From the NCBI RefSeq assembly GCF_921293095.1, contig NC_060257.1:93237449-93301448 (forward strand): DNA of 64,000 nt. The letters are read 5' to 3'. The DNA is from Ischnura elegans (Eukaryota > Arthropoda > Insecta > Odonata > Coenagrionidae). Below the pieces are notes generated by a model. The model worked only from the letters and a program-made list of their open reading frames with translations. It was not told the DNA's origin and did no database searches. Numbering within the stretch: the first letter of the stretch is position 1; the number at the start of each line of letters is the position of its first letter. The position numbers were made by a program, and so were the translations under genes. Of this stretch, positions 1 through 64,000 are shown in pieces.

Positions 1-1122
1 TATGTATCATTGAATGTATTTCCTTTGTATTCATACATATGTAAAAGTGGCACTTGTTACACGATAATACATTTGTATTTTTTGTGTATTTTTGAAATTT
101 GGATACTTATGTAAATGTGGTCAAAAATACACAAAAATACAAATGTATTTATAGTGTAACACGTACCACTTTTACATATGTATGAATATAGAGGAAATAC
201 ATATGTAAATGTGGTCAAAAATACACAAAATATACATTATGTATATTTCCTGTAATACTTGGGAGGTAGATTTTCGTGGCGTCTTGCGAAATGTTCATAA
301 ACATTTTTTCCAGAAATAATATGTTCACAGCAAACGCCAGATTTCCCTATTTTAATGATCATTCATCCATTCGAATTTATACCCAGAAAACTTAAAAATA
401 AATCATATACTGGTCGATGAGAGCAAGGGTAGTAAATATGGCGGCTATTTATGTTAATTTGTAAATGCACGCGAAATACAGACGTATTACATATGTAAAA
501 TTCAGTTTCTATCCGCGAAATATACACATGGAAAAATGGTTCACAATGCATGAAAAATACAAAACATAGTACTTGCACAGATCAAAAGTAAAAGCGAAGT
601 TTGATTTTTTAAACAATATTTTAATGTAACTGTTTAGACAAAAAATTAAATTCTCAATTCCGCGGCTCACTGTCGCTAGGGAAGTGAGTGGGAGTGATGC
701 GGTGGCTACAGTGATACAGTTATAATCTCGTTGACAGTAAACCTCGGCATTTCGTTCGAGACTACGAGAACGTGCTGCAGGAGGAACTCCGGCATCTACG
801 CTAATAAACAAAAGGAAATCCGTTATTAACTAGCTACTGATATGTAGTTAATTTTATATTTGTTTGTATTATTATACTTATTGGAAGAATTGACTTAGTG
901 TTTTAATCCTCGATAACCGTTGCGTGTGGATGGTGTGCTCAACCCGAAGCTATGTTTTGCTGGAAATGTGCTTCACTCCCACACGTTATTGCGATTCGTG
1001 CAAGCCAGCTCCAGCAGTTTCCTGTCACTGGATTATTAAGGTAAGGTATGATTTATCTTTTATTGTATTGTACGCCTACATAGACTACATTAATTATGTT
1101 ATTTGAGTATATTTGGATACAA

Positions 1123-1159
1123 CTATTGGCGCAATGTGGTCAACACATTGCGCCAATAG
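1123..1159. repeat. Perfect 16-bp-stem hairpin in element A
   Basis: CTATTGGCGCAATGTG pairs perfectly with its complement around a 5-nt loop, GTCAA. The hairpin occurs in the other A copies at 11326-11362, 29675-29711, 41884-41920 and 46947-46983. Taking element orientation into account, the loop is flipped in the copies at 11326 and 46947. The stem is fully conserved while surrounding sequence varies. Confidence 0.9.
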
Positions 1160-1692
1160 AGGTAATTATTTTGTTTATGTTTGGCTATTGTTTTCCTTTT
1201 TTGTTGAGTTATGTATCGAGGAGACTGGAGGAATGTTTTCGTTCACGTGTAAGTTGTTTTATCGCTGTTTATTACCACAACCTACTGTATTGTAGTTCTT
1301 GCATTCCTAGTTATCCTATGCTTTAGTCATAACATATCTTTGACCGTAGACTTATCAGCGTAGCCTTGTCACTAATAGATTCCTCGAGGTTCCGAGCGGT
1401 TTTTCCCTCTACTTCTAATTATTTAACGAACAAGAAGTATTGGTCGTGTAATATCGGTTCCCTTAAAGCAAAATGTAATATTTCTTTCATCTTGAAATGC
1501 AGTCAATCAAGGTGCATTTCGTCATTATTATTAACACAAGATAAATACGTAATTTTCATGCGAAAGTTTGTCATTATATGTAAGAAAAAGGTGCGTACGG
1601 GCCAAATTAATTAATTATAATTTTCTTTTCATGCTCTTTCGCACATACCCAGCAGGCGACGATGTAAATAGCTTGGCCTGGACAAGAGGAGA

Positions 1693-2444
1693 ATGGATTA
1701 CGGAAAAGACGACGAAGCAAAGCCAGAAGACCAGGTGGAATTGTTAATACCGAGGTAAGCTTTGAGGGAAATTTTTTTTTACCATAATGGAGAGGGTTCT
1801 TAAAGTTAAGCCTGAAATTATCGGTTATGTATGAAATTTATTTGTTTGAAAATTTGATATCACAAGTTTATATTTTTTCTGTGTGAGTCATCCGCTACTA
1901 AATCATGGTACTAATATATATTAGTATCATGTAATAAATAAGCATACGCATGGATTCACTTTTTCCTAGTTAATTTATATTTAAAAGTAGTCATATGATC
2001 TTTTCTCATATTTCTCATTCTTATTAAGAGAAAGGCTATTAATTTTGTAAAATGAAAGCATATCCCCAAAATATATGATTTCTCAAAGGACAAGGTCAAA
2101 TCTGTGCTAGCTGGGACCTCGACATAATTGGTAAATGAAAAAATTTAAAACTTATGTCTGGAATCTAGCAGAGAAGCCAAACTTTCATTTGCTTTCAGAA
2201 TACAGAATTAGTACTAAAATTACAGACTTCACAGAATACTGACTGCCTATATGAATCGAAAAAAAATAAAATTGAAAGGCCTTGAGCTCCTATATTCAGA
2301 TCTTACAAAAAGATATATTTTTGCATGACTTTTAAACTTGACTTCTTCTTTTCTCGTTTCAGAAAGTGGCTAATTGTGCAGAGTTGGTTTCCTGAATCCA
2401 GGTTTCTTCTTGTGCAATGGGTTACAACGCTTGTTCCGTGCTAA
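1693..2444 (+). CDS. Two-exon 47-residue ORF in element A, possible DUF4806-protein N-terminal remnant
   Basis: Exon 1 (1693-1754) opens with ATG and ends ...CCG AG at donor GTAAGC. Exon 2 (2363-2444) follows a pyrimidine-rich acceptor (TTTCTCGTTTCAG). The frame stays open across the junction to a TAA stop. The protein begins MDYGKDDEAKPEDQ and continues VELLIPRKWL; AATAAA lies 165 bases after the stop. The pattern acidic/V-E-x-x-(I/V)-P-x-x-W-L followed by a W-P stretch resembles, from memory, the N-terminus of invertebrate DUF4806-type proteins; this is a weak similarity. Upstream donors at about 1041 (AAGGTAAGG) and 1251 (CGTGTAAGT) suggest further 5' exons. It may be a truncated relic rather than a working protein. 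Confidence 0.4.
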
Positions 2445-3071
2445 TATGTTTTACTACTTTCCAACTCAAACCATTGTTTGTACTTGATTTATCTTTGTGC
2501 AATTTTTTTAAACTAAGTTTCACCTACTGTTTGCTGGCCCTTAATGCTTGTTAGCAATATTAATGGCCACACTTGTTATTTGTGTGTATTATTTTTTTTT
2601 TCTCTTTGAATAAATGTTTTATTATCTGTATGTTCTGGTTTCCTTATATTTATTCATCCGTTTGATCCATATTGATATTAAGCGGATGTGGGTCAGAAAA
2701 TCAATATGTATAATTCGTGTACGAGGGCCTGCAGATACACATGTATATTACATGTAAGGATATTCAGATTTCCAATTTGTAATACGCATGTATACATACA
2801 TCCTGAGGGACTTTTGAGCCACTTTTACGTGAAATATACAGACGTAATACGATTGTATTCTATTGTATACATATGTATGATTCATGTATGGGTATTCAGA
2901 TTTCCAATTTGTAATACACACGAATACATACATCCATAGGGACTTTTGAACCACTTCTACGTGAAATATACCAATGTAATACGATCGTATTCCATCTTAT
3001 ACATATGTATTTGGTCACGTATTTTTTGTGTATTATTGATGTAATTAATACAAATGCCGTGTTATCTGGGG

Positions 3072-4327
3072 TAGTGCCATTCGCTACTGTTACCTTCGTA
3101 TCATGCACCAAGTTGATTGATAACCACAAAATTTTCACTAGACTCAAACCTCCAAGACCCAAATACGTTTTTCCGGAACCCGTATCTACCAAGGCCCTTA
3201 ACCTATTGGATCCAATAACTAAATCCAGGTACCATCTACCATCACTCGAAACAGACGAATTGGAAAATTGACGAGCCTTGCGAAAGTCGGTATTAATTAT
3301 TTGTTTTCTTTGTGATGACGTGAAGGGACACCACGGGTTGGAGCTCCTAATTCCCTTCCTATCGAAACTCCTTTCCCGTTTCCCGACTGACAATCTCTAC
3401 AAGAAGCTTTCGTCACGTCGCGACGACCGCAACCAAAACAGAAACGATTGAGAGGTAAAGAACACCGAGAAAATCTATGACCAACTCGACCGCAGTTCCA
3501 ACATAGCAGCCGGTTAGACTCTAATGTGGCCGAAGACGTCGAGCCTCCTAACCCCTCCGTGGAGTTAGCCCTCACTAGCGATCGCTGCCTGGTCAAATCC
3601 TGATTCACGGCCGGACTTGCCCTATTCAAAGCGACTGCCTCAATAGCATGGCTATCATGCTTACTCTGAAAGGTTTTCTCGACCTCTCGCACCGACGAAG
3701 CACTTTTCCTCACAGTGGGAGGTTTATAAGCGGCCTCCGGAACCACAGACTGAGAAGCATTCGGTGGGGAACGAAAAGTGCTTTTCAACTTCTGAATGTA
3801 TTCATATTCCTTCCCCAAACAAGATAGCTCCTCTAGTGTATTGAAGTCACCCCGCCTTATGAATAGCTTATACTCGGGTTTCATATTACGATACGCCCAC
3901 CTCAACTGCTCCGCCTCGCTGGGCGTGTGCTCCAACCTATTTAACAGTGTACAAAGCCCTGTCAAATAATCTGCTAACGCTTCACTTGGCCCCTGAGTCC
4001 TTTCCCTTATCTCGCGTTCTAACTGCTCTTGGAAATCATAATCGGTAAACCGATCTTCCAACGCGAACTCAAACTCGGACCAGGAAGTGAATTTGGATCT
4101 ATTCAAACGAAACCAATAAAGAGCCGTATCTTTCAAAAGTTCTGGTAAACCCCTCAATAACTGATCCTGCGATACTCCATAACCTTCCCGCAATTCTTGC
4201 ACTCTGATAACAAAGTTTCCAACACTATCCCCTTTTACCCCAGAAAACTTCACATTCCAGCGCCTAACAATATCCATAACGTGTCGGTTCTGACTCACGA
4301 TTTCATTTGAGGGACTATTTGCTCCAT
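3072..4327 (-). mobile_element. Gypsy-type LTR retrotransposon remnant: gag and start of protease, copy 1
   Basis: A minus-strand fossil. The gag-like ORF (4298-3297) has a retrotransposon gag (capsid-like) region and C-terminal zinc knuckles (CWNCGRVGHRFSRC, then CFGCG). Beyond it is the start of an aspartic protease with the hallmark ALVDTGSGKTYLG. Both sides are bounded by A elements in opposite orientation, so only this piece of the retrotransposon remains here. It is broken. Its partner is 31624-32879, nearly identical. Age is uncertain, but the shared copy is very recent. Confidence 0.85.
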
Positions 4328-7300
4328 CCCAGATAACACGGCATTTTTATTACATCAATAATACACAAAAAATACGTGACCAAATACATATGTATAAGAT
4401 GGAATACGATCGTATTACATCGGTATATTTCACGTAGAAGTGGTTCAAAAGTCCCTATGGATGTATGTATTCGTGCGTATTACAAATTGGAAATCTGAAT
4501 ACCCATACATGAATTATACATATGTATACAATGGAATACAATCGTATTACGTCTGTATATTTCACGTAAAAGTGGCTCAAAAGTCCCTCAGGATGTATGT
4601 ATACATGCGTATTACAAATTGGAAATCTGAATATCCTTACATGTAATATACATGTGTATCTGCAGGCCCTCGTACACGAATTATACATATTGATTTTCTG
4701 ACCCACATCCGCTTAATATCAATATGGATCAAACAGATGAATAAATATAAGGAAACCAGAACATACAGATAATAAAACATTTATTCAAAGAGAAAAATAA
4801 AATAATACACACAAATAACAAGTGTGGCCATGAATATTGCTAACAAGCATTAAGGGCCAGCAAACAGTAGGTGAAACTTAGTTTAAAAAAATGGCACAAA
4901 GATAAATCAAGTACAAACAATGGTTTGAGTTGGAAAATAGAAAAAAATGTTAGCACGGAACAAGCGTTGTAACCCATTGCACAAGAAGAAACCTGAATTC
5001 AGGAAACCAACTCTGCACCATTAGCCACTTCCTGAAAGGAGAAAAGAAGAAGTCAAGTTTAAAATTAATGCAAAAATATATCTTTTTGTAAGATCTGAAT
5101 ATAGGAGCTCAAGGCCTTTCAATTTTATTTTTTTCAATTCATATAGGCAGTCAGTATTCTGTGAAGTCTGTAATTTTAGTACTAATTCTGTATTCTGAAT
5201 GCAAATGAAAGTTTGGCTTCTCTGCTAGATTCCAGACATAAGTTTTAAATTTTTTCATTTACCAATTATGTCGAGGTCCCAGCTAGCACAGATTTGACCT
5301 TGTCCTTTGAGAAATCATATATTTTGGGGATATGCTTTCATTTTACAAAATTAATAGCCTTTCTCTTAAGAAGAATGAGAAATATGAGAAAAGATCATAT
5401 GACTACTTTTAAATATAAATTAACTAGGAAAACGTGAATCCATTGGTATGCTTATTTAGTACATGATACTAATATATTAGTACCATGATTTAGTAGCGGA
5501 TGACTCACACAGAAAAAATATAAACTTGTGATATCAAATTTTCAAACAAATAAATTTCATACATAATAGATAATTTCAGGCTTAACTTTAAGAAACCTCT
5601 CCATTATGGTTAAAAAAAATTTTCCCTCATACCTTACCTCGGTATTAACAATTCCACCTGGTCTTCTGGCTTTGCTTCGTCGTCTTTTCCGTAATCCATT
5701 CTCCTCTTGTCCAGGCCAAGCTATTTACATCGTCGCCTGCTGGGTATGCGCGAAAGAGCATGAAAAGAAAATTATAATTAATTAATTTGGCCCGTACGCA
5801 CCTTTTTCTTACATATAATGACAAACTTTCGCATGAAAATTACGTATTTATCTTGTGTTAATAATAATGACGAAATGCACCTTGATTGACTGCATTTCAA
5901 GATGAAAGAAATATTACATTTTGCTTTAAGGGAACCGATATTACACGACCAATACCCAGATAACACGGCATTTGTATTACATAAATAATACACAAAAAAT
6001 ACGTGCCCAAATACATATGTATAAGATGGAATACGATCGTATTATATCGGTATATTTCACGTAGAAGTGGTTCAAAAGTCCCTATGGATGTATGTATTCG
6101 TGCGTATTACAAATTGGAAATCTGAATACCCATACATGAATCATACATATGTATACAAAGGAATACAGTCGTATTACGTCTGTATATTTCACGTAAAAGT
6201 GGCTCAAAAGTCCCTCAGGATGTATGTATACATGCGTATTACAAATTGGAAATCTGAATATCCTTACATGTAATATACATATGTATCTGCAGGCCCTCGT
6301 ACACGAATTATACATATTGATTTTCTGACCCACATCCACTTAATATCAATATGGATCAAACGGATGAATAAATATAAGGAAACCAGAACATACAGATAAT
6401 AAAACATTTATTCAAAGAGAAAAATAAAATAATACACACAAATAACAAGTGTGGCCATGAATATTGCTAACAAGCATTAAGGGCCAGCAAACAGTAGGTG
6501 AAACTTCCCAGGTAAAAATATTTGGTCTGTAACTGAGCTGGAACAGGTCTGGAACGGGGGTGGAGCTAAAGGTCCGCAGCTGGTCTGGAACTGGGAAGAA
6601 ATTGAAACATTGCTCCAGACCAGTTTGGTCTGCAACTGGTCTGGACAACGGGTGGGTAAACTGGTCTGGACCCAGGTCTGTAACTGATCTGTACTGCTCT
6701 GGAACTGGTCTGTTCTCAGGGGGACTATGTGGTCTGGAACTAATCTGTTCTAGTGACTAGTTGGTTTATACTACTTAACCTGAGACTCAGGATAACTAAA
6801 AGATCAGTCAATCTCATTGATCTGACTGGTTCAGTTCAGCTAGTAAGGAAAAGGGAACAGCCTAAACAAATAAATCTGAGAAGCATACTGAAGGCATTTC
6901 CCAGCCAGCCAAATATGACAGAGATAAAGGCATACTCTCAAAGCTGTAATCTTCTATTGTTACAATAGCATTCCTACATAATCAATTTAATAAATTGTTA
7001 ATTTTGAAAAGCGATGATACATCTCTATGGATGTCTTCAGCTATAAGGGGCAAGAAAGTTTAGTAATTCTTACAACAATCAAAAGCTCAGAGTTGATGTA
7101 TCTCCCGATTATGCCAGTATGAGTGCAAATGGAATTCAGAATTTAACAAATGTCAATCCGATCGTAAGATATTCATTGTACTCACACATGGCAACTGCAT
7201 TTCAGCTGTCAACTCCCATCAAAGTTCTAAGTTGATAAAACATGTTAGCATATGACTTTTGACAAACCATCAATAACATATCCCCTGCAACAGGAAATTT

Positions 7301-7912
7301 TGGATTCGTATAGAGGTGGATGATTTTCTATGCAATAAAATAAATCTATACAGGCAATTTAACATTTATTGATGTACTCAAAACATTCTCTAGTTATAGT
7401 AACACAGTTAACATGTATTGTAGTAGAGAAAACGTCTAGTGTCCATCGCCATCAATCCTGGAAAATGAGAATTGTAACATTTAATAACCAGCTAAGTAAT
7501 AAGTAGGTACTCAAAGTAACTTAAAATTGTTCCACATATTCTCTAATATGGTTATTCAATTTCAAGAAAAACCTTTCATGCACGAATGAATTTATAGTGT
7601 GGCCACGGTCTTAGAAAGTGTGGCTAATACTTTATTATGCCATGAAAAACTGCTAACAATGTGGTTTCTAACGCGAGAAAAGTAACTTGAAATATTTCAA
7701 CTTAATCGATCTGAATGAATTGTATTTTTAATATAAAAGTTAAGCCAAAGATCAACCTAAATTGTAATCACAGTGAGAACGTAGTAATAAATAATCTTTT
7801 ACAACTATTGGGTTGAAAGAAGTAGTTCATTAATTGCATTAGTCCTAAAAATTGTTGATACTCAAGTTCGTTGATTTACTATGGATTGTAAAAATATGTT
7901 CCATGTACTTAC

Positions 7913-8023
7913 ATTAAAATAGTCAGTGCAGCAGAGATGGGTTGATGCTGACCAAGGCATCTTCTTTAAATCTCTACGTGCTGCAAGGAGCCACTTTTTC
8001 CGCAAACCCGGTAAATAAAAACT
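7913..8023 (-). pseudogene. THAP zinc-finger exon relic in element B
   Basis: On the minus strand a 37-codon open stretch reads ...LRKKWLLAARRDLKKMPWSA... then THLCCTDYFN, and ends exactly at donor GTAAGT. The spacing of (R)KKWL, the basic stretch, W-x-x-S, C and F-N matches the second half of a THAP domain, where W, C and (H/Y)F are conserved. Just upstream, in another frame, TPDKVF fits the middle of the domain, so at least one frameshift separates the halves, and the N-terminal Cys pair is not visible. The next exon, after an acceptor near 7459, hits a stop almost at once. A diverged homologue lies at 22128-22240. Confidence 0.6.
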
Positions 8024-9127
8024 TTATCCGGCGTTGATTTCATTGTGATAGTATGCAATTGGCATGAAACAGTATTTTTTTCGATTCCTTTTAGGAAGTT
8101 TTCACTTTGAAAAACGTTATATTTTCCTCATCCATACGTTCTTAAACATACAGTTGCTTGTAAAATACGGTTTTAAGGCACAGATTAATTCACAAAGTCG
8201 GAAACTACTGTATCTACGAGTGTAAACAAAATTCCAGTGCCAATGGCTGTTAGGTCACGTGGTATAGAAGATGGCCGCTGGTTGTTTTGGCGCAAGTTTC
8301 AAAATACGATTTTTAATACGTTATATAATGGGAAAAAATTGTAACTCAAATTTTTAATCCGCAAAATATGTATCTAACGCAGTTACTACATTCTTTTACA
8401 GAACTAAATTTCTCTGGAGCAGGTGCACCTGCTTCTTATAGGTGCGAGGTGTACCTTCACGAAGGTACCTGAGGGACTTTTCAGATATTTTCCTCTTCAA
8501 CAAATGCTTTAATTTTAATGGGTTACTGAAATGATGCATTACGTTCACCTTATTACCATTTTATACACGGTGTTCTGAATTAAGATCCATTTGCATTTGA
8601 GGGGGCAAATAGATACTTAAGTATATTATTTTATGCTTCCATAGCCCAAATAAAGTGTGTTAGCCCTACTAGCTGGAAGATATTAAATTTTTCTTACAAT
8701 CAGCTCATTAACTGCACCTCTTCCCTACAGAAATGCAATGCAATTTTTTGAAAGAAGTAGGTATGTTAGTATGTAACATGTAAGTGTAGATGTTTGGTGA
8801 GTGAAGGAGATCTTAGGAAAGGTAGTGCCATGGAAGAATCCTTCTTCCATGCGGTAGTGCTACCCTTGCCTTACCCTCCCTGGAATGTAGAGCATGGGTT
8901 GATGGAGGGTTAACTACACACCATGGAGGGTACTACCCTTCATTTACCCTATGTCTACCCACCATGGAGGAGTTCATTTTTATTACAGTGGAAGTTGCGG
9001 GCAAAAAGTTTTGCCTGAAATTGGTAAATACATTGGAATTAGAATAAACCATTGCAAACTATTTTATTGACTGCTAACTACTTTCCAAAACCCTATTTGA
9101 CATTTCAACCTTCATTGCTTAAAGTTT

Positions 9128-9187
9128 GCATCTTAAATTGAGACTAATATCAGACGTACTTCTGATATTAGTCTCAATTTATGATGC
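9128..9187. repeat. 60-bp hairpin in element B
   Basis: A 27-bp stem with one mismatch (GCATC...AAATTGAGACTAATATCAGA) surrounds a 6-nt loop, CGTACT. It also occurs in the second B copy near 37679-37738. It could be a fold-back insertion or a structural element of B. Confidence 0.85.
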
Positions 9188-12100
9188 AGCCCTTTCTAAT
9201 GCCATCCAAATAACGCAACTCTCCACAAGCCATGATTGTGGGCAGTGGGTACCTTTGAACCCATGTGAAATTCATCTATGAAATAACAAATATAAAATGG
9301 TAACCCTTCTTGAAAAAAAATTAATGGACATTAAAAATTGACCACTCCATAGCCCAGGATTCCTAATTCCATTAAGTAGCAATACCTGATATACATTATA
9401 ATAATTTCACTGTTACAAATAAATTTAAGAGCAATTGCAGATGACCAAATAAAATATCAGATCTCATGTCACATCAGAATCCAGACCAGTTGACTCACTT
9501 GGAATTTTTCCAGAATAGTTCCAGACCAGTTGAAACTCATAGAATATTTCAGAATAGTTAAAGAATAGATCCAGACTAGATGCAGACCATCGAAAATTAC
9601 AGTACAGTTACAGACAGTTGATCCAGATCAGTTACACACCATCGAATATTACAGCACAGTTACAGACCAGAATTCCAGACTAGTTACAGACCATTTTCCT
9701 TTGCCTCTCTGAAATCCAGACCAGTCCAGTTCTGTTACAGACCAGTTACAGAACAAAATTTAGCCTTTCAGACCAGTTACAGACCAGATCCAGATTAGTT
9801 ACAGACCAAATATTTTTACCTGGGTTAGTTTAAAAAAATGGCACAAAGATAAATCAAGTACAAACAATGGTTTGAATTGGAAAATAGAAAAAAATGTTAG
9901 CACGGAACAAGCGTTGTAACCCATTGCACAAGAAGAAACCTGAATTCAGGAAACCAACTCTGCACAATTAACCACTTTCTGAAACGAGAAAAGAAGAAGT
10001 CAAGTTTAAAAGTCATGCAAAAATATATCTTTTTGTAAGATCTGAATAGGAGCTCAAGGCCTTTCAATTTTATTTTTTTTCAATTCATATAGGCAGTCAG
10101 TATTCTGTGAAGTCTGTAATTTTAGTACTAATTCTGTATTCTGAATGCAAATGAAAGTTTGGCTTCTCTGCTAGATTCCAGACATAAGTTTTAAATTTTT
10201 TCATTTACCAATTATGTCGAGGTCCCAGCTAGAGCAGATTTGACCTTGTCCTTTGAGAAATCATATATTTTGGGGAAATGCTTTCATTTTACAAAATTAA
10301 TAGCCTTTCTCTTGAGAAGAATGAGAAATATGAGAAAAGATCATATGACTACTTTTAAATATAAACTAACTAGGAAAACGTGAATCCATTGGTATGCTTA
10401 TTTAGTACATGATACTAATATATTAGTACCATGATTAAGTAGCGGATGACTCACACAGAAAAAATATAAACTTGTGATATCAAATTTTCAAACAAATAAA
10501 TTTCATACATAATAGATAATTTCAGGCTTAACTTTAAGAAACCTCTCGATTATGGTTAAAAAAAAATTTTCCCTCATACCTTACCTCGGTATTAACAATT
10601 CCACCTGGTCTTCTGGCTTTGCTTCGTCGTCTTTTCCGTAATCCATTCTCCTCTTGTCCAGGCCAAGCTATTTACATCGTCGCCTGCTGGGTATGCGCGA
10701 AAGAGCATGAAAAGAAAATTATAATTAATTAATTTGGCCCGTACGCACCTTTTTCTTACATATAATGACAAACTTTCGCATGAAAATTACGTATTTATCT
10801 TGTGTTAATAATAATGACGAAATGCACCTTGATTGACTGCATTTCAAGATGAAAGAAATATTACATTTTGCTTTAAGGGAACCGATATTACACGACCAAT
10901 ACTTCTTGTTCGTTAAATAATTAGAAGTAGAGGGCAAAACCGCTCGGAACCTCGAGGAATCTATTAGTGACAAGGCTACGCTGATAAGTCTACGGTCAAA
11001 GATATGTTATGACTAAAGCATAGGATAACTAGGAATGCAAGAACTACAATACAGTAGGTTGTGGTAATAAACAGCGATAAAACAACTTACACGTGAACGA
11101 AAACATTCCTTTAAACAATTTTTTCTGCTCTTAATTAAGAGAAGAAAAAATGTAACTTCAGCCGCGAAGCACGGAATTACTATACGACGCATAATCTATT
11201 AATTTATACGTACAAGATTGACATTACTATGTTTTACCATATAACTTCAATGGACACCAGTCTCCTCGATACATAACTCAACAAAAAAGGAAAACAATAG
11301 CCAAACATAAACAAAATAATTACCTCTATTGGCGCAATGTGGTCAACACATTGCGCCAATAGTTGTGTCCAAATATACTCAAATAACATAATTAATGTAG
11401 TCTATGTATGCGTACAATATAATAAAAGATAAATCATACCTTACCTTAATTATCCAGTGACAGGAAACTGTTGGAGCTGGCTTGCACGAATCGCAATAAC
11501 GTGCGGGATTGAAGCACATTTCCAGCAAAACATAGCTTCGGTTTGAGCACACCATCCACACGCACCGGTTATCGAGGATTAAAACACTATGTCAATTCTT
11601 CCAATACGTATAATAATACAAACAAATATAAAATTAACTATACATCAGTAGCCGGAGTTCCTTCTACAGCACGTTCTTGACGTTCTCGTAGTCTCGAACG
11701 AAATGCCGAGCTAACTGTTAACGAGATTATCACTCCCACTCACTTCCCTAGCTTGTTGCGACAGAATTGAGAATTTAATTTTTTTGTTTAAACAGTTAAT
11801 TTAAAATATTGTTTAAAAAATTAAACTTCGCTTTTACTTTTGCGCTGTGCAAGAACTATTTTTTGTATTTTTCATGTATTGTGAACCATTTTCCATGTGT
11901 ATATTTCGCGGTTGGAAACTGAATTTTACATATGTATTACGTCTGTATTTCGCGTGCATTTACAAATTAACATAAATATGGTCGCCATACTACCCTTGCT
12001 CACATCGATCAGTATATGATTTATTTTTAAGCTTCCTGGGTATAAATTCGAATGGATGAATGATCATTGAAATGAGGAAATCTGGCGTTTGCAGTGAACA

Positions 12101-12735
12101 TATTATTTCTGCAAAAATGTTTCTGAACATTTCACTAGACGCCACGAAAATCCACCTCTCAAAAATTACAGAAAATATACATAATGTATATTTTGTGTAT
12201 TTTTGACCACATTTACATATGTATTTCCTCTGTATTCATACATATGTAAAAGTAACAAGTGTTACACGATATTTACATTTGTATTTTTGACCACATTTAC
12301 ATAAGTATTCAAATTTCAAAAATACAAATGTATTTATCGTGTAAACACGTACCACTTTTACATATGTATGAATACAAAGGAATTACATCCAATAATACAT
12401 ATGTATTACACATGTTATACATAACAAAAATACATATGTATGTGACCCATGAAAATACAATATAAATACATTATGTATATCCAAATGTGTGCTGTTGGGG
12501 ATACTTCTTGTTCGTTAAATAATTAGAAGTAGAGGGCAAAACCGCTCGGAACCTCGAGGAATCTATTTGACAAGGCTACGCTGATATAAGTCTACGGTCA
12601 AAGATGTTATGACTAAAGCATAGGATAACTAGGAATGCAAGAACTACAATACAGTAGGTTGTGGTAATAAACAGCGATAAAGCAACTTACACGTGAACGA
12701 AAACATTCCTTTAAACAATTTTTTCTGCTCTTAAT

Positions 12736-13124
12736 AGGGTTGTTCACCATATTTTTTTTATTTAAGAAATCGAAAGATCGTGCTTCAGAAGGAGCAATGA
12801 CAATAATATTATGCTATTTTCTTCATTGTACATGTTTAGAGAAGGCTTTAAACAGTGACAAATTTTACGTTACGCCAAAAAGCCCTACTTCCATCTTGAA
12901 TTGGTGTGTGACGTCACAAGCCTGTAGATGCCCTACTGCAGTGTTTGAAGTGGCTCAGCAGGGTTATTCCACTTTTTGTTAAAGATCTCCAGCGTCTGCC
13001 GCCAGATCAGTGTTTAAAGAAAATCCAAATTTATCCTTTAATAAGAGTAATAATAAGCAAAATTACCCTTACTTGTACATATTTATTGCCCATCATATCA
13101 CAAATAGCACTACAACGCACACAT
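12736..13124. other. Spacer with no recognisable gene
   Basis: This begins AGGGTTGTTCACCATA where A2 is truncated and contains the palindrome GTGACGTCAC near 12910. Open frames are short, lack coding character and have no recognisable domain. It may be an old unclassified repeat. Confidence 0.4.
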
Positions 13125-13715
13125 CCCCAGTGAAAATTTTGTATACAATTGTATGCAATTTTATACAGGATTTCCTGTATAAACCTGTACACAATTGTAT
13201 ACAAAATGTGTACATTGTATACAAATTTGGCTTCATACAATTGTATACAGTGTATACAATTTACACATTTTCATACACTGTATACAATTGTATGAAATGT
13301 ATACAATTGTATGAAATGTATACAATTGTATGAAATGTATACAATTGTATGAAATGTATACAATTGCATGAAATGTATACAATTGTATGAAATGTATACA
13401 ATTGTATGAAATGTATACAATTGCATGAAATGTATACAACTGTATACATTTCATACAATTGTATACAGTGTATGAAAATGTGTAAATTGTATACACTGTA
13501 TACAATTGTATGAAGCCAAATTTGTATACAATGTACACATTTTGTATACAATTGTGTACAGGTGTATACAGGAAATCCTGTATAAAATTGTATACAATTG
13601 TATACAAAATTTTCGTCACGCGAAGATTTTTTGAAATGTACACAATTGTAAGAAATGTATAAAATTGTATAACATGTATACAATTGTATAAAATGGATAT
13701 AATAAGGTGATTTCC
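13125..13715. mobile_element. GTATACAATTG word-array inverted-repeat element
   Basis: The left end reads CCCCAGTGAAAATTTTGTATAC. Arms of about 150 bp (13131-13290 and 13450-13612) are near-perfect inverted repeats built from GTATACAATTGTATAC-like palindromes. Between them lie about eight tandem copies of a 19-bp unit, ATGAAATGTATACAATTGT. The right arm stops at AAAATTTTC without the expected ACTGGGG, and more word copies run on to about 13715, so the right end is truncated or rearranged. The matching intact right end (AAAATTTTCACTGGGG) is seen at 23651. It has no coding capacity; the long open frames across it are translations of the repeat. Confidence 0.75.
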
Positions 13716-13938
13716 TAATATTTTTATCACCTGAATCAAAACATTATTACTTCTGGAGTACGTAGTTCACGCTTTTTGTTGAGAACCATTTTTCGCGATT
13801 AAATGAAAAGGGAAAATTTTCAAGCGCTCGAAAGTGCGAGGGGTAAGTGTGAATGCCAGGAAAAACTTCGCGTGACGTCGTTCTGCTTCCCGCTGCCGCA
13901 AGTTGTGAATTAGAATTATAATACAAGTTATTGTTGTG

Positions 13939-14150
13939 AACTTTACCTTCCTGTGTGTGAACAATGTTAACTGATGGACTATTCAGTGAGCTGGCAATTA
14001 GATGACTCTTTTGAGTTCTTAATTTGTGTTCCCATTGATAATTGGTGCTAACTTTACCTTCTTGTTGGTGGACAATATTAGTTCATCAACTCTTCAGTGA
14101 TCTGGCAATTGAAATATTGTTCTGAGTTCTTTATGTATGTTAACATTGAT
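13939..14150. repeat. Two diverged tandem units of about 105 bp
   Basis: Units start AACTTTACCTTC at 13939 and 14050. They share CAGTGA-CTGGCAATT, GAGTTCTT and TTCCCATTGAT-like blocks. The second ends exactly where the CCCAGATAGC terminus begins at 14151. About 220 bp of unassigned AT-rich sequence precedes it. Confidence 0.6.
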
Positions 14151-14909
14151 CCCAGATAGCATGCTAAACTTGCTGCAAGCTTGTCACGACAAAGTTGCAA
14201 GTTTGCACCAAGCTTGTCATGACAAGCCTGCAAGCTTGAATCAAACCTCCTAGTTACGCTTTTTCAAACGTGCAGCAAACTTGTCACATCACACCTGCTG
14301 AAAATGTGTAGTGTCACACCTGCTAGATACTAGGAAAACTAGTTCCACACCTACCATTTCTGTAGTGACACTTGCTGAGGAAAAACTGGCTTAAAATTTC
14401 TGCTAAATAAAATGCTCTCCTAAATAATGATCAATTTACAACAACAAAATTTAAAATTTTCCACTCTATCAATTGTTAGTCATTTCACATGCACAGAATT
14501 TGGGAGCTAAATTTATTCAATAAAATGGGCAACAAATAAATGCTGAAGAATTTATTTTTCTCATTAATTATGTACAAGCTGAGGCAGCGGTGGAGTCATC
14601 GATAGTTAATCATTATTAATGAAGTGAGTGAAATACTTACAAACTGAATAGGAAACATCAAAGACAGAAACACTTTAAAAAATTTATGACCCCCTAGGCC
14701 ACACATGGTAATAACTAAAATACAGAAATCTTCAAAAGGTAAAAACATATTGCTCGAATTTTATCAAAACATTCACAAGTATGCTGATTGGCTTTGAGGA
14801 TGTAAAATTAAAACTTCATTCTTTTGAATTCTTGTTTAGTTATGGGAGTACAAGGTGGTGCATGGAACTTACATGGTTACATACTTATAGATCGTTACTG
14901 ATGAACTTA

Positions 14910-14967
14910 TTAAGCAAAATTATTGTCCTCATCAGCCTGATCCTCGGTCTGTTTATTCTGCCAATCC
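14910..14967 (-). CDS. Last exon of the DUF4806-type gene
   Basis: A minus-strand acceptor TTTTCTCTTCAG precedes a 58-nt exon. It completes the Lys codon left by exon 15124-15220 and then reads DWQNKQTEDQADEDNNFA followed by TAA, a strongly acidic C-terminus. The two exons join in phase, which supports real coding structure. Confidence 0.55.
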
Positions 14968-15123
14968 CTGAAGAGAAAATAGTAATTACTCCTTGTGAAA
15001 TGATATATCATGTATCATGGAACATTATAGTGTATACCTATTGTAAGAGGGAATGGAAAATATGAAGAAAATGTCTGGGATGATCGAATTAGTGTGGCAG
15101 AGAAATGAGAAGTGACTACTTAC

Positions 15124-15220
15124 TTTCTTATTTTCCCGACCTCAGCCTGGTTGAGCCAATTACTCAGACACCCTTCCAGCTCCACATCTGATGCATCATG
15201 GTAGACCCTTCTGCATACAC
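15124..15220 (-). CDS. Penultimate exon of the DUF4806-type gene
   Basis: Minus strand. The exon is bounded by acceptor ...TTTCATAG and donor GTAAGT, 97 nt, open throughout. It reads CRRVYHDASDVELEGCLSNW, then LNQAEVGKIRK. The D-A-x-(D/E)-x-E...W-L-x-x-A pattern resembles the C-terminal tail seen after the DUF4806 domain in many insect multicopy proteins (from memory, not searched). It joins in phase to exon 14910-14967. At least one exon is missing between it and 18670-18902, because the phases of those two do not match. Confidence 0.55.
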
Positions 15221-15615
15221 CTATGAAATTATACAAAACATAGTTAATGTCACTTAATGTAATATGTTAGAAGTTCATTTCAATGATCAATTATTATAAT
15301 AATCCTATCTATATACAGCCCTCGTGGTGACTGACTCACTGATGGATACAAATTCCCGACCACTTCTAGAAGTGCTGGAGAGCTGAAATTTGGCACGCGT
15401 GCGGGGAACCCGAAATGATTCGGAGAAAAAATCCGAAAACCGGAAGTTTCCGCCACGTGTCGTCGCTAGGACGACAAAATGGCCGAAATCGCGCTTTTTC
15501 CGGGGACCGTCTTTCGGTTTTTATTTTACTGCGCGCGAACGGTACGTGCTATGTGAATGTTGTATGCACGCTTTGAAAGGTTATAAACGTGAGCACGTAA
15601 TTATATAATGTTTTT

Positions 15616-16620
15616 AGTATCTTTTAAAGAATTAGACTGCCAAAATAGCGTCCAAAAATTGGTTTTTCTAAAATAATTTCATTCCTTCCGCTCCCGTCGA
15701 CTTATTATTAGGTGAATGATAACAAAAATGATTATTATATATGCTTACATAATTTTCCATTTAACCTAGGCAACAATTTGTCTTTGTCACCTTTGGTTTT
15801 CGAGAAAAAAATTAAAATATGCCAAAAATCACCAAAAAGTACAATTTCCGAAAGATTAACACAAGATTTCGTCCAGTTTTACACTACCGATTTCGTTTAG
15901 ACTTACTATATACATAAAGCTTTGCATTTTCTTTCAGAAAATGTAAACATTTTTACAATATTGCCATCAATAAACCAGTAAAAAATTAAAAATGGCGGAC
16001 ACTTCCCATTTCTCCCGGGAGTTTGTTTACTATTTATCGTTACACAGGCGAAACATTTCCGTAACACGGAACGTTGTCATATATATAGAAAGCTTATAAA
16101 TGTCGCCACCTACTTATGTAATTTTTGAAGTTAATTTATATGTAAAACGCTTTCAATATGGCGTCCAAAAATCGATTTCTCGGAAAATATTTCATATTTT
16201 CCACTGCCGTTGGCCTTATTTTGTGAGTAGGACAACGAAAATGATTATTATATATGCTCATAACATTGTCTACGAAATGTAGGTAATAATTTTATTTCGT
16301 CGTCCTTGGTTACTCGGAAAAAAATTAAAATATTCCGAAAATCACCAAAAATTACGATTTCCAAACGATTAACACAAGGTTTTGTCAATTTTAACCCGAC
16401 CAATTTCTTTCAAACATTGTAGTTACATAGAACTATGCATTTTCTTTCAGAAAACATAAATATTCAATACATAGTTTCATCGATATAACCGCGAAAAAAT
16501 AAAAATGGCGGGAACTACTAATTTTTCCGGGGAGAGATTTACTTTTTATTGTATTACTCTCGAAATGTCATGGATGTCATAGGACTATGAATGTCATAGG
16601 GCCTACTTCTTTTATGTATG
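15616..16620. repeat. Two diverged tandem units of about 510 bp
   Basis: Matching blocks recur about 505-515 bases apart: GCGTCCAAAAATYGRTTTYT at 15650 and 16155, AATGATTATTATATATGCT at about 15728 and 16240, and AAAATCACCAAAAA at 15825 and 16339. The units have diverged considerably. No coding content. Confidence 0.75.
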
Positions 16621-16639
16621 ACAGTAAATGAATGTGACC

Positions 16640-17580
16640 ATATAGTATCGTCATCTTTAAACCCCCCGAAACCCAAAAAAATTAAAATGTGCATATAAGT
16701 AGCCTTTTTGGGTACTTTTCGTCACAATTCCGCCGCTTTTCCAATCCTTACCACTCATCGCTACGGAATTGATGTGGACGATTGATGACCGCTGGCATTA
16801 AAAATCTATAAACCCCCGGTAAACCCACATACACCCCCCAAAAATAAAATTTTGCATATAAGTCTACTTTTTGGGTACTTTTCGTGCCTATTCCACCGCC
16901 CCCAACGACGCATCCCCACGGAATTTATGTGAATGGATGGTGACCGCCAGGAGTACACACATTTAAACCCCCGGTATCCCCCTGAAATCCCTCCCAAATG
17001 TAAAATGTGTCATTTAGTCTCCCATTTGGGTACTTCTCGCAAACATTACGCCACACTACCCGTCCCCTCTGAGCTCTAGATCCGGAATATTTGGTGAGGG
17101 CGAGCAACCGTAAACCATACGGGAAAAAATACCAGAAACCCCCGATCACCTCCTGGAACATCGCTGAAAAAAAAATTAATGAATTTTAAAGTCGCCTTTC
17201 AGAGTAGTTTTAGTCACAATTAAACCGGTGCCCCTACCACTTATTAAAACCCCCGATAACCCCGTGAAACATCCCAAAATATTTCTAATAAATTGCCTCT
17301 CCAGGTAAAAGAATCGTCAGACCACTGTTCCGGACCCCTAGGACTTATCGGCACGGAATTTATGAGAACGATTTGTGACCACTGGTTTAACACAAGTATA
17401 AACCCCCCGGTATTCCGTTGGAACCCCCGCAAAAAATGAAAAACGTGCCATTAAGCCTTCTTTTATGGGTACTTGTCGCCACTATTACTCCGCATTGCAC
17501 TACCCTTTACAATCATCGCTACGTGATCACTGTGGATGATTAGTGACCGCATGCATGACACATTAAAACCCCCGAATCCC
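16640..17580. repeat. Degenerate minisatellite, unit about 150-180 bp
   Basis: Units contain GGGTACTTTTCGTCACAATT-like starts (16714, 16876, 17029, about 17205, 17467), a C-rich centre, ACGGAATTTATGTG, GTGACCGC and AAACCCCCGGTA. Short overlapping ORFs here are repeat artefacts. Confidence 0.75.
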
Positions 17581-17599
17581 CCTGGGCACCCCTCTCGGT

Positions 17600-18035
17600 G
17601 GAGAAGAGCATTAATTATGACTAAGGGGAGCAGCCGCGGGGGGGCTCCTCGACCCCAAGGCGGCGAAGCCACCCCACAACGAGGAACGGCGAAGGCGTTC
17701 CGAGGTGTGACTGGCGTAGGCGAGGGGGAGCTTCAGTAACCCTCGGGCGGCGAAGCCCCGATGTTCAAGCGGCGCAGCCGCTGTAGACTCCACCCATCTC
17801 AACTCACACTCAACCCCTGGGCGGCGAAGCCGCCCTCCAGCAAGGAACGGCGAAGCCGTTTCGAGGAATGAGTGGGGCGCCTCCCTACCCCCTGGCCGGC
17901 GAAGCCGGCCCCTAGCTGAGGTGAGATTATTCGAACTTTAAAAGTCTTCGAGCGACCACAAATGTAGACGGCGAAGCCGGAACCGGGGTTTTTAAGGGGC
18001 GGAGCCCCTTAACGAGCGCGCGGAGCGTGCGAGTC
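17600..18035. repeat. Array of GCGNAGC mini-hairpins at the Helitron-like 3' end
   Basis: About ten short GC-rich palindromes share the core GCGNAGC with different stems: GGCGGCGAAGCCGCC, AACGGCGAAGCCGTT, GCGGCGCAGCCGC, GCCGGCGAAGCCGGC, GGGGCGGAGCCCC. Stem letters vary while complementarity is kept. GCGAAGC is known to form an unusually stable DNA mini-hairpin. Local GC content is far above the surroundings. Confidence 0.85.
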
Positions 18036-18038
18036 TTA

Positions 18039-18669
18039 GAATATCTTATTGGATGCACTCACGAAAAGTAACAGGACACACTGGAGTGCTATAAAATGAT
18101 TTCTTAATCGAATTCTTCTTAAGTTTGCCTGTAAGGGCTTACAGCTCTGGTACATTGTCATCCTAAGACGACACAACATATTTTGTAGAAATTCATTCTC
18201 ATTCATTTCTTCTACCAACTGCTACCAAACATTGCATCTAGAGATAAAAAAATACCAGATCAATGAAGAGTTAACAGCTAATACAAGAATAACAAAAATC
18301 ATGTAGACAGCCAGAAGAAAAATTCACCAAAGAAATTAACACAATTATCATGTTTAGTATGCACATGTAGTATGAGTGCACAAGTGCATATGAAATAACA
18401 AAAATCCAATCATACCATAATTTTTTAATATTTCATTGGACATTAATCCATACGCACTTCAAAATTATGTTGTACTTGAGTATTTTTATAGCACTTTGAA
18501 TTCCAAGCACCTACGAATGTCTGGCGAGCTCAAGATATACTTCTGAAACTTTTTTACAAATGAAACTCTTATGAAACTTTCTTACAAAAACTTAATTGTT
18601 CTTTCATTTAAAAAATCATACATTGTTTGAATCAGGATGGCAGCACACAAATTATCATTATTCACTTAC
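18039..18669. other. AT-rich intron-like sequence with no assigned exon
   Basis: This lies between the Helitron-like end and the DUF4806-like exon. One weak acceptor on the minus strand (AAAGTTTCAG near 18540) leads to an 18-codon open stretch that I cannot match to the domain. The missing middle exon of the gene may be here in decayed form. Confidence 0.3.
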
Positions 18670-18902
18670 CACCTTTGGCTCAAATGAGGGATCTTCACTT
18701 ATCCTACGGCAGAGTTTGATGAAATCCTCATCTGCTGTCAATGGCAATTGGCTGAAATTCATCTCCTCCACATCAGCATCCTTTCGCTTTGGGTCACAAG
18801 CCAATAAAGCATCTACTTTCCTCTCCAAGTGAGAAAACCCAGGTGCCATTCCTCCCATCCACATGAGGAGCTGGCTATTCTGTAGTTTTAATTTACTGCA
18901 GC
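18670..18902 (-). CDS. DUF4806-like exon
   Basis: Minus strand. Acceptor TATATTTACAG, 233 nt, 77 complete codons, donor GTAAGT. It reads CSKLKLQNSQLLMWMGG...FSHLERKVDALL...FSQLPLTADEDFIKLCRRIS...PSFEPKV. The run L-E-x-K-V-(D)-x-L-L, then (F/L)-P-L-T-x-(D/E)-(E/D)-F-x-x-L, then F-x-x-x-V is the start of the DUF4806 domain as I know it from multicopy insect and other invertebrate proteins of unknown function. It is open, with intact splice sites. It sits between a decayed THAP exon upstream and two C-terminal exons downstream, all on the same strand. Function unknown; DNA binding and transposon association are inferences. Confidence 0.6.
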
Positions 18903-19370
18903 CTGTAAATATAAAAATGTTATAAATACACTAATACCAATTGATTTGCTTACATTATACTTCCTTAGCAGACTTGATACTTAATCATCATAAATCCTGC
19001 CTACATGCTTATCAAACAGGTGAAAACCATAGATTTTAATATACCACTAATTTTTCTATCAACAAACACGAGTAATTGATTACATAACAAAAATTTTAAG
19101 GATTGCAATCTTATTGTACAGAAACAACTTAGAAACGTGTTACTTATGCCCTTGAGTGCAATATGTCTGATAAAATGTACTAAAGCACAAATCAATGCCT
19201 AAATTATAATGATCGGAGAGAGTTCAACTGATGGCTATGTTTAGAACAGCTTATTAATTGCTATTATTCTTCGACATATTCCCAATAGTTACTCATTTTC
19301 AAGAAAAATCATTCATAAACGAGTTAATTGAGGTTGAGACTAATGTTTTAATGTCATAAAGAACTGTTAA

Positions 19371-21911
19371 CACTTAGCATGCCGGCCCAAAAACTGCAGG
19401 TCATTCCCTGTGTGCCGGCCGTTTTTGCTATTTTTCAAAAATCTATTACAAAGTAAGCACTCAACTCATGATAATGTTACTTACCTCATTTGAAAGCTCT
19501 TGATTTCTTATTTCAAAAATATTGCATTTTTTAGCTTTTACTTTTCAATATATTTTTTATGTTGTTGTTGGAAAAAGAACTGTTTTTGAGTTTTCCAAAA
19601 ATTTGACCAAATACTAGTATGCTCATATGATTTATTTTTAAGGTTCAGCATTGAAAAAAAGCTTTATACAACAATAAAAAACACAATTAAAATATCATTT
19701 TCCCAAAAAGTACATTTGAAACTACTCAAAGTGGAGCAGAAAAAAATATTTTAGAGTGAAAAATTTTGAAGCATGGCTCCACACACAGAGCTAGTTTGCA
19801 CTCTGAACACCAGTAAGAAGTGTCTTTTCTTTTCGCTTTTCCACTTTCTTTTTTACCTCTAGCAGAGCAAACTTTGCACATTTTCTGTATTCTTGTCTTT
19901 CCTGGAGGGATTGGAATTTTTTCTAGGAAGTGATTCCCAGTAGAAAGCCTACCGAGCTGGCCTCCACTAGAACCCTGTCGTGGAGAATCCCCCTCACAAA
20001 TTGGCAGCTCAGTACAAAGAAGTTTCATGAACTGAGTTACTGACATCTTCTTTCCCTTTACCTTATTATGCAGAATACATGCATTCACTACACTCATGAG
20101 AAGACAATGAAAAGTGAGTTTCTTCCACCACTTCACAGTTTTGTGGTCAAATACCCCATATGACATCAACTGGTATGTTAGGTCAACACCAGCCTTATTT
20201 TGGTTATAATCTAGAACACAAGCAGGCTTTGTTTTTTCAGTGCCCCTTTTTGTTTGATATGTTATCATTTGAGCAGTGTGCCTTGTACTCAGCATGTACA
20301 CTGGGCGTTTGTCTTTCCAGCATATGGCTAGAAGATTTTCAGACCTACGAAAAATTTGTTCCCCTTTTTGAAGAATTAGATTTTTCCATTCTCTTGGCAA
20401 ACCCCTCCTATTCTTCATTACTGTACCTACAAGAGCTGTGCCAATTTTTTCAAATTCTCTTGCTAGTTCAGGACTTGTATAGAATCTGTCAGTGTACAAG
20501 GTACGGCCAGCTCCAGATAAGCTGCCTAATAAATTAGTAACAATATTGATTACAACATTGCTCTGGCCACAAAATACACTAAAATTCCAGACGTAACCAG
20601 AGTCGGCTTCCGAAAGCATATACAATTTTATCCCATATTTATTGGGCTTTTGAGGCATGTATTGCTTGAATTGCAGCCTACCTCTAAATGCGCACATACC
20701 CTCATCTATAGTTATTTTTTCTCCAGGCAGATAGGCCTGCTGAAAACGACGCTGAATATTATCAATCAGAGGTCGAACTTTATGGAGAGGATCATGACCT
20801 GGCTCCCCTCTCTTCTTGAACAAATAATTATCATTCAAGTGAAAGTTGGAAAGAATGAGTAGGAATCGGTTCCTGCTCATGACATTTGGGCAATAGTTAC
20901 ATGCAACAGTAGGGTCTTTACTCCAGTGATCGATTAGTTGAGGTCTCTGGCTGATACTTTGGTGGAATATTATAGCTAAAAAAAATTTTATCTCTACTAG
21001 AGTAACAGTTTTCCACTCATTCATTCTAGATTTGACTGTCAAAGACTCAGAACTTCTCATTTTTCTCAACTTTTGACGTGCATATAAATTAGTCTGTTGT
21101 TTGAACATATCAATAAGTTCATTGTCAACAAAATACGAAAAAAAGTCCAGCACAGAACTATTTACATCTAGTTGGAAATCATCTGTCACTCCACTTATAT
21201 CATTGAAAACATCCAAAGTCGGTATAGCATCCACCTCATTCCATAATGCTCTAGGATCAGGTTGCTGGAGTCTGTTTCTGCTTTTAGAAGCACCAGCAAG
21301 ATTTGCCGGTATGTTGTTGGTGATTACTGTTTGGTCCATGTCCTCATTTTCTGATTCCGAATCTGAACCAAAAATGAGTAAATGTATCGGTAAATGAGGA
21401 AAATAGTGACAAAAAACGTATGGACACAAACATAAAAAATTGTAAACAAATCCAACTGACCAAACATATATGTTTCACGTATATAGGTTAGGAATTTATG
21501 ACGGCAAATTGCTCTACTAACCTTCATTATTTTGAAATTCCTGCAGAACATAGTCAGGATCATCATCAGAATTGTCACAAATAATATCTTCATCACTATT
21601 ATCACCTTCTAATAAGGCTTGAATATCACAGTCCTTCAACTGGCGTGAATCCATTTGCATGCTGTGAATGTCGAAATGACAACAGACGAGAAGGTGGCTA
21701 GAAAGCATAATATTTCTGCATGCTTATGCTATCTATCGGCTTCAAATGGAACTAACTACACCAAGGAATGAACAGAGACACACGGATCACGTCTAGTGAC
21801 GGAATAACTAATTTAAATGGTGTTGAAATGAGCATTCCGTCAATTGACGTGAAAAGCAGTTTTTGAGTTGTCTCATCATTCCGTCAATTGACGTGATCGG
21901 CACGCTAAGTG
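19371..21911 (-). mobile_element. piggyBac transposon, complete
   Basis: TTAA target duplications are at 19367-19370 and 21912-21915. The terminal inverted repeats start CACTTAGCATGCCG (left) and CACTTAGCGTGCCG (right, complement). Length is 2541 bp. The subterminal right side holds two copies of the 12-bp palindrome CGTCAATTGACG (21838-21849, 21882-21893); the left has repeated GCCGGCC. It carries one spliced transposase gene that looks intact, so this could be a recently active, autonomous copy. The insertion site is an intron of element E; the homologous unoccupied site is in B near 7650. Confidence 0.93.
19726..21660 (-). CDS. piggyBac-family transposase, spliced, apparently intact
   Basis: DDE transposase that cuts and pastes at TTAA. 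Exon 1 (21660-21522) starts MQMDSRQLKD and has an acidic N-terminus. The intron (21521-21363) has donor GTTAGT and acceptor TTGGTTCAG. Exon 2 (21362-19726) continues in frame; the total is 591 residues, normal for the family. The catalytic aspartates are recognisable in KITIDEGMCAFRGR, RTLYTDRFYTSPEL and PACVLDYNQNKAGVDLTYQ; KTVKWWKKL follows. The C-terminus has the cysteine-rich finger CKVC...YWCSECKLALC...CFKIFH. The start codon choice rests on the spliced exon; an upstream in-frame Met is also possible. Confidence 0.9.
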
Positions 21912-22127
21912 TTAACAAAGTGGATTCTACTGCGAGAACCCTGATATTTCAACTTTAACCGCCTCAATGGATTCTTTTCACTATGCCAGCGAAAGTAAAG
22001 ACCATGCTAAATTGTCATTACCCTGAGAATAAAATAATGAGTAATCTTAAATAATTATTGGATAGTAATTGGCGGTTCATTAATCATACATAAGTATCGA
22101 ATGGAAAAAAATGTTTCATTTACTTAC

Positions 22128-22240
22128 ATTCACACGGTCAGCACAGCAGAGATGGATTGATGCTGACAATGGCAACTTCTTAAATCTCTTCGTGACGCTA
22201 AAAGCCACTGTTTCCGGGAATTCAAAAACTTATTCAGGCG
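22128..22240 (-). pseudogene. Decayed THAP-like exon upstream of the DUF4806 gene
   Basis: The minus strand contains RKQWLLASRRDL, aligned with RKKWLLAARRDL in element B, and ends at donor GTAAGT (22127-22122). Frame changes and a stop interrupt the open frame upstream (TPE...VFEFP). This looks like the 5' exon of the same gene as the exons at 18670, 15124 and 14910, with the piggyBac in the following intron. Confidence 0.5.
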
Positions 22241-22403
22241 TTGATTCAATTGTGCATGAAACAGTATTCTTTCAATCCCTTTTTGTCAGTATTCACTACG
22301 AAGACGGATTATTTTCTTCTTCCATAGCATACTTCAACGTAAATTTGCTAGTAAAACGAGATTTTTCATCACAGCTAAATTCGCCATCACAAAATAACGG
22401 TAA

Positions 22404-22530
22404 CTAGAGATGGGCAAAAAAATCGATTATACGTAATAATCGATTATTTGCTTTCGATTATTGCGATTATTGAATCGATTATGAACATCCGATTATTTTG
22501 CATAATCGATTGTTTGAATATAATCGGCGG
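22404..22530. mobile_element. ATCGATTA word array with hAT-like TAGAGATGGGC end
   Basis: TAGAGATGGGCAAAAAAATC is a terminus style common in hAT elements. It is followed by repeated TAATCGATTA words. No matching right end was found, so it is partial. Confidence 0.45.
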
Positions 22531-22639
22531 GAATAAGAAGCGTGCTCACTTGCGAGATTTTTTGCGAGAAATTTTTTTTGCGAGAAATTTTCACCCCTTC
22601 TATAGTTTCAGAACAACAAATGAATGCTATTTTGAAGTT

Positions 22640-23215
22640 TACTATTGTTTATAACAATTAACTAAGTTTAAACAAAGTTAGCAACAATACTAAAAACATT
22701 TACCAGCATTAACGATTTCTACATACCTTACGGGTTAAACAACAACGAATTAATGACTTATTGTTACATCTGTCTACATTGTTCATAAGAAAATGTAAAG
22801 TTTCAATAATGCAATAAAGCAACTTTTAAAAATTTAACAATTTCCGCATGTTGTACGGTTGAGAAGAGTTGGCTGAGCCTTATACCTTTACTCTTTGTTG
22901 ATTATAACAATTACTAAAATGTAAACAAATTTAGCAACTTTTACAAAAATTAAGAATTCCCACATTTTATACGGTTGAAAAACGTGGAATGAATGATACT
23001 CTTATTCTATTATGTTTATAACGATTACTAATGTTTAAACCAAGTTAGCAACAATTTTAGAAACATTTTCAAAATCTTAACCAACAGTAAAGGAATGGTT
23101 TATTGGAACTCTATAGTGTTTATAATAATTTCTTAAGTTTAAAAATAATTAGCAACAATTTTAACACCATTTTTTAAAGTAAAAATGCGTTACGGTGTAA
23201 AGAATAGAAAAAGAG
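22640..23215. repeat. Degenerate tandem repeat, unit about 105-130 bp
   Basis: Blocks like TTATAACAATTACTAARTTT and TAAACAAAGTTAGCAAC recur near 22648, 22780, 22905, 23017 and 23122. There is no coding content. Confidence 0.6.
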
Positions 23216-23286
23216 CATAGTTGTGGTGCTTTAACTCCCAAAGCCTGATATCTCATTGATAACTCATTGATGTAAGCATACCTTTA

Positions 23287-23651
23287 CATTGTATAAAAAG
23301 TACAAATTTTATACAGCCTACACAACTGTATAAATTTTCATAAAATGTATAAAATTTATACAATGTAAACATTTTATACAGCTTTATACAAATTCATACA
23401 AAATTTGCACATTGTACACATTCTGTATAAAATTGTATACATAGTATACAATTTACACGTTTTATGCATTCTATACAGCTGTATACAATTGTATACAAAA
23501 TGTGCACACTGTACACATTCTGTATAAAATTGTATACATTGTGTACAATTTACACATTATATACATTCTATACAGCTGTATACAATTGCATACAAAATGT
23601 GTACATTGTATACATCCTGTATAGAAATTGTATACAAAATTTTCACTGGGG
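23287..23651. mobile_element. GTATAC/TACAATT word-array element, right end
   Basis: Words such as TGTATACAATTG and TTTATACA fill the stretch. It ends GTATAC...AAAATTTTCACTGGGG, the complement of the terminus at 13125. The left end is not defined, so this may be a partial copy of the same family. Confidence 0.6.
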
Positions 23652-24369
23652 ATTTCACGAGCTGTCTTTTTGATACGTATAATAAGTATATTCCAAATCA
23701 ACTGATTCAATAAAAAACTTGGCTCACAATAAATATAAAACACTATTATGTAACACTAATAAAACATGACAATCGGTTTTCCAATCACTCTGCACACACA
23801 AAAGAATTTGCACTCCTTGAAGTTCGTAAGGATTCTCCACACCTCACTTACCACTCATCACTAACGACTTAGAATCAGTTTACGTTATTTTACATTGACA
23901 TTACGAAGACAATGAAATGAATAGGCTGAAACAAATTATTAAACTAGCTAAACCAGTTATTATAACATCAAAAAGCTTCGAATTTCACTTTCACTATTAC
24001 AGCCAGCGGTGATTTGTGGCGCTGCTATTCCTGCTACTTTGTCCAATTCCAAGGAGTGAGATCTCCTCAATAGAAACAAATAAACTTATAGAAAATTGCA
24101 GAAGAATAGGCGAAATATTTTTTTAAGGGAATAGTTCTGATTCCGAGTTTATTTTCAATAATTAAGTCAATTTGATGGGGTAAAAGAAAAAATAAGAGGC
24201 AATCATTTTTTAAACATATTTTTAATCAAACCATCATAAATCAAAACTTTAGCTGTATATTTCCTACAGATATTTAGTACAGAATGTCTTATTTATGATA
24301 AAATATGAATAAGACATCCTTATATTACTATTGGTAGCATCATGGTAGCTGCCGAGTGCTATAGCTAGC
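23652..24369. other. Spacer with no recognisable gene
   Basis: AT-rich sequence without open frames of note. It includes an imperfect inverted repeat, AATGTCTTATTTAT / ATAAGACATCC, near 24285. The candidate LTR boundary of the Gypsy element follows. Confidence 0.35.
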
Positions 24370-25276
24370 AGTGGAGAATTCATTTAATTAAAACTAAAAG
24401 AACCACGAGGATTCGTCCGGGACACCTCACGCAAGGGATCAATAAACCAAAAGAAAAGAGAATCACTTCTATAAAACAAATCGTACCACAACTTGGGCAT
24501 TTATTTAACAATTGCACCTTTTGAGTTTTCTACAAAATGACAATTCCATTAAACAAAATAAGATTTTCCCTGATCCACACTAACGACTCCAATCCACCGA
24601 CATCACAATTACCCCTGCACTCGACGAACCTCACACACATGAATAAATAAATTGGAGACAAATGTCCACTGAATAGTCCCAAATATGGGTTCCCCCAAAA
24701 TTACAACAATAAATTGATCTTTCCCTTTAAACCAAAATGAAACCAACAGCCACATACCTTACGCTAACACACACAATCATACAACCCACATACTCCGAAG
24801 TCCATGCTTCATCACTGAGAATTACTTCAAGTCAGGAGAGTTCAAGTTAGGTGCGTCCAGCGGGAAGGTTGCAGGCCGAGAGAACGGTTTCCTTCGCCAC
24901 GCTGACTACCTAGCACCCACAGTGTTGCCGTTTTTCCCAACACCGCGTAGCAGACGACACAATTTGTCATCTGTTCGGCCCGCGCGCGCTCTTCTCCTTA
25001 CGCGCAGGTCTTTAAACTGGCATCGCAGTTGGACCGCTGGCCGCCCGTCGCCCAAGTTACTCCGCCGTGGTCAGCCGCGGAAGTAAAGTGGCGATCTTCT
25101 TCAAAACTGCCCTCAGAGAGGACCAATCTCTTCGCTGCAGTCCTGCGGCATGCCTGTAAACTTCCAATTTATCTCCCTCTCCTCTCAACATTCATGCTCC
25201 ACAAACACATAAAAGAAAACAAAGAAAACACATTAACACACATCACACACGTAACGTAAGTGGCTATCTGGCCTCA
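24370..25276 (-). mobile_element. Candidate 3' LTR of the Gypsy element
   Basis: On the minus strand a purine tract, AAAAGGGGGGAGCAT, precedes TGAGGCC, a plausible polypurine tract and LTR start (25276). The other end is placed at a TG near 24370 only by the TG...CA rule. No second LTR is in the window to compare with, so the boundaries are provisional. Confidence 0.35.
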
Positions 25277-28200
25277 ATGCTCCCCCCTTTTGGGACACGC
25301 GAGACGATACCGAAGAACAAAAGAAACAAGTGTAATGATTAATTACACAATGAAAGTAAAGTGGATTGAAGTCCCAAAAAGAACATACATATTCATAGTT
25401 TCAATTAATAATCTCTTTACATTATTTCCATACATAATATATACATATTTTTTTATACATTAACTTCTCCCACCTGCTCTTCGACCTCCAACCTTCCCGG
25501 ACGCACTTTACACATTTCAAATCCCCCCTTACTTAACAAAAAAAAAAAATTATGTGTTAGGGCTCAGGTATGGCTTCAAATCTTTTACATGCCATTTTCC
25601 AATACTTTGACGTTGATCTGTCTCCAATTCATACACATTGCGAGAGATTGATCGTAAAATGCGATAGGGTCCCACAAACTTAGGCGACAATTTAGACGAA
25701 AAGTTTTGTGCGGCTGAAGACAAAAAGAAGTTTCGCTTCAGTACTAAATCACCAGGGAAATATTCGCGATCTCTACGGCGTAAATTATAATATTTACCCT
25801 GCCGACAGTAGGCCTCCGTTAGATTACTCTGCACCAAATCGTGCAACTCCTTTAAATTCCTTAAACGCCCAACCCACTCTTTAACTGGACGTACTACAAC
25901 AGCATCCGTTACTTCTCGGGTACTCCTTTCCGACCTGCAAATGTGCAATCCTCGCCCAAAATTTAATAATGCGGGGGAATATCCTGTGGAAGAATGAACC
26001 GCCGAATTCATTGCATAACAAAAATCATTCAAATGTATATCCCACTTCTTGTGATTTTCTTTAACAAAAGACGATATCATCGTTTTTAAAACTCTATTAA
26101 CCCGCTCAACGGGGTTGGCTTGCGGGTGATATGGGGGAGTAAATTATAATAAAATGCCATGATCTTCCGCCAGCTGCGACATAATACGATTAACATATTG
26201 CGGACCATTGTCCGAAACTAAAAATTTGGGTGCTCCCCAACGCAAAATCACTAACTCTCGAAACGCAGCCTTGACTGTTTCAGCCGTAGCATGCCTAACT
26301 GCCCTTAACTCCACCCACTTAGTAAATAAATCATGAAAAACGATAATATACTTATTTCCCTTTGACGAACGAACTAAAGGCCCCATAATATCTGTAGCTA
26401 CCACTAGCCAAGGTTCCTGAACCTCTCTGGTTCCCATCTTACCCGCGGGTCTTCGTTGTTCCACCTTGCATCTTTGACATATGTCACACCTACGGACATA
26501 ACGAGCAACATCCAACACCAACCCGGGCCAGTAATAAAGTTGTTTAATCCGTGAACAAGTCTTTTCTACCCCTTGATGACCTGCTTGCGTTGTATCGTGA
26601 TTTTCTTTCAATACTCCTCCGACATTCTCTTTTGGAATACACAATTTCCACGGACAACTACTTCCCTCTAACAAATGATCTATAGCCTGTGCACGGTGGA
26701 CATATAACTCCCCGTTTTCAATTTTCCAGTCGGGATAATTGGCTGGATTATTCTGCACTTGCCTAAAACGCTTATTATACCATGGGTCCGCACCAAGTGA
26801 CTCCACAGCCCCTGAATTAACTAAATCGATTCACTCCGGTATGCGCGATAACGCATCCGGTACCACATGCTCGGATCCTTTTCTATGTCGGACCTCAAAG
26901 TCATACCCCTGAAGAGATAATGACCAGCGCGCAAGACGGCCATTGGGATTATTCAACTTATGTAGCCACCTTAAGCTACTATGATCCGTTATAACCACAA
27001 AATGATATCCTTCCAGATACACACGAAATTTTTCTATGCTCCATAGAACGCTTAAACATTCTTTCTCTGTCACCGAATATTTTTGCTCCTGCGCTGACAA
27101 TGAGCGACTCGCGTACGCGATAACCCGCTCGGCTCCATCTAAAAATTGGGTTAACACAGCCCCTAAACCAACAGAGCTGGCATCTGTTTGCAAATAAAAG
27201 GTTTCTTTAAAGTCTGGACTAGCCAAAACAGGCGTGGTAGTCAGGTACTCTTTTATTTTCTCAAATGAACGTTGCTGTTCCTGACCCCACCTCCACTTCA
27301 CTCCCTTCTTCAGTAATTGACGCAATGGCGCGATTATCGAAGAAAAGTTACCCACAAAGCGCCGATACCATGAAGCCATTCCTAAAAATCTGCGCAACAG
27401 TTGTATATTTCGCGGGACGGGATAATTTATCACCGGACCCACCTTTTCCGGATCAACGGACAAACCATGTTCATTGATGATGAAGCCTAAATATCTAATT
27501 TGTGGACAGCACCATTCGCATTTGTCCCTATTTATCTGCAATCCCGCGCTCCTCAATTTCTGAAAAACTTCGCTTAACAACCTAAGGTGATGTTCGAAAG
27601 TTTCCGTGACTAATATTATGTCATCTAAATATGCAAAACAATGGGGTTCCATCTCCGGACCTATTAGTCTGTCTAATAGTCTTTGAAAGGTTGCCGGTGC
27701 ACCCGTAAGACCAAAAGGCATCCGTTTAAATTGGAACAACCCTCTTCCCGGAACGGTAAACGCTGTAATCTCTTTACTTGCCTCATCCAAGGGAATTTGA
27801 AAGTAAGCCTGATGCAAATCAATTTTCGTGAGATATTTCGCACTTCGCAATTTATCTAGAATAGCTGACATATAAGGTAAGGGATAGGCATCTTTTTTTG
27901 AAACCGCATTCACTTTTCTAAAATCAAGGTAAAAACGATACTTCCCGTCTCCCTTGCGTACTACTACTACGGGACTAGACCAAGAACTTTGCGAAGGTTC
28001 AATAATGTCTTCCCTCAACAATCGGTCAACCTCCTGATTTATTACTTCCTGCATTCGGGGATTAACGGGATAATACCTTTGCTTTATCGGAATATTAGTG
28101 CCAACATCAATATGATGTGATACCAAATTAGTGCAACCTAAAATTGGATCAAACGACTTGAATTCCTTATCCAAAAATTGTTTTAATATTTCCTTTTCCC

Positions 28201-28454
28201 ATTCATTCAATGCAAATACCCCCTGAATTCGCTCCGTCATTTTACTCTCCCTTTCAAAGGTATAACGCACGCCAGGATCTGAACTAAAACTCCACGCGTT
28301 ATCTCTCGTATCTATCAGAAGAGCAAATCGCGTAAGAAAATCCTTGCCAGCTATGCACGGCACCGATAAACATGGCAAAATATAGACTTTCATCACCTTC
28401 GTCTTTCCTTTTAAATTAATAGCCAAGTCCACTGACCCTAGAACACGCGCTGTA
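25277..28454 (-). mobile_element. Gypsy-type pol remnant: end of protease, RT, RNase H, integrase
   Basis: Minus-strand fossil. Frame 28468-26831 holds the last part of the protease, reverse transcriptase (FAYLDDIILV active-site block, PFGLTGAPATFQ) and RNase H (LQTDASSVGLGAVL). The rest holds integrase: a zinc-binding H..H..C..C region (RRCDICQRCK), DNGPQYV in the core, and a GPY/F-like end (KLSPKFVGPYRIL). The element is broken, with about two or three breaks in pol besides the A4 insertion that separates it from its gag/protease part. It is moderately young: domains are still easy to read. Confidence 0.88.
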
Positions 28455-31400
28455 CCCCAACAACACACATTTGGATATACATATGTATATATATTGTATT
28501 TTCATGGGTCACATACATATATATTTTTGTTATGTATTACATCTGTAGTACATATGTATCATTGAATGTATTTCCTTTGTATTCATACATATGTAAAAGT
28601 GGCACTTGTTACACGATAATACATTTGTATTTTTTGTGTATTTTTGAAATTTGGATACTTATGTAAATGTGGTCAAAAATACACAAAAATACAAATGTAT
28701 TTATAGTGTAACACGTACCACTTTTACATATGTATGAATATAGAGGAAATACATATGTAAATGTGGTCAAAAATACACAAAATATACATTATGTATATTT
28801 CCTGTAATACTTGGGAGGTAGATTTTCGTGGCGTCTTGCGAAATGTTCATAAACATTTTTTCCAGAAATAATATGTTCACAGCAAACGCCAGATTTCCCT
28901 ATTTTAATGATCATTCATCCATTCGAATTTATACCCAGAAAACTTAAAAATAAATCATATACTGGTCGATGAGAGCAAGGGTAGTAAATATGGCGGCTAT
29001 TTATGTTAATTTGTAAATGCACGCGAAATACAGACGTATTACATATGTAAAATTCAGTTTCTATCCGCGAAATATACACATGGAAAAATGGTTCACAATG
29101 CATGAAAAATACAAAACATAGTACTTGCACAGATCAAAAGTAAAAGCGAAGTTTGATTTTTTAAACAATATTTTAATGTAACTGTTTAGACAAAAAATTA
29201 AATTCTCAATTCCGCGGCTCACTGTCGCTAGGGAAGTGAGTGGGAGTGATGCGGTGGCTACAGTGATACAGTTATAATCTCGTTGACAGTAAACCTCGGC
29301 ATTTCGTTCGAGACTACGAGAACGTGCTGCAGGAGGAACTCCGGCATCTACGCTAATAAACAAAAGGAAATCCGTTATTAACTAGCTACTGATATGTAGT
29401 TAATTTTATATTTGTTTGTATTATTATACTTATTGGAAGAATTGACTTAGTGTTTTAATCCTCGATAACCGTTGCGTGTGGATGGTGTGCTCAACCCGAA
29501 GCTATGTTTTGCTGGAAATGTGCTTCACTCCCACACGTTATTGCGATTCGTGCAAGCCAGCTCCAGCAGTTTCCTGTCACTGGATTATTAAGGTAAGGTA
29601 TGATTTATCTTTTATTGTATTGTACGCCTACATAGACTACATTAATTATGTTATTTGAGTATATTTGGATACAACTATTGGCGCAATGTGGTCAACACAT
29701 TGCGCCAATAGAGGTAATTATTTTGTTTATGTTTGGCTATTGTTTTCCTTTTTTGTTGAGTTATGTATCGAGGAGACTGGAGGAATGTTTTCGTTCACGT
29801 GTAAGTTGTTTTATCGCTGTTTATTACCACAACCTACTGTATTGTAGTTCTTGCATTCCTAGTTATCCTATGCTTTAGTCATAACATATCTTTGACCGTA
29901 GACTTATCAGCGTAGCCTTGTCACTAATAGATTCCTCGAGGTTCCGAGCGGTTTTTCCCTCTACTTCTAATTATTTAACGAACAAGAAGTATTGGTCGTG
30001 TAATATCGGTTCCCTTAAAGCAAAATGTAATATTTCTTTCATCTTGAAATGCAGTCAATCAAGGTGCATTTCGTCATTATTATTAACACAAGATAAATAC
30101 GTAATTTTCATGCGAAAGTTTGTCATTATATGTAAGAAAAAGGTGCGTACGGGCCAAATTAATTAATTATAATTTTCTTTTCATGCTCTTTCGCACATAC
30201 CCAGCAGGCGACGATGTAAATAGCTTGGCCTGGACAAGAGGAGAATGGATTACGGAAAAGACGACGAAGCAAAGCCAGAAGACCAGGTGGAATTGTTAAT
30301 ACCGAGGTAAGCTTTGAGGGAAATTTTTTTTTACCATAATGGAGAGGGTTCTTAAAGTTAAGCCTGAAATTATCGGTTATGTATGAAATTTATTTGTTTG
30401 AAAATTTGATATCACAAGTTTATATTTTTTCTGTGTGAGTCATCCGCTACTAAATCATGGTACTAATATATATTAGTATCATGTAATAAATAAGCATACG
30501 CATGGATTCACTTTTTCCTAGTTAATTTATATTTAAAAGTAGTCATATGATCTTTTCTCATATTTCTCATTCTTATTAAGAGAAAGGCTATTAATTTTGT
30601 AAAATGAAAGCATATCCCCAAAATATATGATTTCTCAAAGGACAAGGTCAAATCTGTGCTAGCTGGGACCTCGACATAATTGGTAAATGAAAAAATTTAA
30701 AACTTATGTCTGGAATCTAGCAGAGAAGCCAAACTTTCATTTGCTTTCAGAATACAGAATTAGTACTAAAATTACAGACTTCACAGAATACTGACTGCCT
30801 ATATGAATTGAAAAAAAATAAAATTGAAAGGCCTTGAGCTCCTATATTCAGATCTTACAAAAAGATATATTTTTGCATGACTTTTAAACTTGACTTCTTC
30901 TTTTCTCGTTTCAGAAAGTGGCTAATTGTGCAGAGTTGGTTTCCTGAATCCAGGTTTCTTCTTGTGCAATGGGTTACAACGCTTGTTCCGTGCTAATATG
31001 TTTTACTACTTTCCAACTCAAACCATTGTTTGTACTTGATTTATCTTTGTGCAATTTTTTTAAACTAAGTTTCACCTACTGTTTGCTGGCCCTTAATGCT
31101 TGTTAGCAATATTCATGGCCACACTTGTTATTTGTGTGTATTATTTTTTTTTTCTCTTTGAATAAATGTTTTATTATCTGTATGTTCTGGTTTCCTTATA
31201 TTTATTCATCCGTTTGATCCATATTGATATTAAGCGGATGTGGGTCAGAAAATCAATATGTATAATTCGTGTACGAGGGCCTGCAGATACACATGTATAT
31301 TACATGTAAGGATATTCAGATTTCCAATTTGTAATACGCATGTATACATACATCCTGAGGGACTTTTGAGCCACTTTTACGTGAAATATACAGACGTAAT

Positions 31401-31623
31401 ACGATTGTATTCTATTGTATACATATGTATGATTCATGTATGGGTATTCAGATTTCCAATTTGTAATACACACGAATACATACATCCATAGGGACTTTTG
31501 AACCACTTCTACGTGAAATATACCAATGTAATACGATCGTATTCCATCTTATACATATGTATTTGGTCACGTATTTTTTGTGTATTATTGATGTAATTAA
31601 TACAAATGCCGTGTTATCTGGGG
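28455..31623 (+). mobile_element. Element A, copy A4 (complete, 3169 bp)
   Basis: The best reference copy. It starts CCCCAACAACACACATTTGG and ends CCGTGTTATCTGGGG; the reverse complement of the end, CCCCAGATAACACGGCATTT, aligns imperfectly with the start. TA is duplicated at 28453-28454 and 31624-31625. The insertion lies within the protease region of the Gypsy element. Both arms are arrays of AATACATATGTATT-like words. It holds the spliced ORF (30245-30996) and a polyadenylation signal, but no transposase. Confidence 0.88.
30245..30996 (+). CDS. Second copy of the 47-residue spliced ORF
   Basis: Exons 30245-30306 and 30915-30996, with the same structure and protein as at 1693-2444. It is preserved because the surrounding duplication is recent, so its identity is not evidence of selection. 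Confidence 0.4.
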
Positions 31624-32879
31624 TAGTGCCATTCGCTACTGTTACCTTCGTATCATGCACCAAGTTGATTGATAACCACAAAATTTTCACTAGACTCAAA
31701 CCTCCAAGACCCAAATACGTTTTTCCGGAACCCGTATCTACCAAGGCCCTTAACCTATTGGATCCAATAACTAAATCCAGGTACCATCTACCATCACTCG
31801 AAACAGACGAATTGGAAAATTGACGAGCCTTGCGAAAGTCGGTATTAATTATTTGTTTTCTTTGTAATGACGTGAAGGGACACCACGGGTTGGAGCTCCT
31901 AATTCCCTTCCTATCGAAACTCCTTTCCCGTTTCCCGACTGACAATCTCTACAAGAAGCTTTCGTCACGTCGCGACGACCGCAACCAAAACAGAAACGAT
32001 TGAGAGGTAAAGAACACCGAGAAAATCTATGACCAACTCGACCGCAGTTCCAACATAGCAGCCGGTTAGACTCTAATGTGGCCGAAGACGTCGAGCCTCC
32101 TAACCCCTCCGTGGAGTTAGCCCTCACTAGCGATCGCTGCCTGGTCAAATCCTGATTCACGGCCGGACTTGCCCTATTCAAAGCGACTGCCTCAATAGCA
32201 TGGCTATCATGCTTACTCTGAAAGGTTTTCTCGACCTCTCGCACCGACGAAGCACTTTTCCTCACAGTGGGAGGTTTATAAGCGGCCTCCGGAACCACAG
32301 ACTGAGAAGCATTCGGTGGGGAACGAAAAGTGCTTTTCAACTTCTGAATGTATTCATATTCCTTCCCCAAACAAGATAGCTCCTCTAGTGTATTGAAGTC
32401 ACCCCGCCTTATGAATAGCTTATACTCGGGTTTCATATTACGATACGCCCACCTCAACTGCTCCGCCTCGCTGGGCGTGTGCTCCAACCTATTTAACAGT
32501 GTACAAAGCCCTGTCAAATAATCTGCTAACGCTTCACTTGGCCCCTGAGTCCTTTCCCTTATCTCGCGTTCTAACTGCTCTTGGAAATCATAATCGGTAA
32601 ACCGATCTTCCAACGCGAACTCAAACTCGGACCAGGAAGTGAATTTGGATCTATTCAAACGAAACCAATAAAGAGCCGTATCTTTCAAAAGTTCTGGTAA
32701 ACCCCTCAATAACTGATCCTGCGATACTCCATAACCTTCCCGCAATTCTTGCACTCTGATAACAAAGTTTCCAACACTATCCCCTTTTACCCCAGAAAAC
32801 TTCACATTCCAGCGCCTAACAATATCCATAACGTGTCGGTTCTGACTCACGATTTCATTTGAGGGACTATTTGCTCCAT
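31624..32879 (-). mobile_element. Gypsy gag and protease start, copy 2
   Basis: A fossil nearly identical to 3072-4327: gag-like ORF 32850-31849 with two zinc-knuckle-like motifs, and the protease VDTGSGKT motif. A4 separates it from the pol at 25277-28454, on the same strand and in the expected order, so they are parts of one interrupted Gypsy element. The 5' LTR side is missing beyond A5. Confidence 0.87.
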
Positions 32880-34505
32880 CCCAGATAACACGGCATTTTT
32901 ATTACATCAATAATACACAAAAAATACGTGACCAAATACATATGTATAAGATGGAATACGATCGTATTACATCGGTATATTTCACGTAGAAGTGGTTCAA
33001 AAGTCCCTATGGATGTATGTATTCGTGCGTATTACAAATTGGAAATCTGAATACCCATACATGAATTATACATATGTATACAATGGAATACAATCGTATT
33101 ACGTCTGTATATTTCACGTAAAAGTGGCTCAAAAGTCCCTCAGGATGTATGTATACATGCGTATTACAAATTGGAAATCTGAATATCCTTACATGTAATA
33201 TACATGTGTATCTGCAGGCCCTCGTACACGAATTATACATATTGATTTTCTGACCCACATCCGCTTAATATCAATATGGATCAAACAGATGAATAAATAT
33301 AAGGAAACCAGAACATACAGATAATAAAACATTTATTCAAAGAGAAAAATAAAATAATACACACAAATAACAAGTGTGGCCATGAATATTGCTAACAAGC
33401 ATTAAGGGCCAGCAAACAGTAGGTGAAACTTAGTTTAAAAAAATGGCACAAAGATAAATCAAGTACAAACAATGGTTTGAGTTGGAAAATAGAAAAAAAT
33501 GTTAGCACGGAACAAGCGTTGTAACCCATTGCACAAGAAGAAACCTGAATTCAGGAAACCAACTCTGCACCATTAGCCACTTCCTGAAAGGAGAAAAGAA
33601 GAAGTCAAGTTTAAAATTAATGCAAAAATATATCTTTTTGTAAGATCTGAATATAGGAGCTCAAGGCCTTTCAATTTTATTTTTTTCAATTCATATAGGC
33701 AGTCAGTATTCTGTGAAGTCTGTAATTTTAGTACTAATTCTGTATTCTGAATGCAAATGAAAGTTTGGCTTCTCTGCTAGATTCCAGACATAAGTTTTAA
33801 ATTTTTTCATTTACCAATTATGTCGAGGTCCCAGCTAGCACAGATTTGACCTTGTCCTTTGAGAAATCATATATTTTGGGGATATGCTTTCATTTTACAA
33901 AATTAATAGCCTTTCTCTTAATAAGAATGAGAAATATGAGAAAAGATCATATGACTACTTTTAAATATAAATTAACTAGGAAAACGTGAATCCATTGGTA
34001 TGCTTATTTAGTACATGATACTAATATATTAGTACCATGATTTAGTAGCGGATGACTCACACAGAAAAAATATAAACTTGTGATATCAAATTTTCAAACA
34101 AATAAATTTCATACATAATAGATAATTTCAGGCTTAACTTTAAGAACCCTCTCCATTATGGTAAAAAAAAATTTCCCTCAAAGCTTACCTCGGTATTAAC
34201 AATTCCACCTGGTCTTCTGGCTTTGCTTCGTCGTCTTTTCCGTAATCCATTCTCCTCTTGTCCAGGCCAAGCTATTTACATCGTCGCCTGCTGGGTATGC
34301 GCGAAAGAGCATGAAAAGAAAATTATAATTAATTAATTTGGCCCGTACGCACCTTTTTCTTACATATAATGACAAACTTTCGCATGAAAATTACGTATTT
34401 ATCTTGTGTTAATAATAATGACGAAATGCACCTTGATTGACTGCATTTCAAGATGAAAGAAATATTACATTTTGCTTTAAGGGAACCGATATTACACGAC
34501 CAATA
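32880..34505 (-). mobile_element. Element A, copy A5 (outer, truncated)
   Basis: The counterpart of A2. It starts CCCAGATAACACGGCATTTT and is interrupted by A6 at 34506. Unlike A2, no continuation is found after A6, so the distal half was lost. Confidence 0.75.
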
Positions 34506-35057
34506 CCCAGATAACACGGCATTTGTATTACATAAATAATACACAAAAAATACGTGCCCAAATACATATGTATAAGATGGAATACGATCGTATTATATCG
34601 GTATATTTCACGTAGAAGTGGTTCAAAAGTCCCTATGGATGTATGTATTCGTGCGTATTACAAATTGGAAATCTGAATACCCATACATGAATCATACATA
34701 TGTATACAAAGGAATACAGTCGTATTACGTCTGTATATTTCACGTAAAAGTGGCTCAAAAGTCCCTCAGGATGTATGTATACATGCGTATTACAAATTGG
34801 AAATCTGAATATCCTTACATGTAATATACATATGTATCTGCAGGCCCTCGTACACGAATTATACATATTGATTTTCTGACCCACATCCACTTAATATCAA
34901 TATGGATCAAACGGATGAATAAATATAAGGAAACCAGAACATACAGATAATAAAACATTTATTCAAAGAGAAAAATAAAATAATACACACAAATAACAAG
35001 TGTGGCCATGAATATTGCTAACAAGCATTAAGGGCCAGCAAACAGTAGGTGAAACTT

Positions 35058-38000
35058 CCCAGGTAAAAATATTTGGTCTGTAACTGAGCTGGAACAGGTC
35101 TGGAACGGGGGTGGAGCTAAAGGTCCGCAGCTGGTCTGGAACTGGGAAGAAATTGAAACATTGCTCCAGACCAGTTTGGTCTGCAACTGGTCTGGACAAC
35201 GGGTGGGTAAACTGGTCTGGACCCAGGTCTGTAACTGATCTGTACTGCTCTGGAACTGGTCTGTTCTCAGGGGGACTATGTGGTCTGGAACTAATCTGTT
35301 CTAGTGACTAGTTGGTTTATACTACTTAACCTGAGACTCAGGATAACTAAAAGATCAGTCAATCTCATTGATCTGACTGGTTCAGTTCAGCTAGTAAGGA
35401 AAAGGGAACAGCCTAAACAAATAAATCTGAGAAGCATACTGAAGGCATTTCCCAGCCAGCCAAATATGACAGAGATAAAGGCATACTCTCAAAGCTGTAA
35501 TCTTCTATTGTTACAATAGCATTCCTACATAATCAATTTAATAAATTGTTAATTTTGAAAAGCGATGATACATCTCTATGGATGTCTTCAGCTATAAGGG
35601 GCAAGAAAGTTTAGTAATTCTTACAACAATCAAAAGCTCAGAGTTGATGTATCTCCCGATTATGCCAGTATGAGTGCAAATGGAATTCAGAATTTAACAA
35701 ATGTCAATCCGATCGTAAGATATTCATTGTACTCACACATGGCAACTGCATTTCAGCTGTCAACTCCCATCAAAGTTCTAAGTTGATAAAACATGTTAGC
35801 ATATGACTTTTGACAAACCATCAATAACATATCCCCTGCAACAGGAAATTTTGGATTCGTATAGAGGTGGATGATTTTCTATGCAATAAAATAAATCTAT
35901 ACAGGCAATTTAACATTTATTGATGTACTCAAAACATTCTCTAGTTATAGTAACACAGTTAACATGTATTGTAGTAGAGAAAACGTCTAGTGTCCATCGC
36001 CATCAATCCTGGAAAATGAGAATTGTAACATTTAATAACCAGCTAAGTAATAAGTAGGTACTCAAAGTAACTTAAAATTGTTCCACATATTCTCTAATAT
36101 GGTTATTCAATTTCAAGAAAAACCTTTCATGCACGAATGAATTTATAGTGTGGCCACGGTCTTAGAAAGTGTGGCTAATACTTTATTATGCCATGAAAAA
36201 CTGCTAACAATGTGGTTTCTAACGCGAGAAAAGTAACTTGAAATATTTCAACTTAATCGATCTGAATGAATTGTATTTTTAATATAAAAGTTAAGCCAAA
36301 GATCAACCTAAATTGTAATCACAGTGAGAACGTAGTAATAAATAATCTTTTACAACTATTGGGTTGAAAGAAGTAGTTCATTAATTGCATTAGTCCTAAA
36401 AATTGTTGATACTCAAGTTCGTTGATTTACTATGGATTGTAAAAATATGTTCCATGTACTTACATTAAAATAGTCAGTGCAGCAGAGATGGGTTGATGCT
36501 GACCAAGGCATCTTCTTTAAATCTCTACGTGCTGCAAGGAGCCACTTTTTCCGCAAACCCGGTAAATAAAAACTTTATCCGGCGTTGATTTCATTGTGAT
36601 AGTATGCAATTGGCATGAAACAGTATTTTTTTCGATTCCTTTTAGGAAGTTTTCACTTTGAAAAACGTTATATTTTCCTCATCCATACGTTCTTAAACAT
36701 ACAGTTGCTTGTAAAATACGGTTTTAAGGCACAGATTAATTCACAAAGTCGGAAACTACTGTATCTACGAGTGTAAACAAAATTCCAGTGCCAATGGCTG
36801 TTAGGTCACGTGGTATAGAAGATGGCCGCTGGTTGTTTTGGCGCAAGTTTCAAAATACGATTTTTAATACGTTATATAATGGGAAAAAATTGTAACTCAA
36901 ATTTTTAATCCGCAAAATATGTATCTAACGCAGTTACTACATTCTTTTACAGAACTAAATTTCTCTGGAGCAGGTGCACCTGCTTCTTATAGGTGCGAGG
37001 TGTACCTTCACGAAGGTACCTGAGGGACTTTTCAGATATTTTCCTCTTCAACAAATGCTTTAATTTTAATGGGTTACTGAAATGATGCATTACGTTCACC
37101 TTATTACCATTTTATACACGGTGTTCTGAATTAAGATCCATTTGCATTTGAGGGGGCAAATAGATACTTAAGTATATTATTTTATGCTTCCATAGCCCAA
37201 ATAAAGTGTGTTAGCCCTACTAGCTGGAAGATATTAAATTTTTCTTACAATCAGCTCATTAACTGCACCTCTTCCCTACAGAAATGCAATGCAATTTTTT
37301 GAAAGAAGTAGGTATGTTAGTATGTAACATGTAAGTGTAGATGTTTGGTGAGTGAAGGAGATCTTAGGAAAGGTAGTGCCATGGAAGAATCCTTCTTCCA
37401 TGCGGTAGTGCTACCCTTGCCTTACCCTCCCTGGAATGTAGAGCATGGGTTGATGGAGGGTTAACTACACACCATGGAGGGTACTACCCTTCATTTACCC
37501 TATGTCTACCCACCATGGAGGAGTTCATTTTTATTACAGTGGAAGTTGCGGGCAAAAAGTTTTGCCTGAAATTGGTAAATACATTGGAATTAGAATAAAC
37601 CATTGCAAACTATTTTATTGACTGCTAACTACTTTCCAAAACCCTATTTGACATTTCAACCTTCATTGCTTAAAGTTTGCATCTTAAATTGAGACTAATA
37701 TCAGACGTACTTCTGATATTAGTCTCAATTTATGATGCAGCCCTTTCTAATGCCATCCAAATAACGCAACTCTCCACAAGCCATGATTGTGGGCAGTGGG
37801 TACCTTTGAACCCATGTGAAATTCATCTATGAAATAACAAATATAAAATGGTAACCCTTCTTGAAAAAAAATTAATGGACATTAAAAATTGACCACTCCA
37901 TAGCCCAGGATTCCTAATTCCATTAAGTAGCAATACCTGATATACATTATAATAATTTCACTGTTACAAATAAATTTAAGAGCAATTGCAGATGACCAAA

Positions 38001-38375
38001 TAAAATATCAGATCTCATGTCACATCAGAATCCAGACCAGTTGACTCACTTGGAATTTTTCCAGAATAGTTCCAGACCAGTTGAAACTCATAGAATATTT
38101 CAGAATAGTTAAAGAATAGATCCAGACTAGATGCAGACCATCGAAAATTACAGTACAGTTACAGACAGTTGATCCAGATCAGTTACACACCATCGAATAT
38201 TACAGCACAGTTACAGACCAGAATTCCAGACTAGTTACAGACCATTTTCCTTTGCCTCTCTGAAATCCAGACCAGTCCAGTTCTGTTACAGACCAGTTAC
38301 AGAACAAAATTTAGCCTTTCAGACCAGTTACAGACCAGATCCAGATTAGTTACAGACCAAATATTTTTACCTGGG
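35058..38375. mobile_element. Element B, second copy
   Basis: TIRs CCCAGGTAAAAATATTTGG, target duplication TT (35056-35057, 38376-38377). Nearly identical to 6507-9824, including the THAP relic at 36464-36574 and the 60-bp hairpin. It was copied by the large duplication rather than by independent transposition. Confidence 0.87.
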
Positions 38376-39365
38376 TTAGTTTAAAAAAATGGCACAAAGA
38401 TAAATCAAGTACAAACAATGGTTTGAATTGGAAAATAGAAAAAAATGTTAGCACGGAACAAGCGTTGTAACCCATTGCACAAGAAGAAACCTGAATTCAG
38501 GAAACCAACTCTGCACAATTAACCACTTTCTGAAACGAGAAAAGAAGAAGTCAAGTTTAAAAGTCATGCAAAAATATATCTTTTTGTAAGATCTGAATAG
38601 GAGCTCAAGGCCTTTCAATTTTATTTTTTTTCAATTCATATAGGCAGTCAGTATTCTGTGAAGTCTGTAATTTTAGTACTAATTCTGTATTCTGAATGCA
38701 AATGAAAGTTTGGCTTCTCTGCTAGATTCCAGACATAAGTTTTAAATTTTTTCATTTACCAATTATGTCGAGGTCCCAGCTAGAGCAGATTTGACCTTGT
38801 CCTTTGAGAAATCATATATTTTGGGGAAATGCTTTCATTTTACAAAATTAATAGCCTTTCTCTTGAGAAGAATGAGAAATATGAGAAAAGATCATATGAC
38901 TACTTTTAAATATAAACTAACTAGGAAAACGTGAATCCATTGGTATGCTTATTTAGTACATGATACTAATATATTAGTACCATGATTAAGTAGCGGATGA
39001 CTCACACAGAAAAAATATAAACTTGTGATATCAAATTTTCAAACAAATATATTTCATACATAATAGATAATTTCAGGCTTAACTTTAAGAAACCTCTCGA
39101 TTATGGTTAAAAAAAAATTTTCCCTCATACCTTACCTCGGTATTAACAATTCCACCTGGTCTTCTGGCTTTGCTTCGTCGTCTTTTCCGTAATCCATTCT
39201 CCTCTTGTCCAGGCCAAGCTATTTACATCGTCGCCTGCTGGGTAAGCGCGAAAGAGCATGAAAAGAAAATTACAATTACCTAATTAATTTGGCCCGTACG
39301 CACCTTTTTCTTACATATAATGACAAACTTTCGCATGAAAATTACGTATTTATCTTGTGTTAATA

Positions 39366-41367
39366 CCCTGTCGATTTCTGAAACAACAATGCCTGTTCGC
39401 TGTCCGTTTGAAGTCTGTTGATAGCCTGTTGGAGATTAGTGAACAGAGTATAAACAGCCAACGAACAATCTCGGGTCACTCACAAGTAGGAACAACTTAC
39501 GAACAGCCTACCAACAGTTTGTACTCTGTTTGCAGCTTGTTCCTTAACAGGCAGGCAACAAGCATTTCGGGAACAATAGTGAACAAGCTTTTAACAGGCA
39601 GGGGCCGGTTGGTAGTATGTTTCACCGAACAGGGAATGAACAGACAACAGTGAACAAACACTAAACACCCTATCGATTTACGTAAAAATGATGCCTGTTC
39701 GCTGTCAGTTTGGAACCTTTTGGAGATTTTGAGAACAGATTATGAACAACGTACGAACAATTGTTTTAAGTTTCGGAATTTGGACAACAATTTGGATTAA
39801 TCCAAATTTAATTGAGTACAAGGAAGTTTGATTGAATCCAAAGAAAATATCATCTACTTAAACAGTAATTATATACGGTTGAATTCATTATCACGATTAC
39901 CATCAACCACGGATGACGGTTGTTGAAGTGAGCACGCAAATTATATTAGCTATCTGCTCGGCTTACGCACGTTAAATACTTTACTTCGCCAATTACAGGC
40001 AGGGGCCGTATGTTTCAGCCAAAGAGTATGTACTCTGTGGTTTCAGCGGACTGGGAACGAACAGACAACAGTGAACGAACAGACAACAGTGAACGGACAG
40101 TCAACAGGCAAGGGCCGGTTCATAGTCCGTTTCACGGTACAGGGTACGAACAGAAAACAGTGAACAGCTAGTGAACAGGTTCTCAACAAGGACGGAAAGA
40201 TAGCGTGGTGCTGCTACCTACCTATAGAAGATAGCAAACGCAAACAATGACGCCAATAACCGATACCGTTATCCGGACAGTTTACGAGCACATGGTCGAC
40301 TGTGTTGTGGTGAAGTTGTTGGTTGCGGAGAAAACAGTTATTTATTTGATTATTATTTAACCTGTGCTAAATGCCCGCAGTGACGAATTAAGTAATTCGT
40401 GCATCCATTCAGTGATAGTGAAAGTCGTGAAGTGATATTTGTTCTTGAGTGTGTTTATTTAATAATTTATTGTGTCTCTTAAGTTTTTGAGCAAGTACTG
40501 AGATTTGTATTGTATTTGTATTATGCGTATGTGCGTTACGTCGCCAATAAGAACCAACAAACATTGTCAGAGGACTGTCTTTCTTGTAGGTTTGTTTGTG
40601 AGAAGTGAAATCATCGTGTTCATAAATATTCTTTAAAGGCGTGTTTCTCTTTTAAAATCACTCGTATTATATTGACATAGTGCAGAATCCGAGTTGTATT
40701 AATTTAAGGAAGTACATATTTCTTTGATGAAGGCATGTGAAATATTTGTTGATGTAGTGGTTGTTCTGTTAATGATGACAAAGCTTGCTTTTCTGCAACT
40801 ATTAAAGATTTTTATAACTAATGGAATATGTGGAAAAGCACAATAAAAGTTTTTCTTACAATCATTCAAATGAATTTCAACTTTTAATTCTATTTTAACA
40901 TAAATTATCTCTTGTCTATTATGTCCAACTTAGCAACAGCGAACAGTTAAGGAACAAAGTATGCGCATAGGGAGAGAACAGACAAATAACCATCTTCCCA
41001 CATTGTCACAAACAAGGAACAGACAAGGCGTTCCAATTTACATTCTACGAACAGTCGCCTGCCTGTTCTCTCTTGGTCAAGGAACAGGGAACAAACAACC
41101 TAAGAAAACAGGCAATGAACTGACAGCGCACAGTCCCCTGCCTGTTCATTGTCTGTGGTCCAACAGGTAAGGAACAGAGAATGCCGCTTTCTTAACAGGG
41201 AGGGAACAGACAAGTAACCCTTTTCTCACAGACAAGGAACAGACAAGGCGTTCCAATTTACATTCTACGAACAGTCGCCTGCCTGTTCTCTCTTGGTCAG
41301 GGAACAGGGAACGAACAGCCAACTGACAGACAATGAACAGACTTTATTGTTACAGAAATCGACAGGG
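39366..41367. mobile_element. Element C: 2002-bp TIR element, TA duplication
   Basis: The TIR CCCTGTCGATTTCTG is perfect for 15 bp and imperfect for about 10 more. TA is duplicated at 39364-39365 and 41368-41369; the empty site GTTAATAATAATGACG is in copy 1 near 10806. The arms consist of words such as GAACAGGCAA, CCTGTTCGCTGT and GGAACAGACAA. A second TIR-like block (CCCTATCGATTTACG) lies inside at about 39668. Near 41030 and 41250 a 50-bp block repeats. The centre (40240-40920) looks like untranslated sequence. No transposase ORF. As it is absent from copy 1, it inserted after the duplication, or the alleles differ. Confidence 0.9.
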
Positions 41368-42608
41368 TAATAATGACGAAATGCACCTTGATTGACTGCA
41401 TTTCAAGATGAAAGAAATATTACATTTTGCTTTAAGGGAACCGATATTACACGACCAATACTTCTTGTTCGTTAAATAATTAGAAGTAGAGGGCAAAACC
41501 GCTCGGAACCTCGAGGAATCTATTAGTGACAAGGCTACGCTGATAAGTCTACGGTCAAAGATATGTTATGACTAAAGCATAGGATAACTAGGAATGCAAG
41601 AACTACAATACAGTAGGTTGTGGTAATAAACAGCGATAAAACAACTTACACGTGAACGAAAACATTCCTTTAAACAATTTTTTCTGCTCTTAATTAAGAG
41701 AAGAAAAAATGTAACTTCAGCCGCGAAGCACGGAATTACTATACGACGCATAATCTATTAATTTATACGTACAAGATTGACATTACTATGTTTTACCATA
41801 TAACTTCAACGGAGACCAGTCTCTCGATACATAACTCAACAAAAAAGGAAAACAATAGCCAAACATAAACAAAATAATTACCTCTATTGGCGCAATGTGT
41901 TGACCACATTGCGCCAATAGTTGTATCCAAATATACTCAAATAACATAATTAATGTAGTCTATATAGGCGTACAATACAATAAAAGATAAATCATACCTT
42001 ACCTTAATAATCCAGTGACAGGAAACTGCTGGAGCTGGCTTGCACGAATCGCAATAACGTGTGGGATTGAAGCACATTTCCAGCAAAACATAGCTTCGGG
42101 TTGAGCACACCATCCACACGCACCGGTTATCGAGGATTAAAACACTATGTCAATTCTTCTAATAAGTATAATAATACAAACAAATATAAAATTAACTATA
42201 CATCAGTAGCTAGTTTATAACAGATTTCCTTTTGTTTATTAGCGTAGATGCCGGAGTTCCTCCTGCAGCACGTTCTCGTAGTCTCGAACGAAATGCCGAG
42301 GTTTACTGTCAACGAGATTATAACTGTATCACTGTAGCCACCGCATCACTCCCACTCACTTCCCTAGCGACAGTGAGCCGCGGAATTGAGAATTTAATTT
42401 TTTGTCTAAACAGTTACATTAAAATATTGTTTAAAAAATCAAACTTCGCTTTTACTTTTGATCTGTGCAAGTACTATGTTTTATATTTTTCATGTATTGT
42501 GAACCATTTTTCCATGTGTATATTTCGCGGATAGAAACTGAATTTTACATATGTAATACGTCTGTATTTCGCGTGCATTTACAAATTAACATAAATAGCC
42601 GCCATATT

Positions 42609-43675
42609 TACTACCCTTGCTCACATCGACCAGTATATGATTTATTTTTAAGCTTTCTGGGTGTAAATTCGAATGGATGAATGATCATTAAAATAGGGTA
42701 ATCTGGCGTTTGCTGTGAACATATTATTTCTGGAAAAAATGTTTATGAACATTTCGCAAGACGCCACGAAAATCTACCTCCCAAGTATAACAGGAAATAT
42801 ACATAATGTATATTTTGTGTATTTTTGACCACATTTACATATGTATTTCCTCTGTATTCATACATATGTAAAAGTGGTACGTGTTACACGATAAATACAT
42901 TTGTATTTTTGTGTATTTTTGACCACATTTACATAAGTATCCAAATTTCAAAATACACAAAAAATACAAATGTATTTATCGTGTAACAAGTGCCTCTTTT
43001 ACATATGTATGAATACAAAGGAAATACATTCAATAATACATATGTACTACAGATGTAATACATAACAAAAATATATATGTATGTGACCCATGAATATACA
43101 ATATATATACATATGTATATCCAAATGTGTGTTGTTGGGGATTTACTACCCTTGCTCACATCGACCAGTATATGATTTATTTTTAAGCTTTCTGGGTATA
43201 AATTCGAATGGATGAATGATCATAAAAATAGGGAAATCTGGCGTTTGCTGTGAACACATTATTTCTGGAAAAAATGTTTATGAACATTTCGCAAGACGCC
43301 ACGAAAATCTACCTCCCAAGTATAACAGGAAATATACATAATGTATATTTTGTGTATTTTTGACCACATTTACATATGTATTTCCTCTGTATTTATACAT
43401 ATGTAAAAGTGGTACGTGTTACACGATAAATACATTTGTATTTTTGTGTATTTTTGACCACATTTACATAAGTATCCAAATTTCAAAATACACAAAAAAT
43501 ACAAATGTATTTATCGTGTAACAAGTGCCTCTTTTACATATGTATGAATACAAAGGAAATACATTCAATAATACATATGTACTACAGATGTAATACATAA
43601 CAAAAATATATATGTATGTGACCCATGAAAATACAATATATATACATATGTATATCCAAATGTGTGTTGTTGGGG
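42609..43675. repeat. Tandem duplication of the end of element A6
   Basis: 42609-43140 and 43141-43675 are near-identical units beginning ATTTACTACCC and ending GTGTTGTTGGGG. The second transposon end is thus joined directly to sequence from inside the arm. Confidence 0.9.
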
Positions 43676-44855
43676 TATCTATATTTTGTCTATTTTCATC
43701 TACGGATAGATGTATATCTAATAGTTGCCTACCTATTAGACATCTATTAGATGTGCAGGTGACAATGGCTGGTTTTGGATCCATCTCCGAAAGTGTGTTT
43801 TAAAACGCGATTCTTGAGCTATGGAAGCGATTAAACATTTGATTAAGGGACATTTTTTTTGGTCCCTTACTCGAGTGATTACGGACTTAAAAAATTTTGC
43901 GACGCGTAGAACCATGCCTGGCGACTATGCCAACTGTATCTATATTTTGTCTATTTTTATCTACGGGTAGATGTATATATAATAGTTGCCTATTAGACAT
44001 CTCCCACACGGAAAATAGATATCTATAGATATCTATATATTGTCTATTTTCATCTATGAATAGACGTATATCTAATAGATATCTATTAGACATCTATTAG
44101 ATGTGCAGGTGACAAGGGGCGATTTTGGATACATCTCCGAAAGTGTGTTTTAAAACGCGATTCATGAGCTATGGAAGCGATATAACATTTGATTTAGGGA
44201 CAAATTTTTTGGTCCCTTACTCGAGTGATTACGGACTTAAAAATTTTTGCGACGCGTAGAACGATGCGTGGCGACTATGCCAACTGTATCTACCTATATA
44301 TTGTCTATTTTCATCTATGAATAGATGTATGATTCCATTGAATGGGCCTTAGTTTGGCTGTAATTAATTTATTTCCGAGTGTTATTTTAACAATTGTTAT
44401 AATATTTCAAAAAAGCACAATTTCCTCAACAAGATCTACTGGTGTAGTGGTGAGCGCGTTTGGCTACGGAGTGGGGAACACAAGTTCAATGCCATGTCGC
44501 GGTATTTTTTTTGTAGTTTTCATTTTGATCATACGGCGACAATTTTTTCATTAATGTTAATTGCATCAAGCCTAGGCATGAGAAAATTTTTTATAGATAT
44601 AGATAAGTATAAAACAGATAATTAAATATCTAATAGACAACTACAGTAGGCATCTAATAGACAACTACAGTAGACATCTAATAGACATCTACAGTAGACG
44701 TCTAATAGACATCTACAGTAGATATCTATTAGAACTGCTGCTATTTTGACAATAATATATCTAATAGATGGGATCGTTTGTACAAATCACCGATTTGTAC
44801 AAATGGATAGGACAGGTTCTAAATTTTCATCCAATTGGATGAAACCAACCAATCA
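43676..44855. mobile_element. TCTAATAGACATCT word-array region
   Basis: Two tandem units (43676-43936 and 43937-44286) begin ATCTATATTTTGTCTATTTT and share TCCGAAAGTGTGTTTTAAAA and GCGACGCGTAGAAC. A third starts at 44287. From 44600 to 44770 the word appears in the opposite sense (ATCTAATAGACATCTACAGT). The layout resembles the two arms of a word-array element. Its outer ends coincide with A6 and A7 ends, so boundaries are uncertain. Confidence 0.5.
44433..44503 (+). ncRNA. tRNA-like sequence, probable SINE piece
   Basis: CTGGTGTAGTGGTGAGCG fits an A box (TRGYNNARNNG) with D-arm, and AAGTTCAATGCC fits a B box (GGTTCRANNCC with one change), 40-50 bases apart. No clear acceptor stem or tail, so this is a tRNA-derived SINE fragment rather than a tRNA gene. 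Confidence 0.45.
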
Positions 44856-47800
44856 CCCAGATAACACGGCATTTGTATTACATCTGTATTACATCAATAA
44901 TACACAAAAAATACGTGCCCAAATACATATGTATAAGATGGAATACCATCGTATTACATCAGTATATTTCACATAGAAGTGGTTCAAAAGTCCCTATGGA
45001 TGTATGTATTCGTGCGTATTACAAATTGGAAATCTGAATACCCATACATGAATCATACATATGTATACAAAGGAATACAGTCGTATTACGTCTGTATATT
45101 TCACGTAAAAGTGGCTCAAAAGTCCCTCAGGATGTATGTATACATGCGTATTACAAATTGGAAATCTGAATATCCTTACATGTAATATACATATGTATCT
45201 GCAGGCCCTCGTACACGAATTATACATATTGATTTTCTGACCCACATCCACTTAATATCAATATGGATCAAACGGATGAATAAGGAAACCAGAACGTACA
45301 TATAATAAAACATTTATTCAAAGAGAAAAATAAAATAATACACACAAATAACAAGTGTGGCCATGAATATTGCTAACAAGCATTAAGGGCCAGCAAACAG
45401 TAGGTGAAACTTAGTTAAAACAAATGGCACAAAGATAAATCAAGTACAAACAATGGTTTGAGTTGGAAAATAGAAAAAAATGTTAGCACGGAACAAGCGT
45501 TGTAACCCATTGCACAAGAAGAAACCTGAATTCAGGAAACCAACTCTGCACAATTAGCCACTTTCTGAAAGGAGAAAAAAAGAAGTCAAGTTTAAAAGTC
45601 ATGCAAAAATATATCTTTTTGTAAGATCTGAATATAGGAGCTCAAGGCCTTTCAATTTTATTTTTTTTCAATTCATATAGGCAGTCAGTATTCTGTGAAG
45701 TCTGTAATTTTAGTACTAATTCTGTATTCTGAATGCAAATGAAAGTTTGGCTTCTCTGCTAGATTCCAGACATAAGTTTTAAATTTTTTCATTTACCAAT
45801 TATGTCGAGGTCCCAGCTAGCACAGATTTGACCTTGTCCTTTGAGAAATCATATATTTTGGGGAAATGCTTTCATTTTACAAAATTAATAGCCTTTCTCT
45901 TAAGAAGAATGAGAAATATGAGAAATGATCATATAACTACTTTTAAATATAAATTAACTAGGAAAACTAGAATCCATTGGTATGCTTATTTAGTACATGA
46001 TACTAATTTATTAGTACCATGATTTAGTAGCGGATGACTCACACAGAAAAAATATAAACTTGTGATATCAAATTTTCAAACAAATAAATTTCATACATAA
46101 TAGATAATTTCAGGCTTAACTTTAAGAAACCTCTCCATTATGGTTAAAAAAAATTTTTCCCTCAAAGCTTACCTCGGTATTAACAATTCCACCTGGTCTT
46201 CTGGCTTTGCTTCGTCGTCTTTTCCGTAATCCATTCTCCTCTTGTCCAGGCCAAGCTATTTACATCGTCGCCTGCTGGGTATGCGCGAAAGAGCATGAAA
46301 AGGAAATTACAATTAATTAATTTGGCCCGTACGCACCTTTTTCTTACATATAATGACAAACTTTCGCATGAAAATTACGTATTTATCTTGTGTTAATAAT
46401 AATGACGAAATGCACCTTGATTGACTACATTTCAAGATGAAAGAAATATTACATTTTGCTTTAAGGGAACCGATATTACACGACCAATACTTCTTGTTCG
46501 TTAAATAATTAGAAGTAGAGGGCAAAACCACTCGGAACCTCGAGGAATCTATTAGGATAAAGTAAGTATATACTTACTCTATGCTATTAGTGACAAGGCT
46601 ACGCTGATAAGTCTAAGGTCAAAGATGTTATGACTAAAGCATAGGATAACTAGGAATGCAAGAACTACAATATAGTAGTTTGTGGTAATTAACAGCGATA
46701 AAACAACTTACACGTGAACGAAAACATTCCTTTAAACAGTTTTTTCTGCTCTTAATTAAGAGAAGAAAAAATGTAACTTCAGCCGCGAAGCACGGAATTA
46801 CTATACGACGCATAATCTATTAATTTATACGTACAAGATTGACATTACTATGTTTTACCATATAACTTCAATGGACACCAGTCTCCTTGATACATAACTC
46901 AACAAAAAAGGAAAACAATAGCCAAACATAAACAAAATAATTACCTCTATTGGCGCAATGTGGTCAACACATTGCGCCAATAGTTGTATCCAAATATACT
47001 CAAATAACATAATTAATGTAGTCTATGTAGGCGTACAATACAATAAAAGATAAATCATACCTCACCTTAATAATCCAGTGACAGGGAGCTGCTGGAGCTG
47101 GCTTGCACGAATCGCAATAACGTGTGGGATTGAAGCACATTTCCAGCAAAACATAGCTTGGCTTCGGGTTGAGCACACCATCCACACGCACCGGTTATTG
47201 AGGATTAAAACACTATGTCAATTCTTCCAATAAGTATAATAATACAAACAAATATAAAATTAACTATACATCAGTACCTAGCTAGTTAATAACGGATTTC
47301 CTTTTGTTTATAAGCGTAGATGCCGGAGTTCCTCCGACAGCACGTTCTCGTAGTCTCGAACGAAATGCCGAGGTTTACTGTCAACGAGATTATAACTGTA
47401 TCACTCCCACTCTTTTCCCTAGCGACAGTTAGCCGCGGAATTGAGAATTTAATTTTTTGTCTAAACAGTTACATTAAAATATTGTTTAAAAAATCAAACT
47501 TCGCTTTTACTTTTGATCTGTGCAAGTACTATGTTTTGTATTTTTCATGTATTGTGAACCATTTTTCCATGTGTATATTTCGCGGATAGAAACTGAATTT
47601 TACATATGTAATGGACGTCTGTATTTCGCATGCATTTACAAATTAACATAAATAGCCGCCATCTTTACTACCCTTGCTCACATCGACTAGTATATGATTT
47701 ATTTTTAAGCTTTCTGGGTATAAATTCGAATGGATGAATGATCATTAAAATAGGGAAATCTGGCGTTTGCTGTGAACATATTATTTCTGGAAAAAATGTT

Positions 47801-48198
47801 TATGAACATTTCGCAAGACGCTACGAAAATCTACCTCCCAAGTATTACAGGAAATATACATAATGTATATTTTGTGTATTTTTGACCACATTTACATATG
47901 TATTTCCTCTGTATTCATACATATGTAAAAGTGGTACGTGTTACACGATAAATACATTTGTATTTTTGTTTATTTATGACCACATTTACATAAGTATCCA
48001 AATTTCAAAAATACACAAAAAATACAAATGTATTTATCGTGTAACATGTGCCACTTTTACATATGTATGAATACAAAGGAAATGCATTCAATAATACATA
48101 TGTACTACAGATGTAATACATAACAAAAATATATATGTATGTGACCCATGAATATACAATATATATACATATGTATATCCAAATGTGTGTTGTTGGGG
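44856..48198 (-). mobile_element. Element A, copy A7 (complete)
   Basis: It starts CCCAGATAACACGGCATTTG and ends GTATATCCAAATGTGTGTTG followed by TTGGGG. It differs from A3/A6 by several percent and carries a 28-bp palindromic insertion (46556-46583). The hairpin loop (46947-46983) is flipped relative to A1. No clear target duplication (TCA left, AAC right). No intact transposase. Confidence 0.82.
46556..46583. mobile_element. Ultra-short 28-bp palindromic insertion in A7
   Basis: The reverse complement begins CATAGAGTAAGTATA and the second half mirrors it with one mismatch. CTATTAG is repeated on both sides (46549-46555, 46584-46590). All other A copies read CTATTAGTGAC without the insert, which defines the empty site. 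Confidence 0.8.
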
Positions 48199-49511
48199 AA
48201 CAGGGCCTTTGACAAAAAAGCATCGCCAAGCGCTGACACACAGGCCAAATACGTTAAACTTATTTATCGTCTGCATGAGTATTTTAATTTATAATGATGT
48301 ATATTATGGACACAAAAATAAACTTTGTTGTATTCCACACAGTATGCATTAAAAACCCAACCGGTTTCCACCTTTTCAGGTCGTTATCTTAATCGTAAAC
48401 CTCTAGATAAGGACCTGAAAAGATCGAAACCGGTTGAGTTTTTTCATTAGTATTGTATGGAATACTAAAAGGTTTAGTTTTAAATTTATAATATCACGAT
48501 ACCACGAAGTGAATTCACAAAACATTATTTCAAATATATATATATATATGTTCGTGATCGTCTATTTCATCGCCTGGTGTGGCCCTAAAGGTAAATATGA
48601 GCAAATATTTGTCTTAGTGATAGGCGATGGAAGCTCTCAACTAGGAAATCCGTAATAATCAGTTGATCTTAAATAGAAAGGATGCGATCTTTAGAATCGC
48701 AATACCAGGAGGGATGTTTTGGAAATAATAAAAGATTTACTTAAGGTATCGAGGCCGAATTTTACGCTTTATGGAAGGCATACAATGCGAGCGAGCAGCT
48801 GGAGAAATGAATAATATGAACTGACGATTGTACCTGTGAAACACTACAGCTGCCCGTTTCTATTACTATGATTATAGGACAAGGATCTTATTTTAGAAAC
48901 TGCTAGATTAGGAGAGGAAAATGTGATTTAAATGCACGCTTACAGCACTATTCATAACATCTCCTCAACCACAATGTTCATCATTTATTAATAGCATTTT
49001 CCTCGCGGGAATAAACTGCCTCACGTTTGTATCCTGGCGTTTTATTCTGCCCTCAACCTTGCTGATAAGGGACATGAAATATCCTGACTTGTCGTCAATT
49101 ATTATCGATAATAAACGGGAACATCGGCGACCAACTCCTTCTCCAACATGTTTAGCATGCTTATTCCAACGCTTTCATACCCCTTTTCCAGCCAAGGCCA
49201 AGTTCAGCATTCCTTCTGTTTTCTTTTTTTCGCATCTTTAATGTTCAAGAGGCCTGTTCAAACAATTTCGCCTGCTTAAAAAGAAAGAATCCTCCACCTC
49301 CACAAGTTTCCTAGTTGTTTACATAAATATCGTCTTTCGTTTGTTTTTGATCAAAATGAGATGCATCGTGGGACACCCCCAGTCCAGTTGTATCAAAATA
49401 TTTGCATCAAAATTTTTGGACAAAAATTTTGATCAAAATATTTTGTCGCAAATTTGACCGTGGGACATCGGCTTAAAGGTGTGAAAGATTTCGGAGGGAG
49501 GTGTGTCATTG
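48199..49511. other. Intergenic stretch with no gene seen
   Basis: Contents: an inverted repeat of about 26 bp arms at 48353-48430 (AACCGGTTTCCACCTTTTCA / TGAAAAGATCGAAACCGGTT), a TA microsatellite at 48537-48549, and near 49380-49440 repeated CAAAATATTTTG-type words. CGTGGGACA occurs at 49367 and 49458. The open frames are short and unrecognised. Confidence 0.4.
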
Positions 49512-50680
49512 CCCAGACAGCACACATGCTACAGTATACATTAAATATACGTATACGTAGTGTATAACATGCGTATACAGTAGAAGATACACGTATACTG
49601 TATACGTATAAAAACCTTCTACCCACCATCTACCAAATGTATATAACGCAGCAAATGTCCTCCTACCACGCATATACAGTATACGTATACAGTATACAAG
49701 ACATATATATATACAGTATACAAGACGTATATATGTATGAAAGCAGAAAAATTCCTGCAGAATTCCAGGTTTTCTAGGGAAATTTTACTAAATTCCAGGT
49801 CAATCTTACGAGATAAAAGCTATGTATACGAATTTTACAACACTACATTTACTTAATACTTTTAATTAATTCTATAATTATATATTATCCTAGTTAAAAT
49901 TCCTACATTTTTAAAAGAAGTTATTCACTTATTTTATGAATGCAACACTTGGAATATCAACAAATTTGCCAAAATTGAAAAAGTTATCTAATCAGTGTTT
50001 GCACTCATTAAGTGCAATTTAAAATTCAATCAATGCACTTTGAAGCATACATGTAAGTATATATAATAGGCCTGAAAATTGGCCTTGCACTGACAAATTT
50101 CGTGTGAAACGAGTTTGAAATAAAAGATTTTAAATTCCAAGCAGGAGCAAAAATTCATTGATATTTTGAGTGACCAAAAATCATGCATATTTCCAGATTC
50201 CCAATCACTGAACACCCTGAGTATATTTTTCTTGATTGAGCAAAAACCTGAATGCAGTTGTTGACATGCACTGCTGTATTAAAACTGAAATTAAAGTAGC
50301 AAAACAAAAATTAAATCTCTGTTCTGGTGCCAGTGTGTATTTAGTGCAAGCGTGGAAGTACTAGTACATCCATTTTGTCATTTGTGTGAGTGATATCTCC
50401 AGCATTTCAGAGTGTTTACGTACAGTTGAGAACATCCTGCCTAAGCAGCAGAGAGCGTTCATAAACATAATGTAACACGCTAGTGTGTTTTGCATTGTTC
50501 TGTGGGAACACTTACCAGTTTGTTTGAGACTTCTTGCTGACAATAAATTGAATAGAGAAAAATATCTGTGAGATTCAGGTCTTACAGGGTCTACAGAGGA
50601 AATGGAAAACACATGTGTGCTGTTAAAACAAAATAATTATATTTAACTAAATATTACACATATTTTTACTAATATACCAC

Positions 50681-50833
50681 ACAATCTCAGAAATACATAA
50701 GATATTGAATTCATTAGACACAATAAAGGGGCCAAGCCCGGATGGTAAACCACATTTTGTGCTTAATTATCGTCAAGAGGTTTTAGTGGATCCTCTCACA
50801 GTATTATTTAATCAGTCTATTCATCCAATGTAA
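50681..50833 (+). pseudogene. LINE reverse-transcriptase fragment captured in element D
   Basis: A 50-codon open stretch reads ISEIHKILNSLDTIKGPSPD, then G..P..VLNYRQEVLVDPLTVLFNQS and stops. K-G-P-(G/S)-P-D-G followed by L-x-P-L-x-x-L-F-N-x-S is the start of the RT domain in Jockey/I/CR1-like LINEs. Only this block remains. The homologue in F is at 57292-57444. Confidence 0.7.
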
Positions 50834-52951
50834 AAAAAAACATCTTATCGTATGAGTAAATTCACTAAGCATAGTAAGTTAAAAGTCAATTTAAGAAGTA
50901 GTAAGAATTTAGATGTCAAATATAACAGGACAAATATTTTCTGAATATTTTGATGAGTGTTGATAAATAACAAATACCGTTAGAAATGCCTTTATTCAAT
51001 GCAAACGAAAATAAAGACCAATAGGATCAATATCAATGTTTTTGCCTGATTATCCTTCCTTAAGGTCACAAGAATCCATGAAGAACAAGCTCACTTTTCC
51101 TCGTATTTCTTCATCATTGGCAATTTGGAAAATTCTTCCTTACTACACCTGTAAATAATATCACATAAACTTTATTAGAATCTATTAGTGATACATCTAA
51201 TTTGTCTAGGTAGTTAAAGTAAGTCACTTTGTTAAAAAGTAATCTCTATTCATGGGATTTTCCCTTAAGCTATATAAATACCAACTTTCAACAAAGGATA
51301 TTTCGAAAAATTCCCCATCAGTTCTATATGTAAAAAACGATAAGTTATTCACCTTGAATAATCGAAGTACTAAATTGATTTGAGAATTTAATTCTTAACA
51401 ATTTAAAACCAATTTGTCTAAACCTAAAGAGTGAAATACCCTCTGATCTCCAACAAATATGATTACATTTTAAAGGAAGCAACACTAATGGCACAACAGC
51501 CAATTAAAAAAATGTAAAGAACTTTAAATGACTTAATAAATAGTAAATTCGAGAAATGTTTGTTCACATTCCTCCCACACTACGGTGATTAAATGCGTCA
51601 AGCACATAAATAAATTAAAGTTTACGCAAATGCAAAGTTTTTCAATCAATAGAAGATGGATCCCTCAGTCTCAGAATGTGTGAGAAGGTTGAAAATATTA
51701 AGAGTTTGCGTCATTTAAAATAAAAAATGTGGCAATGGCAACACTTCTACTTACCCAGATTCTGATGAAGGAAGCGAAAGTAGCACTTGAGCGGTTGATA
51801 AACTTTCATTGGACAAGTTTCGCAAACAGCAAACACAACACTACAAAGTTAAGTTATAACGGTAATTGATTGCCTAGGTGCAGGTGAAACAAGTAAATGA
51901 AGAACATTAAGAGGCTGATAAACTTCGGCAGGATCAATTTCGCAAACGACGAACACAACACAGTGAACGCAACATTATTCGCGTGGTCTTTGATTGTGAA
52001 AGCGGTTATGGACGCATTTACGTTTGCATATGTTTGTATCTGTGGAAATCGACTATCGACGGAATCCACTATCGATAGGTCGAAATCACGGGCGGGAGTC
52101 CAAATCTTGGCATTCAAAAAAATTAAGTTTCGCGTTATGACTTGAGGAATAAATTCCACTGAAAAATATCTTTTTTGTTTCATCGCCTCAGTAGATAAAA
52201 AAGCACGATTGAAATCACATTTCGAAGAGCATTTTTCTTCATGAAAATAGGGACTTTTCATGGCAGGATTTTTTACATCTTAAGGCAGTTCATTGATTTT
52301 TTAAATTAATCTGCATTTCTCAATAACCCAGGCGGACGGCGTTCTTGGGTGTTCCGAACAGAAATGATAAAATACTCTCCAGCACCGTTATCAGCCTCCT
52401 TCATTTTTGCCAGGGCTGCCTGAAGCCAACCGGGGAAAATAAATTCACTGATGAATCAGTTTAAAGACATTAAATGAGACGACGTCTTTATCCAATGAAA
52501 CCAGAAGGAGAATAAGAAGAGAGTAGCGGCTCGAGCCGATACCTTTACAAAGAATGAAGATACATGTACAAACGTAATTATTTGCTTTGCCAACCTCGCT
52601 GCCGTGAATGACACCTGCCCTTTGCGAACAGGTCCCACTCCATGTTTTCAGGGAAGAGTTAGCTGGTAAGGTTTTCCAACTAAATTCCAACAGTGTTTTT
52701 CACGTGACACCATCACGTGGACTACCATTCGTCTGGCTCCTACCCTTCCACATATTTGGCGTGAGTGGCCCTTCCTGAGGTAGTTTAGATTTATTCCTGT
52801 CAGTGTAGCTCTTGGGGTCATAGGAGCACGCAAGTAACGGAAAGGTTATAGCCCATTGGAAAGGACGCTGTGTATACTGAAGGCTACATATGGAAATAAT
52901 ATACGGACAGAGTAACCTTTAAAGGGCACTAATTGTTTATTAATGGCTACA

Positions 52952-53204
52952 CAGTAGCGGATACAGAAAAAAACTCTAGAGGGGGGCGCAAAAGATATCT
53001 TGACCAACCTTTACTTATATCCTAAAAAAATAATCAAGTCACATGCAAAGTTTAAGAAAGTGTTATTTGAACTGATTATACGCACATGAAATACAAAGCC
53101 ATCTTATGACATAAAAAAGTTAAAATTGTACTCCTGCAATGTTTGGTTATGCGGGCGGCCAGGAAAGGGTTGGGGGGCGCGCCTCCCATATGCATCCGCC
53201 ACTG
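52952..53204. mobile_element. hAT-like MITE in element D
   Basis: The ends are CAGTAGCGGATACA and, complemented, CAGTGGCGGATGCA, followed by a G-rich block on each side (AGAGGGGGGCGC / GGAGGCGCGCCCCCC). Flanks TGGCTACA and AGATTACA could be a decayed 8-bp duplication. 253 bp, non-coding. Confidence 0.55.
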
Positions 53205-55423
53205 AGATTACATATGGAAACAGTATATGAAAGGTATACATATACCTCTCAGATACTGTTTCCATATGTAGCACATACGTATACAGTATATGAAAGGTAT
53301 ACAGATACCTTTCGTATACTGTATACGTATACGCTTCAGGATACTGTTTATGTATACTTAGAATCTAAAACATGTATACAGTTTCTCAAGGAAACAGTAT
53401 ACACCTGGTATACTTACGGTATATGTATACCGTTACCAGTGTGCTGTCTGGGTGGTTATGTATGAATATGTAATTTGGTTAAGGTGGTACAAGTGGTACG
53501 CCGAATAAAGATGGCGGTTTGAGAAGTTTCCATAGATCGTTCGTGTTATTGCCACATACTTGTTCTATTCCCAATTGTCTTGAACCTATGTGTTTAGTTA
53601 TGGTCTGGGCACCACCAAATATAAGTTTAAACAGTAGTTCTAGTGATGAAGGTGGATTATCCAACAGTCATAAATCTACACAAGTTGAACCTGTAGCCGG
53701 TCCTAGTAAACCTGCAAAAAGGAGGAATTGCCGATTTCATCAGCAGGAACTGACAAAAAGTGACAGTGAAAGTGACACCCAAGTTGCACATAAAAAAGGT
53801 AAAAAACTACAAAGAATTGTTTATTTTAGTGACAGTGCAGATGAGTCCGAAAGCGATGACGTTGGCATTCAAAGTGAAAAACTAACGCCAAAATGGATTG
53901 ATGTCAGTGTGAATGACCAATCTCCGAAAAGGTATCCCTTCTCCACTGGACAAGTGTGCGTTGGTCCACAGGTTCCCGGTGACTATGTGAAGCCCGTTGA
54001 ATTTTTTCAGTTGTTTTTTACAGACGCCTTGATAGAAAGCATAGCCTGTGAAACAAATATCTATGCTAAGAGTAAACTTCACCATAGGATACTAGCCAAG
54101 AGATCAACTTGGAATAGTTGGACTGACGTCACCGCTAAGGAAATAAAGGCATTTCTCGGCATTATATTGAACATGGGCATTATTCATCAACCAAATATAC
54201 AGGATTATTGGTCGTTAGAGTTTGTCTCTCATGTACCATTTTTTCGTGCAATCTTCACAAGGGAAAGGTTTTTGCAAATTTTTGAATGCTACATCTAAAA
54301 AATGAAAAAGCGGGGATAAATGATACAAGAACCAGAAAAGAGAAGGCCAGCTCGTTTTTGAATTATTTAGATATGAAGTTCAGAGAGAAATTCTGTCCAG
54401 GGCGCGAGATAGCCATTGATGAGTCTGTTGTGGGTTTCAAGGGCAAGGTGCGCTTCATGTACAACCCCAAAAAACCCACCAAATGGGGAATTCGTATCCA
54501 TGTCCTCGCAGATTCCCGATGTGGTTACATCTATTCTTTTGTTCCTTACTTCGGTTCTGTAACATCTGACTCCCTTGCTAGATCTGATCTACCATTTACT
54601 TCAAAAATTGTACTAGAACTTTATGGCAGATTGAAGCAATCTCTTCCTGAAGCTCAGGGATTTAATGTGTATTTACTGATAGGTTCTACACAAGTGCAAC
54701 ACTTGCTAAGGAGTTGCTAAATATAAGTGCCACTTGACAGGAACTCTGATGCCCAACAGGAAAGACAACCTAGCCCTAATAAAAAATCCCAGGATGAAAA
54801 AAGGAGAGTTGGTTGCCTATAGCGACAGGGACACATTACTCCTCTCATGGAAGGACAAAAGAGTGGTTACATTACTAAGCACCTGGGACACTTCTGAAAC
54901 GGAGGTAGTGGAAAGGAGGGTTCGAGGTAGTGCTGAAATTCAGAGAGTAGTCAAGCCGAAAGTCGTTGTGAACTACACCAAATTTATGGGTGGCGTGGGC
55001 ACTGCTGATCACTATACAAGTACCTATTGTTTCATAGGAAAGACATTGAAATGGTGGCGAAAGCTATTTTTCTGGGGCTTAGAAGTTAGTGCAGTAAATT
55101 CGTACATTTTATACAAAGAGTGCAAAAAAATGAAAGGTGAAAAGTGTATTTCGCATGTGAAATTCATTAGGGAGTTAGTTGAAGAACTTGTTGGAGATTA
55201 CAGGATGGGTGGTACAACTCCCTGGGGCTGACCAAAACCATCAGACCCTCTACAAAGGTTGAATAGAAAACACCATATCATCATGCCATATTCTGAAAGA
55301 AAACACAAGGACTGTGTAGTTTGTTCAAAAAGAAACGTTAGAGGAGGAAGAAGAGAGACAATTTACTTTTGCGAAACATGTGAAAACCACCTAGGGCTTC
55401 ATGTGGGGGAATGTTTTAGAAGG

Positions 55424-55867
55424 CAGGGGCGGATCCAGGATTTCTTTCTGGAGGGGGCACAAGCAAAACCGTATCCAGGATTTTGTTCTGGGGGGGGGGG
55501 GGGGGGCACAAGGATATTTCATAATACAAAACGAACGCAATGATAATGGGACCGTATTAAAAATCTTGCATATTTTAAAAGCCTGTTCACACGGTACATT
55601 AACACGTACGGGTTAATGTCTGAATGTATGAATGCGAAAATGAACGCCAAAATGCACCCAACTTGTGCGAATGCATGCACAGAAAATAAAACCTGTTCTT
55701 GTTTGGTTCATGCATTCGTACATGTTCCGTTCCGGTCCACCAAAATTTCACGCAAACGTACATTAACTCGTACGTGTTAATGTATCGTGTAAACAGGCCT
55801 TTAGGGTCTTGGGGGGGGGGGCGGGGGGGGGCACGTGCCCCCGTGCCCCCCCCTGGATCCGCCAATG
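55424..55867. mobile_element. hAT-type MITE inside the piggyBac pseudogene
   Basis: The TIR CAGGGGCGGATCCAGG (left) matches CATTGGCGGATCCAGG (right, complement). The 8-bp target TTAGAAGG is duplicated at 55416-55423 and 55868-55875. G-tracts flank a nested MITE. 444 bp, non-coding. Confidence 0.85.
55578..55800. mobile_element. 223-bp MITE with TTA duplication, nested in the hAT MITE
   Basis: TIR of about 40 bp with few mismatches: AAAGCCTGTTCACACGGTAC (left), AGGCCTGTTTACACGATACA (right, complement). TTA is duplicated at 55575-55577 and 55801-55803. A TTA duplication suggests a PIF/Harbinger-like source. It contains the self-complementary word ACATTAACACGTACG. Confidence 0.8.
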
Positions 55868-55968
55868 TTAGAAGGTATCACTATTGGAAAAATTTAGAGA
55901 TTAATGAATATTTGATGCTTATTACTATATCTGAAAGCCTAATTTGTCTAATAAACACTTCATTTTAG

Positions 55969-56511
55969 AGAAATATAAAACTTCATTTCATAAGATATTC
56001 TCATCCTCAAATTCAGGGGCTTTTAACAATATAATAGGGAACTTGCATATATTTCAGATATGATCAATAGCCCCAAAATTATATAAAAATAAATGTTTGC
56101 ATACCTCGGTGAAAGTTTTTTTATTATTATTTATGACGTGGTTTGCGATATTTAATGCATCAAAGTTCACGAGAATTTTCAAATGCAAGTGGGAATCGAA
56201 AACGCCCGATGATTGGCTGGTAGAAAAGTGACGTCATAGTTCAGTACGAGGAGGCACGGCGGCACGGCCGTAGTAGAGGTCCAAGGTTCTTAGAGTAAGT
56301 ATAGTCTAAGAACCTTGGTAGAGGTCTAGAGGTTGCATACTTGAATACAAGCGACGGCGTGGTTATGTTTCATTAATTGAAGTGCAGACGTATCGGAGTA
56401 GTTCATTGTGACTTCAGGGCTATTATTTGATCTATTTCTTCTCCATTGAAAGCGATAGATTGCTTAAAGATGAAGGAATATGGTTATTCCTAGGCTGATC
56501 CTAGCAAGCTT
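55969..56511. other. Spacer between piggyBac relic and element F
   Basis: AT-rich sequence except for a short GC-rich stretch near 56240-56275. It contains a 37-bp palindromic insertion (56282-56318). No gene seen. Confidence 0.4.
56282..56318. mobile_element. Ultra-short 37-bp palindromic insertion
   Basis: The left half begins CAAGGTTCTTAGA and the right half is its complement (TCTAAGAACCTTG plus G), around GTAAGTATAG. The 8-bp target TAGAGGTC is duplicated at 56274-56281 and 56319-56326. The core AGAGTAAGTATA is shared with the 28-bp insertion at 46556. Confidence 0.85.
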
Positions 56512-57291
56512 CCTAGTCAGCACACAAAGTATATAATATGTATTATTTACTTTGAGACAAAGTGAATCTTAAGTAAATGATACGTATTGCTTTAATATTG
56601 AATACATCAATAATACGTCTATATGTCCCACTTTATTTTGTAAATAATACGTATTACTAATACGTCAATTTACGTAAATGATATACATAAATAATACGTC
56701 AATGATATATGTATCTGGAATGTAAATTTTCATCCAACAACATTGCCTAGATCTCCACATAATATCCGAAGTTGCCGCCAAATGCCATCTATGTAATATC
56801 CTTTTTTATATTACCTAATATCCAATTTTCATCCAATAATATTGCATGAATATCCAAAAAGTATCGAAATTAGCAAAACAAAAACTAAAAACTCTGTTCT
56901 GGTGGCAGTATGTATTTAGTGCAATCATGTAAGTACTAGTGAATCCATTGTGTCATTTAGTGTGAGGGACAGCTTCAGCATTTTGAGGCGTTTACATGCA
57001 TTTGAGAACATCCTGTCTAGGAAGTAGAGAGCCTTCATCAACATAATATAACATGCTAATTTGTTTCGCATTGTTCTGGAACACTGTGGGAACACTTACC
57101 AGTTTGTTTTAGACTTCTACCTGACAAATAATTGAATAAAGAATAAAATCAGTGAGATTCTGGATTCTGGTCTCGTCAGTGAGATCTGGATTAACATGGT
57201 CTACGGAGAAAATAGAAATCACATAGAGTGCTGCTTTGAAAAAACAATTTTATTTAACTAAATATTACACATATTTTTACAAATATACCAC

Positions 57292-57444
57292 ACAATCTCA
57301 GAAATATATAAGAAATTGAATTCATTAGACACAACAAAGGGGCCAGGCCCAGATGGTATTCCACCTCTGGTGCTTAATTATTGTCAAGAGGTTTTAGCGG
57401 ATCCTCTCATGGAATTATTTAATCAGTCTATCCATCAAATGTAA
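57292..57444 (+). pseudogene. LINE reverse-transcriptase fragment captured in element F
   Basis: The open stretch reads LDTTKGPGPDGIPPLVLNY, then CQEVLADPLMELFNQSI and stops. It is closer to the LINE consensus (PGPDGIP) than the D copy. Same boundaries as in D, so it was acquired before D and F separated. Confidence 0.75.
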
Positions 57445-57866
57445 AAAAACGATCGTATTGCATGAGTAAATTCAATAAGCATAGTAAGTTAAAAGTCAGT
57501 TCAAGAAGTAGTCAGAATTTCGATTACAAATAAAACCAGCCAAATATTTTCTGAATACTTTGATAAGTGTTGATAAATAGCAGATACCGTAAGAAATGCC
57601 CTTGTTCAACATATACGAAAATAAAGGCTAATAGGATCAATGTTTTTGCCTGATCATCCTTCCTTAAGGTCAAAAGAATCCATGAAGAACCAGCTCACTT
57701 TTCCTCGTATTTCTTCATAATTGGCATTTGGAAAATTCTTCCTTACTACACCTGTGAACAATATTAGATAAACACTTTATTAAAATCTATTAGTGATACA
57801 TCTAATTTGTCTAATTAAAGTAATCTCTATTAATGGGATTTTCCCTAAAGCTATATAAATGCCAAC

Positions 57867-59628
57867 AGGGCCATTTCATCTCAAATCAGGCAGATTGCGC
57901 AAAATCATGTCAGGTGACCATCACCGATTTCTCTGAAATTTATATATGTGAAAGCAGTATCCTTATGATGAATAATGATGCCTTTATCTCAGCTCAGAAC
58001 CGAACCGTCATAAAGTTACCTTCCTTTGAACATTGCAGTGTCAGGCCTCAGAGTAAAAAAATGAAAAATCACATAAATGCTGATTACTAAGGAACCATGG
58101 CCTGTAATGCAGTGGTAATTGTTTCATTTTGAAGAAAATTCATTTATGCACATTATGGCATAACTTGAAAGTCATTTGAAGCAATAATAAACAAATAGGA
58201 CTTGTTTAAACAATAAAAATTAGTCATTATTTAACAATTTATTACTAAAAAAAGGCCACCTTTTATTTTCTTCTATTTCGAAGTAGGCCCTTAGTCCTAG
58301 TTTTTTTTAGCTCTGCATTATATGTCAATTGTATGTTTGGTTGAAACTGGAAAATCAGCCATATTATGTTGTTTAGATTAACTTGTGTAAAGAATGATAA
58401 AATTTGAACATGGCCACTCATACACATTTCACTCTCACTTCTTCAAAAGCTGCTGAGACATTATTTTCCCATGAAGTACATGTTTGATATTTATCACTTT
58501 CTTTAAGTAAGTAAATTCTTGCCTACTATGAAACTTGCATTTTAAACATTCTAATTAGCTCAATTTAGACAAAAAATAATTAGGTGAAAGGAGCACCTGT
58601 ACATGGCATCAACACTTTCATGTCTTGGTAGTTAACAGACATGGGACAACTACAGCTCTCTCTGTAATCCACACAATCCAACAGGCTGTGACACTAACAA
58701 AATCAGATATAAAGACATACAGTACTCAAAATCTCACCATGAATGACTTCATCGTGTGCTTCCGAAAAACATGGTGAATTTCTAAAATTACTGCAGTGTG
58801 TTTAGAAGGGAATGACATTAGTGTCTTGCGTATACATCCACAAGGTCCATCGAATTGTTTCACATGGCCCAAAGTAGGAGACTTATGTGAAGTGCCATTG
58901 AAAAATACTCTATGCAAATTGCGACTCATTCACCGTTTCCAGCCATTAGCAGTGGGTGTTTGCACACATTGGATGCCGTGGAAGTAAACAAGATTGAACT
59001 TGCTTTCACTCAATATATGTAACCAATCATTCAGATATGAACTTTTCACTGTTATGAATGCTAAGTAGAATGGAACTTCATTTTTTATCCCCATGAAGGT
59101 ATGCAATCTTGGTGTAAAAGAGTCGAAAACATGCCTAACTTTGACATGCCTTAAAACAAAAAGTATAAAAATATTACCTTTTTTTATTTTTTTAATTGAA
59201 AGCAGAGCATTTGAACTACCCGCTGAGAAATTTTAAAGAAAATAAAAGGTGGTCTTTTTTTAGTAATAAATTGTTAAATAATGACTAATTTTTATTGTTT
59301 AAACAAGTCCTATTTGTTTATTATTGCTTCAAATGACTTTCAAGTTATGCCATAATGTGCATAAATGAATTTTCTTCAAAATGAAACAATTACCACTGCA
59401 TTACAGGCCATGGTTCCTTAGTAATCAGCATTTATGTGATTTTTCATTTTTTACTCTGAGGCCTGACACTGCAATGTTCAAAGGAAGGTAACTTTATGAC
59501 GGTTCGGTTCTGAGCTGAGATAAAGGCATCATTATTCATCATAAGGATACTGCTTTCACATATATAAATTTCAGAGAAATCGGTGATGGTCACCTGACGC
59601 CCCTCTGCCTGATTTGAGATGAAATCCC
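57867..59628. mobile_element. 1.76-kb element with about 380-bp inverted repeats, inserted in F
   Basis: The ends AGGGCCATTTCATCTCAAAT and, complemented, GGGATTTCATCTCAAATCAG belong to arms that match from 57867 to about 58275 and from about 59225 to 59628. CCAAC flanks both sides (57862-57866, 59629-59633), and D has the uninterrupted site CCAAC-TTTCAACAAAGG. The middle 950 bp has no clear gene. Superfamily unknown; a 4-5 bp duplication argues against Tc1/mariner and hAT. Confidence 0.8.
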
Positions 59629-60092
59629 CCAACAGTCAACAAAGGAAATTTCGAAAAAATCAGTTCTAAGTGTTAAAATTGACAAGTTATTCACATTGAA
59701 AATTCGAAGTACTAATTTGATTTGAGAATTTAATTCCCAATAACTTAAACCCAATGTGTACAAACCTAAAGACTAAAATACCCTCTGATCTTCAACAAAT
59801 ATGATTACATTTTGAAGGAAGCTAAACTTATGACTCGACAGCGAATTTAAAAAATGGAAATAACTTTTAATGACTAAATAAATAGTTAAGCCGGGAAGTT
59901 TTTCTTCATAATCCTCCCACCATACAGTGATAAAATGCCTCAAGCATAAAAATAAAATTAAGTTGAAGCATATGCAACGTTTTTCAATCCACAGAAGATG
60001 GATTGAAAAGATGATTGACTGAGCTGTCTCAGGAAGTGTAAGAAGGTTGAAAATATTAAGAAAACGCTTCACTTAAAATAAAAATGGTTGCA

Positions 60093-60221
60093 ATGAGCAA
60101 CACTTCTACTTACCCAGATTCTGATGAAGGAAGAAAAAGGAGAACTTCAGCGGTTGATAAACTTTTGTTGGAGAAGTTTCGAAAAAAACAACACTACAAA
60201 TTTCGTTGTAACGGTAGATGA
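60093..60221 (+). CDS. 42-residue basic ORF in element F
   Basis: It begins MSNTSTYPDSDEGRKRRTSA and continues VDKLLLEKFRKKQHYKF. About 50 bases downstream the same theme recurs as GKRRALEADKLRQDQFRLRR, so the segment is duplicated. The D counterpart (about 51750-51980) is interrupted. It may be a relic exon of the element's gene or noncoding; no domain recognised. Confidence 0.25.
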   Translation: MSNTSTYPDSDEGRKRRTSAVDKLLLEKFRKKQHYKFRCNGR

Positions 60222-60987
60222 TTACGTAGGTGCTGGTGAAACAGGTAAAAGAAGAGCTTTAGAGGCTGATAAACTTCGGCAGGATCAATTTCGCTTACGA
60301 CGAACACAACACAGTTAACGTAACATCAATCGTTGCAGCAGGAGGAAGAGAAAGTAGTGATGGGACGCATGTGCGCCATGTGTGTATCGACGGAAATCGA
60401 CTATTGGTGGAATCGACCATCGATGGTATCCACAATCGATAGGTCGAAATCGCGGGCGGGAGTCAATCTTGGCATTCAAAAAATTAAGTTTCGCCTTATG
60501 ACTTGAGGAATAAATCCCACTGAGAAATATATCTTTTTTGTGTCATCGCCTCACTAGATTAAAAAGCACGAATGAAATCACATTTTGAAAAGCATTCTTC
60601 TTTATGAAACGAGGAAAACTTTTCATGGCAGGATTTTTTTTACATCTTAAGGGTATTGATTGATTTTTGAATAAATCTGCATTTCATAGCAACCCAGGCG
60701 GACAGCGTTCTTGGATGTTCCGAACAGAAATGATAAAACAAACGTGGTAGGCATTTTCTCGGTCGTTCACCTGCGTTCCAACGCAACCTAGTTGGATAGC
60801 GCTCATAAGTGTTCCAGAACAGAAAGGCGCAAACACCATAGGTAGGTGTTCTACTGCGTTCCTATAGTGCATTTCTGGAACAGCGTTTGCGAACGTGCAA
60901 AAAAAGAGGAACCCCCTGCTCCGTACCACTAGAAAGAAGTCTCTCTTGGGGCTCAGAACAGCAGTCATACTAATTGTAAGACGAAAA

Positions 60988-61195
60988 TGTTGGGGTTTTC
61001 AATGTTGTGTCGGCTATCAGCCAGCAGGGTTGGCAGGCGTGGGGAGGCGCCGCTCATTTTTTATGTTGTACCAGTTGGTACTGGTCGTGCAGTCGCGCGA
61101 GTGATGTAAGAAGGTGACAGTCATAAAATTTATTTGCTCTCAACTTATGTGTACCTATTATTGCCTACACAAGTTCCACTGCCAATCAGCCAACA
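60988..61195 (+). mobile_element. Copia-type 5' LTR
   Basis: 208 bp, TGTTGG at the start and CCAACA at the end. It is followed directly by GGTTATGGAAGTCCAG, which resembles the internal initiator-tRNA-Met primer site used by copia elements. The 3' LTR lies outside the window, so the pair cannot be compared for dating. Confidence 0.7.
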
Positions 61196-64000
61196 GGTTA
61201 TGGAAGTCCAGTGTATCTATCAACCTTAAACGGACGAGGAGGGACAAGTGTTAGTCTAAGTCGAGAGAATATAACGTTGAGAAGAATAATTCGTGCTGCC
61301 GGCATTAAGCGAGTGAAAATGGCGGACGAAGGGAAAGCGCGCGAAGACGATAATTACTTGAGGTTAAATCAACATAATTACTATGTGTGGGCTATTCGTA
61401 CACAAGCGGGACTAGTGGAGAAGAACTGTTGGAATGCGGTTGACCCCGGATTCGACGACGTGGAAGAGCTGAATGCAGAGCAAGCGCGAACAAACAGGAG
61501 AGCCTTGGCGCATATTTTCAGACATGTTAATGATGAATATCTGCAAGACATAGGTGATTGTGAACGAGCAAGAGAGGCTTGGAAGACCCTTGAGGAAATC
61601 CATGCAACATTTACCCTACTTCACACTGTCATGCTAATGAAAGAGATGGTGAACGTGGAGAAGACTGAAAATATAAGTATGCAGGTGTATATGTCGAGAA
61701 TTCAGGATATCTATCGAAAGGTGAGCCAAGGTGGAATAACTTTTACCGATAAGCAAATTGCTATGATCTTCCTAATGGGATTGCCTCTGAGTAAATACGA
61801 AGGGCTAATTCGTTCGATGGAGCAGGAGGGGAACCTTACAACTAGAGCTGTGAAAGCAAGATTACTTGTGGAAGAGAAGAGGGTTCAGAGAGAAAATGAT
61901 CGGAAAGAGAGAGAGGAAGGACCGACAGCATTGACATCGACGAAAGGCCATCCATTCAGCAGAAATCAGCCTAATAACAGGGGCGAGAAGAAAAACCATT
62001 ACGGAGGAAACAGTAAGATGCGGGGAAGTGGCATAAACGGAAATAAGATGATAAACGCAAGTGAGTCTAAGTGCTTTGAATGCGGAAAATGGGGACACGT
62101 TGCCAGAAACTGTGACAATCCTAGATGCTATGCTTGTGGCAACCGTGGTCATGTAGTGAGAGAGTGCGATCAAAAGAGGGCTGAAATAAACAGGAACCGA
62201 GGAGAAAATGAAAACAAGAGTGAAGTGGCCACAGACCGATTCAGAGCATGTATTCTAAGGACTCCTACTTCTAACTACGGCAAATCTTCGTGGGTCGTGG
62301 ACTAGGGAGCTTCAGATTACATGACGCCGCATCGTGAATTTTTCAACACCTTCAAGGAACTGCGTGGGTCTGTAGCTTTGGGCAAGGGGAGAGCGGACGT
62401 TAAAGGAGTTGGAACTGTTAACGTCAATTTGACAGAAGCATGTGGAGGTTGGACATTGGGATTGACCAGAGTGCTGTATGTACCCGAACTGGAGTGCAAC
62501 CTGATCTCTTTGAAGCGCCTAGCTGACAATGGAATTAGAGTTACGTTTGATAAGAACAGCGCTATTGGTTCCGACGATGGCGTACCTCTATTTACTGCTC
62601 GTGAGTCAGGTGGTCTGTATTTACTAGACTGCAAAGAGGAATCATGAGGGGCAGTGGCGGTAAGTGAGAGCGAGACCACATCACAAGATCCTGATGAAGA
62701 TGTGGAAGCTATTGCATTGAGGACTGCGAAAACGTGGCACCAACGTCTTGGGCACCTTCATGAGGCAGCAATTAATAAGATACCTGGTCTGAAGGAGGTG
62801 AAGGAAGACGGAAAGGAGAAGTGCACAGTATGCATACAAGGAAAGATGACTAGAAAAGGATACCCAAAACAAAGTGATAGAAAGTTGGAATGTCCATTAG
62901 ACATGGTACATAGTGACCTCATGGGAAAAATCTGTCCTACATCAAATGGCGGTGCGCAGTACATATTGACTTTCACAGATGATTTTTCAAGATATTTGAG
63001 AGTATATTTTCTTGCCAAGAAGAGTGAAACCTTTGATAAATTTTTACAGTTTAAGGCTGAATATGAGAATTTTCAAGGGACCAAGCTGAAGTCCATTCAG
63101 ACAGACGGTGGAGGAGAATATTGCAGTGACAAATTTGAGAGTTTCTTGAAACAAAATGGTATCGTGCACAGGAAAACTGTTCCTTATTGTCCTCAGCAGA
63201 ATGGAGTATCCGAGAGACAGAATAGGACACTGGCAGACATGATTCGTTGTTTGATTATTCAATCAGGAGTACCGGCAAACTTCTGGGCAGAGGCCGCGAA
63301 TACTGCTTGTTACATCCGCAATCTATGTCCATCTAGAGCGATAGGAGACCGAAGCCCCTTCGAGCTGTGGACTGGTGAAAGCCTGAAAGAGGATGATTTA
63401 AAGCGATTGAAAGTTTTTGGTTGCAGAGCTTGGCTAGCTGTAGAAAGCGAGGGAAAATTCGGATCTAGAGCAGAAGAATGTGTTTTCTTAGGTTTTGAGC
63501 AGCATGTGAAGGGATACAGGCTTTGGCACTTGAAAAGGAAAAAGGTGGTAATTGGGCATAATGTGGAATTTGAGGAAAACAAGTTTCCATTTAAGGAAAA
63601 TGTAAGGGACCAGATGAGAGAGGAAGCGGAGGGTCGAATCAGAGTAGATGGTCTGAATGATGAGGACTTTGAGTGGGAAGAAGAAGATTTAGAAGAGAAT
63701 GAGTCTAAGGAAGTGAATCTGGTGGGAGTGGAAAGGGAACATGGTGAGTTGATAGAATGGGAGAATGATGAGATAGAACAAGTGGACGTACAGCAACCTG
63801 AAGTGACTCTCAGGCATAGCAGCAGAATCCCAAAACCAGTGCATTGTCCCTGTTGCAAAATGACAATATTCAGCAAAACCCTACCGTGCTGTGAGCCCAG
63901 CTGCATGGAGCCTAGCAACGTGGAAGAGGCACTGAGTGGAGGGGAAGCTGAACACTGGCGAGCTGCTATGATGGAAGAGCTAGAAAATCTCAAGAGGAAG
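61196..64000 (+). mobile_element. Ty1/Copia retrotransposon, gag to integrase, runs off the window
   Basis: Fossil on the plus strand. Gag (start MADEGKARED near 61318) has a UBN2-like capsid region and two CCHC knuckles (CFECGKWGHVARNC, CYACGNRGHVVREC). It is followed by the protease region, the GAG-pre-integrase motif (WHQRLGHLHEAAI), and the integrase core with QTDGGGEYCSDKF and VPYCPQQNGVSERQNRTLAD. The window ends before the reverse transcriptase. It is broken, with about two breaks in the visible part. It looks fairly young, since most of the frame is readable. Confidence 0.9.

Follow-up and report, generated by a model that had tools for sequence, protein, structure and literature searches.

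The 64,000-nucleotide window of Ischnura elegans DNA analysed here is a pile-up of several transposon families, some nested in one another, and these families are probably non-autonomous animal CACTA/EnSpm-type cut-and-paste transposons of the CCC-ended TRC group. We identified seven complete elements in five families (A three times, and B, C, D and G), all running from CCC to GGG, with matched short flanks in six of the seven. The first-pass annotation had described one plan of CCC or CCCC ends, 2-bp target duplications and word-filled arms, and all six terminus sequences that it named were present in the window. The plan stood as regards CCC ends, word arms and, mostly, a 2-bp duplication, but family A may duplicate 3 bp and one complete A copy (A5) is unmatched at its flanks; CCC or CCCC starts were confirmed for A, B, C, D and G, but the left end of F starts CCTAG and E has one end only. 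The observation is real, and the architecture is of a kind already published, so that the group is not an unnamed one: in the portions of the literature cited here, a CCC core with a 2-bp duplication is the signature of animal TRC elements. Since resemblances between individual ends carry little weight, it is the combination of CCC ends, 2-bp duplication and word arms that carries the case; the superfamily assignment, a transposase acting in trans and the function of the arm words are what we infer.

When the window was scanned for CCC/GGG pairs, B, C, G and D emerged with equal 2-bp flanks and with inverted ends, the latter matching at 15 of 15 positions in B, C and G and at 14 of 15 in D. 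Twelve pairs with at least 13/15 matches and equal flanks were listed, of which five were element ends (B, its duplicate, C, G and D); the remaining seven sit inside inverted A copies and are not element ends. When 40 windows were simulated with a first-order Markov chain, pairs 1.5–12 kb apart that reached at least 13/15 averaged 2.35 per window (maximum 5) and those that also had equal flanks 0.15 (maximum 1), and the equal-flank inverted CCC/GGG ends of the window are thus far above simulation. Within each of B, C, D and G the inverted ends starting CCC match each other, and family A has CCC at both ends, the two ends being only partly alike. Two exact end patterns sought in viral contigs gave no match each.

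A 2-bp duplication had been claimed wherever an empty or reconstructible site exists. Empty sites, namely uninterrupted A copies in the window, proved this for B, which duplicated TT, and for C, which duplicated TA, but A is ambiguous between 2 and 3 bp. Element B (3318 bp, positions 6507–9824, forward strand) has empty sites at 4849–4908 and 2486–2545, and a second copy lies at 35058–38375 (forward strand) within a segmental duplication. Element C (2002 bp, 39366–41367, forward strand) has its empty site at 10781–10840 in the near-identical duplicate; the flanks of C by themselves would also allow a 5-bp duplication, TAATA, but the empty site gives 2 bp. The TG duplication claimed for D (3941 bp, 49512–53452, forward strand) was seen as matched TG flanks, the flanks alone being its basis, as are the AT flanks of the GTATACAATTG element, G (10527 bp, 13125–23651, forward strand). 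The segmental duplication pairs position 1 to about 11100 with 28553–41670, the first 11 kb of the duplicates differing by 11 mismatches and 5 gap columns before they diverge past about 11100. BLAST pieces had made the duplication appear to end at the C insertion (1–10810 against 28553–39365), but in a block alignment the match extends beyond C, as far as about 11100, and C is no more than an interruption of one copy. B is in both duplicates and C only in the second; the simplest reading is that C inserted after the segmental duplication, though an assembly error could also lie behind its absence from the first duplicate.

Family A is the one in which the length of the duplication is in question. 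A4, a complete element of 3169 bp (28455–31623, reverse strand), sits between the reverse-transcriptase (pol-like) and gag-like frames of an LTR retrotransposon that we take to be Gypsy-type, the gag match having been scored on the duplicate frame at 3297–4346. It had been said to duplicate TA, and TA/TA flanks were indeed seen, but family A fits 3 bp about equally, the A4 flanks lengthening to 3 bp when the C that opens its left end is assigned to the flank. A second complete copy (5955–12500, forward strand; empty site 10870–10930) carries B and is itself inserted in another A, of which the left part (4327–5953, forward strand) is interrupted by this inner A, resumes at 12501–12735 and is then lost. 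The inner A is flanked by AT if its start is placed one base earlier, or by ATA at 3 bp. The third complete copy, A5 (44856–48198, forward strand), is without matching flanks at its true ends, and further A copies lie within the segmental duplication. The ambiguity comes down to the base before CCCAGATAACACGG, which is T at 4327, A at 5954, A at 44855 and C in A4, the next 14 bases being identical; if that base is flank, both A4 and the inner A have a 3-bp duplication, and if it belongs to the element, both have 2 bp. The third flank base agrees in A4 and in the inner A, which by arithmetic has a chance of about 1/16. Against 3 bp, A5 is unmatched, and an A at 34505–43140 is flanked by AT at either end, yet by ATA and ATT when three bases are compared; we excluded this copy from the count of seven complete elements because it looks mosaic, its right part no longer agreeing with the partner in the duplication and being followed by another A stretch. 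A 3-bp duplication in family A is thus only suggested, 2 bp fitting about equally. The families may thus differ in part in duplication length, which the first-pass annotation had said would count against a common plan, but a 3-bp duplication in A would not remove a common origin, since duplications of 2 to 5 bp occur across the CACTA-Mirage-Chapaev-Transib group according to the cited part of PMC12730594. We also noted a word array, ATCTAATAGACAACTACAGTAGAC (24 bp × 4.4, 43676–44854), which has the right end of an A on one side and the left end of an A on the other and whose internal repeats recur at spacings of 261 and 354 bp.

For the arms, we took the best 10-letter word in the outer 450 bases, allowing one mismatch and counting both strands, and compared its count with 20 shuffles. 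The description of the arms as filled with repeated words was upheld in 10 of 13 arms, which exceeded all 20 shuffles, but the left arms of A and E and the right arm of F only equalled them; B, C, D and G are enriched at both ends. Among ten control slices, one (16800–17250) exceeded its 10 shuffles, by one copy. The words are mostly confined to the outer few hundred bases, C having some at 600–900 as well, and the word arms of G extend over about 600 bp on the left and 300–400 bp on the right. As had been proposed, most words belong to one family only, but GTATAC-like words overlap among D, G and A. One word given earlier, GAACAGGCAA, has no exact match in the window; the best words of C were TCTGTTCCCT and ACAGTGAACA. 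The B word, TGGTCTGGAA, is polar and mirrored, with a plus-to-minus ratio of 10:1 in the left 600 bp and 0:16 in the right, and those of G and D are found in either orientation. Self-complementarity, described as frequent, was clear in half of the 12 arms that were folded as single DNA strands: the left arm of B, both arms of D, both of G and the left arm of F were more stable than shuffles (z from -2.9 to -8.0), but the other six were not (z from -1.7 to 0.5; five controls, -1.5 to 0.35).

The ends of the families are unequally close to one another. Among the A-left, D, E and F ends the nearest neighbour differs at 1–2 of 11 bases, and among random CCC pairs only 0.11% have at most one mismatch and 0.66% at most two. 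The B end is 2 mismatches from A-left, C is 6–7 from all others and G is 3–8, nearest to B, so that beyond CCC the end sequence in common with other families is little for C and slight for G. This spread would suit separate superfamilies that converged on CCC ends, with A, B, D, E and F as one group and C, perhaps also G, as something else. We find such convergence rather doubtful, as CCC together with short duplications is common to all, word arms occur at both ends in C and G as they do in B and D, and G, judged by eye with one C removed from its CCCC, is 2 mismatches from B.

Six-frame Pfam scans, with stops as X, covered A4, one copy of B, C, D, G (outside its nested piggyBac, with E included) and 55232–60993; they returned six matches only, all below cut-off (E-values 0.11–0.33), and no transposase domain, including Transposase_21 or related CMC types, was found in the scanned A, B, C, D and G copies or the F region. 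With no transposase in these copies, and with the piggyBac frame inside G belonging elsewhere (see below), they look non-autonomous; a missing domain is then expected, and the classification rests on structure. Judging from the papers cited here, CACTA elements are well studied in plants and much less so in animals. Animal CACTA-related TRC transposons were published in 2006 (PMC1636069), and the sections of that report cited here relate SmTRC1 and the insect TRC elements to plant CACTA and describe termini that begin with CCC and direct repeats of 2 bp (seen in 7 of 14 SmTRC1 copies); SmTRC1 also carries a tandem-repeat region and, within its TIR, a repeated motif. The TRC elements (SmTRC1 and those of Tribolium and Aedes) thus resemble the window elements in their CCC core, 2-bp duplications and repeated motifs, and also in that some copies are inserted in LTR retrotransposons; unlike the window copies, they encode a Transposase_21 protein, and their ends differ in detail (Tribolium, CCCTAGTAGCACC...; Aedes, CCCAGTCAAC). 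The excerpted account of Hydra Spongebob_HMa / EnSpm-4N1_HM, filed as TRC/CACTA, gives CCCAGCCAACATTGAC with a 2-bp duplication (PMC4298943); its CCCAG... ends, its duplication and the lack of an intact transposase found are as in the window, but its end departs from the window ends at 2 or more of 11 bases.

Comparison of ten window ends with these three published ends gave at best 2 mismatches over 10–11 bases, whereas the Repbase rule, as quoted in the cited part of PMC4455052, allows at most 1 over positions 1–11 together with the same duplication length. The D and A-left ends are 2/11 from the Hydra end, with 1.4% of 715 background CCC starts as good, and F-left resembles the Tribolium end (0.6% of background as good); as the best of 30 comparisons, neither figure is significant alone, and several window ends score like background against the published ends. 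Classification by ends has been used for Daphnia CACTA elements (PMC2884549, in excerpt). A text search of the literature with six end sequences found none on transposons, judged by the titles and abstract beginnings listed. The CACTA-EnSpm-Mirage-Chapaev-Transib group has mostly CA..TG ends besides its 2–5 bp duplications (PMC12730594, in the part cited); neither CACTA nor CA..TG end letters are found in the window elements, whose ends are CCC, and the published animal TRC ends, as excerpted, depart likewise. The same source allows that Harbinger-related elements can duplicate 0, 2 or 3 bp, which would favour placing the families in PIF/Harbinger-ISL2EU-Spy (the PHIS group), where a 2-bp duplication is known from some lineages. 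We consider membership of that group unlikely: the combination of a CCC core and a 2-bp duplication is, in the sections cited, published for CACTA-related animal elements, and an end with a CCC core was not met in a narrow sample of the ISL2EU literature. No coding copy of the families, in which a PHIS DDE transposase might be sought, was found in the window scans.

Two further features lie within element G. The left end of E (CCCAGATAGCATGC) and its arm occupy 14151–14300 (forward strand), with a word count not above shuffles, and no E right end was found in the window scans for matching ends. Directly before it, at 13930–14150, are two copies (77%) of a 111-bp unit, the E end starting immediately after the second, with AT before it. 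The other is a nested piggyBac element (TTAACACTTAGC...GCTAAGTGTTAA, 19367–21915, reverse strand) with TTAA flanks and a DDE_Tnp_1_7 frame at 19726–21474; the transposase inside G therefore belongs to its own TTAA-flanked element and not to G, and placing the families keeps it from being mistaken for theirs. A broken piggyBac-type transposase (DDE_Tnp_1_7) in three frames lies between D and F at 53483–55231, and no TTAA-flanked pair around it was found in the scan. That the families themselves derive from piggyBac, whose ends can start CCC, is scarcely credible despite these two sets of DDE_Tnp_1_7 frames, as TTAA does not flank A, B, C, D or G, the frame inside G has a separate element with different ends and the broken one lies after D and before F.

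If the families are of the CACTA/EnSpm type, as we favour, they would be moved by cut and paste through a transposase whose gene lies at another genomic site and which recognises CCC...GGG ends, and insertion would duplicate 2 bp, or perhaps 3 bp for A. By analogy with maize En/Spm, in which the transposase acts with TNPA, a protein that binds subterminal repeats (PMC2613891, in the sections cited), the arrays of words that lie within a few hundred bases of the element ends may be subterminal sites for a TNPA-like accessory DNA-binding protein, and each family's word could have its own protein, hence words that differ between families while ends do not. The arms had been suggested to be transposase-binding sites; CACTA arms are known as binding arrays according to the same excerpts, so the idea of binding-site arms is sound and, for plants, already in print; here the words are likely sites of accessory proteins acting in trans. 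Conserved ends with differing arm words are likewise described there for plant CACTA elements: in soybean the subterminal repeats differ between families, and the authors propose co-diversification with the binding proteins. The plant elements (En/Spm, Tgmt* and Tgm1) resemble those of the window, as far as the cited sections go, in having subterminal arms packed with words that change from family to family within a species and in asymmetric, hairpin-forming arms, and the 3-bp ATA duplication of Tgmt* may be compared with family A; they differ in ending CACTA and not CCC and in duplicating 3 bp. Family-specific word arms are not described for animal CACTA elements in any of the matches listed from the open-access literature. 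Nested families with proved empty sites and contrasting words are material on the evolution of arm arrays and their binding proteins, the points of most interest being the arm switch between D and F and the possible 3-bp duplication of A.

The rapid replacement of arms around conserved ends that had been suggested finds support in a single pair, D and F. The D core at 50293–52372 (forward strand) matches F at 56867–57866 and 59629–60738; this core of about 2 kb is 81–84% identical, with one 50-bp piece at 94%, and the first 14 bases of D and F have 2 differences. D has arms of a GTATAC word that fold on themselves, and F has its left end (CCTAGTCAGCACAC) and left arm at 56512–56866 (forward strand). 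While the cores align with a score of 368 against a shuffle maximum of 30, the left arms align no better than shuffles (26 against a maximum of 35), nor does the right arm of D against 60739–60987 (20 against 30). As no F right end was found, GG sites in 60700–61300 matching family ends at no more than 8/14, only the left arms give a firm comparison. This single pair is the window's best case of arms replaced around kept ends, and a natural test of arm replacement. One may speculate that CCC-ended CACTA-type elements are modular, with arm arrays swapped around a kept core and ends, as in D and F, so as to escape a shared accessory binding protein, and that in the A lineage the cut shifted by one base on one side to give 3-bp instead of 2-bp duplications; we offer this joint proposal tentatively, as a possibility. 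Nested in F is a further element (57867–59628) with inverted repeats of about 364 bp (99.5%) and near-matching flanks around CCAAC, and D is without the insert at the corresponding site. Beyond the F core, a Copia-type gag frame runs from 60970 to 62305, and a GGGG ending at 60995 is a candidate F end that could instead belong to the long terminal repeat of the Copia-type retrotransposon.
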